From Tribonema minus (taxonomy: Eukaryota > Sar > Xanthophyceae > Tribonematales > Tribonemataceae): a DNA stretch of 64,000 bases. The stretch spans positions 496,001-560,000 of the forward strand of contig JAFCMP010000124.1 in the NCBI GenBank assembly GCA_017506865.1, read 5' to 3'. Made by a program: the position numbers and the translations under genes. Below are positions 1 to 64,000 of this stretch, piece after piece (the first letter of the stretch is position 1; every line of letters begins with the position of its first letter). Under the pieces are notes generated by a model. That model was not told the DNA's origin and made no database searches. It was given only the letters and a program-made list of their open reading frames with translations.

Positions 1-3000
1 CCAAGGACGGCAAGCTCGCCATCACAATTACGGAGAAGCTCGAGTCGTTCGTCACGGTGAGTGAAGTTGAATCTAACAGGAGCAGGTAGGGTCGGGGTTA
101 GGGACTAGGGTTAGGATTAGGATTAGGGTTTGGGTCAGCTTGCGTGCCCTATCCTGCAGTCCCTGCAATGCACACAGGGTTATCGCCTAGGCTCAAAGTT
201 AGCGTGAGGGTTAGCACAAGGCTTGGGCAAGCGCTACGGGTATGTATCGCGGTGGGTCATGAGGCCGTGAGGTTGCTGCGAAAAGGCACGCACGGCATGA
301 AGCGCACCTAACCCTTACCCTGGTTGGGAATAGGGTGGGGGTCAAAGCTAGGCCAGCACGCGTGCTTCCGCGCTCGTTAGGGTGAGGGTTAGGGCTAGCC
401 ACCGCCGTGCACCAGGCCAGCGCACGCAGCTCCTGCGGCTTTTAGTAAGGGCTGGCGCTAGGGCTAGAGTTAGGTAGGTCATGTTCTCGCGCTCGCTGCC
501 ACTGCCGCGCGCATTGCAGCCATGTTGGCTTCAACACGTGCAAACCATAACTGATCAACAACTATGAACACACACCAATCCCCGTCGCAGGTGCTGCTGC
601 TACCGATCTTCTTCGCCAAGAGCGGTCTCAAGACGGATTTTGGGGCACTCAGCAATAGACAGGACTGGTGTTTGCTTGAATATGTGTAAACCAACAACTG
701 ATCAACAACTCTGAACACACACCAACCCCTGTCGCAGGTGCTGCTGCTGCCGATCTTCTTCGCCAAGAGCGGTCTCAAGACGGACTTCGGGGCGCTCAGC
801 AATGGAAAGGACTGGGGCTACGCGGCGCTGGTGATCCTGGGGGCGTGCACGGGGAAGATCGTCGGCTGCGGCACCGCGGCCAAGCTCTCGGGTCTCGGGT
901 GAGTAGACTCAGACTGAGACTCGGACTTGTTTATCGGATGGATACTCACATCCACTGAATCGTAGTCCTAAGGGCGTTCACGGGGAAGATTGTTGGCTGC
1001 GGCACCGCGGCCAAGCTCTCGGGGCTTGGGCGAGTGGATTCAGAATGAGACTCGGACTTGTTTATCGGATCGAGACTCACAATCACTGAACCGTGATCGT
1101 CGGTTGCGGCACCGCGGCCAAGCTCTGGGGGCTCGGGTAAGTGGCGCATCAGATTGAGACTCAGACTTGTTTATTTGATCAAGACTTGCACTCATTGAAT
1201 GGCGATCCTGGGGGCGTGCTCGGCTGCGGCACGGCGGCCAAGCTCTCGGGGCTCGGGTGAGTGGACTCAGAATAAGACTCAGACTAGTTTTATCAGATCG
1301 AGACTCACATTCACTGAATCGTGATCCTGGGGGCGTGCACGGGGATTCATTGGCTGCGGCACTGCGGTCAATCTCTCGGGTCTCGTGTGAGTGGCATTGG
1401 ATCGAGACTCGCACTCGTCGGATGGAGACTCACATGCATCAGATCAAGACTCACAATCATCACATCGAGACCCACATTCACCTTGCATTAGGTTAAGACT
1501 TGCGCTCATCAGATGGAGACTTGTAAGTAAACGTCTATTTGAATCAAGACTCGCGTGCATCGGGTTGAGATTCACATTCACGTGGCATCAGATCGAGACC
1601 GACGTGCCCCCCTATGCCTGAAACAGCGCAATAATTATCTACTGGCAGTCAACAAGGTGTACGTGTTTCCTACACATTTCTGGGTTTATCTCGCTTCACA
1701 GTGCTGACCGGTGCCCCCTATTGCACGCTGTGTGCTAAGCCCTGCCAGCTTCACTTCTGAGTCTGTCTGGCTGAACAATGCTGATCCCCTCATGCCTGAA
1801 ACAGCACAATGATCACCTACTGTCAGTCAGCAAGGTGTATGTATGTGTTTCTTACACATTGCGTGCGCACTTGCTTTGCTGAGCACTGCAGCAAGAGGGA
1901 GTCACTGTGCGTGGGGGTGCTCATGAACACGCGCGGCCTCGTGGAGCTCATCATCCTGAACGCCGGCCTGGTGAGCGCTGTTGCAGTTCTTTGATTGGAA
2001 TTCACGCAGTACTTACCTTTAAAAAAAATGAATGCGTATCTGCTAGTGACTTGATACATACCTGCCACAAGTTCATACATGCATACCTACCCAGAAACAC
2101 GCGCGGCCTCGTGGAGCTCATCATCCTCAACGCCAGCCTGGTGAGCGCTGTTGCAATCTACATACATGCGTACCTGCTGATGACTGAATACTTCATATTT
2201 GCCACGACTTAGTACACGCAGGCTTGCTAAGAAACAAGCGCGGCTTCGTGAAGCTCTTTATCCTGATTGCCGGCCTGGTGAGCATTATTGCAGCTGTTAT
2301 AGATGTGTACCTACTGATGACTTGATGGCATGGCACCGACCAGCAAGGATAGGCACACGGCTGCAGCAGAGTACTAGCAGGTCAGCACATACTCACTTAC
2401 TTGTGCACTGCGCGAGTCTTTCAGTGACACTGTACGTGATCGTGCTTGCGAGCCTCTCAATCATTGCATCACTATCTCGCATCACAATGGCGTCATGTAA
2501 GTGGATGTCCATGCCATCGTGGTGTCTATGGCCTTGTGCTCCACTCTCTTGCTAACTCACTTGCTTACTCAGTGAGTCACTCTCCGACTCTCTTTCTTAC
2601 TGTCGCATCAGAGCTCCGGCTTCATCGGTGACGGCTTTGCGCCTGTGGCTCTGTGCACCACGCATCAACTCACTTACTTAATGTGCAACTCACTCAATGA
2701 GTCTCCCACTTGCCATCAGCGCCCAAAGCTTTGTGCACCACTCATTGACTCACTTGCTCATAAAAGCTCCTGACTTATTGTGCGACTCACTCAATGAGTC
2801 TCCCACTCACTATCAGCGCCCGAGACTTACTATTATGCACCACGCATTGACTCGCTCTCTTGTTGTGCGACTCGGCTTACTCGATGAGTCTCTCACACAC
2901 TATCAGACCAGGCTGCCAATGATGGCTTGTGCCCCATGCATTGACTCACTTACCTATTGTGCGAATTGACTAACTCAAAAACTCACTCACTCGCTATCAC

Positions 3001-6000
3001 GCCAGGCTGCCGACATCATCAACGACAAGGGCTTCGCCATCATGGTGCTGATGGCAGTGGTGACCACGTGCATGACTTCGCCCCTCACCGCGAAAGTCTA
3101 CCCGCCCCACCTCCGCCACTACATTGGCATGGAGAAAGAGGTGCGTGCGCTGGGTAGGTAGGTATGATGACAGGCAATGGGTATGAAGGGTATATTGATC
3201 GCCGCGAAGTCTATCCGCCCCATCTGCGCCACTACATTGGCATGGAGAAAGAGGTGCGTGCGCTGGGTAGGTAGGTGTGATGAAAAGGAGGTGCCTGCGC
3301 GTGCGTTGCCGGAAGACGAGAAGAGCGTGGGCCTGGTGTTGAAGTACTCATCATCAGCTCATACGTCGTTAAAATGGCCCCTGCAAATTGCGATGTCCGT
3401 CGATCATTCTGTGTTCTGCAGAAACGCTCTAAACTTGTTGTTTGGAATACTCACAACTGCTGTTGAAGTCCACCTCACGGCTCACAACTATTATTGAAGT
3501 ACTCATCATCAGCTTGCATGTCAACGAAATGGCCACTGCATAGCGGCTGCCGGAAGACAAAGACGGCGCGGATCTGCATGAACTGTTGTTGAAGCTCTCA
3601 TAACTGTCATTGAAGTACTCATCATCGGCTCATATGGCTCCCGCATGAATGCTCAGAACTGTTGTTGAAGTACTCACCACATCTGACCCATTGGCAAATG
3701 ACTTCTGCAGAAACGGTTGCCGGAAGACGAAGAGGGCGCGGACCTGGACGAAGTGTACCCCCCGCTCACCAAGCTGGTCATTCGCGCTCTGGCCTGCGCC
3801 AGCAAGGAGGACTTTGCGCAGCAAATCCTCAAAGAGGTGAGTGAGCGTTTGCCCTTGAGAAGAGCGTTTGGGAAGGGACATGGGTCAAGGTCAGGCTGAA
3901 TGTTCGGGTTTAATAATGATCTCCACCCCCCGCTCAATGTTCGGGTTTAATAATGATCTCCACCCCCCGCTCAACCATTTTATCATTCACGCTCTGGCCT
4001 GCGCCAGCGAGGACGACTTTGCGCAGCAAATCCTCAAAGAGGTGAGCGTCTGCCCTTGATTGTAGCTTTTGGAAGGAACAGGGATTAGGGCCAGGCTTGA
4101 TGTAGGGGTTGGATGACATTCAGTACCCCCCCCCCCCCCCCCCCCCCCCCCCTCCCCCTGCACCGTGCTTGTCATTTGCGCGCTGCTTCCGCGAGCAAGA
4201 AGAACTCTGAGCAGCAAATCCCCAGGCGGGCAAGCAGCAGGGTCAGGGTCCGGCATCTTCCGCTCGTGAATTTTCTCGCACCACTTTGATGGTGCAGTGT
4301 TGTACCCATCCCGAGCGCTGCAGGCGTGCCTCCTCGTGTGCCTGTAGGGGCGCGATGTGTGTCACTTCTACCTACCAAGGCAGCATATACTCAGAGCATA
4401 AAGCAAGTGCACGTTTCGGTGATGTTGCTCAGCCTTACCCTAACCCTAATCCTCAGACCTGACGGTGCGGTACATGCTGCGCTTCTGTCACGAGTGCCGC
4501 AGCAGGTGCGCCTGCTGGTGTGCCTGCCGGGGCGCGACGTGCGCGCGCTCGCATCACAAATCATTTACCGCTCGCTACATATTTCTGCAAGTTGTGTACC
4601 TTTTTTGGTCAGAGTGTGATTCTGCTCGCACCTTGTCGTGAGCGCTGCAGGTGGGCCTGCTGGTGTGCCTGCCGGGCCGCGGCGTACACCACTTCTACTT
4701 ACTAGAGCGGCATGTACTTCGGTACTTGAGAGAACAAATAAGTGCATGTTGTGGGTATCTGCTGAACCCGTCCTGACGGTGCAGTATTGTACTTGTCGTG
4801 ATTGCTGCAGGTGCGCCTCCTGGTGTGCCTGCCGGGCCGCGATGTGCGCGCGCTCGCGTCACTTGTAGCTACTACTACAGCCGCATATATACATACTTGA
4901 TCTTTTGATTCGTTTTTCTTATACATACTTGAAAGGACTTGTAGTACGAACAAGTGCATGGTCTGGTGAATTTGCTCGTACTCAACCTGACGTTGCATCT
5001 ACTTTGCTTGTCATGATGTCTGCAGGTGCGCCTCCTGGTGTGCCTGCCGGGCCGCGACGTGCGCGCGCTCGCGTCCAGCATGACCGCCGTGCACCTGCTG
5101 CGCCGCCCCGGCGCCGGCCTGCACGCGGTGCGCGTCGTGGAGCTCGGCGAGACGTTCAGCGCAGACATGGCCGCCGTCAACGCGCACCGCATGCTTGAGG
5201 TAAAACACTGGGCCAACTTGGTTTCAGTGTCGTGCACCAGAAGTTGAAGTTGACAAATGGGTTGAAGTTTGAAAGCTGCCTGCGTGTTGTGCGTGTCGTG
5301 GAGCCCGGCGAGACGTTCAGCGCGGACATGGCCGCCGTCAACGCGCACCGCATGCTTGAGGTGAAAGACTAGATAAACTATTCATATCGTAAGGTGATAA
5401 CCATCAATGAAGGAGCAGAGTTCAGCCATGATTTTGACAGGTTTCGAATTTTTGTACGCGTCTGACAGAAGTTGAAGTTACAGAAGTTGAAGTTGGGCGT
5501 GTGCGCGCGTGTTGTGTGCATTTATGGCTCCCGGCGACACGTTCTGCGCCAACATGGCCGCCGTCAACGCGCACCGCATGCTTGAGGTGCGCCCTCGCTG
5601 TTCCCTTGTGTTGCCGCGCATTTTGTGTACCACAAGTTGTTAACGGTGGGTTGAGATTTGCAAAGTTGAAGTTTTAGATGTTGAAGTTGCTAGCCTGCAC
5701 GCGGTGCGCGTCATGGAGCTCAGCGAGACGTTCCGCGCCGACACGGCCGCCGTTAACACGCACCGCATGCTCGAGGTGCGCCCTCATTGTTCCCTTTGTT
5801 GTGTACAACAAGGTGAAGTTGCTTGAGTTGAAAATCAAGAGAGAGAGAGAGTGAGAGAGAGAGTTTGCCCCCACTTTTTCTTGGCGCCCGCTTGGTGAGT
5901 AACACAAGTCGAAATTTAAGAAGTTGAAGTCGGACAGCCGCAGCTTGTGCGCAGTGCGTATTGCCACGGACCTTATTCTCCGTTGTTATTGCCGTGCTTT

Positions 6001-8749
6001 AAAATGGTTTCACTGTACCGTGCTCCTGTTGTGGCTAGAGGCCTCTGTCGTTCCACGCCGTGCACGCATGAAGCGCTCAGAGAAGTTCAAGTTCAAGACG
6101 AAACTAGTGACTCACCCCCCCCCGACATTATCGCGAAACCACAAGTTGAAGCTGCCGAAGCGCGACAAAGAAAATTGAAGTTAGACGCTGAGTGTCTTTG
6201 CACCGCACCTGACGGTGCAAAGCAAGTTGAAGTTGGGCCCGTGCGACTCAGCGCCTGACACGCTGCGTGTCGCTGCGTGCGTTCGAACAAGAGGACTCGA
6301 TGATGGCGGCGTTCTTGAAGAAATAGTAGTTCAAGTCAAAATGAGTGACTCACCGCCCGACACGTCGCGATGTCACGTGAGAAGTTGATGACACTGAAGC
6401 GCGTCAGATCAATTGAAGTCCAACATGTGTGACTCAGCGCCTGACACATTGCGTCGCCGCGTGCATTTGAACAGGAGGACTCGATGATGGCGGCGTTCAC
6501 CAGTTACTGCGGGGGACAGGGGGAGGCCCGCGTCTCGCCGCACATGGTGATTGGCCAGCCGCACGACCTGCACACCGACACGCTGTCGCTGGCGCAGAGG
6601 TACTTACTCGGACGTAGGGGAGGACCCCGAGATGCCATTTGGCGGCGGCGGCGTTTGAGTGGTTGTCGTTGCGACACTTTCAGACTGTCATACGACATGT
6701 AGATTCCTTACAGCTAGATGCCAATCATCTGGGCTTTTTCGCGCCCTGAGCGAGAATAAATAAAAAGTACTTACTCGTAATGTTGTACTTTTTGATAAAA
6801 TTCTCGCTCAGGGCGCGAAGAAGCCCAGATGAATGGCATTCAACTTGAAGCTTGCTGTACGGAATCTACATGTCGTGTGACAGTCTGAAAGTGTCTCAAC
6901 GACACCCACTCAAACGCCGTCGCCGTAATATTGTACTTCCACTTGAAATGTACTCCTATGCTTCTATTTTAAGGGCACGCCTGACGACTTTTGTGTGACA
7001 TACACTCTAGACCAAGTCAAGCCCCACGATAGTACAGCTTCATTACATTCATCATCATGAAACCAGCACATGGTGCTCGGCCAGCCGCATGACCTGCACA
7101 CCGACACGCTGTCGCTGGCACAGAGGTACCCACTTCCTATCACTGTAGTTCAAAAAGCATGAAGGCCTACCTGACGACTGTTGTGTGACATGAAAACATG
7201 TGACCGTTGTGGGACATGGAAATCAGGCCCCATGGTTCGAACACTTCAATGCATCCATCATCATGAAAGGAGCACATGGTGCTCGGTCAGCCGCATGACC
7301 TGCACACCGACACGCTGTCGCTGGCAAAGATGTAGTCTACAGATTTGTGCTGGATAATTTAAGCGTTTCACACTGCTTGTTGTGGCACTTCAACCAATTC
7401 ATTCCCGTGAAACCATGGCGCCGTGCGTGGCCAGCTGCGTCAACGTGGCCTCACGGCTTCAGGCATGAGGCCTTGAGCCTTTGGCGAGCATTATTCCTTT
7501 CTAAAGAAAACAACTGCTGATAGTTATGCCCCCCCCCCCTCCCCCTCCTTTCCAGGCTGCATGTGAACACGCTCCTGGTGGGACTGGACCCGGCGCTGCA
7601 CATGACGTGGCCAAGGACGGACGAGTGAGTAGTTGGAGTTCTTCATGCATGTTGAAGTTTTTGAATGGGCAGGAGCGAGTAGTTCAAGTTATATTGCATG
7701 TGATGAAGTTTGTTATATGGGCACGTGCTGCACATGACTTGGCCGCGGACAGACGAGTGAGTAGTTGAAGTTCTATATGCATGTTGAAGTTTATGAACTG
7801 CAGGAGTGTGTCAGTGAGGATATATTGCATGTTGAGGTTTGAAATATGGGCAGGCAGGCCATGGTCTGGCTGCGGACAGACGAGTGAGTTGTTGATGTTA
7901 CACATGCATGTTGAAGTTTATGATCTCGGCAGGAGTGATTCATTGAGATTATATTGCATGTTAATGTTTAGTCTGGGCAGGGCGCTGCACATGCTCTTGG
8001 CCATGTAGGGACGAATGAGTAATTGAGGTTATATATGCATGTTGAAGTTTATCATCTGTGCAGGAGCGAGATCTGTGCAGGGGTTGTGTCACATGTTGAA
8101 GTCTGTAATCTGGCCAGGCGCTGCACATGGTCTTGTCAGCCGACAAACGAGTGAGCGCCACAGCTACTTGAGAGTAGTTTGCAGAAACACGTGAAGTATC
8201 ATGAACATATTAAGGTTCGAGATGCGGGCCGCGGCTTCCCTCCCCCTCAACTTCAGCTGCCTCTCTCTGATGTTTGGCCACCTCTTGAGAGAGCAGCTGG
8301 TGATAGTGTAGTTTGGCAGACACTGCAATTTTGAAGTGTGGAAGAGGCAGGCGTTGCTGAACGCACAGCTGCTTCAGCGTGTGCTGCGTGTTCTTGAACC
8401 CCCCTCCCCCACCAATTCCACCATGTCTTGCACACCGCAGCGACAGTGATGCTTGACTTCAGCGCTGACTTTTGCAAACACAGGCTGTTGGCTCATGTTT
8501 TCGACGTCGCTGCTGCCAAGTAGAGCTGCAATCAAATTGCGAGGCACTTCGGCGGATGGAATAGGGAACGGGCACTTTGCTCTGAGTACTAGTTATGTAT
8601 GTGTTGCAGCATGTGCTGAGTGGCAACTTAAATTTAAAGTGAAGCAGCAACTTCAAGTACAACTTCAACATTGCTCGCCCCTGTCTGCGCTTGATGCCCT
8701 CGTACTGGCCCCAAGAATCGTCAGCAAGAACGTTTTGGCCCCATCGCCA

Positions 8750-8783
<34 letters not shown>

Positions 8784-11700
8784 CCATACCTGGTTGTCAA
8801 CGTGGGGGGGGGGCCTCCACCCAAATCTGGATTCGCAATAAGGTTGTCAACACCCCCCCTCCCCCTACCATACCACCGCCACCACATGCACTCGCAACAC
8901 ATACTCCAGACATCCCCCCACCCCCACCTCAACCATACACACGCACACAAGGTTTACTTACACACAGCCCCCCCCCCCCCAACTGTGATCAGGCCTGCGC
9001 CGCCCTCCCAGCAGCTGGTGGAGCAGTTTCTGGCCAAGGCCACGGACTTCAGCGTCAGCGTCGCGGTCGTTGTCGACAGGGGCGCCGTATCCAAGGTAAC
9101 AATTAGGGTTAGAGCTGCACAAGTAGGGTGAAGGTTAAACTCAGGGGTAGGGTAGGGTTAGTCTTGGTGCAGTTGTTGTGGACTGGGGTGCCGTATCCAA
9201 GGTGAGGTTGAGGGCTAAGATTAGAGCATCTCCACTGGTCGCTTTTAGAAACGGTGTTGTCAAGGTAGGGTTACTGGCGGCCTTGAACCCTTTTCCACAA
9301 ACGATGTATAAGCCGTGTTGCCGATACGATGCGCTGAGCATCAGTGGTTGTTTCCTCCAGCCGGCTCGCCTCGTGTCCTCAAGGTCAAGAACGGGGCGAG
9401 AACTGCTGCTGCTGCTGTTGCACAGCGCTGTGCTCTTGCGCAAGTGCTACGTGTCTCTTCGTGGAAACTATCCAAAAGATGGTGGAGCTGTAGGTGACAA
9501 CTTGAAGGAGTGGTCAGCCGCAAGTGCCTTCCACCAGTATCCGTGGTCGCCGTTGTTGCAGTGATTGGCCACAAGTCTGCTGCTGTGGATGTTGCAGAGC
9601 CCTGTGCTCTTGTGCAAGTGTTACACGTCTCCTCATAATACCTACCTACCCATGCTCTTTCGCATGCCTGCAGATGCAACCGGCGATACTGGTTCCCATC
9701 GGGTCGTTCAGCGCGTGCGAGAACGAGGCGCTGTTGCTGGTGAGTCAGCAGTTGAAGTTACAGTTCAAAATTGAAGTGGGGCTGATTGTGCAGAATGCAG
9801 CACATGCGGGACCACCGGCACTGTCGCGTCGCATCGTGTCAGTGAGCTCGTGTGACGACGAGCCGGTGCTCAAAGTCACACTTCAAAGCTGAAGTAGGTT
9901 TGTGACGCGGGCAAACGGTGGTAACTCATAGAGAATGTGGCACACGCGGTCCCCCCGCTACTGCCCTGCCTGATTCCGTCATTGACAATTGATTGTGTGC
10001 AACACAAGCACCCCCCTTCTGCTGGTAAGGTTCCGCTACAGGTAGGGCTGGCAGAAGCACCGGGGGCTGGGTTAGCAGATGAGTTTTTTTGGCAGAAACA
10101 ACAGGTATGGGGCCTAGACGGGGTGCACATACACAGCGAGACATCGTATCGGGCCTGGATTTACTTGTGTGTATGCATTCTGCCGCTTGTTGTCACTGAA
10201 GCGCCGCGCGCAGGCGGATGCCGGCAAAAGTGCATTGGCCAATATGCTGGTGCAGCAGAATGGTGGCAAAAGTGCATCAGACGATTTGCCATTGCGCCCC
10301 CGCTGAATGCATTCTCCCGCTTACCTACTGTCATTGGTGTTGATTATTGTGCGCAGGCGATGGCCATGGCGGCCAACACCAACACGCAGGTCGTCGTGAT
10401 GCTGATCGGCATGGACGACAAGGGGTACGTGTATGCACTTGAAGTATTGACAAGGTCACTTGAAGTATCAACAAGGTCTCAATTACACCGCTCATATGGT
10501 CTTCCTCTTGCTCTCGGTCAATGCAAGCAAGACAGTTGTGATGTGCTCCCGTGCAGCTAGTGTGGCGGTAGCGGCCGAACATCAACCAGTGACGCTGCCT
10601 GCACCAGACTTCATGTTGAACTTTGCGACGACGCATGTATCATGCAAAGAAATTTCCATTTGCATGTTTTGCATATGGCAATCAGTGCTGGGTGCTCAGT
10701 GTTATCGCCGCGTGCGGCCAATCAGATGCGTATACATCTGCTTTGGAGCCAACGTAACGACTTGTTGTGCACTAGGCAGTCTGTTGTTGTGTGACGCCGG
10801 CAAAGGCAAGGCACCAGGGTACCCAATGCAACAGAAGACTGACGCTGGTCATGTGCCATTAAAAGTGAACGCACATGTACTCTGTCTGCCGTCAAGTGTA
10901 ACTGCCGTAACCCTCAAGTGCAACTGCCGTAACCGTCAAGCGTGCAACTGTCAATGCGCATGCATCAGCTGGATGGCCCGAACATCGTCCAAACTCGAGG
11001 ATCAGGCCTCAGGAGTCTGTGAATTCGTCAACGGCTTTTCACCATGATGGCTGTGACTCAAAAGGCTTACCCTAATGCGAGGGCTTCGGCCCGACAAATG
11101 AGCAGCGCTGCAAGCTATGCGCGGTTTGCTGTAGGTGTACACACGCAGAGGTGCTCGTGCGCTGCTGCTGCTCACTGCTGGTCCACATGCAACCACTTCG
11201 TTCATAAAGCAATGCAATTTTTGCGGTCATTTGTTGCATTTTTTGTAACAATGACGGAACATCGGCAATGTTCAGGGAAATGCGCCACAAAGGCAACAGA
11301 AACTGAATTGTTTTTATCATTTGATTTCCTTTGCTGCATGTCCGCCTCCGCCACATGGCATGGCTCACCGCGCGCGCAGCTCGCCCATGAAGCACTTCGA
11401 AAACGGCGTCCAATCGACAATGTGTAGAAACAAATGCGATAAAAGCAACAGAGATCTCAAATCTTTGATTAATGTATTTCTATTTCTCTGCTGCTTGTGC
11501 ACCTCTGCCACGTGGCATCGCTCACCGCGCGCAGCTCGCCCATGAAGCACAAGTCCACGCGCAGCATCGTGGAGGACGCCATCACGCCGCTGCGCGGGGC
11601 AGGTATGTATGCTAAAGACATTGATTTTACGCAGAGTTTAAATGTGCTCTTTTCTACAGCTACTAGATCTCTGCTCTGCGAAGTGCCATGAACTTCAAGC

Positions 11701-14700
11701 TCGATTTGGGCGCAGGTTGTAGTCTACGCTATGGAGAAGTACGCAGACTCTATTCGCGCTCCATTTTTCAGCTGCCTGACCTCTGCGCTGTGAGGTGCAA
11801 GTCCATAAAGACAAACCTTTGATAGGTTGGCTGAAGCTAGCTGTTTTGTACTGTTCACATTGTGCTTGCCGCAGAAAGTGAACTCGTGTTCAAGGCGTCA
11901 TTACCCCCACAAGTGATCAGCTTAGACACCAGACAGCTTATCTGTCAAACCTTATTATTGGCGGTTGCCTTGCACTCGAAGGAGCAGGATGCTTCAAGCA
12001 GCGGCATGCACGGCAGTGGTATTTTTTGCGCTTGAAGTGTGCCCTGCGCAGCACTCTGAAAGTGCAACGTGGACTTAAGAATGTCAGGATGTTAGCTCAG
12101 ACGTTTTGCTATGCTTCGAGTTGGCGTATTGTAAACAATGATCTCTAATGGCCAACCATCACAGCTCATGTGCTCGCGTGAAGCGAGCTCAAAGCATGTG
12201 CCCCCATGTGTGTGCTCTCAGTATTGGAACAGCGTTGTTCTCGCGTTAGCGGTACCAGCTATACCTATCTTAAGTATTGCGCCAACATGCAGCTCTCAGC
12301 GGCAGTACAAACGAGTCCTTCAGTGTGCTGTTGATCTGCCTTGCAGCAGAGGGGGAGCGCTCATATCTCGGCTGGCTACTTGCTTCTTGCTTACATGTTT
12401 CCTGCGATGTTTCGCTCATATTTTTTGCTCTTGGTCTGTCGACGGTTTTGATTGGTGTGCTCGCTGCAGCGGCGGCCAATGGGAAGGGCCCGGCAGCTAC
12501 CATGGGCAACCCAGGGCGACCTGCCCACCCGGGGTCCAACCGATCGCTGCCGTGGTTTGGCAGCGCAGCACGCGGCCACGGTGCGTGATTTAGTTATTTA
12601 CGAGTGTGTAGGTATCACTGTGTATTAGTACGTGTATGTTTGTATATTGGCGCACCCGGGGCTGAAGTGATTGCTGCCGTGGCTTTGCAGTGCGTACATG
12701 TGGGCTTCAAGTGCGCTGTTACAAGTGGAGTTCACTTACGCGATGTCATGCCAACTTCAAGTGTCCTGTTGTCAATGTGCGCAGAGCCGGGCCAGCTGCT
12801 GGCGGGCTTCGGCCAGTACACATGGAGTACACTTGCACCTGCACGTGTCACACTAACTTCAAATTTGCGCTTGTTGATGTGCACAGCCGGGCCAGCTGGT
12901 ACACACATACACTAACTGCATCTTTGTGGTTGTTGATGCGTCTCAATCACTCCAACTTCAAGTATGCTGTGCGCTGTTGCTGATGTAGAATCACGTCAGA
13001 CAGTACTTGCATGCGACACATCATTACTGGTTATTTAAAGCATGCAATTGTGCCCCACTTGTTGATGTTGAGTCAGAGATAGCGCGTACACCTGTGGCAA
13101 GCGTACAGGTACGCGTTTTTTTTCTTTATTTAAACAGTTACCTGTGGCCATGGAATAACTCGTATGCGTAACCTGTCGTGTGAGGCAACGAGTACAACCT
13201 GCACTGGTCCACAGCTGATAACGCGCGGTACGAGTGAAAAAAAATTCTTGCGCTACGCGCGACCTGTTCGACAATGGCACTACGCGCCATCTCTGTGTTG
13301 AGTGCAACAACAGGCCAGTACACGTGGAGTACACTTGTCGTGCTAACCTCAAGTGTGCCAATACACGTGAAGTACACACTTTCATGATGTCATGCTAACT
13401 CCAAGAGTATCGTTGTTGGTGAGCGCAGAGCCAGGCCAGCTGCTGGCGGGCCTCGGCCAGTACGTATGGAGTATACTTGCACTTGCACGTGTCACACTAA
13501 CTTCAAATTTGCGGTTGTTGACTGCACAGCCGGGCCAGCTGGTACACACATACACTAACTTCAACTTTGTGGTTGTTGATGCGTCAGAGCCGGGCCAGCT
13601 GCTGGCGGGCCTCGGCCAGTACACGTGGAGTACACTTGAGCACATGCTAACTTCAAGTTAACTTGAAGTGCGCTTTTCACGCTTTTGATGAGTGCAGAGA
13701 CTGGCCAGCTGCTGCATGATACATTGTGTGTGCTAACTTCAAATTTGCTGTTCACACTGGTGATGTGTGCAGAGCCGGGTCAGCTGCTGGCGGGCCTCGG
13801 GCAGTACACGTGGCACGGGCGCCGCTCACAGACGGGCCGCCGCAACAGCGATGGCAGTGACGTGCGCATGGTGGACGCCGTGCGCGCTGCGCTGCAGGAG
13901 CAGGTGACTTGAACTTGACTTGATGACTTGAGGAGTTGGCTCGATGAGTCTCTGCGCGTTGGCGGGAGACGATTATCAGCATGCGGTTATGCAGAATGTT
14001 GATTGTGAGGGTGCCTGCATGCAACAGCGACGGCAGCGATGTGCGCATGGTGGTGACGCTGTGCGCGCCGCGCTGCAGGAGCAGGTGACTGGGAATTTGA
14101 CTTGACTTGATGACTTGAGGAGTTGGCTCGATGAGTCTTTGCTTGTTGGGGGAAGTCGATTCCCAGCATGCGGTTATGTGGATGTTGACGATGAGCGTGC
14201 CTGCATGCAAAAGCGCGGCAGCAACATGCGCGTGGTCGAACATCGCGCGTCTAGCGCTGCAGGAGCAGCTGACGAACATGACTTGACTTGATGACTCGGT
14301 GACGAGTCTGTGCTCTGCTCGCTGAGGGACGTCGATTTGCTGCGTTTGATTTGTGCTAGTCAACGTTGAGCGCTCGTGCATGCGAGAGCGACGGCAGCGA
14401 CGTGCGCATGGTGGATGTCGTGCGTGCTGCTGCAGGGGCATGTGACTTGGAACCTATCTCGACTCGAACACTTGACTTGGTGACTTGAGCTAGCGTAGTG
14501 AGTGTTGGATGAGAGTCGTTGTGGACATTGTGCAGGTGACTTGAGCCTGACTTGATTTGGTGACTTCGCTCGACTTGATTTGGGCTTGATGAGTCTCGAG
14601 TGAGAGTCATCGTGCCTGCACAAACAGGTGACTTGACTTAACTCGGTTATCTTGATGAGTCCTGTCAGTGAGTCACCTGGGCAGCGCGTTCTCCCTGTGT

Positions 14701-16988
14701 GAATGGACTTGATCTGAGTTCAATGAGTCGTGGTATAGAGTCATTGACAGTGCTGGAGGCTAAATGCGCCCAAACTTTGCAGCATGGCTCACCAGCGCAC
14801 TGGCGTTCGCCGCTTCAGAAGGTTGTTGCAGCATGCACGCACAAGATTCCTGTGCTTTGTTTCCATGCTTTACGGAGCAGTAGAAGCTGCCAAACGCGCG
14901 TGCTGCTGTCGGAGCCGCGTATTTGCAAGCATACATGGAAACAATTCAAAAGATTGTAGTCGCTCTAGGTGACACGGTGTGGTTAGCCGCCAGTGACCTC
15001 CACCAATAACCATGGTCTGCACAAGCGCCTTGCAAACCATAGGAGTACCCAGGGGACTGACTCGTGCTGGTGCTAACAAACAATTTCTGGAATGCACAGT
15101 CGCATGTCGCGCGGCGCGCATACCTGACCAATTCACCGACATATTATTTCTGTTTTGATGTGATACAGGAGGAGCGTCAGCATCAGGAGGCGGGACGAGC
15201 GCTGCTGGACCACGCCGTCACACTGGGCGTGGAGGTCATACAGGTATGTATGTATGTATGCATGATCACACACCCCCTTGCTATACTTCAAGTGGAAGTA
15301 TCCTACTGCGTTTTTTTCTTCAACAGCTTGCCCGCAGACAGACTCTGCAGTGCCTCGTCATGGACATTCTGTCAGAGAAGTCATCAAAAGAGCTACGATT
15401 GGTAAGCCACATGTTCTTACAAGACTGCGCGCTACCCTTACTCAGGCTAGTCAGCGCGCTTTGGTGAGTAAGCTCCTACTTGACGTCCACTTACCATGTC
15501 TCTTGTGCGCGCCTGTGCCATCTGCAGCGTCTGGTTACGAAAACTTCCGCAGGACGTTACAACTGTGTTCTGTGAGCGCGTTCCTTGCAGGGCATTTCGT
15601 TGTTTCATGTGGCCCACGTACTCTACCCCAGAATCGTTTATCTTGTGTGCATGAACAGGGGGGCCAGATGGACGTCCTCCTCGACCAGATGCGCCCCCCC
15701 CTTGAAGCACGAAAACCTTCGATCATGTGTACTCCGAAGTACGTCTTCAAGAATCGCAGGACTGACCCCCCCCCCCCCCCCCCCCCCAACCCCCCCTATA
15801 GGTCAAGTCGGAGGCCTCCTCTGGGGCCCAAATGGACGCCCTCCTAGACCAGATGCGCCCCCCCCGCAGCCGCTCCCCCATCCGCGGCGGCGGCAGCTTC
15901 CAGGCCGCCGCCGCAACGCGCTATCCCCTCGTCGTGTGCGGCCGCCGCATGTCGGTGGGCGTGGGGAGCGATCCCGGATCGATCCTGGGAAGGTTCGGCA
16001 CCGGCATCGCGGAGGCGTTCCCGGGAACGTCGCTCGTGGTGGTGCAGTCAGGGGCCGCGGCGGGCACAGGTGAACCTTGTAACTGTTGAAGTTGCAATTG
16101 TTGAAGTTGGGGGTGGAGGTGTGTGTTGGTGTGTGCAGCAAACGTCGCTGGTGGTGGTGCAGTCCGGCGCCGCGGCAGGCACAGGTGAACTTGTAACTGT
16201 TGAACTTGTGGCACTTGAAGTTGAGGGTGGAGGTGTGTATTTGGTGTGCAGCGCACGTCGCTGGTGGTGGTGCAGTCCGGCGCTGCGACGGGCACACACG
16301 TGAACTTGTATTGTTGAAGTTGTAAATGTCGGAGCTTGTGCGCGGTCCCGTGCACGCGCGTACATTCAGCAAATGGTCCGTGACCATCGTATGCCTGTCT
16401 GCCTACTTGCCGGTGAGCACCGCTTTTTTTTTTTGCGCAATGCGTTCTCTGCAATTATTCATCTTAAAAGCAAATGTTTGCTAGTAGAACATTCGAATGC
16501 ATGACAGCGGCGGCATGCAGCCTCATAATATGCCTGCCTCCCGACACCTGTGATGGCCATTGCCTGTTGTACTAAGATGCGTCTTCGCATTCTGAACCTG
16601 CACTCGCATTGCTAGGTCGCGCTCGCCCGTCGCAGGCCTGAGCAAGGTGCCTGACAAGAGCACCGCCAACACGGCGCCGGCGGTCCTGTGCATGTGCGTA
16701 CATTTTCACAACAGTCCGTGTCCATCATATGCCCACCTACCAACTTACTAATAAGCACCGCACTTTTTTTCTTTCTGCGCGCTCATGTCAGGCCTCAGCA
16801 AGGTCCCCGACAAGAGCACCGCCAACACGGCGCTGGCGGCGACGCCCACGTCCAACGGCAACGGGCCCGCAACCGCGCCCGCCGCCGTCGCAGCGGCAAC
16901 GGCGACGCCACCCAATGGACGCATGGCGGACCTGCGTGAGGCGCTCAACTCGCCCGTCCCCCCTCTGTCCCCCTCCCGCATCGTCTGA
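1..16988 (+). CDS. CPA2/CHX-type cation:H+ antiporter, C-terminal part (17 exons; 5' end outside window)
   Basis: Membrane antiporter expected to exchange K+ or Na+ for H+, probably on an endomembrane. Exons: 1-56, 738-898, 1892-1970, 3006-3140, 3711-3836, 5026-5199, 6475-6599, 7556-7624, 8993-9095, 9674-9739, 10357-10424, 11535-11602, 13773-13903, 15169-15243, 15327-15401, 15802-16069, 16792-16988. All 16 introns are GT-AG and all phases agree, giving about 657 residues ending at TGA 16986-16988. Exons 1-4 encode the last membrane helices, with the CPA2 motifs PIFFAKSGLKTDFGAL, MNTRGLVELIILNAGL and INDKGFAIMVLMAVVTT. Exons 6-16 encode the two cytosolic nucleotide-binding-like domains of CHX proteins (VRLLVCLPGRDV; FSVSVAVVVDRG; ILVPIGSFSACENEALLL; YPLVVCGRRM). 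The tail is Ala/Pro rich. Plant CHX proteins are about 800 residues, so the first membrane helices lie upstream of base 1. Almost every exon is flanked by partial copies of its own end. The family is certain; the transported ion is not. Confidence 0.93.
535..820 (+). repeat. Duplicated 3' splice site and start of CHX exon 2
   Basis: About 85 bp of exon 2 together with some 55 bp of the preceding intron and its CAG acceptor occur twice, at 535-672 and 685-820. The second copy is the one that joins in frame to exon 3. The first copy has drifted at a few positions but keeps the acceptor. Confidence 0.8.
838..1395 (+). repeat. Array of copies of CHX exon 2 end and its 5' splice site
   Basis: The exon end encoding KIVGCGTAAKLSGLG and its donor recur about every 115-130 bp: the true end at 898, then copies ending near 1030, 1138, 1257 and 1387. 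The first bases after the exon (GTGAGT, GCGAGT, GTAAGT, GTGAGT and GTGAGT types) and the following GACTCAG/GAGACTC-rich intron sequence are part of the unit. Confidence 0.85.
2093..2290 (+). repeat. Two downstream copies of CHX exon 3 end and donor
   Basis: Copies of the exon part encoding NTRGLVELIILNAGL, each followed by GTGAGC, end at 2140 and 2277. The first is nearly identical to the exon and the second more diverged, so divergence grows with distance from the exon. Confidence 0.8.
3200..3330 (+). repeat. Copy of CHX exon 4 end with donor, plus a copy of exon 5 start
   Basis: 3202-3254 repeats the last 53 bp of exon 4 followed by the same GTGCGTGCGCTGGGTAGGTA donor context. 3300-3330 is a degraded copy of the start of exon 5 (LPEDE), and 3543-3580 is another. 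Confidence 0.7.
3956..4050 (+). repeat. Downstream copy of CHX exon 5 end and donor
   Basis: About 80 bp encoding ALACASEDDFAQQILKE followed by GTGAGC, a copy of the end of exon 5 (3711-3836). The two are separated by a short stretch that is itself duplicated at 3898-3960. Confidence 0.8.
4126..4152. repeat. Pure poly(C) tract, 27 bp
   Basis: Uninterrupted run of C in the intron after CHX exon 5. Similar C or G runs of 18-25 bp occur at 15766-15787, 17110-17131, 38182-38206 and 63288-63305. Confidence 0.95.
4490..5775 (+). repeat. Copies of both ends of CHX exon 6
   Basis: Upstream, the acceptor CTGCAG plus the exon start encoding VRLLVCLPGRDVRALAS recurs near 4503, 4648 and 4809 before the true exon at 5026. 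Downstream, the exon end encoding ETFSADMAAVNAHRMLE plus its donor recurs near 5308-5361, 5537-5586 and 5698-5775. Intervening intron DNA is rich in the motif GTTGAAGTT. Confidence 0.85.
6611..6766 (+). mobile_element. SINE, longest copy (156 bp), with target-site duplication
   Basis: Flanked by a perfect 11-bp duplication GTACTTACTCG (6600-6610 and 6767-6777) and ending in an A-rich tail (AATAAATAAAAA). The interior has a possible tRNA-type A box, TTTGAGTGGTTG (6654-6665), a possible B box, TGTAGATTCC (6699-6708), and a short 3' stem-loop (TTCGC...GCGAG). These are consistent with derivation from a Ser/Leu-class tRNA, which is an inference. The duplicated target starts at the first base of CHX intron 7, so the 5' splice site itself was duplicated. 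Confidence 0.8.
6789..6923 (-). mobile_element. SINE, second copy, inverted next to the first
   Basis: Same family in opposite orientation. It is flanked by a 13-bp duplication CGTAATRTTGTAC (6776-6788 and 6924-6936, one mismatch). It is 5'-truncated relative to the copy at 6611 and differs by an extra CAAGCTTCAAGTTG-type segment, so it belongs to a second subfamily. With its neighbour it forms an inverted repeat of more than 100 bp in the intron. Confidence 0.8.
7075..7335 (+). repeat. Two copies of CHX exon 7 end
   Basis: 7077-7127 repeats the exon end encoding GQPHDLHTDTLSLAQ, followed by GTACCC. 7277-7330 is a further copy whose donor is lost. Confidence 0.8.
7718..8155 (+). repeat. Four copies of CHX exon 8 end and donor
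   Basis: The exon end (ALHMTWPRTDE) plus GTGAGTAG recurs with a spacing of about 130 bp, ending near 7757, 7882, 8013 and 8151. The intron part of the unit contains GCATGTTGAAGTTT each time. Confidence 0.8.
8749..8782. repeat. (CA)n microsatellite
   Basis: About 16 CA dinucleotides in the pyrimidine-rich intron before CHX exon 9. C-runs of 10 or more follow. Confidence 0.95.
9466..9546. repeat. Unclassified dispersed repeat, copy 1
   Basis: Stretch beginning GGAAACTATCCAAAAGATGG and ending in CCTTCCACCAGTATCCG. It is similar to 14936-15012 and, inverted, to 40966-41043. No coding capacity is recognised, and no terminal repeats or target duplications were found. Confidence 0.55.
12780..13715 (+). 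repeat. Upstream copies of CHX exon 13 start with acceptor
   Basis: The acceptor GTGCAG plus the exon start encoding EPGQLLAGLGQYTW recurs near 12782, 12885 (short), 13423, 13585 and 13696 (short) before the true exon at 13773. The intron part carries CACTAACTTCAA-type sequence. Confidence 0.85.
14015..14445 (+). repeat. Downstream copies of CHX exon 13 end with donor
   Basis: Three copies of the exon end (NSDGSDVRMVDAVRAALQEQ) near 14020-14087, 14210-14270 and 14388-14435. The first keeps the GTGACT donor and the others are progressively degraded. GACTTGA repeats lie between them. Confidence 0.8.
14936..15012. repeat. Unclassified dispersed repeat, copy 2
   Basis: Copy of the element at 9466-9546, same orientation. 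Core GGTGACA...GGTTAGCCGCCAGTGAC...CCACCAATAACC. Confidence 0.55.
16135..16690 (+). repeat. Copies of CHX exon 16 end and exon 17 start
   Basis: 16137-16186 and 16249-16302 repeat the end of exon 16 (TSLVVVQSGAAAGT). The first is followed by a GTGAAC donor. 16628-16680 repeats the start of exon 17 (GLSKVPDKSTANTA) with its CAG acceptor. Confidence 0.85.
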
Positions 16989-17861
16989 GTCATGAGTCAC
17001 AAGTCATGGCCTACGTGAGGGGTGCTCAGCCGCATCATCAGAGTTGCGAGTCGTGGGTCACGAGTCATGAGTCATGGCGGACCCGAGGGAGGGGTGTGCT
17101 CCTCATCCGCCCCCCCCCCCCCCCCCCCCCCGCCCCCCCCTTCGTTCCTCTCCCGCATCGTCTGAGCCATGAATACTGAGTCATGAGTCACGCGCACCCC
17201 GTCTCGGGGGGTGCACGTGTTTCGGGCCTGTTGCTAGGGGACGTTCGGTACAAGCGTGGGAGAGAGAAGTTCAACAAGTTGCCTGGGCCGCAGCGTGCGC
17301 GTCTCGGATTTGCTGAGCACTGACTACTCGTGGGTTTTGCGCTGAGAGAAGGGCGCAGCGCGACATTGATTTGTGCGCCGTGCGTCCCGTCGTAGCAGCG
17401 GGGGCCAGTGCCTGGGGTATCGCGTAGTGCAAGCTATGCAACTGCAAGTTGAACTTGACAGCCAATCCTGCAGCGCTCGCTGCAAACAACCACTCAACCC
17501 TTGTGTGTGTTCCCCGGGGGAACCATTCCTCTTCTTACACTGTGATGTTCGTAGCACGTGCATGGGCAAAGCAGATGGGGGGCTCGATGTTTCGGGGCAG
17601 AAAACAAATGCTGCAATGCGGCCGCGGGTTTGGGGCACGGGGGCGGGGGGTGGGAACGGGGGTCTGCAACGGCGCAGGCATTCATGCACGCGCGAACCAA
17701 GTACGATAGAGCGATTGAGCTATTTTTACAGCCGTGCATGCAGAGATGGGTTAGCTGACGCTGTCCCTGCCTCATGCGCGGTGCCCCCTGTGAGCGCTGT
17801 CACGACCCCCTTTTTCTGGCGGGACATGCTGCCCGCTGGGGAGAGTCGCGGCGGCACGGAA

Positions 17862-18110
17862 GACGCGTGCGCGCGTTCGCTGCGCCAATGCATGTTTGAT
17901 GCCGCACTCGAAGGTGGCTGGCTGTGCGTTCAAAAGGGTGTCAAGCGTGCGCGTGTGCTTGCTTGCGCTGAGTCACTGCTGACGTTGCGGCGTACGGAAG
18001 GCCGTGCGCGTCTGCTGCGCCAATGCATGTTTGATGTCGCACTCGGAGGTGTGCTCTGGCTGCCCATTCAACAGTGTCGCGTGTGCTTGCCTTGAGCACT
18101 GCTGATGTGT
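17862..18110. repeat. Tandem duplication, two units of about 135 bp
   Basis: CTGCGCCAATGCATGTTTGATG followed by a CGCACTCG stretch occurs at 17880 and again at 18018, with flanking similarity on both sides. No function is apparent. Confidence 0.65.
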
Positions 18111-18170
18111 CAGCGCATCGCGCCTGCCTGATCATGAAGGTAAGGCAACTGGAATCTTGCCATGATCAGC

Positions 18171-18262
18171 GTGCTTGAGCACGGCGTCGGGTTGCGACAA
18201 AGCCTGGACAACCATGTTTCAAGAGTAATGTCTATCATTTGGGCTTTTTCCAGCCTGTTTTT
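18171..18262 (+). mobile_element. Old diverged SINE copy (plus orientation)
   Basis: Scattered matches to the SINE at 6611 in the right order: GTTGCGACA, then ATGTCTATCATTTGGGCTTTTTC. No target duplication is recognisable. Confidence 0.4.
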
Positions 18263-18663
18263 ACGGCTTCAAGAATCAATGAGAATTTCACATGAATGTA
18301 TATGAGGGGAGGAGGCATATTCTGTTGTGATGAATGCAAACATGCGTCCCTTAAAAAGGAAACAAGGTGCAACGGCAGTGCCGATGGTGCCTGAACAGGG
18401 AGTTCCACAGCAGCCCTTCAACCCTCTCTGCCTATCAGGCTGTTTCTGTGTCAGCATGCCCTGTTGTGCATGCAGCAGCCATTCAGACACCAGCATTTGC
18501 TTGGGGATTTGTTCCACGACATAATTGCAATGTCACTTCAGGGTATACATGTCTGTAAAAGGCATACTTTAAGATATACCCAAAAGGCGCGAAAAAAAGT
18601 AAGTGGATGTTCGTGTGCCTGCCGTGCGCAGTAACGTCAAGTTGGAGAGCGTGGCGCTGGTAC

Positions 18664-18775
18664 TTTTTATTCTCGCCTAGGGCGCAAAAAGGCCTGCATT
18701 GACGCACACGTCAGGCTTGTTGCCACGGTCTACATTTACCTCACGTGTTGACAGATGTCTCAAAGCTCAATGAAG
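18664..18775 (-). mobile_element. Old diverged SINE copy (minus orientation)
   Basis: Begins, in reverse, with the A-rich tail TTTTTATTCTCGCC directly after GTAC (18660-18663). It continues with GGGCGCAAAAAGGCC and then TCTACAT...GACAGATGTCTCAA, which match the SINE interior. The target duplication is no longer visible. Confidence 0.55.
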
Positions 18776-19899
18776 ATCAATCAAACAGGTGTTGAAGGGC
18801 TCAGAGGCAGTGGCGACAGACTCAAGCACACACACGAACACGGGTAACGCGATCGAGAAATGCAAGAAATTTGTTGATTGCGAAAGGGTAAGTGGGCGCA
18901 AGTGACAAACATAGTGCTCTGCTGGGCAATTTATGAATGAAAAGAGCACTCGGGTTTGCCCAAAGCAATGCAGTGCGTCCCGTGAGCTGACACTTGGGGG
19001 GGGGGGGGCAGGGGGGACACGCTCTCCAAGTCCTCACCAATTCTCAGCAGAGCCGTGCCCCCCCCCCCCCCCCCCGACCCACCCAACCTGCCCACCTGCG
19101 CTATGTGGCCATTGTCTTGCGCTAGCACGGTACCTGTACAGAGCGCCTAGCTCAATGCAGGATCAGAACAGAGCCGAATTGCATGACGTAACATGCTGCC
19201 GCGCAAAGTGTGCTGCAGATGCGGCGCAGTTGAGCACTGCCCCCCCTCCCCCTCCCCCAACCCCTTACCCCCCATAAATGCTATTTGCCCAGTCAGTACT
19301 GCAAAAATTTCAAGTTGAAGTTGTATGCGCCTCCAATCACACCTTTGAGAGCCAGGAAACTAGCGGTGTCGGTGGTGGTCACAGTCGGGCTGCATCCCAG
19401 AAGCATATGCAGGCAGATGCACGGTTTGCAGCAGCGCTCGGCTATGGGCACCGCTTGAAGTTGCTGCACCGCTGCGCTGACAGCGCTGCGCACGGCGCAC
19501 ACCTCCCAAAGGCTGCAGCGGCACAGAACCGCTGCTGCCGCATACACCCGTCTCCCCTCCCCCAACACCCAGTGCCTTCTCTGAGACGTAGCAGCGCGTT
19601 GAGTTGAGCGCTGCTGCTTTCCCCTCGGAGCAAAAACAGTCAGGGCAGCAGCAGTCGTTACACCACCTCATTACGGTGGTGCTGCAGAGGCCGGCGCAGA
19701 CTGCAATGCCGCAAGCGCCGCCGCCGCGGCAGCAGCGGTGCACGGCAGCAGCGCTGCCAGCACCGCACTGCGCTGCCGCCGCCGCCGCTCACCGCCCGCC
19801 GCCATTGCCCATCCGACGCGCGCTTTAGCTGCCGTGCGTGCTGCCGCCGCCGCCGCCGCCGCTGCCGCCGGTGCCACAGCCGGTGCCGCCGCCGCCGCC

Positions 19900-19970
19900 G
19901 CCGCGCGCCTCCTGCAGCAGCACGACACCTCGGAGCCGGTGGGCGCGCGGACGCAGCGCATGCCGCCGCC
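19900..19970 (-). repeat. Copy of the ankyrin last exon beyond its stop codon
   Basis: Downstream of the TAG at 20022, the stretch encoding MRCVRAPTGSEV plus CTGCTGCAGGAGGCGCGCGGCG repeats the end of the last exon. This shows the duplication process also acts past the coding end. Confidence 0.7.
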
Positions 19971-20021
19971 GCCGCTGCCGCCGCCGCTGCCGCCGCTGCT
20001 GCATTCGTGCCCCACTACGCT

Positions 20022-23000
20022 CTAGCCGCCGCGCGCGCTGCCGCCGCTGCCGCGCGCCTCCTGCAGCAGCGCGACGACCTCGGAGCCGGTGGGCGCGCGC
20101 ACGCAGCGCGCGCTGTCGAGCGCAGCGTCGTCGGCGACGGCGCCCGCGGCGAGCAGCGCTGCGACGGCGCGCGGCAGGCCCACGCGCGCGGCGACGGCGA
20201 GCGGCGCGGTGCCGCGCGAGTCGCGCGCGTTGACGTCTGCGCGCGCCGCTATGAGCGCCTCCGCCAGCGCCTCCATCCTGCGGGGGGTAGGGTTAGGATC
20301 AGGGTTAGCGTTTTGTTGAGAGTACGAAATGGGGGTTAAAATTAGGGTGAATGCAAGGATGTTGGCGTCACCGCGCGCCGTTGTGAGCGCCTCCGCGAGC
20401 GCCTCCATCTGTCGTGCGGAATGTAATAAATGACAGAGTGTCATGAATGAGCTTTAGAGTTACGCCGGCGCGCTCTGTTAGGGTTAGGGTTAGGCGTCCG
20501 CCAGCGTCTCCCATCCTGCGGGGTTAGGGTTCAGATTTGGGTTAGCGCTCGGCTTAGGGTCAGAAATGGGGGCCGAACTTAGGGCGAATGAAAGATGTTG
20601 ACGTCAGCCTCAATGCTAGGAGCTCCTCCGCCAGCGCTTGCATCCTGTGGTTTATAGAGTCAGATTCACAGCAAGAACCCCTGGGCTACTGCGTAGGAGT
20701 AAACTTCACGATTGCATGGGACACCTTGGGGCCATTGTAGGTAAAAGTCCACAAGTACCCCTGGGTAGGGTTACGGTGAGGAGGTTAAAACTAAGGGCAA
20801 GGCGGTTGACATCGGCACGCGCTGCTGCTTTCAATGCCTCGGCAAGCGCTCCCCTCCATGACTTGAGAGCAGTGATGGGTCCGACGCAAGAGCTGGGTGA
20901 TAATTTGCGGCGACGCAGGCTTGCAAAATGACGGGGTGCAACCCAGATTCGAGTGTGTCACTTAGGGTTAGGGTTAACCCTATCCCTAACCCTAACCCTA
21001 ACCCTGGTGAGGGGCCTGGACGCAGCAGCAGCAGCAGCAGCAACAGCATCTCCGCTGCCTCTGCTACGCCGCGCCGTTGAGCGTGTGCACTGACTGCTAT
21101 TGGGGCATCATCTGCGTTCCTCAGCTTTCGACCGCAAGAAAGCTTACAGTCCTTATGGTGCCCAGGATCACAGGCGATGGCGTGAGCTTCCTTAGTTTTG
21201 GCACCATGCACTTGAGGCCAATGCCCGGAAGCGCGCGTGCTGTCGCTGCCTCATGTTTGGTTCCATCAGGGGTAGATGCGGAGCGTTGCAACCCTAACCC
21301 TAACCCTCAGCTGTTTCGCCCCAGCGCCTAAGATCTAGATCCACTAGGCTTCTTCAAGAGCCTAGTAATGCAAACTTCAAAGTATAACTTCAAGTAAGTA
21401 CATACATACCTGAATGCGCACGCGGTGTGCAGCGGCGTATCGCCCTTCGAATCCGGCAGCGCCGCCAGCTTAGTGCGGTCCGCTTCTCCGCACGCAGCAA
21501 GCAGCGCCAGCGCAGCCTAAACCCCAACGCAAAACGCAAGAAAACAATGAGGTGAACATGAAGTTCATGTCGCGCCAACAATGAGCCTCAAATACATGAA
21601 TCTGAGGTCAATTTGGAGTTGTTGCCGCGAGCTTGACGCGATCAGCTTCGCCGCACGCAGCGAGCAGTGCCAGCGCAGCCTAAACTTCAATGAAAGTTGC
21701 AACAATAGCAGAAGAACAATGAGCTTAACTTGAAGATCTTGCCGCCAAAGGTTGCCACATATATAACTTGAAGATCTTGCCGCCAAAGGTTGTCACATGT
21801 ATATATAGTGCAGGAAAGACATTACTTCATTGAACTTGTTGCCGCCAGCGCAGCCTGAACTCCAACGCAATTTACAAATAAAGGATGAGCTGAAATTGAA
21901 GTTCATGTCGCCAAAAGTCGGCCAAAGCTGCAGCAAACATAAGTTCAACTTGAAGTTGTCTCCGCCCGCTTGGCGCGATCCGCCTCGCCGCACGCGGCGG
22001 ACAGCGCCAGCGCAGCCTAAACTTCAACAAAGGTATGCAACAACATACCACATCACATCAGCAGAAAAAAACATCAGTTCAACTTGAAGTTCTAGTAAAT
22101 TAACTTCAGTTCCGATGGCCTCGACAGAAGACTACCTAGCCATGTGCCGCCAGGCAATCAGTCTGCGCCCGAGATGCAAGGTCATCAGCTGAAAGTAAAC
22201 TCTGAAGTGTCTCAACGGGCACATCATTTTTACTTGGCGTCAATCACTTCGGTGCCAACGAGGCTATTTGCCTGTGCAGAAGAATTGTGATTTATTAAGT
22301 TGCGGACATGCAGTGACCTTCAATTCTTGAAGCATCGCAAGCCGAATTAGCAGACCTAACATGTTTGGCCGTCAGTGACAGCCGTTCTCAATGTTGAGCT
22401 CCAGCCATCGCACTTCTCAAAACAAAAAGATCATGTGCACCAGAGAACTGCACATGCAGCGCTACAATTTAAGGGCCTTCAGGGCATGCAGTTGAGAGCC
22501 CGGGTGTATTGGCTGGACTCCCACAACATCCAATTCCTGAGTATGCAGATTAGGTCTGGTTCAAAGTGAGGGTGACAACTGGGCTCAAGAGTCTTAACGA
22601 GCGCGACTCCACACCTTTTTACTGCTAGGGTTAGGGAGAATACGGTTAGGGCCGGGTTAGTTTTCAGTGAGCGCACGTCCTTCTCTCGCCGCATCAGGCA
22701 AGATAGAGAGAGAGTACAAGGATTGTGGTGCGCATTACAGTGACCGTCAGGAGTAGCTTTTGACAATCGCACCTCCTCCTGCTTGTTGAGGCACGCGTGC
22801 AGCAGCGCCGAGCACCCCTGCGCGTCCACAGTTAGGATGTTCGCCCCGGCGCGTATGAGCATCGCTGCCACCGCGCCGTGCCCCCACTTGCAGGCCTTCA
22901 TGAGGGGGGTCAGCCCCCCCCGCTCCGACCCTGAGAAGACCGCGAAATAATCGTGAACAAGCTGAGTTACGTTGTCTGTGGAACTTGAAAGCGGTTCATT

Positions 23001-26000
23001 ACAAAGCATCCCAAGGGTCTACATTGGCGTGCCCTCACTTGCAGGCTTTCATAAGGGGGTGTCACTTAGTTGAACCCTGACCTTCAGCCGTTACAGTCCG
23101 GGACGGATGAACCACTTGTGAATGAAAGCAGCGGCTGTATTATGCCATTAAACGTAGCTCAAAGTTGTTTGTTGTTGTTTTCTACCCCTACCGCCCGTTG
23201 TGCTTTTGGACGTCCCTATGTCAGTTGTCTTGCTCTGCAACCCTCTCACAATAATGGCTTGCTCGACGCCAATCCGGTGCTTGATGAGCATCAATCTTTA
23301 CCCGCCACCCCTTGATTGTGATGCCAGCCCAACTTCCCCGAGCCGCTTGTCGGAAAATGCGCCGTCGTCGCCGCGTTCGACGCGACAATGAGCCCTAGCC
23401 CTAGCCCTAACCCTACCCTACTCCCAACCCTAGCCCTAATTACTAGCCCTAACCCTACGCACCCATGCCACTCGCCAGGTCGGTCATGTCGCCGTTGCCG
23501 CGCTGGGCGACACCGACAATGCAGGCGCGATTCACGTCAGCGCGATGCGCAATGAGCGCCAGCCGTAGCCTTAACCCTACCTAACCCCAATCCTAGCCCT
23601 AGTCCTACTGCTTGCTGACCCGTGCCGCTCGCCAGGTCGCTCGTGTTGCCGTCGCCGCGCCCGGCGACCCTCACGACGATGACGCGATTGACGTCCACAC
23701 GATGCGCGATCAGCCCCCTGGCCCTAGGCCTAATTCTACGTTAACCCTAACCCTAGCCCTAATTCTAGCCCTAACCCCTGCAACTCACCCGTGCCACTCG
23801 CCAGGTCGCTGGTGTCACCGTCACCGCGCTCAGCGACCCTCACGACGATGGCGCGATTGACATCCACGCGGTGCGCAATGAGCAGCCTGCACGTGTCCTC
23901 GCACCCCATGCACGCCGCCAACAGAGGCGTTAGCCGCTGGCGGTTGCCAAGGCCCGGGAGGTCGATCGGTGCAGCGGGCGGGTCCGGCGGCGCGCCCTGC
24001 ACAGCATCAAATTTGAAGTAAGAACTCGAGTGTGAAGTCGTTTGGTGTTCAGTTTCCAGGCCAGGGCATTCGATTGGCGCGGCGGGCGGGTCCGACGGCG
24101 TGCCGTGCACAGCTGGAGTAGGAATTGAAGTATAATATGACACCACCACCACCATCACCACCAGCAGTAGCAGCAGCAGCAGCAGCAGCAGCCTTTGGCT
24201 CGACTCTCGAGACCGACGCCGCTGCCTGCTCAGTGTACAGGCCGCCAGCCTGCACACAACCAAATGCTTCAACACAGCGGCACGAGCAGCACCGGCAGCA
24301 GCAGCAGCAGCAGCGGCGGTGCGCAGCTCACCAGCAGCAGCAGCTCCGCCGCGACGCCGCCGCCGGCGTCCGTCATGCACGCCCACAGCAGCGCGGCGGC
24401 GCCCCTATCATTCACGGCGTTCGCGTCCGCGCCCGCCTGCAGCAGCAGCAGCGCCGCCTTGAAGTGCTCGCCCTGCACGGCGAGCAGCAGCGGCGTGTCG
24501 CCGCCGCGGCCGCGTGCGTTCAGATCCACACGCGGATCCACCATCGACGGCTCCATGCGCGCGGCGCGGGTGTTCGTGGACGAGCGTTGCCGCCGGTTGC
24601 GTGCGCCCTCGGGGTCGCCGTACGCGCCGCCGCCGCCGCGCACCGGTGCAGAGCGCTGCCGCCGCGCGCGCTCGCTGTCCGCCTCTGCTGCCGCGGCGGC
24701 GGAGGCGACGGAGTCGCGCGCATCGGCGTGACGGTGGTCGGGGGACGTGTGGTGGCGCCGCCGCCGCTCCTCGGCGGCAGCAGCGCCGCCGCCGCCGCCA
24801 CTGCCGCCGCCGCTGCCGTCGCCGACATGGCACTCCGCATCATGGTGGCCATCCTCAGTCAACTCGAAGCAGTGCTCGGCGTGTGATGGCGATCCGCCGA
24901 CGCCGCTGCCGCCGCCGCCGGTGCCGCCGCCGCCGCCGCCGCCGCGGTGCCGCCGCCGCTGCCCGGGCGCGCTGCTGCAGTCGGAGCCGGAGTCGGCGCC
25001 GCTGCCGCCGTGCGTACTGGAGCCGGCCGACTGCAGTGGCTGCAGCAGCGCGTCGGCGTCGCCGAGGCCGGAGTGCCTGCGCACCGACGGGCGCTGGTTG
25101 AGCGCGGGCTGCAGCGCCTGCCGCTGCGCAGCTGCGCACGGGGAGCAGCAGCAGCGGACGCGATTCGTGAGAGCAGCGCTCGGTGCATCGACACGGCTGC
25201 TGCTCTATGTAGGGTTGCAGCGCCTGCCGCTGCGCAGCTGCGCACGGGGAGCAGCAGCCGCAGAAGCGATTCGCGGGAGCGTTTGTTACGTCGAGCTGCA
25301 CAGCGATTGTGGCAGGAGCGCAGCGCGGCTGGGTGACTGGTCGCAGTGGCGGAGTGCGTCTCCGCGTACTTGATTGTCCTCAGCAAAGCAACACCCAAGT
25401 GATTTGTAAAGTTGAGCTGAGCAGCTGCGGACCGCAGATATGATTCGTGAGAGCAGCGCTCGGTGCATTGGCACGCCTGCTACTCAATGTTCATCTGCCG
25501 CCTCCAGGTGCAGTCGACAGTGTGCATAAATCGATCCAGTCCTTGAACTTGAAGTTGTCAACAGGGAGGGTCAGCAAGCAGCACGCTGTGAGTGGCAATC
25601 CAGTGCCGGTCAGCCACTCACTCACTCACTCACTCACCCACCCAAGCAGTTCGGGAAGCACCGACTGCAAAGAGCGCGACGGCCTGCCTACTGTTGACTG
25701 ACCAGCTCATTTACTCACTCACTCACACACCCACTCACTCGCTCACTCACGTACTACCTCGCCCACTCGCTCCCTCACTCACTCACCCTCTCCTTCCATC
25801 TCTGAAAAGCCTAGGCAGAGCCGTACTGCGCCATCATTGTTACACCCGGTCACACGCACTCATTCACTCGATGACTCACCCGAAACGGTGGGGCACATGA
25901 GCGCCAGCATCCCCGGCACGTCGCCGACCTTGGCCATGACTTACTCACCCACTCACTCACTCGCTGACTCACCCGTGAAGTTGGGGCACATGAGCGCCAG

Positions 26001-26812
26001 CATCCCCGGCACGTCGCCGACCTTGGCCAGCGACAGCAGCGACGGCGCACACGGCGCCCACGCGTCCCGCTGCAGGCAGCCGCTTTCATCCAGCCCCCAT
26101 GTGCGCGCCTCCGGCGACGCGAACACGTCATATGTGCTGAGCCCTGAGGCCTCGCGCACGCGCGCATTCGGCTCCCCCGTGTCGATGCTCAGCGGCGGTG
26201 GCTGCGCAGCATCGGCGGCGGCGGCGGCGGCAGCGGCGGCGCGGTGCTCCGCGGAGGGGGAGCGCCGCGGCGGCGGCGCGCCGCGCAGCGCGCCGCTGCT
26301 GCGCCGCGCCGCTGTGCCGCTGCACTGAGAGCTGCCATCGGTGCTGTGCTGCGCTACGCCGTCAGACGGCGCGCCGCCGGGCTGCGCGCCCGCACCCCCC
26401 TCTTCATCCCCCTGCTCCTGCTGCTGCTGCTGCTGCGGCGGCGGCGGCGGACCGCCCTCCGCTCCCGCGCCGCGCTTGCTGCGCAGCGAAGAGCGCCGCC
26501 GCTGCCCGCCGCCGCCGCCACCGCCGCCACTGCCGCCGTCCTTCGCCTCGGCGCTGCCGGCGCCGCGCGCGCTGCTGCTCTTCCTCCGCGCCGATGGCGT
26601 CCCCCGCTGAGCACTGCCATCAGAGCGCTTGCGCCGCGCCGCCGACCCCTCCTTGGCTTCGTGTCGGCCGCTGCCGGCGCCCGAAGAGGACTTGCGGCGG
26701 CTGCTGCCGCTGCTGCCGCTGCGCACGGACGGTTCCTTGGCGCGTTCCTCGGCGTGCTGAGCGCTGGCGCTGCTGCACGGCGACTCGGCGGTGCTGGTGG
26801 CGTTGTGCGCTG

Positions 26813-26843
<31 letters not shown>

Positions 26844-28561
26844 CGATGCTTGATCGGAGCCCTCGAGTGTGAGCGGGGGATCTCGTGGCTCCTGCAGTCG
26901 TGTTGTAGAGACTCATTGGTGTCAGCAAACGTGAATACTGCAAGGCGCTGTCCAACTTCAATAGCACTTCGTGGCCAAGCAGTGTGCACTTTGATTGTTC
27001 CTACCGTGACCTCTGGCCCGGGTTCAGTGCGCCCCGACACCGCTCTCCACTGCGCCTGAACTCCAAATGACACTGACGTCTGACGCGCAGCCTACACTAA
27101 CGCTAATGCTCTGCTGATACCACATCGAACAGTATGGTACCAGGACGCTGATGAACTACAACTTCAACTGCTACCGTTGTTGGGCTGCGCCCATGTCCTG
27201 CAGAAGGTGGTGTCTGCAGCGGACGGGTGCTGTTAAATACACTAATGCCTAGTTGGCAGCTGCAGCGTTTATGGCCTCTGACCAATGGTGGCCACTCCTG
27301 AGGCGCTGGCCGTGGCTGACAAGTATCCCCCGCTACGCTGCCCAACTTGAAAGTGTACTGTTCAGCGATCATGAGACACTTTACAGGTGGCAGTAAAGTA
27401 GACGCACGGAACCGGGATCACTGCACGTGCCGCCAAGTTGAGCGGAGACACCTACAGCCTGCATTCAATTGACAGTGTCTGATGCACAGGCAGGTCAGCG
27501 CGCACATGGAGTCAGCGCTCAGGAGAGCCAGGTGCGATTGCGTATCAGTGCTAAGTACCATACCACTTCCAGATGCCGATGCAGCTGCACAAATACAACT
27601 GCTTGTCCAGCTATGCATACATGTATGTGTGCATGTATGTATGTATGTATGCGCGGGCACCCTGAAGCTCAAGAGAGTAGCCGGCATTGCATCTGCACGC
27701 AAATGAAGCAGGCCAGCATCCCACACCGTGAAGTTTGTCGCGCACTCTGTTGGCTTCTACACCTAAAGAGCACCTCGCCTAGTCTGTAGAAACTACCAGA
27801 GTGCGCAATCAATGTGGAGCCTTACACGAGTCGTGCCGCTCCTGCTGCGACTGCAGAAGTAAAGTTTTGCATTGGCCTCGCCTCTCAACTCACAGTCTGC
27901 ATCGATGCGCATTGGTGTCGCGCCGTCCCAGTGGTTGGCCCTTGCAATCAGCTGACGTCCTGGGTGATGTGGCATCTCTGCCACAGCAATCTTCTACTTG
28001 CACAGAACCATTAGGTCTACTTTGGTTGGTAGTGCGCCACCGAGATTTAGTTTGCTGACGCTGAATGTTGAGAACTGCCATTGTGCCCCACTACTGCAGA
28101 GCATTACTGCAGAGCATTTGCGCTAGTGGCTGTGCGCATCTGTGGTCGCTATGCTCTCACTGCAGTGAGCTGACTAGTAGAGCATTTGTCGATGGAAATG
28201 CTCATACTCTGCATGATCTCTGCTGTCACTGCAACCACAGCTTGCCATGCCAATGCCATCCAAAGGCGCGACACTGAAAGCGGTCATTGTGCCTGTGGAG
28301 ATATTTGCAGCCCTGATGGCCCGCATACTGGTCTCGATATCAACCGCTCCTACTTGCTGTTTGAGATTTTATGGCCTTATGGCATGTAAAGCTTGCCTGC
28401 GCAGGCAGTCTCGCGTTGCTCTGCAGCATTCCGAGCTGCTGCTGCTGCTGCTGCTGCTGCTCCTGCTCCTGCTGCTCCAGGCCGCACTTGGCATCGGAGT
28501 CGGGTCTGTCACTAGGGACATGAGATGCCGCTCCGCCATGCTTAGATATCCCCGAGCCCAT
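20022..28561 (-). CDS. Ankyrin-repeat protein (seven exons, about 870 residues)
   Basis: Exons on the minus strand: 28561-28397, 26891-25973, 25131-24332, 23996-23789, 22930-22773, 21516-21410, 20277-20022 (stop TAG). Phases agree at every junction. Intron 1 would be GC-AG (CAG/GCAAGC) and the rest are GT-AG. The proposed start encodes MGSGISKHGG, a good N-myristoylation motif, followed by a poly-Gln stretch. Residues about 56-560 are low complexity (Ala, Gly, Ser, Arg). Ankyrin repeats lie in roughly the last 310 residues, for example GDTPLLLAVQGEHFKAALLL, LTPLLAACMGCEDTCRLLIA, LTPLMKACKWGHGAVAAML and GTAPLAVAARVGLPRAVAAL. Ankyrin repeats bind protein partners; no catalytic domain is seen. 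The first exon is the least certain part. The gene diverges from ORC1, with 486 bp between the two starts. Confidence 0.8.
20360..20645 (-). repeat. Upstream copies of ankyrin exon 7 start
   Basis: The acceptor CAG plus (G)ATGGAGGCGCT(C/G)GCGGAGGCGCT recurs, in reverse, near 20380-20410, 20500-20517 and 20620-20645. TTAGGG tracts lie between the copies. Confidence 0.75.
20962..21005. repeat. Head-to-head telomere-like tract
   Basis: Two to three TTAGGG units run directly into CCCTAA units (junction GGGTTAACCCTATCCCTAA). This is the arrangement expected at a telomere-to-telomere join, here inside the last intron of the ankyrin gene. Confidence 0.85.
21600..22025 (-). repeat. Upstream copies of ankyrin exon 6 start
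   Basis: The acceptor TTTAG plus the exon start encoding AALALLAACGEADR recurs, in reverse, near 21630-21683, 21840-21862 (partial) and 21960-22020. Units are separated by AACTTCAA-containing intron. Confidence 0.8.
23460..24115 (-). repeat. Copies of both ends of ankyrin exon 4
   Basis: 24062-24115 repeats the acceptor side (APIECPG version of APIDLPG). 23480-23560 and 23630-23720 repeat the donor side (AHRVDVNR and VAERGDG region). Copies are separated by CCCTAA-type tracts at 23399-23460, 23565-23610 and 23735-23780. Confidence 0.75.
25150..25480 (-). repeat. Upstream copies of ankyrin exon 3 start
   Basis: 25200-25262 closely repeats 25108-25170 (acceptor CCCCGTGCGCAG plus exon start). 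25425-25475 repeats the intron part only. Confidence 0.7.
25880..25945 (-). repeat. Downstream copy of ankyrin exon 2 end and donor
   Basis: In reverse this encodes KVGDVPGMLALMCP, followed by a G/GTGAGTCA donor. It is a near copy of the true exon end at 25973. Confidence 0.85.
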
Positions 28562-29047
28562 GGGTACGGGTTGTCTACACAAGCATGATCACCCACAAGT
28601 ATTAGCCGTCAGAGGTTGGCGGCGAGCATGTGTCGCGAGGCAGTCGGCTCCACTGCTGTAAAATGCTTGATCGACGAGTCGGCTGCGTCGTCCACCTCTG
28701 TTCACCCTAGTCTTGCAAATAAGTCGCTCGTATGAACGCCTGTGACTGTGAGGCACCTGCGTTCCTTGCCGGCGTCAACTCTCCGCACACTCCGCAGCGT
28801 TATGGCGATTTATTGCACAGCTGCGTTTTGCGGACGGACGAAACCACTTGCGGCGAGTCAGTGCCGAGCGCTCATGTCAACATACAGCGGCTATGTGAAC
28901 TGCTCCTTGTCACTATGTTCGACCGAAAGTCCGCAGCCCGCTCTCTCTTCCCAACTGTTACAGATGTTCGATTCGAAATTCCCGCCTTGAAGTTGGTGAA
29001 GAACTCGTTGTGAAAACGCTGGGCTGGCGCGTAGCACAGCGGTGAGG
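28562..29047. promoter_or_regulatory. Divergent upstream region shared by ankyrin and ORC1 genes
   Basis: 486 bp between the two opposing start codons. No TATA box or other named element is convincing. It must hold the start sites of both transcripts unless the ankyrin start is misplaced. Confidence 0.4.
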
Positions 29048-32000
29048 ATGCCTTCTGCGAAGAAGGGAGCCAAAAGATCGAGAGGCGGAACTGGTGGCAA
29101 GGCAGCGTCGGCAGCAAAGCGTGCTCGTGCAACTCCCGCCAAACCTCAAGGTTTGTTGTGAACTGCGTGATCGTGACCAATGAGACGGCGGCAGTCGCTC
29201 CCTTGCTGCGCTCTTACGTACCTGCGCGTTGAGTGTGCCTCGCGGAGGCTAACAGCAGCAAACAGCACTGCAGTGGCACTGCATCGTTTGGAACACGACA
29301 CACACTGTGGATCACATTGTGCGGGGGGGCGTGAAGTGCGGACGCTGCTCACAGTGTGCAGGTGTCAATGTGTGCTTCAATTTCCAATTTTTTTTGGCTA
29401 CTTGATCAATTTTGGCCGGCTGAGAACCTTGTACTGCTTGCAACTTGTGCAAAACTCATGCAAGGGCGCCAGGCTCCCACGCCAACAATCGGCCAATTGC
29501 GTGTGATCATGGTCCTAGAGCTGGCTTCAGCTAGAATGTACATAATCTTTCCTTCGAGTTGCGCATCACCTTTCTTCCCGCTCACCCTTGTGTAACCCCG
29601 ATACGCTGCAGAGCCTGCAGTGGACGAGGAAGAGGTCGAGCAGGAGGAGCCACAGGAGCCGGAAAGGCAGGCAAAGCCCCTACCGGATCAAGATGGCAAG
29701 GCAAGTACAAGTCACGCGCCCTGAGCGAGAATTAATAAAAGTACAAGTCACCATTGAATTCCACTGCCATGCGCACGCTACAAAGTGCTACTTTCAGAGA
29801 GAGACAGAGGTGCCGGAAGGGCCGGATGAACAACTCCTGTAGTGTAGTGGGTCGACATGACAAGTACCAACTCACTATGATTGATTGCCATTTTTCCGCG
29901 CATGCTGCTTGGGGCATGTTCCAGAGTATTACACCAGAGTAGCACAACGGTCGTTTGGACAGCAAAAGGTGCATGGCTGCGCTGAAACAAAAGAGACAAA
30001 CATAGCCGAGAGAGCCATAGAGGTGGCATTGGCAGGTGCCTAGTTTCCAATTGATTGCGCATTCCAGTCCATCGTGTACACGGAGTCTTGCGCGGCAAAT
30101 GTGTAATGGCAGGCACCACGCCATAACAGATAAAATGCACTGCTGTGTCCAGTGTCCCATGCACTATAGAGGTGGCACAGGAGATGCCTAGCTACCGATG
30201 ATTCGCGCATTCCAGTCCATCGCGTACAGGAAACTCTCACGGGGTGATCGCGTCATGGCAGGACAGGCACCATAAGACGCCCTGAAGTGCCATGCACTGT
30301 TCGGACACACCTCATACGCACAGAGCCAACCGACAGCGTGACCTGCCAATGCCACTGCTGGTGTCCCTGTGTAGTGCTGCTGTGTGGCACACTAGCAGAG
30401 ACGAATAATCGCACATACTGAGCAGAAGTACAATACATTGGTTTCCTGTCTGTGCCGGTGTCTGAAGAGACATCCAATGACCCACGCTCAATTCCTGATA
30501 GCCCTGAACATCGCACGGGACCTGACTCGCTCTCTCACAGTTCGCGTCACACAGCAGCCGCAGCATGAAGTCAAGCGCTGAAACAGAGAGTACTACTGAA
30601 ACAGTTTCTGATGTACAAAGCGAATGCCGTCTGCATCGGTCCTGGCTTGGCCCAGCGTGTGCGTGGTCTATAAAAGAAGCTAAATCAAGTTATTGTCGCG
30701 CACAACTGTTGCATCAACTTATTGCACTTCCTCAAGAAATATACTTCGCCTGACTTCCATTTGTGGTGGTCGAGCGCTGCTGATGACTGCTTCAACAGGC
30801 CAACAGCTTCACTTCACCATTTGGAGAGCTACGCAAACGCCCCAGTTCAGGCCTGGCTTGCCCCATTTGCCCCCCAATTGCAGGAGTTGAAGCCTTGGTG
30901 GCCGAGCGCTGCTGGCGATGACTACTTCAACAGGCCGATAGCTGTACTTCACCAGTTGATTAGCTGTGCAAACGTCCCAGTTCAGACCTGACTTGCCCCG
31001 ATGGCCCCCCTTTTTGCCCCAATTGCAGGAGTTGAAGCCTTGGTGGCCGAGCGCTGCTGGCAATGACTACTTCAACAGGCCGATAGCTGTACTTCATCAG
31101 TTGATTAGCTGTGCAAATGCCCCAGTTCAGACCTGACTTGCCCCCTTTTCCCCAATTGCAGGAGTTGAAGCCGTGGTGGTCGAGCGCTGCTGGAGATGAC
31201 TACTTCAACAGGCTGGAGCGGGCGGGCGAGGCGTACAGCGTTGGCGACGCCGTGCTGCTGCGCACGGAGAAGTGGGGGTACGGCCAGTTCACGGAGGCGC
31301 CCGCGTGCATCACCTACATCTGGTGAGTTGTTACGTACTTGCAGTTGGCAGTTACAGGCTGGCAGTTACATGTCAATATCGTGCTGCTGCGCACGGAGAA
31401 GTGGGGGTACGGCCAGTTCACGGAGCCACCTGCGTGCATCACCTACATCTGGTGAGATGATAGATACTTGCAGTGTGCAGTTACAGATTAGCAGTTAAAA
31501 GTGTGTCCTGCTTGCAAGCGCGACATCAGAAATTCGCTGCGAAACACTCACAAACTATGTGGATTATGATGCTGCATTATAAATACGTCCTGTTCACGGA
31601 GGCGCCTGCGTGCATCACGTACATCTGGTGAGGCGACACTTGCAGTTAGCAGTTACAGAGAGGATGGTACATGCTATTGATGGCCATTTGAGAGTGCTTA
31701 TCAGCATGTAAGCTGGAACATGCTTTCCAAGACCAAGTTCATGAGTGCCATAAATGCAAGCAGTTCACGGAGGTGCTGGCGTGCATCACCTACATCTGGT
31801 GAGGCGACACTTGCAGTTGGCAGTTACAGTTTTGGTGATTGCATGGCGTCGTTCCCTACGAGCGCGTCATCAGGAATCCGCTGCGAGACTGAAGTACTGT
31901 GTGCGTGAGCATAGCAGGTACGGCCAGTTCATGGAGGTGCCTGCGGGCATTCCAATACACTGGTGGGACGACATGCGTGGTCGTGCAACCGTTATGGTAT

Positions 32001-35000
32001 AAAGTGGGGGGTGGCACAACACGTTAATTTCAGCCTAACCCTTACCCCTTTACTCGGTCGCTGTGCTGCAGGCAGTGGGGTGCATGCGTCTGGTGATTGC
32101 ATACCCTTGTACTCATGGCAGATGCATGCAACTCCGTTCAGAAAGTAGGGGCAGTAACCAAGTTAGCTTTGCATTACCGTTAGGCTAGGGTCAGGGTGAG
32201 GGTTAGGGCTGGACAGCTGCCCTGCACATTGGAGTGACAAACGCAGTTTGGTGTTCATCCGCTGCTGACAGAAGGGTGTCCGGTTCAGCCAGCTTGAGGT
32301 CCTGCTATTCGCGACATCAGAGATGGCCCAAGAGCTTCCACGCTAGCTGGCGATAACACTGACCTTCATCTTGAGCACTGCTGCATTGGAAGAAAGGCAT
32401 GCAGCGGCGCGGCGGTGCAGCAGCGGCAGAGGCACGGCGTCGGCAAATGCAACCCCGAACGTTTCATCACATGCTGTGTGCAACAGACAGTGAAAAACTT
32501 CCCATATGTGGGGCAGTGTCCCTGCAGAATGTGGGCTGAGAGCTATAACAGTATACCTACCTACCTGTTCATCTGCACGCAGGCTGCAGGTGGACAGCGA
32601 GATGAGACCAAGGCACAGTTACTGTACGTGTGTGCCGTGTGAGCGCTGCCGTGGTTGAGCGCTGTTAAAAGTATACCTACCTGCTCATTTGCGCGCCCAG
32701 GCAACAGGCGCACGGCTCGAGGCGCACTGGCTGTACTTGTGCACTGTGCGAGCACTGCTGCAGGCGAGTGCTGTGACAAGTCTAATCACTTGCCTCTCTG
32801 CACGTGCACGCAGCAGGCGGACGGTGAGTTGGTGACATATGGCACGTTGAGCGCTGCTGCAGCTTAATGCTGCTACGCGCATACCTACCTACCTGTTTAC
32901 CTGCGTGCGTGCAGGCAGCAGGCGGACGGCGAGATGATGATCGAGGCGCAATGACTTACACACGTTGAGTGCTGCCGCAGCTGTGACACGTATACCTACC
33001 TACCCATTGATATGTGCGCGCAGGCGGCAGGACAGCGAGTTGGCAATCAACACGCAATAACTGTAGGTACGCATGCCACGTTGAGCGCTGCCGCAGCTGT
33101 GACACGTATACCTACCTGCCTGTTCATCTGCGCGCGCAGGCGCCAGGCGGACGGCGAGATGATGATTGAGGCGCAATGCCTTGTACACATGGCACGTTGA
33201 GGCGCTGCTGCAGCTGTGACACGTATACCTACCTACCTGTTCATCTGCGCGCGCAGGCGGCAGGCAGACGGCGAAATGATGATCGAAGTGCAATGACTGT
33301 ACACATGGCACGTTGAGTGCTGCCGCAGCTGTGACACGTATACCTACCTGCCTGTTCATCTGCGCGCGCAGGCACCAGGCGGACGGCGAGATGACGATCG
33401 ACACGCAATAACTGTACACCAGGCGGGTTGAGCACTGCTGCATTTGAGCACTGTCTTTCCAACTATGGGTGTTGGTTTCAAATTGTCGCTGCCGTTTCTG
33501 CAGAAACAATGGGAACTCCCCCAACCTCAACACTAAATTCACAAACTTCAACATTTTTTGACACGTATACCTACATACCCATTCATCTGCGCGCAGGCGG
33601 CAGGCGGACGGCGAGATGATGATTGAGGCGCAGTGGCTGTACACGTGGCACGACGTGCCGGTGGAGGTGTACGAGCGGCACGGCATGCACGGCAGGCAGA
33701 ACCGGGAGCCGCACGAGGTGTTTGAGACGGACCACGTGGACGAGGTGGGCGTGACCTTTCGTCTGAAAGAAGCATTTCACAGACCGATTACTGAGAGCGC
33801 ATACCAAGACTAGAATCGCAACTTGTGCATGTGTGTTTGCTAGAAGTACGAGCGCCACAGCATGCACGGCAGGCAGAACCGGGAGCCGCACGAGGTGTTT
33901 GAGACGGACCACATGGACGAGGTGGGCGTGACCTTTCGCATTGAAAGAAGCATTGTTACAGACCAATTACTGAGAGAGTTTGGCAAGACGCGCAGATGGT
34001 AGTCAAACATGAGGATAGGGTTAAGGTGAGCATAAAAACGTTGAGCTAGATGTAGGAAACCTAACTTTAAGGGATGGGAAGAGGGGAGGGGTAGGCAGGG
34101 GACCTCTTCCTGACAGAGGGGCTTGACCAACGTGAGACCCGAGAAGACACGAAACTCCTCGCGGCTAGTGCCTGTGCTGCTAGAAGAAGGGATCATTGAG
34201 AAGCAGGGGGCAAAACATGAACAGCACGCCAGCCCAGCAGACCGCAACCTGAACATGAGCTGTCAATCACCACGTGCTTCCATTGACATCATCTTAATCA
34301 GGATGCTGCACAGGGCGTTTGCGGCAGATCACGGTGATGAGGTGAGCAGCGCTGCCACCTAAGTGCTCGCTGCCACACTTCACAGATGAGCGTGGAGTGC
34401 ATTTGAGCGGCGCCTGGACTGCAACTGCCCCGCTGCCCCCGCATTGCTGCTCGCTGCCCTACACCTGCGGATGAGCGCAGAGCGCACCGAGCGGCGCCTC
34501 AACTTCAACTGCAGCATTGACCCAACGGTACGCTGCCTCGCACCGCTGACTACTGTGGAGTGCATCGAGCGGCAACTCAACTTCAATTGCAACTGCAACG
34601 TGCCGCTGCTTTGCTGCTCGCTGCTACAGATGAGCGCGGAGTGCATCGAGCGCCACGTCAACTCCCACCAGCAACAGTGGCGCGCCCCTGTCTGTGTTGT
34701 TGCTCGCTGCCACAACCGCGCAGATGAGCACACTGGAGTGCGTCGAGCGGCACCTCAAACTTCAACTGTAATCGGTGACGCGCCGCCGCTCCTTTTGCTG
34801 CTCGCTGCCGCAGATGAGCGCGGAGTGCATCGAGCGCCACCACGACGTCCTCTCTCAGTCCGCGTTCCTGCGCTGGAAGGCCGAGCAGCCGCACACCGCT
34901 TGACTTCAACTGTAATCGGTGACGCGCCGTCACTTTGCTGGTCGCTGCCGCAGATGAGCGCGGAGTGCATTGAGCGCCACCTCGACGTCCTCTCCCACGC

Positions 35001-38000
35001 CGCGTTCCTGCGCTGGAAGGTGCAGCAGCCGGACACCGGCGGCGGCGGCGGCGACAGCATCGACGACTACTTCAACAGCGACAACGCGTACTGCCCGAAG
35101 GAGGACGCGGGGGAGGGGGGCGCGGATGCGTGCGGCGTCGTGCGCTTCTGCCGCCGCCTCTATTCCATCGTGCACAAGACGTTCCGCGACGTGCCCGGCC
35201 CGGCGCAGCGGCTGCAGGTGCGCAGCGCAGGAATTGAACCCGTGTTGAAGGCCTTGTCAGCCCCACAAGTGATTAGCTTAAGACTACTCAGCTGTCAGAG
35301 TTACCTATCGTGCACAAGACGTTTCGCGACGTGCACGCCCCGGCGCAGCGGTTGCAGGTGCGCAGCGCCGCGTGAGTATGAGCTGCGCTGGGGAGAGTGC
35401 GATTCCGTGCATGTCGCTTGCGAGCCCTCTCACCGCTCATCACTGACGGCACGCCAACCCTAACCCTAACCTTAACCCTAAACCCAACCGTTCGCGCCCC
35501 GGCGCAGCGGCTGCAGGTGCGCGCGCCGCACGCCTGCGAGCCGTGCTGAAAACTGCTGTCGTGGCGTCCGCGAGCCATCACGCTGGTCATCGACAGCTAC
35601 GAACCCTAACCCTAACCCTAACCTGAGAGGCTGTACTCCAGCGTTCCGTGACGTCCACGGCCTGGCGCAGCGGCTGCAGGTGACTCAATCGAAGAGAGTA
35701 AGACTGCAGAGATCTACCTTGACGACCAGTAGAGAGGCAAACCAGTGTGCTCTGGTCAGCCAGCAGTTCTTACACGTTTGAAGCGTGCACGAATCCATGC
35801 AGCGCAGTCCTCCATGACCTTGAAGGCTGTGTGTGTTCTGGCATTCTGGCAAATTCTGCTGCTTCACCTTGTATGTGGGTTTCACCAGTTTTATTACACG
35901 TTTTAGACGTGTTTCACAAGACGTGCCTTACGTGGCAGTTACTGCCATCATATGACGATAACGTTTCTACCTTGTGTGTTAAATGTAACGCTCACTGTCG
36001 TTTGCCCCAGCGGCCACGGTGTGGTGGTGCCTCCCAGCCTCTTCTGCTGCCTTGACTACTGTGCACCACTGCATTTCCAACTGTGCGCTTAAAGTTTTGT
36101 GCAAACTGCTGCGACGTTCCCGCAGCGCGCACGCCTCTACAGCAAGCGCCACAAGCTCGTGCCGCTGGGCCTTGATGCGATGCACACGCGAGGCAGCGGC
36201 GGCAGCGGCGGCGGCAGCAACGGCAAGCGGGAGCGCGAATACAACGCGCTCATGCGGCGGCTGCAGCTGTCGTCCGCGCCGGCAAAGCTGCCGTGTCGCG
36301 AGATGGAGGCGGTGCGTGCACGTCACCGCTTGTAGTTGAATGTTGAAGTAAGCAGTGACCGCGACCTCATGCGGCGGCTGCAGCTGTCGTCCGCGCCGGC
36401 GAAGCTGCCGTGTCGCGAGATGGAGGCGGTGCGTGCACGTCACCAGTGGTAGTTGAACGTTGAATCATGCAGTGAGGCCAAGCACGGTGCCCTCATGCTG
36501 CGGCCACAGCTGTCGTCAGCGCCGTTGCAGCTGCCCTGTCGAGGCACAGGACGCGGTGCATGCGTGCCACCGTGCTCTACAGTTTGTATTGAAGTTGCAT
36601 GTTTGCAGCTTTATGTAGAAGCAGCCGTCGTTGTCCCGGAGAAGCTGCCGCGCAGGTGCTGTGTGAGATATGTCATATCTGCACTTCAAGTTGAAGATGC
36701 ACAAGGCAAGAAGCCCTAGAGTGATCACGTGATGTCTAGCTCCGCTTATTTTAACGTCTCCCACGGCCTATCATGTGCTGGCGCAAGCGTGCGCTGCGAG
36801 TGTCAGGCAGCTGTGTGACGTTATCCCGATCTACTTAGTAGCAGAAACCCTCATCGCAACCCTCACCTGGTCCTAGCCCTAAGAGCAGACACTGCGGTGG
36901 CACGGAGGCTTTCAAGTCCATGAGATCCTGTCGTCCCTAAGTCGCGCGTCTGCTGCTGGCAAACCACTTACTTACCTACCTCTGGTGCAAAACCTGAGGC
37001 TTTCAAGAACACCCCGACGCTCAGCCTTACCTTAAGACTGTTTGTTTGGCTGTGCTTATTTTTTCAGCTCTGCCGTTCGAGGCGTGTGTTGCTGTGGTGC
37101 TCGTGCATCGTCATGCTTGCTGGCGGAGCGGAGCAAAGGAGCGCTTGTATGCCGGCAGTTACAGCACTTACACACGTGCTGACGTTTGCCGGTAACGTAC
37201 GCTTCATGCTAGTGATTTGTGAATGCATTCACCAGTACGTAGCAGCGCAAAGGCTGCCTGTGATTGCGGCGCATGAATGCGCACGTCACCCCTCGTGAAT
37301 ATTCATCCGTACTTCAACCCATAACCACAACTTCAACCTCATCTCAATCCTTGTTCTGCTGTCATCAACTTTTCGTCACTGCTGCGTCTCTGCTGCTGCA
37401 GGCAGAAGTGGAGGCGTTCATTCGCGATGCGCTGAATACGGTGAGCGTCACGTGCAAGCAACTCACATCAATGACGACCATAATCATGTCATTCATGTGT
37501 ATGCGAGAAAAATTCAAAAGTGTGGGACGGTTTCTGGGTTGGTTCTTACCAGCAGGTCACTGGTGGCATGCTGTAAAGATATTGTGAGGTCGGTTGTTCA
37601 TACTTTGAAGTATCAACTATTATTGGACACTCTTTCTAGTACAAACCCAAGCTTTTTTGTCAGGCGATTTGTGCCGGGGCTGTGCGCGTCTGGCGCTTGT
37701 GCAGCTCATTCGCATGCGCATGGAGCATGGACACGCTAACAGCAAAAGAATAGCAGCAAGAGTATTATCAGCAGTGGCAAACCAAGCATCCACAGTGTGC
37801 CTTGCACACACACCCGCACGCGCGTTCTCCCCAAAGCACAAGTGTCAAATGCTTGACATGTATACTCTCTTGACTTGTCTTAATTTATCAGGTGTCCTGT
37901 GCATCCCAGGGTTTACTCCTGTGCAGGCAGCCAAATTTTACGTTTCGAAAGTCTATACTTCGGAATACATGCATGCCAGGAGGCGAATAGTGACTGGATG

Positions 38001-41000
38001 CACTATTGTTCACTCGAGCTGCACCTCTTAGGCTCCGTCCATCGCGTACATAACCTATACTCCGTGTCTTTGTTGTGTCTTCCCACCTGACATGTACGAC
38101 AAATCCACACATTTCTAAGGTTAGGGTAACCATTAGGGGTAGGGCCTCCCCCTTCTGAAACGCCTGGGCCACCTGTCCCCTCCCCCCCCCCCCCCCCCCC
38201 CCCCCCTCGACTTTGCGCAATTCGTAGTACGTTGCCCAATGCAGCGCAACAATTGCGTGCCGCAACGCGCAAGCAGCGTCACTCGTGGACCTAATGGAGC
38301 CTCCACCTTGACCATTGATTCATTATTCAGACGCGCGCAGGGTCCAAAGCGTGCAGGGCTGCTGCGTCGAGCCTCGCTGCGTTGGATGCTGCTGCTCTGA
38401 GCACTGGGAGCTGATGCAGCACCGAGCGCCGAGCGCTACTGCACATTTTGGAAATCTGCTGCTCTGAGCACTGCTGCACCGGTGACGCTCCCGTCGTCGC
38501 GCGCGGTGCCACACGTCATGGCGGAGACGCATAAGCGCGAGAGGACCATTCCTCAAAGCCGACGAGACGCGCCACATCAGCTCCCACGAGTGCGGCCTGC
38601 GTGCGCTGCGCAAAAGTATTTTCGCAGTAGAGCTGCTGCTGCATGTCCATCAGCAACGCTCAGCACATTTTCGGCGTTAGTGTTGCGCGCTGCTGCATGT
38701 TGCTTCAAGTTGCCGAGCGCTGCTGCTGCGCTGACCGCCGCTGCACGCGCGCGCGCGCGTCGCCGCGCGCAGGGCGGGCCGAACGTGCTCTTCGTGAAGT
38801 GCTGCGCACTGCTGCAACCAAATATAAATCTTGTCGTGTATTTTTCACAACAACAAAGGAAAGGAAACAACAAAAAAAGAAGTACAGACATCCATGAAAA
38901 CCCCTTCTTTGATAACCCAACTTTCTATTGCAGCAGTAATAAATTAATTTTTTTAAATGAATGATGATGACAAATCAAAATTATTCTGTGTTTTGAAACT
39001 GCTGAGCGCTGCTGCTGCGCGCGTAGGGCGGGCCGAACGTTCTCTTCATCAGCGGCGTTCCAGGATCGGGCAAGACGGCCACCATTTATTATGCAGTACT
39101 TTAAAAGTTGTTATGTATCATAAACAATGATGATGAGAAATCAAAATTATTCTGCATTGTGAAACTGCTGAGCGCTGCTGCTTTGCGCGCAGGGCGGGCC
39201 GAACGTTCTCTTCATCAGCGGCGTCCCGGGAACGGGCAAGACGGCCACCGTGCACAGGGTGGTGAGCGATCTGCTGGTGCAGCACGCGAGGGGGGGCGCG
39301 GGGGAAGGGGGGGGGGCGCAGGGCCCCCCGTCCCCCCCTTCCGCTTTGTGGAGATCAACGGCATGAAGCTCAGCGATCCGCTCCAGGTGCCGTAGGGTCA
39401 ACCCTAACCCTAACCCTAACCCTAACCGTAGGGTTAACCCTAACCCTAACCCTTGCATGCAGCTCTCATTTGTTTGAAGCAAGAAACTTGGCGTGGAGGT
39501 GAGTTAGTTGCATCCGGCATACTTCAAGTAGGGGCAGACGGTATGCAACTTCACTTTACCTCCACAACTTCAACCTTCGTGACGAGCTGGGCCAAGTTTT
39601 TTGAAATTTCTCACTGATGGTTGTGCGATTTTTGTACGTAAGACTACAACATACTACATACGGTATCTGAAGATTTCTGGCTGCAAGAATAGCGCGCCGT
39701 TCCATCATGGGCCTCGAGGCGCTGCCGCTGGGGATAGTTGCGCGTATAATATATGATGGTATAATGTATGAGAGTTGCGCGTAGCGGGGGGGTGCAATAT
39801 GGTGCATGAGTTCATCACTGGTGCGGGTGCTTGATGTAGCAGAAGAAATGGCGCAACGGCATGATTTCCTGTCGCCTGGTGTGTCTTGTGTGTTTTGTCT
39901 TGATGGCGCACGAACGCTCCGCTTGTACAATGCGAGTCTTGACTCCTGGAGGTCTGAGTCGCAAAAGTCTTGGCGAGTCGCGGTCACGAGCGCCCCTCCC
40001 TCCCAGAGTGCTATTTTGGACTCTTGGGATTGCTGCGTCTCCAAGAGTCAAGGCTCACTGGTTACACTCGCGAACGTCTGGGACGCTCAGTTTGCAAGCC
40101 CTAAGACTCGAGTCGTCAAGTATTCAGTCGTGTAGATTACACTTACCAGCGCCGTGTCTGTATGTGTCCCCCGACCAGGTGTACACGCAGCTGTGGGAGG
40201 GCATCTCGGGCGACCGGTGGGCACACAAAACAGCGCTCACGCACCTTGAGGCAAGTCACCACCGTCACTTGTGTGCGCTGCCGCACCAACAGGGCGGGGC
40301 TGGGCTCATACATACCGTTTTGCCCAAAAGGTGGCGGCGCAAGTTAGAGTGTGACCATCCAGATAAACAGTTGTAACTGCGCATGCTCAGCACTTGGTTT
40401 GTTTTTGAGATGTCTGCGGTCGCTCCGGCAATGTTGAAGTGCACTTCAACTCAAAGGCGAGGTTGGGCTGCTGCCCGTAAACCAAGATCTCTGCCACAGC
40501 ACAAGCCAAGGACGCACACGCAAAGCGTTGAAGTAAAATGTCGCCAGCTCTGGTGCCCACTGTGGTGCCCTGCCTCCTGTATATCCAACTCAGCCGAAGC
40601 GGCCCCACTGTGCAAGGCGCCTTCGTGCAGTGCGGCGCATGGCAATGCTCAGTACTTTCATTTACGCGTTTGCGCACAGCGCATGGCGATGCTGAGCGCT
40701 TTCCGTCTTCCGAATCAGTCATTTTTACGGCGCTCCTCTGCGTGCTCCACAGAACTACTTCAACGTGCGCAGCGCTAAGGCGGGCGGCACGTCAACCTCA
40801 ACTTCAACTGCTCCGATCGTGCTGCTACTGGACGAAGTGGACTCGCTGGCAACGCGGCAGCAGGTGCTGCATGCGCTGTTCAACTGGCCGCCTAAGAGGT
40901 ACGCGCACCGCACCACGATATATACATACTGTAGCAGGTGCTGCACGCGCTGTTCAGCGGCGACCACGGTTATTGGTGGAAGGCACTTGCGGCTAACCAT

Positions 41001-44000
41001 CCCTTGTCACCTAGAGCTCTACGATCTTTTGAATCGTTTCCTAAAAAACTGGCCGCCTCAGAGGTACTGTGTTCCGCACCGCGATACGTACATACTGTAG
41101 CAGGTGCTGCACGGCTGTTCAACTGGCCGCCTCAGAGGTACGCGTTCCACACCACGATTCATACATACTGTAGCAGGTGCCGCAAGCGCTGTTCAACTGG
41201 CCGCCTCAGAGGTACGTGTTCCGCACCACGATACGTACACACTGCAACAGGTGCTGCACGGCTGTTCAACTGGCCGCCTCAGAGGTATGTGTTCCGCACC
41301 ACGATACGTACATACTGTAGCAGGTGCTGCACGGCTGTTCAACTGGCCGCCTCAGAGGTACGCGTTCCGCACCACAATTCATACATACTGGCCGCCTCAG
41401 AGGTACGCGTTCCGCACCACGATTCATACATACTGTAGCAGGTGCCGCATGCGTTGTTCAAGTGGCCGCCTCAGAGGTACGTGTTCCGCACTGTAGCAGG
41501 TGCTGCACGCGTTGTTCAAGTGGCAGCCTCAGAGTTACGCGTGCCGCACCACAATACATACATACTGTAGTGCCTGTTCTTGATCGAACAACTGTAATCA
41601 AAGAGCTGCGGCACCGCCGAGCGCGATGCGTACAACACGCTTGCTGGCGAGTGACGTAGCAAGAGGCGCTGCACGCTGTCAACTGGCCGCCTCAGAGGTA
41701 CTGGCGTGGTTCCGCAATTCAAACCTGGTGCGTTTGTCAGGCCAATACAATTTCTTATCATATGTAGACATACTGCACTGATCTCCAGCATACCATAGAG
41801 TTGTGAACAATTAAAGTCTTAAAATATTGCATACCCACCAGCACAAAAATGCATGCTCGGCGCTGCTTCCATATGCCATGACCGTGCAACAGCGTCACTA
41901 GAAGTATTTGGTTTAGTGGGTCGCAGTTTTTGCACCTTGCAGTCAGAAGGGGCTGAGATTACCCACTATGGAAGACCTGAAGATTCTTCAATCACGCGGG
42001 CCCGGCACAGGCCCTAGCCGGGGTGACAGCCACTGCCAACACCGCAAGAAGGCGTGATGCTGCCTGCTAGGTTTAGGATTAGGCTTAGTGCGCTTTTTCG
42101 TCACATAAGCGTCTTGCTTGTCCCCACAGGGTTTGCATCGGCTGCAGCGGCGCACCTGATTATCATGGCCATCGTCAACAACTCGCTGAATCTGACTCTG
42201 GAAGATTCAAAGGGAGTCTGAGTCGGAAAATGTCGCATCGGCTGCAGCGGCGCACACGGCTGTCATCACCATCGTTAGTGAACTGAATCTGACTCTGTAC
42301 GTGAACGGGAACACGAGTCTGATTCTGGATCTGTTGCGTTTGTTCGTCTGCAGCGGCGGGCGCCTGGTGATCATCGCCATCGCCAACACGCCGAACCTGA
42401 CTCTGAACGTGAACGGGTACATGAGTCACCATTGTCCGTCCAATTCTGATGCGAACCTTCATGGGTTTTCTTCACAAATTGTTTCGTTCGTCTGCAGCGG
42501 CGGGCAGCTGGTGATCATCGCCATCGCCAACACGCTGAATCTGACTCTGAGTCTGACTGGAAATATGAGTCTGAGTCTGGATCTGTTGCGTTTGTCTGCA
42601 GCGGCGGGCGGCTGGTGATCATCGCCATCGCCAACACGCTGAATCTGACTGATAGATACGTACCCCTCATCCAGAGCCGCGTGCGGACGCGCCGCCTGCC
42701 GTTCAGGCCGTACACGCGCCAAGAGGTACGTTGAAGTTTGTACTTCAAGAAGTACGTACAAGCCACACCTGCACTCACCCTTTATTTGCAATGTTTATGG
42801 TGTTTCTACAGGCATTGCACGTGCACGGACACCGCAGATCAAGCTGACTTGCACGCACCGTTGCATGCTTGACGTGCAGTCGGGCATGCCTATGCTTTTC
42901 TGTCAACTCATCATGACCAGTGCACGTCTTGAGAGCAAGAACCTACCTGAGGCACAAAGCAGCGAGTGTAGTGGGTGCGCGCGAGATGCCATCTGCTGCT
43001 CGCGGCTTGCGGGCCCGCACAGTTTTCTGGGTGCGGTGGGCTAGTTTGCGGCCAAGGTGCAGTGTTTGCGCTGCACAACAGCGGGTAGCCGTGGGGCAGG
43101 CTCTATGAGGCAAGCATGAGTTGTCCAGCATGAGTTGGCCAGCATGTCCCTTGGCAACGCTCAACCGGGGGCAGTGACGCGCGCAGCATTAGCTCATGCT
43201 GAACCCGCATGAAACGTGGACAGGTCGTGTTTTTGCAAGCGCGTGCCGTGCTCGTCGTGATGATGTAGCGTGAACTGCATGCAGGGTGAGAGATGTATAC
43301 GACCAATGGTTGCTTCAGCGTGCACAGACGCATGTCAAGCAGGAGAAAAGCGCTATCGCAGGCGCTATGCGCTGCTGATTTGATGCGTGAGCTGTCGCAT
43401 GCCAGCACACGCGCGCAGTAACTGTATGTACTACTTGGGGTTATAGGCCTTACCCAACCACTGACCCTATATCTAACCTTCATACCCCTGATGCTCCCTG
43501 ACTGCGCCAGCGCTGCAAGTTTGCATGAAGCATGAGCTGTGCATGTACACCACAGTGCACAAGTAGATCAAAGAATAACTGCTCGAATCCGGAGCAGGTT
43601 CAGTGTGTGTACCCTTTTCATGCCGTTTTTTTTGTGAATGTATTCACTTTTTTATGCCAGTTCAAGCGATTGGGGGCGTATTGTCGCATTCGACCACATG
43701 GTTCACCCCTCGTATATTACAGACTTCCGTGAATTGCTTTGAGTTTCAACCGTGCGCTCGTACTATGGACTTATATCTAAAAGGCCCCAAGGGAGGTCGG
43801 GTGTTCTTTGCAATTGTGAAGTTTGCTTCTACGCAGCCTAGTCTGTACTGCGCCCTACCAGCTTGAGCCCAGTCTGCACCGCGTCCTAAGAGCTGGGACA
43901 CCGACGCTGTTCTGCGGCGAAGGGCTTCTCGCTTTCTTACTGGGTGACACGCCTGTTGAGCGTTGTGGCCACTGCGCTTAGGGTTAGAGTTAGGGTTCAG

Positions 44001-47000
44001 GTCACGAATGGAACCCTAATCCTAATACTTCTACTAAGACCGCAGCACATTCATCGGGTGGCCGAACACAGTAAAGAAGGCACGAGAAACGCTCGGTGAC
44101 TGTCGCTCTGACCCGAGCCCTATGTTTATAGATACTTCGAAGTATATCCATTTCGCAGCAAGTGTGTAGTACCATTGTCAGCTTTCGTTTAAAGTGCAAA
44201 ACCCTGGTGATCAACTCAAGCTTGCTACAAAGATACCCACCCCCCTTGCTGATTTTGTATCCCTAACCCCATTTGTGATCACCCTCAATCGCCTATGTGC
44301 TGCGGAAACTTAGTGTCGCTAACCCCATTTGTGATCACGCTCAATTTATGTGCTGCTGAAACTTAGTGTCGCTAAACCCATTTGTGATCATGCTCAATGG
44401 CCCATGTGCTGCTGAAACTTATGTCCGCAGCTCTTAGTGTCGCTAAACCCATTTGTGATTATGCTCAATGGCCCATGTGCTGCTGAAACTTATGTCGGCA
44501 GCTCTGCTCGCCAAACCCATTCATGTCTGATGCAAGCTGCACTCTCCCTCTCTCTTGTGCAGGTGGAACTGATAGTGCAGGACCGCCTGGGCGAGGTGGA
44601 CGCGTTTGAACGTGACGCCGTGGGAATCGTGTCGCGAAAGGTACACTTGAAGTTATCGTGTCACGAAAGGTACACTTGAAGTTGAGCCTGCTTTGTGGAT
44701 ACAGCAAACGCAAGTACGTTACTTGCTGCGGTAGCAAGCTTCAAGTTGGATGCCATTCATCTAGGCTTTTTCGCGCCCATACATGCGACCGTTGTTTGCA
44801 CCGTTGGGATGTGAATTGGACAAGAAAAAAAAGCGGTTGGGCGTAAATGACATGACCCTGAGACGATTGTGTCAGCGCAGATTTGGTTGTGGCAAACGTA
44901 TCATGTCAGTGCGGTTCACACACGCTCATTCAGCAAATCGCGCCCTCACCCTTACACCAGAGACGCGATGCGCAGCATGGGTTGCGACATGTCGCATTGA
45001 GAAAGGGGAGGTGGAAGGGCAGTGCAGGCAGGGGTTAGCGCAACCGTTGTCCTACGTGACTTCAAGTGATTGTTTTGATCAGGGCGTTACCGCTGGCGAG
45101 GGCCAACTCGCCGCCCAGATGGCACGTCACTGTCCACTTCTTCATAAACTTGGAAGTATGTCACGTTGGGTACAGTCAAGCGTTTGCGCAGCATAGGTGT
45201 AGGGGCGGTGGTGGACAAACTTCAAGTCCGCCTGCAGGCCCGTTTGGGGCTGACCTTGCTGAGCGTAGGTAGGCATATATGATATCTCGCTCACAGATGC
45301 GCAGTGAGTGCACACGCTGCACAAGCACGAGAGCTGCACACATTGCGTATTTTCAAAAGGTCTCCGGCCCACGAGCGGAAGCGAATAAAGCACTGCAGCA
45401 TAGCGTAGCATGTTTTCGGGCAAGTGCATAGAGAGGGGTCTGCATTGTGTTCATGCAGGTTGTGACCGCTTTTGTACCGCGCTGCCTCAGTTTCAGGCAT
45501 GTGTATGGGGACAGGAGTGACTTTGCAGTTTATACTTTTGCTTGAAGCGCGAAAGAGCCCACTCTTGTGGTTCGGAAGTATACTTCTTCTCGATTGGAAC
45601 TATGCGTATGAGTGTCTCGTCGCAACGCATGTGGGTACATTCTGAGTACATCAAGAGTACATTGCAGGGGACACCACGGGTCAGCCCCAGGTGTAGTCCA
45701 CCCACCCCTCCACCATTTGATGTGGAACATGTTAGGATACTTTAGACTTGGAAAAATTGGTTGCTCAATGCACGTAACCTGCATGGCGAAAGCATGAACA
45801 CGTTTTGCCCTACTGGTTGTGTTGTTCTGTCGTTATCATTTGCAGGTTGCCGTTATCAGCGGAGACATCCGTCGAGCGATGCAGCTGTGCCGCCGCTCCT
45901 TGGAGGTATGTATGCAGTATCATGGGTATGCATGCACCTCAAGGTGTAAAAGCAAAGTTCGGCAATTTTGGCACAATGTGGAGCCATTAGTTGCCGCCAT
46001 GTGTGCCCTGTGAGGATGGTGTTTCCCCCACTGCACCTGTCATGCCATTGTGTCTTGAACTCTTCTGCGCAAGGTCTGCCCATACGGCGTTGCATGATCG
46101 CTATGGCTTGTCCGGCACTATCCTGTGCTTAGGTTTAGGGTTAGGGTTAGGGTTAGCGTCAGGCATTGCATTTTGTCGCCTAGCCCGTAGGCTAGGTTTA
46201 CAGTTCTGTGCACATCAGTGTGGCTGCAGCCTGGTACTGAGTACAACTGGCACGCCATGGGTGCTCTGCTGCAGCGTGTGCATGTACGTGCTTTGTGCAT
46301 GGGCAAAGTTGAAGTGTCGACATGAATGATATGGTGAAGGTAATACAAGTTGACGGGCCACGCACGATGCTGTGTTGCACCCGCACCTTTTATAACCATC
46401 TACTACTTCAAGGATCTCTGTTTAATGCATGGCTGCAGGAGCCCGCATTTTTCTTATTGCACTCCACAGTGCTTGCTTGAGGTTATGTGTCGTACAGTCA
46501 CAAGCCACGATTGACGCTGTTGCCGCAGCTCTGCTTGGAGCGTGTGGACCGAGAGCGTCAACTGCAAGTCGCTGGAGATTCTGGCAAGGAGCCGAACTGC
46601 AAGGTACAAACAGTTCAAGTACTGGAGACTGCAGTGCACGCCGTGCGTGTTATGTTGCAGCCCTGACTTTTTTATGGAGCAAAGGCCGCTTGCACAATGT
46701 GCAAAGGGCTCTATGCATGATGTTGCGATGTGCAAAGGCTGCATGCACCTTGTTGTAAAGGCCGCATGCACGATACTGCACAGGCCGCATGCATGGTGTT
46801 GCGCTCGCAGGGCTGCTCTGTGTACACTGCTCAGCTCGGCCAATCAGCGGTCGACGACGTACATCGTTATTGAACTTCAACTTCAACTCTGCGCGATGGT
46901 ATGGGTATCTGCGCATTCTCTCATCAATCACTGCTCAACGATGCTTGTCGCAACCCGCACCGGCACACGCAACGGCGCTCCACTCCCTCGTGACCACAAT

Positions 47001-49839
47001 GCTGCTGGGCACGAGCGCACTGAACTTCAATTTGCTTTATGGGCTGCAAACGCCGTGTTTGAAGCGGCGTATCCGCTGCCAGTACCGCTATGTGATGCAA
47101 CAAGGGGACACCGCAGCGCTGCTCTACCTCCTTTAGGTCACCAATGTAGAGGTGGAAGCCTCTGCCCGCATCTGCTTGCTGCGCCGTACCGGTATCGATG
47201 CCTCCTCGCCTGCCTCCTCTGTACCACTTCACATCGGTGTCCTCTACAGTCAAGAACCATATTGGAATCGTTTGTATTCGTGCTGTTTTCCGCAAAGTTT
47301 TTTCTGGCATAAACAGTGCTGCGGCCCTGCGCAACGCTGCTTTGCGACTCCCACTGACAAGAACACGCCCGCCTGCGGAGACTTGCTCCCTGCCCCTTCA
47401 CATCGGTGCCCTCCTCGTGTGTGCCCCTTCAGGTGACCATTCGCGATGTGCAGCTCGCGAGCCGCGAGGACAACGACGGCCCCCTCACGAAGATGCTTGT
47501 GCATGGCACCCCCCTGGAGCGCATGCTGATGGTGGCCGTCGCCAAGGCCAAGCACCTGGCGCTTGACAAGGAGTTGGTGTCATTTGAGGACGTCATGTGA
47601 GTTGCCGATGCATACATGTTGTATGCAAACCACTCATTTTGTATACCCCCCCCCCCCCCCCAATCTCCCCCCCATCCCCTTGCCGTGCATGCTCGTGCAC
47701 GCCCCCCCCCTGGAGTGAATTATTCTAGTGGCCATTGCCAAAGCCAAGCACCTGGCGCCCGGCAAGGAGGTGGTGCCATTTGAGGACGTGACGTGAATTG
47801 CCGATGCATACATGGGAGTGTTCCTTTAGTATACCAAGCCGTCGATCACAGGGCAACCCCCTCCACACGCACAATCTCTCCCCATCCCCTTGTCGTGCAT
47901 GCTCGTGCACGGCACCCCCCTGGAGCGAATTATACTAGTGGCCGTTGCCAAACCCAAGCGCCTGGCGCCCGACAAGGAGACGGTGCCATTTGAGGGCGTG
48001 ATGTGAGATGCCAATGCATACATGGGGGATATTCCTTTTGTATACGTGATCTGCGGTGCAACTTCAAATGCAGCATCACATGGTCGCTGACACAGGGCCG
48101 CATGCCAGCAGCCTCCTGCGACTCATCACGAACCTGTACCAAGTATGGATCTGCACCGCTGCCAGCGCTATATGCACCATCTCTGCAGCTTGTCTGAATC
48201 ACATAACCCTCACGTTCTACAACCAGTCTTGCCGGGCACAGCAGCCTGCCTTCGTCTGACCACCGGCACTGCTGCTGGTGCCCCTCGCAGGAGCCGGCTG
48301 AGGTTGATTGCCAATCAAGTTCAAGGCACGTCACTGCCGCCGGGCGAGCTGAAGGAGGCGTATCTAGTGCCATCACGGCAGATCGTGCTGGACACCGTCT
48401 ACAGACTGGCCCACTGTGACATGCTGCGCCTGCGGAAGCTGGACTGGCACGTAAGCAGCGCTCAGCATTGTGGACACCAGAAACTTGTTATTTGGTGAAC
48501 TACATAACTGCTGTCACAGCAAGCCATGTTTGACACTCTGTGTAGGAGATGGACTGGCACATAGTGAGCGCTCAGCATTGTGGACACCAAGAACTTGTTA
48601 ACTGGTGAACTAACTGCCGTCACAGCAAGCCATGTTTGGCGCCGGCTGTGGGAGCCGAACTTGCATGTAAGCAGTGCTGAACATTGTGGAGACCAGAAGT
48701 TTATTGTTTCAACTTCAAAGCAAATAGCTGCCGTCACAGCAAACCGCACTTGACACCGTCTGTGAGTCAGCGCACTGCTGTATTATGCGCCTGTGGAGCG
48801 GCACATGAGCAGCGCTCAGCGCTCTGCACGCCGCAAGTATTGTTGTTAGCCTTGATCAGCTGAACTGCGTCCATCCATGAGCCACTGTGCCATGCTGCGT
48901 GTGCGAGAGCTGGACTGGCACATGAGCAACTGCGCGCTGCCGTGTGCGAAAATGGACTGTGAGCCTTAAGGGCCTGGATGGTCCTGGTTGTCAGCTGCTG
49001 CTGCTGCTGCTGCTCGCGAATGTCACCAACATGCTAACTCTTCTAAATTCACCATGTTGAAACCATCAGCTGTAGTGCTATGCAAACCTGTTGGAGCCCG
49101 TGGGAAGCCCATCACTTGCCGGATTGCACACTTCATATAGCACTCAATCTCCAAGCAGAGTCGCAGATGTAACTGCGCTCCCCCCATTACAATCAGCACC
49201 ACCTTATCACGAATAATCCTTGACGAAGGTGCCGATGTTAAGCGATACAGAGGCACGACTTCAGTCATCTTCTGCGGTCCATGCAAAGCCTTCAGCCACT
49301 GGTTATCCGTTGAGTCTATCGATATCTTGCCATGGTGCCATGTTTGCATCATGCATCGTGGTTGCACAGCATGTGGCATGTGCAGTTGCCGAGCCACGTG
49401 ACATGAGCGCAAACGCAACGTGCAGCGCCTGTGCCAGCTGTCAGCAGCGCTCACCTGCAGTGTGCACACCGAGTGCACCTGACAGCTGGGGTGGGCGGCC
49501 GTGCACTTCAAGTTGCACTTCTGCCACTGTCCTTCCAATTATGGTACTAGCAACCCACCGCACCCGCTGTGCCAGCTGTTTGTGCGTGCTCAGCACCTCT
49601 AGCCAAGCAATGCAGACCCAACACAGCACCACTTGTGATAATGCCGAGTATACTGTGCCTCAACACTCACCCTGGGAATCGGGACTCATGAGTCGTCCTG
49701 CCATTCATTGTTGTCTTCTGTAACGCAGCGCACGCCGCACATGGTCCCGAAAATGGAGCTAGTCAACATTGCCGTGGCGCTGCGGCGGGACCCCATGGCT
49801 CGGCAGCACCTTCCCGAGGACTTGACAAAGGGCCTCTAG
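29048..49839 (+). CDS. ORC1: Origin recognition complex subunit 1 (17 exons)
   Basis: Largest subunit of the nuclear complex that binds replication origins and, with CDC6, loads the MCM helicase. Exons: 29048-29150, 29612-29700, 31162-31322, 33597-33744, 34954-35217, 36126-36311, 37402-37440, 39193-39386, 40179-40250, 40753-40898, 42602-42725, 44563-44640, 45846-45905, 46529-46603, 47433-47596, 48291-48450, 49729-49839. Basic Lys/Arg N-terminus, then BAH domain (exons 3-5; YSVGDAVLLRTEKWGYGQF, EAQWLYTWHDVP), the LPCRE motif that starts the ATPase (exon 6), Walker A GVPGTGKTATV (exon 8), Walker B VLLLDEVDSL (exon 10), sensor 1 IIAIANTLNLTDR (exon 11), SGDIRRAMQLCRRSLE (exon 13) and winged helix (exons 15-17). 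Introns 2 and 9 are GC-AG (GCAAGT). Phases agree everywhere except exon 8, which is 194 bp with a one-base frame change in a G/C-run stretch (39284-39345), possibly an assembly error. Exon 14 is the least conserved. About 724 residues. Confidence 0.95.
29716..29738 (+). mobile_element. Minimal 5'-truncated SINE (about 23 bp) with target-site duplication
   Basis: Only the SINE 3' end (GCGCCCTGAGCGAGAATTAA) is present. It sits between two copies of AAGTACAAGTCAC (29703-29715, 29739-29751). The duplicated target starts at base 3 of ORC1 intron 2, so the insertion again lies on a 5' splice site. Confidence 0.75.
30760..31970 (+). repeat. Copies of both ends of ORC1 exon 3 (BAH)
   Basis: Upstream copies of acceptor plus exon start (ELKPWW/P-SSAAGDDYFNR) near 30765, 30888 and 31029. 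Downstream copies of the exon end (GQFTEAPACITYIW) with TG/GTGAG donor near 31381-31452, 31590-31630, 31762-31800 and 31921-31962. The closest copies are almost identical to the exon. Confidence 0.85.
32570..33420 (+). repeat. Upstream copies of ORC1 exon 4 start with acceptor
   Basis: At least six copies of GCGCGCAG plus the exon start (RQADGEMMIEAQ) near 32580, 32813, 32911, 33128, 33253 and 33366, before the true exon at 33597. Each unit also contains TACCTACCTACC, TGAGCGCTGC and a GTACAC segment at about 120-bp spacing. Confidence 0.85.
33843..34345 (+). repeat. Downstream copies of ORC1 exon 4 end with donor
   Basis: 33847-33927 repeats the exon end (HGRQNREPHEVFETDH) with a GTGGGC donor at over 90% identity. 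34316-34340 is a short degraded copy (ADHGDE) with GTGAGC. Confidence 0.75.
34380..34890 (+). repeat. Upstream copies of ORC1 exon 5 start
   Basis: Six copies of (CAG)ATGAGCGCGGAGTGCAT near 34386, 34470, 34555, 34629, 34725 and 34813, before the true exon at 34954. The last is the longest, reaching FLRWK. ACCTCAACTTCAACTG-type sequence lies between units. Confidence 0.85.
35300..35690 (+). repeat. Downstream copies of ORC1 exon 5 end, with telomere-like spacers
   Basis: The exon end IVHKTFRDV..PAQRLQ with GTGCGC or GTGACT recurs, ending near 35358, 35518 and 35681. CCCTAA tracts lie at 35457-35484 and 35603-35623, between the copies. Confidence 0.85.
36355..36565 (+). repeat. Downstream copies of ORC1 exon 6 end with donor
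   Basis: 36370-36432 is nearly identical to the exon end (LMRRLQLSSAPAKLPCREME), including the GTGCGTGCACGTCACC donor context. 36492-36560 is a diverged copy. Confidence 0.85.
38182..38206. repeat. Pure poly(C) tract, 25 bp
   Basis: Uninterrupted C run in ORC1 intron 7. Confidence 0.95.
38740..39090 (+). repeat. Upstream copies of ORC1 Walker A exon start
   Basis: 38766-38802 copies the acceptor and GGPNVLF. 39024-39085 copies GGPNVLFISGVPGSGKTAT, a Walker A variant with Ser, with TAG in place of CAG at the acceptor. The true exon starts at 39193. Flanks share an AATGATGATGA(C/G)AAATCAAAATTATTCTG segment. Confidence 0.8.
39395..39453. repeat. Telomere-like CCCTAA tract
   Basis: Seven to eight CCCTAA units, interrupted by GTAGGGTTAA, begin within 10 bp of the ORC1 exon 8 donor. 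Confidence 0.9.
40919..41705 (+). repeat. Nine-copy array of ORC1 exon 10 end and donor
   Basis: The sequence GTGCTGCA...CTGTTCAACTGGCCGCCTCAGAG/GTAC recurs near 41050, 41123, 41200, 41272, 41344, 41389, 41464, 41520 and 41683, with a partial copy at 40934. Many units are about 72 bp, a multiple of three, so a frame stays open for about 166 codons. The true donor is at 40898/40899. Confidence 0.9.
40966..41043. repeat. Unclassified dispersed repeat, copy 3 (inverted)
   Basis: Lies inside the first unit of the exon 10 array, so it splits a duplicated copy. It matches 14936-15012 in reverse (GGTTATTGGTGGAAGGCAC...CACCTAGAGC...TTTTGAATCGTTTCC). Confidence 0.6.
42125..42548 (+). repeat. Upstream copies of ORC1 exon 11 start with acceptor
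   Basis: Four copies of CTGCAG plus CGGCGG(G/C)CG...CTGGTGATCATCGCCATCGCCAACACG near 42138, 42241, 42349 and 42497, before the true exon at 42602. Units share CTGAATCTGACTCTG-type sequence. Confidence 0.85.
43764..43925 (-). mobile_element. 5'-truncated 3'-end fragment of the LINE family
   Basis: About 100 bp from TATGGACTTA onward match the 3' end of the LINE at 51052 (shared GGACTT.TAT, AGGCC.CAAGGGAGG.CGGGT, CAGCCTAGTCTG). The reverse translation retains a SQLLGRGAD tail like the LINE's SKLLGHSAD. The last part is duplicated in tandem. It begins directly after GTAC (43760-43763), as does the large copy. Confidence 0.7.
44732..44788 (+). mobile_element. SINE fragment
   Basis: GTAGCAAGCTTCAAGTTGGA, then ATGCCATTCATCTAGGCTTTTTCGCGCCC, matching the subfamily of the copy at 6789. 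It lacks the 3' tail and a visible target duplication. Confidence 0.55.
46128..46157. repeat. Telomere-like TTAGGG tract
   Basis: Four to five TTAGGG-like units in ORC1 intron 13. Confidence 0.85.
47685..48010 (+). repeat. Two downstream copies of ORC1 exon 15 end with donor
   Basis: Copies of the exon 15 end (LVHGTPLER and VAVAKAKHLAL through FEDVM), ending near 47795 and 48003. Each is followed by GTGA and the same TTGCCGATGCATACATG intron sequence. They differ from the exon by scattered changes. Confidence 0.85.
48535..48925 (+). repeat. Downstream copies of ORC1 exon 16 end
   Basis: Four degraded copies of TGGACTGGCAC plus GTAAGCAGCGCTCAGCATTGTGGA-type donor context near 48550, 48650, 48790 and 48905. 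Spacing is about 110 bp. Confidence 0.75.
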
Positions 49840-50916
49840 ACGCTGTTCGCCAGGCACTTGACTGCAGCAGCATGTCGTCGTCAAGCCCCGGTATCATGGA
49901 GCGCCTTCAGCTGCGACACACACCACACAGAGACAATGCCACTCTGGGTCGTTGACCACTCTGAATGCCTCGAGACCGCTGACCCCTTGTCAACCTTCTC
50001 AGCAGCCGCTTCCAAGTTACAGCCTTCAATGTAGTGTGCAGCTCATGGACTGATGTCTCATTTGAGCACTGCAGCCAACAATGTTATTGATGCTGTGAGC
50101 GGGGTGTCGCTACATGCGCGACGTGTGGCGGAGCTCCGACTGCGGATTCACTGCTGGCGCAGCATGTGAGAAACAGGGCTGCAACGGCGAGAAGCGAGAC
50201 GCTGCAGCGCTCAGCATTTTGCCTTGTCACGTGCGACGATGTGCAAGGCGGTGGCACTTTGTGGGCACGAGCTGATTACACAGCGTGATGTGTTCTTCTG
50301 CGGACATGCTCCTCCAGCGTCGTTGGTGCGGTGTTGGAGGAGTGAGCAATGCAATTGCAGACTGTTGTATGCTACATATACACATCAATCAGATCCTGTT
50401 GTGTTTAATGAGCCTGTTTCTGCTGCTGCACACGACCGCAACAACATCACTGCAAACTTCTGCCGCGGCAGAGTCCGACTTGAATGCTTTCATGATGCAA
50501 TCAGCATCCATTCAACCTAGACGAGTCCCGGCAGCCGCTGCTGACAGTACCAAGTCAATAAGCTGACAGCACGCGTGGCGCCTCATCAGGGCTGAGACGG
50601 CAAAAAAGTGCAGAAGAGCGGCCAGGAGCCTCGCCTGCCAGTTGCTGCACTACATACACGCTGTATACATGAAATGCACGCTCAGGAGCCCCCCTGTCAG
50701 CTGCTATTTATACATACGCGCTGTGTATATGTGAAGCGCGCGCTCGGTCAGTGATGGTTCTCAGCGCTTGCAAGCTCCAGCCTGATGTACACTGTAACCC
50801 TATGCAGCACAGGGCTGCCAATTCCTTCTTGCCCCAGTAGTGAGCCGCCTCGATGATGGACAGTGCTTGACATTTGTCAACTTCTCTGCACCCTCCCGAC
50901 ACTCGTCTGCGGCTAG
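49840..50916. other. Intergenic region downstream of ORC1
   Basis: No complete gene. A minus-strand stretch at about 50760-50890 reads ALSIIEAAHYWGKKELAALC, which resembles the end of a BTB domain but has no context; it may be a relic. No clear polyadenylation signal was found. Confidence 0.4.
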
Positions 50917-50930
50917 CTCCTGCAGTGTAC

Positions 50931-51037
50931 TTTTTATTAATTCTCGCTCAGGGCACGAAAAAGCCCAGATGATTGGCATCTAGCTGTAAGGAATCTACAT
51001 GTCGTATGACAGTCTGAAAGTGTCGCAACGACAACCA
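50931..51037 (-). mobile_element. SINE copy (107 bp) with perfect 14-bp target-site duplication
   Basis: Flanked by CTCCTGCAGTGTAC at 50917-50930 and 51038-51051. In reverse it starts within the tRNA-like part (TGGTTGTCGTTGCGACACTT), carries the B-box-like GTAGATTCC, and ends in AATTAATAAAAA. It sits immediately beyond the 3' end of the LINE and reuses the GTAC at that junction. Confidence 0.85.
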
Positions 51038-51051
51038 CTCCTGCAGTGTAC

Positions 51052-54000
51052 GTATGGACTTGTATTTATAAAGGCCCAAGGGAGGCCGGGTTGCCTATGC
51101 AATCGAAAAGCTTGCGTCAACGCAGCAGCCTAGTCTGCGCTGTGCCCTAGGAGTTTGGATACCGGCGCCGCAACACAGCCCAGCATTCGCGCTCCACGTG
51201 TGTATGCCATGACGCGCTCCGCCAACTCCCGCGCCAGCGATATGCTCAGCTCAATGTGGATCTGACGCTTAGCTAACCCGGCCTTGCGTAACACATCTGC
51301 CTTCCCCCCCCCTGAGCACAGTGCTGAGTGCATTGCCAACTCCTTAACAAAAAGGCTTGTCTGCTTGCCCAGCCGTCCGTACGACTCCTGCACGAATGGC
51401 ACAAAAGCCCAAGATGACGTCAAGGTGCCGGTGTGGTGCTTGACCTTCGCGTCCTCCCCCACCCCAGCAGCATAGCCGTCCGTGTTCGAGGCATTTGTTT
51501 TGCCTGTCAGGTACGAGCTCGCTGTGGGTGCGCGCACACTTGTGTCTAGCACTATTCCCTTGTTACGGTATGCACTGCTAAAGTGCAGACACCCTGGGTC
51601 AATGACTGTGTCCGCCCGATACCCCGGTACCTTGAAGACGCTAGCGTCCTCATTGCGGACAATAGAGACATGGTGCTGTCTCAAGATGCGCTGTAGGCAC
51701 CGCTTTTGGGCAGTGTGTGTCGCGTTGTGCCCCCGTATGTGCTGGCTGGGGCAGCTGATCGCATGCGTGGAGGTGGGGCTCACGTCACTGCACCGCCATG
51801 GGCACACCTCGCCCTGTATGCCCCACCCGTCTATAAAGATCGCAACCATAATCATCGTGGCTGCTGCCATACTGGACATGGGCGCCGCACCCGGGCGGTC
51901 ATTGGCAGCGGGTGGCACGCTCATCCACGCCATTGCCCCGGACGCACGCTGGCTGCGCAGCTGCGCCAGGACCCGCGCGCTAGCCTGTTGGCGGCGGCGG
52001 CTGGTGTCACGCAAGTCACCAATAAGTGTAGCCTGCGTCGGCTTGCCCACGGCACCAGCCGAGGCAGCCTCTAGGTCCTCCACCAGGCAGTCCTCGTATT
52101 GACGTCGAAGAACATTTGAAAGGCCGGCTTGTAGTCCGTGCGTGAAGTGACCGCGCCGGCGGCGGGGCACTACCTTTCTGCAGATCTCGTCAGCATAGGC
52201 CTCCCAGTCGTCGTCGTCGTCCTCCTGCCCGCCGCTGCAGCTGCTTTCTTCCGCGCTAGTTTGTGTTTTAGCGGGCGTGGAAGAGGCAGCCGCGGCAGCG
52301 GCTTGAGGGCCAGGTACGGTCGCCGCCGCAGCGGCCGCCTCGGCGCCAGGCACAATGCCGTGGGTGTGTGGGGCTGGCTCAGTGGTCCCCGTCTCCGTGA
52401 CGGCAGTTGCGGCGTAGATCGCTTGCACCGCAGTGGGGAGCGTCGACGCTGCGGCCGTTGTATCCGCTGCCCACCGTAGCAACGATGCTGGGAGCTGCTC
52501 GGCCACAGCTGTGCGTGATTTTTCGCCGCCATCAGCTGTCAGCGCTCGCGTAGAGCGTCGCACGGCCTCGATGATTGGCGGCAGTCCCTGGTCCTCGCGT
52601 ATTGCGCATGAGTGCTGCGCGAACCAGGTGACTGCGCCGTGTTCGTCAGTGCCGAGCCTCAGGGCCCCTGCTGCCACAGTGGCATGAATTATTGCAGGCC
52701 GCAGTGTTGTGCATGCCTGGGCCGTGTATGCGGCTGGTGCCAGTAGCCCCAAAAGCGGCATGCCCAGACCGCCTCGTCGCTCCGGCAACCGTGACGCCCG
52801 CAGTGGCACTGCGATGTCCGTGAGTTCTGGCGGGCCCAAGCGCGGCAATACCAGCACGCTGCCACTGCTGGCTACCTCATTGTCACCAGCAGTGCAGGCG
52901 GCCAGCAGGTGTGACTTCATGACTGCCGCGGTAGCGCAGCCGTGCAGGTGCAGCATGCGTTCAAGCGTCCATGCACAGAACCCGTCAAATGCGTGCAGCC
53001 ATGTCTCACTCAAAGCCGTGTCAACGACCCGAGCTAAGAAGCCCATGCGCTTTGTCAGTGACCTGCGCAGAATGAATTGTGCTGCCTGTAGGTGATGCCG
53101 CGCCATCCCAGCTAGCTGCCACGACAATCGCCATGTCCCTGCGTCAACAAGATGCTTGCTCATGGCAGCATGCACATAGGCTGGGTGCCCTACCGGTACC
53201 CCGACCGACGTAAAGCCCTGACTGGATTCTGGCATGGTGGCGTCCACAAACGGTATGTCAAGGGCGCGCAGGCGTGCTCTGGCCGCTTCATCAAACACTG
53301 TGCCGCGCATGGCAATGGCCAGCGACTTGTCTGGTCGAACGCGTAGGCCCCCTGCCGCAAGCCGACGGATCACCTCTGCCACCCCAGCGGCCGCTGCATC
53401 GTCGAAGTAGGCAGCTTGCAGCACGTTGAGGTCATCCAGGAAAGCGCAGTGCGGGGCTGGCGGTTCCGCTGTGCTGTGGCCGTAGGCCGGCATACTGCCG
53501 GGCGTCGCACTCACTCCATCAGGGTAGAAGAGTAGGAATGCCGCTGCCACTGCAAAGTACAGCGGCCCTAGAGGGTCCCCTTGCTGGCACCCTAGGTGGG
53601 AGCAGATAATGCGAGCTTCACCGTTCACCTCCACTCGCATCTCTGGGGCAGTGTCACCACAGTATACGGACTCAAAGTGCGGGAGCAGCTCCGGACAGAA
53701 GAGCATAAGTCCCCGCACAATGGCGGCGCGATCCACACTGTTAAATGCGTTCTCACAGTCCAGCTGGATTGTGGTGCCATACAGCTCGTGCCACACGCGC
53801 GCGCGCGCTGCCACATGCTCGACGCCAGACCGGTATCCTACGCCAAACTGCGACATGGAGGCCAGCAGCCCCGATATTTTGCCCTTGACACCCCGTGCCG
53901 CTGTGGACCCGAGGAGTCTGCGCCAGACACTGGAGCAGGCGATCGGACGCCGCTTCTGTCCTATGCCTGAGAGGGCCGCGGCGCGGAGAAGCCGTTGCGA

Positions 54001-56409
54001 TTGCTCCGGCAGCAGTTCGGGCTCAACAAGCAGCGTCGTGAACACCTTGGCCAGGTGATGGGCGAATGCCGGTTCCATCACATCCGATTCTGAATCACCA
54101 GCTAGTCCTGGCGAGGCACTGCCCACGGGGCGGGTGGCTGCTTTCACTGGTGCACCAGGCCCAGCGGCCATCAAGAGGTGTTCATAGCGTAGGCCGTCCA
54201 GCCCTCCTGCCTTCCCCGCCCCTGCTGCGGACAAGGTCGACAGTATGTCTGTCGCCTCCACCTCGAGGCGCCGTCCGGCTGCGCTGGCAGCATCCTCAGG
54301 CCTATCGCTGCGATCATGCGCCTGACCCGATTCGAAGACGGGACTGCCGCTGCCAGCGGGCCCGGCGGTCGTTGCCACCCCTGCGCCGTGCAAGCAGTGC
54401 CGCCGGGCGTCGCGTACCAGGCCGCGCACTTGCTCCATTGGCGTATCGACTACCCCGGGCCGGGTGCCAGTTTCAGGGTGCTTTGCTGCCAGCACCTGTG
54501 CCGTGACCTCGTCTGCTGGGGCGCATGCTTCACGCGCCTCTAGTCGTGCGGCAGCCAGGCCTACCCCCCGTCGCTTGCCTGAGAGGGCAGCGCATGCTGT
54601 TTGCTGCCTGGAGTCAGCCTCCGTCCAGTCGGCATCGAAGTTCGTTTGTGCCGACGCCGTAGCTGCGTTGTTTGGTTTGGGGGCCCGCAGCGCCGCTGCT
54701 GCTGACAGCGTCTTTCTCAGTAGCTCCGCAAAGTCGCCAGACAGCAACGCTGCCAGCCGGGCCGCAGGCGGCATACCGGTTCCCTCCGGTTGCCTACCAA
54801 AGGCCATTGCTGCTAGCAGGTGCAGCAGCCTGTAGCCGCGCTGCACTAGAGTCTGAGAAACCTGATGAGCAAACGCCCCGGCACCATGGTGGAGGCGCAC
54901 CCGTGCCGCCTCACGTGCACTGTCTGTGGCGTCCGCCAGTAGTCGTGTGGCGTGCTCCACTAGCCGTGCCCACTGGGTGCACTGCAGCTGAGTGCGGAAG
55001 GGGTTGGCAGTCGTGGTGAACCGTAGCAGCAGTAGATCCGCCTCATTGGTCTGGTCAAGTGCGTGGACGACCGAGGGCGTCGAGAGGTCCCAAGCCAGGG
55101 ATGCTCGTGACTGGGGCTTTGAGGGCCTGCCACTGGTGGTGGTGGTCGGGGGGGGCGGTGACGCGGCATCGTCCGGCGGGTCCAAGTCCATGTCCGCCCA
55201 TCCCACGGCCGTCCCGTGGGGGGGGCTGCTGTCCTGCAGCCTTAGGCTGTTAGACTGAGTGCGGCTGCCGGCGCTGCCAGGCGGTGCTGCAGCAGCTGCC
55301 GTTCGGCGCCGGCGTTGCGCGCCGGTTGCCGTGGCCGCCGGGCGTTTCTTGCTGGACTTTGAGTTGGCAGCGCCACTAGCCGGCACCGCCGGTGGCTTTG
55401 GAGGTGTCGCTGCGGCAGCCCCCGCCGCCGCGGCCGCGCCGTCGCTACCCGCACCCCCGCCCTCGGACTGGCCCGGGGGTACTGCCGGGCGTGCGCGCGT
55501 GGGGGCGCTTCCATTCCGTCGACACGTGTGGCATGGCGAGGTCAGCGCGCATTGCCTCTGCCCCGCGCTGGCTGACATATGGACCAGACCGCAGGCACCT
55601 GTGCATGCACTCAGCTTCCTTACCGCCCGTAGGAAGTCTTCTGCCGTGCAACCATACATGGTGCTCATCTCCTGCACACGCTTGGCATGGTGTGCCCCAG
55701 TGTTGCAGGTACTGCTGCCTGAAGGGGCACGGTCACCGGATGGGTCGTGATCAACCTGCTGCCGGATGCCCTTGGCGTATGCTGCCGCCAGATTTTGCTG
55801 ACAGTGTGATGTGCTCGCCTCAGGGTTCAGCATCGACCTCGTGCAGCTACCACCGTTGAAGTGGGCCACTACCGGTGCCATGCGGCTCGCAGCTGACAGT
55901 TTGCCTCGCTGTTTGCTGTCCTCTTTCTGACCAAGCTGCCAAAATGCCAGTGTGCATAAAGGACACCTCAGTGGCTCAGGCTGCTGTGGCAACTGCAGCG
56001 CAGTACGGGGCTGTGTCCGACTCGGAGCCGTGATGTGGGTGCTGTTAGCTTGAGTGGTCGCCGACGCTGTCATAGTGGTTGGCAAGGGCGGAGCTGCCGC
56101 AGGGGCGACAAGCAGTTCAAAGTGTCCCACATTTGTATATAGCCCAGGCGGCGTCCACAGCACATCCAGATGGCAGTCAGGCTGAGCTGGAGTTGCCGGT
56201 GCGAATACCGCTGGCAGCCCCATCAGTTGTGCCAGCACCAGCCCTGTTGATTTTTGCGTGCTGCCAGTGGCCTGAGGCTCGGCCTGCCACACCGTCACCG
56301 AGACCGCGTAGACCGCTGCAACAATGGCCCACACAGACAAACCGAGGGGCCGTCCCCACACGCCCTCTTCCTGTAGGCGTTGCAGCAGGAGCGTGACCTG
56401 TTTGCCTCA
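51052..56409 (-). mobile_element. LINE with restriction-like endonuclease (R2/NeSL-type architecture)
   Basis: The element's 3' end is fixed by comparison with 43764: both begin, in reverse, directly after GTAC with TATGGACTT. The 3' untranslated part is about 78 bp without a poly(A) tail. The 5' end is not fixed; the open frame runs to an in-frame TGA at 56407-56409. A degenerate match to the 3' flank near 56871-56885 (GCAGTTGTAC) might be a target duplication, but this is weak. One long ORF, no separate ORF1. Confidence 0.8.
51130..56361 (-). CDS. LINE polyprotein: reverse transcriptase plus CCHC and PD-(D/E)XK-like endonuclease
   Basis: Up to 1743 residues, uninterrupted. The start given is GTG; the first in-frame ATG is at 56223 (residue 47), so the 5' end may be truncated or a non-ATG start used. 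N-terminal CPLC...H...C finger near residues 140-170, then Ala/Pro/Ser-rich sequence. Reverse transcriptase motifs: LDCENAFNSVDR (about 866), GCQQGDPLGPL (about 925), AFLDDLNVL with the catalytic Asp pair (about 974), GLRVRPDKS, and GFTSVGVPVG. C-terminal zinc knuckle CPWRC...HAISC (Cx3Cx7Hx4C, about 1520), followed by RGHN, YRADTVIDPG and GIVLDTSV, fitting the restriction-like nuclease fold of R2, R4, NeSL and HERO elements. The enzyme would nick target DNA and prime cDNA synthesis there. It looks intact. Family assignment within the group is open. Confidence 0.85.
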   Translation of the reverse strand: MWGRPLGLSVWAIVAAVYAVSVTVWQAEPQATGSTQKSTGLVLAQLMGLPAVFAPATPAQPDCHLDVLWTPPGLYTNVGHFELLVAPAAAPPLPTTMTASATTQANSTHITAPSRTQPRTALQLPQQPEPLRCPLCTLAFWQLGQKEDSKQRGKLSAASRMAPVVAHFNGGSCTRSMLNPEASTSHCQQNLAAAYAKGIRQQVDHDPSGDRAPSGSSTCNTGAHHAKRVQEMSTMYGCTAEDFLRAVRKLSACTGACGLVHMSASAGQRQCALTSPCHTCRRNGSAPTRARPAVPPGQSEGGGAGSDGAAAAAGAAAATPPKPPAVPASGAANSKSSKKRPAATATGAQRRRRTAAAAAPPGSAGSRTQSNSLRLQDSSPPHGTAVGWADMDLDPPDDAASPPPPTTTTSGRPSKPQSRASLAWDLSTPSVVHALDQTNEADLLLLRFTTTANPFRTQLQCTQWARLVEHATRLLADATDSAREAARVRLHHGAGAFAHQVSQTLVQRGYRLLHLLAAMAFGRQPEGTGMPPAARLAALLSGDFAELLRKTLSAAAALRAPKPNNAATASAQTNFDADWTEADSRQQTACAALSGKRRGVGLAAARLEAREACAPADEVTAQVLAAKHPETGTRPGVVDTPMEQVRGLVRDARRHCLHGAGVATTAGPAGSGSPVFESGQAHDRSDRPEDAASAAGRRLEVEATDILSTLSAAGAGKAGGLDGLRYEHLLMAAGPGAPVKAATRPVGSASPGLAGDSESDVMEPAFAHHLAKVFTTLLVEPELLPEQSQRLLRAAALSGIGQKRRPIACSSVWRRLLGSTAARGVKGKISGLLASMSQFGVGYRSGVEHVAARARVWHELYGTTIQLDCENAFNSVDRAAIVRGLMLFCPELLPHFESVYCGDTAPEMRVEVNGEARIICSHLGCQQGDPLGPLYFAVAAAFLLFYPDGVSATPGSMPAYGHSTAEPPAPHCAFLDDLNVLQAAYFDDAAAAGVAEVIRRLAAGGLRVRPDKSLAIAMRGTVFDEAARARLRALDIPFVDATMPESSQGFTSVGVPVGHPAYVHAAMSKHLVDAGTWRLSWQLAGMARHHLQAAQFILRRSLTKRMGFLARVVDTALSETWLHAFDGFCAWTLERMLHLHGCATAAVMKSHLLAACTAGDNEVASSGSVLVLPRLGPPELTDIAVPLRASRLPERRGGLGMPLLGLLAPAAYTAQACTTLRPAIIHATVAAGALRLGTDEHGAVTWFAQHSCAIREDQGLPPIIEAVRRSTRALTADGGEKSRTAVAEQLPASLLRWAADTTAAASTLPTAVQAIYAATAVTETGTTEPAPHTHGIVPGAEAAAAAATVPGPQAAAAAASSTPAKTQTSAEESSCSGGQEDDDDDWEAYADEICRKVVPRRRRGHFTHGLQAGLSNVLRRQYEDCLVEDLEAASAGAVGKPTQATLIGDLRDTSRRRQQASARVLAQLRSQRASGAMAWMSVPPAANDRPGAAPMSSMAAATMIMVAIFIDGWGIQGEVCPWRCSDVSPTSTHAISCPSQHIRGHNATHTAQKRCLQRILRQHHVSIVRNEDASVFKVPGYRADTVIDPGCLHFSSAYRNKGIVLDTSVRAPTASSYLTGKTNASNTDGYAAGVGEDAKVKHHTGTLTSSWAFVPFVQESYGRLGKQTSLFVKELAMHSALCSGGGKADVLRKAGLAKRQIHIELSISLARELAERVMAYTRGARMLGCVAAPVSKLLGHSAD

Positions 56410-57380
56410 TTGACTAGAAGTCCGGATGACTCCTGTGATTTGAATGCTAAATTACGCGCAAGTTGAAGCTGCGTTGCGGACTACGACCTTGCTTTCAGCA
56501 GTATGGGTTCAGTGCGCCACCTGAATCTCCCATGAAGTTCAACGGTGATGTGTGGCTTGTGGTAGCTGTTGTGGACATCGACAGTGATTTGTGGCATCAT
56601 GATCTGCAAAGTATGTTCAAGGCCACTTCTTTGTACAAGCTTGAAGGTATCCCAGCCATTAGAAGCATAAAGTAATAGCAAGTTACGGTACTACCTATGA
56701 ATCCCCACATTTGTCACAAAATGTTGTGACTCTATAGACATATCATATTGCAAAAGAGCTGGTGTTGCAACAGTCTGAACACGCAAGAGAAAAAGAGCGA
56801 GAGCTATTGAACAAGAGATACCAAGTGCTCCAAGCCATCATAATTACAGCTCTAGAGTGCATGCGCCTACCCTCGCAGTTGTACAAAATGCAGCAGCAAA
56901 AGTGGCACCTGCAAAGACCTTGACACACCAGGACTACGCTCCAGACGCATTGCGTGCATGGGCAATATTGCAGGCACCGACAAAACTATGTACACATCGA
57001 GCTAATAGTATGCAGAGCTAACGGACAGGCGGTCATGTGCATACAGAGCTGGCGTTTGAGTAGCCATCATAACAAACATAGCCATGAACTGCACTCCATC
57101 ATGATGATCACCATGCATTTGTCAACAGCACAGGGCAAAGAACACACAAACGCCCCCATGACGCTAACACACTTTGGCATGTACGGCCTGGCAGTGCATC
57201 GACGCAACAGGCAATAGATCACAGGACTAGCCCGGGATGTGCCACGCCGCAACGGAGGTGGTGCAAAGAGGCTCGCAACGTGCAGAAACCTCAAAGGGGC
57301 GCCCCGGGGGGAAAGGGGAGGATGCACACTGTGCTGAGGCCTACACTGTGCTGAGGCCGATGTACTACTCATGAGTGCCC
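56410..57380. other. Intergenic region between LINE and F-box-like gene
   Basis: No supported gene. Short open frames on both strands at 56463-56681 are shadows of each other. It could include the 5' untranslated part of the LINE. Confidence 0.4.
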
Positions 57381-58691
57381 TCATAGTTTGTGAGGTCGCG
57401 GGCAGGCGCAGGGGCAGCCGAGGTCGTGCAGCGCGCGCTTGGCCGCGCCGCTACCCGCGCACGTGCTCTCCAGCAAGTCACATACCTGAGAGGTCCACCG
57501 CCCGAAGGGGCAGCCCTGCTGCACCGCCCACACAATAGTGGACGGCGTGAGATGCTTGATGTCCGTTGCGACCACCTCCGCCAGGTCTTCTGGCCACCGC
57601 GCCCCTTCCGCGCGCAGCCAGCGTGCCATGGTCGGGGTGGCATCCAGCAGCGCCGCTTCCAACATAAGCGTCATGCCGTGTGGGGACCAGTCGCCTCCGC
57701 CGCAGCTGCGGACCCACGCCGCCGATGGCGGCGTCGCGCTGTTGTTGTGCAAGAGCGTCTGGCTGACCGCACTGATGTCGTGCGGGCACCCGTGGGCGCG
57801 CAGCCACTTCAAGTTGGCCAGCTGGCCGCTGCCAGCCGCTGCGGCCACTTGCATGGTTATGCTGGTGAACTCGGCCGCGTGCTGTGACTTGAAGCCACTG
57901 CAGTGCTGCCGTGTCGTGTGCAGCGGCCGCTGCATCTGTAAGCGTCATGGTATGCTCGGATCCCACCATGTCGGTGAACGTCAGCAGCGGGAAACACAGT
58001 GCATCTGATGCTGTGCCTGACTCGGAGGCGCCAAACAGAGATTGACCATGTGCTACAAGAAACCGCATGGTGGTGGTGCGACCCCACATGGCCGCCATGT
58101 TGCACAGCGCACTGGCATAGCACGCTGGCCAAGGACTGGGCTGCCGCAGCTGTGCCGCAAGCCATGACAACCCCAAGCCATCATCGCCCATTCTGGCGAG
58201 GTTCAAGCCGATTCTCTGACAGATGCGTGCTTTTAGCTGGCACCCGCCAAGCGGGCGCATCCATATTGAGTGCAGGCAGGCCACGTCGCATGCCCGCGCC
58301 GCACCCACGAGCACCTCGTGGCCCACATTGAGCCCTGCCTGCTGCACGCGCTCCACCGCCTCTACAGACCCCAGTGTCCCCAACGAAATGCACAGGCGGT
58401 GCTTTGCGCAGTCGCTGAGAGCCGGCAGTGCGCTGGTAAACTCTGCGCTGCCCAGAGCAAGGTCGAGCCTTGACTGAGACCGCACTGCGGCTGAAAATCT
58501 TGTCAAGTGCACAGATAGGACCTTATGAGACGCCACTCTGGCCTCGTACAGAGCACGCAGCCGCCTGCTCACAGGTGCGAGAAGAGGTATTCGCCAACGC
58601 CTATGAATGATAGGATGCTCGCAAGCAGCTCGTTGTTTGTGAACACCTCTGCCGGCTTTGACAGCTTTGTGCGCTTCGCTGTTTGAGACAT
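57381..58691 (-). CDS. F-box-like / ankyrin-type protein gene with two apparent frameshifts
   Basis: Proposed start at 58691 (MSQTAKRTKLSKPAEVF). It is followed by an F-box-like helix pair (NNELLASILSFIGVGEYLF, then LAPVSRRLRALYEARV) and about 370 residues of weak ankyrin-type repeats (FLVAHGQSLF, LKWLRAHGCPHDISAV, MARWLRAEGARWPEDL, IVWAVQQGCPFG). Such proteins are abundant in brown and yellow-green algae and are thought to be substrate adaptors; this is family knowledge only. The reading frame changes near 58587 (between YLF and LAPVSRR) and near 57890 (within LQWLQ...AAEFTSI). No splice sites explain the changes, so the gene is either a recent pseudogene or carries sequencing errors. No introns are seen inside. 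Stop at 57381-57383. Confidence 0.6.
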
Positions 58692-58699
58692 TCCCTATC

Positions 58700-59160
58700 G
58701 CCGAGCATGTCCGTGGCTGCTGCGCGTTGCTCCAGCGTCTGCGCCACAACACCAAGGCTCAGAAGGCCTGGCATCGGTGCGACGCCTACAGCATCAGCGT
58801 AGAGATGGCGCAGCACCACTTTGATGCTCTGTAGCTCAGCCGTGAAGACTGGCAACTCCTCTGCAGCAGCCTCCAGATCTGCACAACACAAAAACCATTT
58901 TTGAAAGGCGCGAGGTTCATCCTTTGCTCAACAAGCTACAGGAGGTCGCGCATGGCAGATGCTGCCGTAGGGCCAGTGTTTGTGCATGCTGGAGAATGCT
59001 GCAATAAATCCCGCACCTTCTGGCGACAACACTGCCCCAGTCGCCGGCAACCACCGCTTCTCGAGAAGTGCCTCAGCTCTACATACAAGACTTCTCAGCA
59101 AACGCTGGGGGCAGTCGCCCTGGCTTGTCGTATCATAAGAGCCGTTCCCGTCCTTCACGC
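58700..59160 (-). CDS. Possible exons of an unrecognised protein
   Basis: Two coding-like minus-strand stretches: about 58990-59135 (RLLRSLVCRAEALLEKRW, ATGAVLSPEGAGFIAAF) and 58708-58879 (LEAAAEELPVFTAELQSIK, LLSLGVVAQTLEQRAA). The second follows a good acceptor, TGTTGTGCAG. I could not join them in phase. They may be the end of another gene or an upstream part of the F-box-like gene. Confidence 0.3.
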
Positions 59161-59363
59161 CCGTCTGCAGCTGCTAGTGAGCCGGTCCTCACGCCCCGGG
59201 CCCGCAGATGATGGAAAAGACTATTTGTTGCAGTTGGCAGAAGAGTAAGTGACACACCTTTTCCCCCCGATCCGCCCCCCCCCCCAACACTGTCAGAGAG
59301 AATCAGAGAGTTGCCTCTGCCTGCAAAGAGGGACGAGGAGTAATCGCAGCGCATTACAGCAAT

Positions 59364-62300
59364 ATGGCAGTACACTCTGTGCTCTCGCTGCTGCTCGTGG
59401 CCACAGCATGCGTGTCAGCGTTCGTGGTGCCGTCAGGTACGTCTCATACAGGCAGCTACATCTTGATTGCATGTTATCATGATGTGTGCATGCTGGTGGT
59501 GCGCTCATCAGGTTTGCCACTACTATTCTCATCATCGTCTGCATCGCTTGATGTGTGCTATGCTGTCAGGGGGGCTGGCACGTGTGTCAGGTGCGTGAGA
59601 TGATGTAGTTGTCGCTGGACATGGTTCCTTCTTTGCTTGCTTTCATGCAAACTTTCAAGAGCCTCAGTAAGTAAACAAACGCTGGTGCGCTGGGCGACGA
59701 GCTGTGATGCCAGCTCCACTGGTGCTGCTGCCACTGCTGTGCATGCGCTTACTACCCTGGCAACGTCCTTTGTGCGAGCTGCCGTGCACCGGCATTGAGT
59801 TGTTTAGGCTTACAAATCACCGCTGGCTGTAAGTCAGCAACCTGAAGCTCCCCTGTCCTTTAAGATGGTTGCGCAGTGTGGTTGCTAGTTGCTGCGAAGC
59901 ATCGGCTGCCAAGTTGCTCACGTCACTGACCGGATAGGCTTATTGGCGCTTTGGCTCGAATGACCAACTGCACGATGCTGGCTTCTAGGAGCATAATTTG
60001 ATCCGCTTACCACTCTTCCCAGCAATTATTTTGTCCGTTGACCAAGGACTTGACTACAATGCAGTTTGCGATACTCCTGAACCCCCAGCAACACACCCAG
60101 CCTCTATGAGAACAACAGGTCACCGATGCTGCAGGTCAAGTCAGAGCATTACATTGTGTTTCGTTCAGTGCGTGAAGCGATTGCTTATGCTGGTCGAGAA
60201 CGGGTGCACATTGACAAGGAACCCATAACACACGGTCAAGGCTTGCTGCAGCGGCTGCCGTCAACGCATTGCCCTGCCCCTTTTGCAAGGCCTTCCTGCA
60301 TAGCATTGCCGGTTTTCCCGCGTCCATCGGTATCAAATCACGATTGCTCGCCTGTGGGGCGACCCTCATCAGTTCTGCATTCCGCGCTTTGGCCCTCAAT
60401 TCTGGTCATGATCATGGTGTGGACGTCTCTGTCACGATCGTGATGATGCTGAAGGTCGCGGAGATGCCATTCACGCTGCTAGACGGCACCGCCGCCAGCG
60501 CGCATCCACCGCAACACGCATGATCACGCATCGGGCACTCCCTCCGCAAAATGAGCACCACAGCGCCTCAGCCTCGCACCGTATCCATCTTCATGGTCGT
60601 GCTCACGAACACCCTTCCCTTCATGTGCACGGCGGCAGCAGCGCGCAGCCAAGCGCCTTCTATGCTGCTGGGCGGCGTCGCCGCCGCCGCGGCCGCCTCC
60701 ATCATCAGCACGGCGCCGGCGTCGACGGACTACCTGCGCACCCTGCACAATCAGCCGGTGAACTCGTGGACGATGCTCAGCAAGACGGAGACGCGCGAGG
60801 GGTTTTACGGGGAGTACTCGGTGGACGTGAAGGAGCAGGAGGTGGACAATGCGGACTCGACGTTCAAGTCGAAGGAGGCCACGGAGAAGGGCAAGGTGCG
60901 CATTGCGTTTGATCATTTGTGCTGATTACGTGTAGAGTACACCGTCTGTGACGTGGCACACTCTGCCTCCAGGCGTGCATGTGTGGTGTCCATATGTAAA
61001 GGAGCAGGAGGTGGACAATGCGGACTCGATGTTCAAGTCGAAGGAGGCCAAGGTGCGCGTTGCGGTTGATCATTTGCGTTGGATTAGGTTACATGCAGGC
61101 TACACCGTCTGTAACGTGTTGCGGTTGCGTTTTGTGTTGATTACGTCACATGTAGACTACGCCGTCTGTAACATTTTCTAGGTTGAACATTCGTGTTGGA
61201 TCACATTACATGTGGACTACACCATCTGTCACATGACGCGCTCCACACTATGGGTGTGTGTAACCATGGTGGTATACGATGCAAGGACTGATGTGGATTG
61301 CAACTTCAAGTTCAAGGATGCCAATGCAGATGTGGTGACAAGGCACCTTGCGTGCTTTAGCGCATGAGGGGAATAGGTATGCGTCGAAGGTTGATGTAAA
61401 CAGCTGAGCTCAGACAGCCTCCCCGATCAGTGACGCATGCATCGTAGCGTTTTTTCCATGCTTTCCTGAAGACCTGCTCCACAGCTGGCATCGTCGTGAA
61501 ACGCAGCACAAATGCTCACAGTCAGTATTTTACCGAGGTGCAGGATGTATGTATGCTTGAACGAAAGTCAATGAAAGGGGACTGCAGGATCCTGCACAAT
61601 GCATGTATTGGCATGTTCGCGTAATCAAGGCAACACACTGCTCAACACTTTATGAGTAGCACTGCGCATAGCGGAAGGCAGACAGCAGATAGTGGACTTC
61701 AACTTCAACTTAGCAGATCAGCTCGCTCGGGCACATGGAAGCACGCATCTGCAACGGTTTCAATGATACAGGAGTGCCTTCAAGCACGTAGTGTTATGTC
61801 AGCTCGAGAGGCATGTGATAGCTGTTGCATGCTGACAGAGGCTTGACACGTGTAGTACAAAGGGAATGCCCACGTTGTGGTGTTTAGGGGCTGGAGTGAG
61901 TATGTGGCAGCGCTCTAGTCTAGACAGAATGCTCTGGGGTATGCATGGTAAAGCACCATATACATACCTTGCAGGCCGTGCCTGCTACCACCGCAGGCCC
62001 TGATCAGCATCATGCATGCGTACACTTCACAAGTACTACAGAAGACCATGACTGTGTGCGGAAGCGAGAGTGTTATGGCAGGGGGGGTTATGGTGTAAGT
62101 TTGAGGGAAGGATGAGATAAAAAAAATTTAACAAGACAAGCAAAAAAGTCAATAAGAAACAAGCAGGTGTCAGCATCCTGGAGATAATAGGGGAGCACTG
62201 CGGCAGTTGCAGTGGCAGTTACACAGCGAGGCTTTAGTTGTGGTGGCAATGTACCTGCAGCGAAAAGTCTTGAATGTCCCACTGGAATTTGATGAGCAGG

Positions 62301-63155
62301 CGGTCAATCATAACTTCAATCAGGATTTCAGCATCAAGCTCTGTAAAGCCACCAACAAATCCAGTGCATGCCGCATAATCAACACAGAGAGCACACGCAG
62401 GCCTTTTTAAAGCAAAACAAAATACGTGTTGAGAGCAAAAACCTAATAATGCGGCTTCGTAGCACAGGGCTAGTTGGTTGTACCCTATTTCTTAATGTTG
62501 GCCTTAAATTGGACACATTCCATGGGTCGATGACACCACTATGAAGTTTAGCTCCGTAAGTTCTTTCAGCGCTTTGCAAAACCTCACTCAATGTTGAAGT
62601 CCACGAGTTTTCCCCAGGCGCTTCTTGCGTGGCAGACTTGTTGGCAGCACTGGCCACTGTGTCGCAGTTACAAAGGCTGGAAGCAGCAGACGCGGACTTC
62701 AGTACTGCCAAACTTACGCGGTCCGATGAAGTGTGCAGTGGAATTCATCCGTGCTCAGCGCAATCATTCGTACACGTTGAATTCAGCCAAGCCGCGTGCG
62801 ATGCATGTGATAAAGTGCTTCAGTGAAAGGCCCGTCACCCCCGCTGCATGTAATCAAACCTCAAGTCCTGTGTGTACTTCTGCTCGAGGGACAAAACCCC
62901 TCCCAAATATGCACAAGATCTGCCCCCTAGTTTGCAATGTGAGGGCTATGTTCAATATTCATCCCCTCAAGAGGCGCCACCGGCACCTTCTTCTGCGCCC
63001 TGTCTCACGGTCTGACCCCCCCCCCTCCCCCCCCTCCCCTGCTGTCGCAGAACAAGTACAACGCCGTGCTGCTGATACTGCTGGTGGGCTCCTTTGTCAT
63101 CCCAATGGTCCAATACTGGTGGTACATCCGCGACGAGGACGTTGACTATGAGTAA
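59364..63155 (+). CDS. Small membrane protein with predicted plastid presequence (three exons)
   Basis: Exons 59364-59436, 60564-60895 and 63051-63155 join in phase to give 169 residues. Residues 1-20 form a signal peptide ending in VSAFVVP, matching the ASAF-type cleavage motif of heterokont plastid presequences. A second hydrophobic, Ala-rich stretch (LLGGVAAAAAASIISTAPAS, about 63-82) could be a thylakoid transfer signal. A polar segment rich in Glu and Lys follows. One membrane helix (NAVLLILLVGSFVIPMVQYW, about 139-158) comes just before the acidic end (RDEDVDYE). I do not recognise the family. A photosynthetic membrane role is inferred from targeting only. Other short exons could exist in the 1.1-kb first intron. 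The second intron holds a copy of exon 2's end. Confidence 0.6.
60995..61225 (+). repeat. Copy of exon 2 end of the plastid-protein gene, and intron tandem repeats
   Basis: 60998-61053 repeats VKEQEVDNADS.FKSKEA with AAG/GTGCGC at its end. After it, the intron segment with ACACCGTCTGTAAC recurs about three times (61098, 61157, 61215). The junction duplication seen in the three large genes also occurs here. Confidence 0.8.
62255..62711 (-). CDS. Possible nested antisense gene fragment
   Basis: Within the second intron of the plastid-protein gene, minus-strand 62382-62255 reads GFVGGFTELDAEILIEVMID and onward to DFSLQ, with a CAG/GTACAT donor. 62711-62500 reads ENSWTSTLSEVLQSAERTYG. Both look coding, but they do not join in phase and match no family I know. 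Confidence 0.25.
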
Positions 63156-64000
63156 ACGAGTAACTCCGAGTCGTACTGCCCCTCAATAAAGAGCACCTTT
63201 GACGAGCATCGAGAAGCCGCAGCTGCGCACACAGGAGCTGTGCTAGCACCTGGGATGGGTGGGTTTGTGAGTGGTGAGGGGGGAAGTGGGGGGGGGGGGG
63301 GGGGGAAGGGGCATTGTGGTGGAGAGAGTAAAGGCAACCTCAATAAGTTGGGTCAGTGACTGTGGCAGGCAGCACACCCTGGGTAAGGAACGCACACTAC
63401 CCCAAATGTGAGCACAGGGCTGGCCTATCCCCAGCACTATCCCTAGGGCATGGCTGTGGCAGGTGGCGGTATATTTGGGGGATTGAGGTGAGGTTGGGGG
63501 TGGATTTTCACTGGTTTTAAGGTGATCATTTCGGCGGGGGCCACCGCCATCATAGGTACATATGGCAGGGGATACGGCTGAACTTAGAGCTGTAATACTT
63601 TACTCAGTAAGCAATTATTCAGCAAGCGGTCGACGTTGGCCAATCTGTCCTCTTGTGCCTGTGTGTTGTGTGCAGAATTTGCTGCGTTGTGCAGTGGAAG
63701 CAAGTACTTCGAAGGACCATCATTGAGATATGTGATGCACGGAAGTTGTAACAGATTTTTTAATCTGTTGAGGCATCAGAGTGCCTGGCATGATAGCAGC
63801 AGCGATGCCTGCAGGTGATTGCAAATTGCATGAAAGTTGGGCTGTGAAGTTGCTTAAGCTTTTGCTGCACCATTGTTTTGGGGCGCTTTCTGATGAGGCG
63901 TACGTCTCATATTTTTGATGTAGCAATCTGATGTTTTTTCACTTCCAGTGGTGGGTTGGAGCTCACTGGTGCATTGCGATGGCCGAGTGCATTGAATGCT
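63156..64000. other. Downstream region, nothing recognised
   Basis: Begins with the 3' untranslated sequence of the plastid-protein gene (AATAAA-like CAATAAAGA at 63183). Contains a G run (63288-63305). No gene is supported up to the window end. Confidence 0.4.

Follow-up and report, generated by a model that had tools for sequence, protein, structure and literature searches.

Arrays of partial exon-end copies across splice junctions enlarge introns in a 64-kb stretch of the Tribonema minus genome

Intron lengthening is usually ascribed to transposons and random indels. Minisatellites consist of head-to-tail units, and slippage drives their expansion and divergence. The arrays described here share the head-to-tail units of minisatellites, but they are centred on splice junctions and nearly absent from the junction-free DNA of the window, i.e., the whole stretch of 64,000 nucleotides that was analyzed. 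The closest described event concerns a potato RdRp gene in which a tandem duplication across the boundary of intron and exon led to intron gain (PMC4974935). As in the window, that duplication crosses the acceptor and the exon start, and the copy is partly intronic; however, it is a single event, and the intron it created is new and uses a cryptic donor within the exon, whereas here dozens of duplications lie on both sides of exons and existing introns are enlarged. In the intron gain of the Rogers type (PMC4974935, PMC2891723), an exon segment bearing AGGT is duplicated in tandem and, as here, splicing renders the duplication neutral. The unit of that type is exonic, and by our deduction the new intron begins with sequence of the downstream exon, whereas the units found here carry existing intron and their copies are placed within introns that already exist. 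Introners likewise shape introns recurrently and are most frequent in aquatic lineages; they form dispersed families (PMC9860276), while the present repeats are local to their junction and without inverted termini. A literature search that had most subscription journals outside its reach returned no description of junction-centred duplications across a genome, and such absence is not proof. The earlier note on this DNA knew of no named mechanism with this signature; the elementary event is known from the potato gene, and its density and centring in this window are new.

Gene models were made by us and comprise 23 exons in the one 64-kb window, with some exons missing from the models. The true exons join into known proteins in the case of ORC1 and of a Na+/H+ antiporter. 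ORC1 was identified by homology in family and structure searches of the joined exons (PDB match, E 1.2e-26, together with BAH and AAA), and the antiporter by its Na_H_Exchanger match (2.3e-15) and a gapless 107-residue alignment. Homology also supports the true splice sites, as N1-N2-N3 aligned without gaps over those 107 residues to an uninterrupted homologue, and O6-O7 matched an ORC1 chain from PDB, the alignment being interrupted by one residue. The antiporter exons had one homologue, used for exon joining, on an IMG/VR contig that is presumably bacterial; neither the ORC1 exons nor a reverse-transcriptase-like open reading frame (51130-56406) had a match in viral_contigs, and the family search gave no match for H1+G1 and P. 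Read-through scans against Pfam, which covered 1-20 and 33-43 kb of the plus strand and 18-28 and 42-52 kb of the minus strand, returned Na_H_Exchanger and ankyrin, with AAA families below the cut-offs; a viral accessory family that also fell below the cut-off (E.024) was regarded as a chance match. No tRNA was found in the window, and Rfam gave no match at the gathering score. Junction copies occur in the antiporter gene, ORC1, a gene at 44.5-49 kb and a minus-strand ankyrin gene (Table 1). Telomere-like insertions were confined to the same gene territory as the junction arrays.

Table 1. Exon-end copies and arrays in the window, by gene
Gene	Feature	Positions	Strand	Basis
Antiporter	N1 (738-898), start + acceptor duplicated upstream; 146-bp unit, 523-668 / 669-815, 89% alike	523..898	+	self-matches
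Antiporter	N1 end + donor, four copies downstream; copy junctions 1029, 1136, 1256, 1386 = GC, GT, GT, GT	899..1438	+	
Antiporter	N2 (1892-1970), two downstream copies of end + GTGAGC (2140, 2277)	1892..2293	+	
Antiporter	N3 (3006-3140), decayed acceptor-side array upstream; best match AG + 6 exon bases	2654..3283	+	
Antiporter	N3, single 93% copy of end + donor downstream	3199-3283	+	
Antiporter	N4 (about 3711-3836), start copies upstream, end copies downstream	3480..4224	+	
Antiporter	N5 (5026-5199), 4 AG + exon-start copies upstream, 3 exon-end + GT copies downstream	4287..5801	+	
Antiporter	N6 (6475-6599), 1 start copy upstream, 2 end + GT copies downstream (7125, 7331)	6241..7334	+	
Antiporter	N6b end (about 7622) + GTGAGT array, units about 130 bp	7584..8155	+	
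Antiporter	N9 (13773-13903), acceptor-side copies upstream, 3 donor-side copies downstream	12707..14484	+	
Antiporter	N10 end (16069) + donor array; N11 (16792-16988) start copy at 16633	15659..17185	+	
Antiporter	Weak copy across N11 stop codon, 80%	16958-17008 vs 17135-17185	+	self-matches
ORC1	O1 (31212-31322, BAH), 3-4 downstream end copies, three with GTGAG	31212..31973	+	
ORC1	O2 (33597-33744), 7-8 exon-start copies upstream, most with AG; 1 end + donor copy downstream	32541..33989	+	
ORC1	O3 (34954-35217), acceptor array upstream, 3 donor copies downstream	34364..35682	+	
ORC1	O4 end (36311) + GTGCGT, 2 copies downstream	36246..36572	+	
ORC1	O5 (39193-39386, Walker A), 2 AG + exon-start copies upstream	38764..39386	+	
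ORC1	O6 (about 40798-40898, Walker B), 9 downstream copies of exon end + donor, 8 with GT	40798..41701	+	
ORC1	O7 (about 42602-42725), 4 AG + exon-start copies upstream	42135..42725	+	
Ankyrin	84-bp tandem copy, 92%, across probable exon end + GTGAGT donor	25853..26029	-	
44.5-49 kb	H1 end + GTACACTTGAAGTT, 29-bp tandem across donor	44564..44683	+	
44.5-49 kb	G1 (47433-47596), 2 downstream copies of end + GTGA	47433..48045	+	
	Small exon end copied downstream; edge = GTGCGC donor (60895) or stop codon at about 60925	60827..61235	+	

The whole window holds 172 forward self-matches, 136 of them with a start-to-start offset below 1 kb. When 160-bp anchors centred on junctions were searched for a local direct copy (at least 30 bp within 2 kb; the match need not cross the junction), 32/39 had one, while none of 300 random anchors did in five stretches without annotated junctions (27.0-30.0, 48.95-60.4 and 61.3-64 kb), which confirms that the junction-spanning exon-end copies are real. 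In a sixth stretch, 5/60 random anchors had a copy. The anchors with no copy in this test were N8a, N8d, O4a, O5d, G1a, O7d and H1d; the 29-bp tandem at H1d is too short for the test, and a telomere-like repeat begins 10 bp past the O5 donor. Under a stricter rule, in which the match had to reach 8 bp on each side, 21/34 antiporter and ORC1 junctions have a copy. Local repeats cover.41 of the non-exon DNA of the antiporter gene and.43 of that of ORC1, and 0.00 of 17.1 kb without annotated junctions, 6.6 kb of which are two open reading frames.

A hand-entered list holds 69 copies at 25 junctions, with one to nine copies per exon end, laid out as exon end plus GT downstream or AG plus exon start upstream. 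Exon copies run exactly to the exon edge in 51/67 cases, one of which crosses the N11 stop codon rather than a splice junction, and lie within 5 bp of the edge in 60/67; among the other seven, two are low-complexity poly-Gly matches (O3, O4), one covers O6 bases 62-85 and misses the edge by 16 bp, three miss it by 6-13 bp and one carries a deletion. The claim that a copy always contains the splice site is therefore true of the large majority and too strong as a rule. The edge copied at 60.8-61.2 kb may likewise be a stop codon rather than a donor, and the N11 copy, perhaps together with this case, shows that copying does not strictly require a splice site. Other coding edges, all approximate (two are open-frame ends and one ATG position is a guess), have copies in 1/7 cases (Fisher p.001), or in 2/8 (p.004) if the 60.8-kb edge is a stop codon. 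Overall, 45 local repeat families were found, 28 of which touch an annotated exon. Among the 17 that do not, seven belong to the unannotated ankyrin gene, and the family at 17.8-18.1 kb falls outside annotated genes. Those at 1609-1860, 9403-9634, 11278-11550, 16342-16770 and 44254-44497 look intron-only, as does a further repeat at 3895-3974. The earlier note is silent on such intron-only repeats.

The units measure 29-215 bp, with a median of about 146 (140-146), sizes being hand-entered, one per junction where readable. Most of the nearest copies are head-to-tail direct repeats, and offset and match length show that several units abut (N1a 146/147, O3a 144/140, O1d 129/118, O2d 177/144), with a few copies (N6, outer N5) further off. 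Moreover, the units are centred near the splice junction: the exon share of the 21 nearest units has a mean of.43, an SD of.13 and a maximum of.61, and uniform breakpoints gave so low a maximum in 2.5e-4 of draws and so small an SD in 5e-5. With 25 units the mean was.41, the SD.13 and the maximum.61 (1e-4 and 5e-5 of uniform draws); small exon shares are under-detected in both sets. The spacing of copies ignores the reading frame (20/28/21).

Differences between copy and exon amount to 7.5, 7.3 and 15.7% at codon positions 1, 2 and 3, a 1:1:2.1 pattern that fits neutral copies next to a constrained exon. GT is kept in 36/40 copies and AG in 24/28; in these counts three acceptor copies of O1 are misregistered, as is probably one donor copy of N10, and the rows were picked as junction-spanning matches, with a bias towards kept dinucleotides. 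Such retention, together with the exact stop of most exon copies at the edge, could speak for selection, the copies then regulating splicing either as decoy sites or as alternative ends of exons. Nevertheless, neutrality predicts a retention of.857, which the counts match (p.65, and.25 after removal of the three misregistered O1 rows), the codon pattern is neutral and the spacing is blind to frame, so that selection, including the selection for alternative junctions proposed earlier, was rejected and appears very unlikely. The copies look neutral and their GT and AG survive as neutrality predicts; therefore, they are decoys and not spare exons. Functional exon duplication was rejected, as the copies are partial.

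Neutral copies are also expected under the main rival, a uniform tandem duplication followed by a sieve: duplications inside exons would be purged, those that are intronic or cross one junction would survive with the original splice site kept, and, if introns were ancestrally short, most survivors would span a junction. This would account for the near-absence of exon-interior copies, neutrality, spacing in non-multiples of three and the stop-codon copy. Simulations starting from 80-bp introns with slow decay gave copies at.61-.67 of junctions (observed 21/34) and.88-1.0 of families touching exons (observed 24/31), but the same runs gave an intron coverage of.94-.98 against the observed.41-.43, and.30-.32 of young pairs touching exons against 25/38. 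At coverages of.31-.70, uniform settings reached only.16-.34 of junctions and.29-.45 of families. Across settings, the mean fraction of young local pairs touching a true exon was.23-.36 under uniform duplication, with single runs scattering widely (between 0 and.75 where pairs were fewest), and.51-.81 when junctions were favoured; matching the observed pairs needs roughly a 10-20-fold junction excess over intron interiors. These values come from three series of 6, 20 and 16 runs per setting, the last two without the low-complexity filter used on the real data. Survivorship further expects duplications in junction-free DNA, where the window has almost none, and the centring of units lies outside its prediction. 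We thus hold survivorship by itself to be unlikely, and uniform background duplication explains poorly the recurrent junction-spanning duplications which, as first noted, enlarge introns and leave decoy sites.

Instead, we moderately favour that introns grow by local, DNA-level head-to-tail tandem duplication focused on splice junctions, followed by slippage within the array. A donor-side duplication would leave the first donor usable, and an acceptor-side one the last acceptor; therefore, the protein would stay intact and the extra copy would turn into intron. Once two copies are present, the exon segment that they share could slip or undergo unequal exchange, by which further copies are gained or lost. 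The nearest copy is the most alike in 30/43 comparisons, O2 and O6 clearly deviating, which reduces an earlier rule to a tendency. Because 18 of 105 polarity triples favour sister copies, with 47 undecided, copies also arise inside arrays. Moreover, simple tandem duplication accounts for some but not all copies, since the intron parts of several arrays, N5 and N6 among them, diverge beyond the neutral twofold.

An origin of the copies by RNA-templated insertion, from splicing intermediates or reverse-transcribed pre-mRNA, would agree with their confinement to spliced genes, apart from the exceptions given above, and with the reverse-transcriptase-like frame at 51130-56406. However, the units cross unspliced junctions on donor and acceptor sides and lie head-to-tail beside their source, as local DNA duplication gives, and nine exon-exon joins searched in the window had no copy beyond chance extensions of 7-10 bp, which makes the reinsertion of splicing intermediates suggested earlier highly improbable. 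Introner-like elements or other transposons carrying the repeats deserve similarly little credence. Intron ends are more alike than chance allows, 22 and 23 of 136 pairs exceeding the 95% null where about 7 are expected (17 introns of the window only), and motif TTGAAGTT occurs 43 times in introns against 1.2 expected; in our reading the excess similarity is probably splice consensus plus this short motif, and the arrays are local to each junction, without inverted terminal repeats, with 1/17 introns at or over the 95% null. Finally, arrays with as many as nine copies are a challenge for assembly, but an assembly artefact is extremely improbable, given exon parts 75-100% like their source, individual differences and indels, and occurrence at many junctions of genes on both strands.

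For the junction-focused duplication that we favour, the initiating lesion is a guess: DNA may break, or be nicked on both strands at staggered positions, at the junction or close to it, and fill-in would then yield the duplication; damage linked to transcription or splicing, or the edge of a nucleosome, may be the source. Tentatively, the DNA of this organism could be especially prone to breaks or nicks at splice junctions, in which case repair of splicing-linked damage, rather than background mutation, would build introns outward from exon edges, the telomere-like insertions being a second repair scar. If junction-centred duplication is true, it would provide a direct and datable mechanism of intron growth and would fill genes with decoys that the splicing machinery has to pass over. 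It would also suggest that local damage to DNA is tied to splicing or transcription. The arrays would then act as a clock, so that strains could show the process in action.

In the window, eukaryotic DNA of about 55% GC, two genes were securely identified, a Na+/H+ antiporter and ORC1. Exon edges were read from the sequence, and the codon score used was trained on the window itself. The counts reported here are based on 23 exons, some with approximate starts and all outside the ankyrin gene; further exons are absent from this set, probably between the antiporter exons N7 and N9. Over antiporter exons N1-N2-N3, 107 residues aligned with zero gaps to a homologue that an IMG/VR contig encodes without interruption, so the splice sites chosen there are correct and the copies of exon ends are non-coding. 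Similarly, ORC1 exon O6 continues into O7 in the alignment with a PDB ORC1 chain with a gap of one residue, leaving no space for the nine extra donor and four extra acceptor copies between them. In ORC1 exon O5 (39193-39386), the frame shifts within a G-rich stretch near 39300-39340, which reflects either a very small intron or an error in the sequence. A protein family search for the 44.5-49 kb gene returned no family. The open reading frame of 1758 codons carries what we take to be reverse-transcriptase-like motifs, and no relatives of it were found in viral_contigs.

Genes, open reading frames and telomere-like tracts in the window
Feature	Position	Strand	Basis or remark
Na+/H+ antiporter	0.7-17 kb	plus	Na_H_Exchanger 2.3e-15 on joined exons
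Ankyrin gene	20-27 kb	minus	ankyrin matches
ORC1	31-43 kb	plus	BAH, AAA; PDB ORC1 E 1.2e-26
Gene without family match	44.5-49 kb	plus	exon models
Open reading frame, 1758 codons	51130-56406	minus	no local repeats inside
Open reading frame, 426 codons	57478-58758	minus	without local repeats
Small exon	60.6-60.9 kb	plus	sequence reading
Telomere-like tracts	102-139, 374-401, 4428, 20283-23778 (seven), 32182		
Telomere-like tracts	35450, 35597, 39396-39459 (two), 43973, 46124		

Donor-side copies lie downstream of the exon and contain the exon end, GT and the intron start; acceptor-side copies lie upstream and contain the intron end, AG and the exon start. The exact exon edge is reached by 51 of 67 exon copies, and 60 come within 5 bp of it. 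The copies entered by hand (69 at 25 junctions) have a median spacing of 140 bp (quartiles 113 and 177), which ignores multiples of three (20, 28, 21; n=69). When 160-bp anchors were searched for a copy within 2 kb (E up to 1e-5), one was found for 32/39 junction anchors, for 0/300 random anchors in five stretches without annotated junctions, and for 5/60 at 17.2-19.6 kb. Random anchors deep inside the introns of the antiporter and ORC1, where the copies themselves sit, had one in 66/150 and 52/150 cases. The repeated share of non-exon DNA is.41 in the antiporter,.43 in ORC1,.20 in the 44.5-49 kb gene and.28 across the ankyrin region. The stretch at 30.0-31.2 kb, directly upstream of ORC1 exon O1, reaches.48, that at 42.7-44.6 kb.13 and that at 17.2-19.6 kb.11. 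Seven other stretches, 17.1 kb in total with 6.6 kb of open reading frames, have a repeated share of 0.00. An annotated exon is touched by 28 of 45 repeat families. The remaining 17 include seven in the ankyrin gene and several confined to introns. One exception to the junction rule is an intron-only tandem array (44254-44505, units of 53-71 bp) directly upstream of H1, an exon of the 44.5-49 kb gene.

Survivorship might produce such a pattern with no junction bias, if duplications within exons alter the protein and vanish while those crossing one junction are spared. Simulations of uniform tandem duplication with this sieve, neutral decay and identical detection were set against the counts from the antiporter and ORC1, where 21/34 junctions have copies, and 25/38 young local repeat pairs and 24/31 families touch an exon. 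Uniform runs that began with introns of 80 or 300 bp and let copies decay slowly did reach the observed figures for junctions (.59-.67) and families (.78-1.0), but with a coverage of.89-.98, as compared to.41 and.43 observed, while settings with coverage of.31-.70 gave only.16-.34 of junctions and.29-.45 of families. Moreover, young pairs touching an exon averaged.23-.36 across ten uniform settings (single runs 0 to.75), against the 25/38 observed. Down-weighting intron-only duplications to approximately.05-.1 brought the simulation close to all four observed figures. The junction excess would thus be 10-20-fold as an order of magnitude, the exact fold depending on simulation assumptions.

Separately from the simulations, the 21 nearest repeat units prove to be centred on the junction: their exon share has a mean of.43 and a maximum of.61. 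With uniform breakpoints, a maximum so low occurred in 2.5e-4 and a spread so small in 5e-5 of draws (1e-4 and 5e-5 with four units added). Units with a low exon share are harder to detect; this bias reduces the spread but does not account for the absence of high shares. Among non-splice coding edges, 1/7 has copies (the stop codon of N11, the last antiporter exon; Fisher p.001), or 2/8 (Fisher p.004) when the 60.8-kb case, too, is counted as a stop codon. The N11 copy (16958-17008 versus 17135-17185, 80% alike) lies beside poly-C.

The copies look neutral in their evolution. Exon-versus-copy differences at codon positions 1, 2 and 3 are 83/1104, 81/1112 and 174/1107, the 1:1:2 pattern expected of neutral copies beside an exon changing mostly at third positions. 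The earlier note had described GT or AG as usually kept, and this holds in the junction-spanning matches, a choice that itself favours kept dinucleotides (GT in 36/40 donor copies; AG in 24/28 acceptor copies, or 24/25 without three misregistered O1 rows). Such retention is at the neutral prediction of 85.7% (per-site divergence 7.4%), and therefore calls for no function. In the arrays at antiporter exons N5 and N6, copies are almost identical in their exon part but differ in their intron part, the gap exceeding the twofold neutral difference; intron flanks may have been swapped there via unequal exchange within the common exon segment.

The exon-nearer copy is more similar to the exon in 30/43 comparisons. 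Of 105 copy triples, 40 match step-by-step renewal at the exon, 18 duplication among copies and 47 are undecided, and probably both processes occur. Altogether, the duplication is local, head-to-tail and at the DNA level, as well as junction-biased, centred and neutral. It could start from a lesion at the splice junction, repaired via fill-in or template switching, with slippage following the junction duplication. Inspection by eye of the flanks of 13 units revealed no evident common breakpoint motif. The 17 interstitial telomere-like (TTAGGG)n tracts (zero in three shuffles, both strands) are a hint, rather than proof, of lesion repair at junctions: all lie within or adjoin spliced-gene territory and none in the repeat-free 17.1 kb (.005 for random placement, in a test picked after the tracts had been seen), and one begins 10 bp past the O5 donor. 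For mammals, one report proposes such tracts as scars of double-strand-break repair (PMC2246262). In addition, the short motif TTGAAGTT / AACTTCAA occurs 43 times in introns versus 1.2 expected, with a density of 1.48 per kb as compared to.54 between genes; it is found in introns throughout (e.g., 5244-5681, 7652-8042, 16086-16314), part, not all, within arrays.

The closest published case we found is in potato, where a single duplication runs across an intron-exon boundary of the RdRp gene (PMC4974935), and our literature search found no account of a pervasive, junction-centred pattern. The elementary event therefore has precedent, while its pervasive junction-centred form appears to be new, and a damage process directed at splice junctions is a possibility in Tribonema minus.
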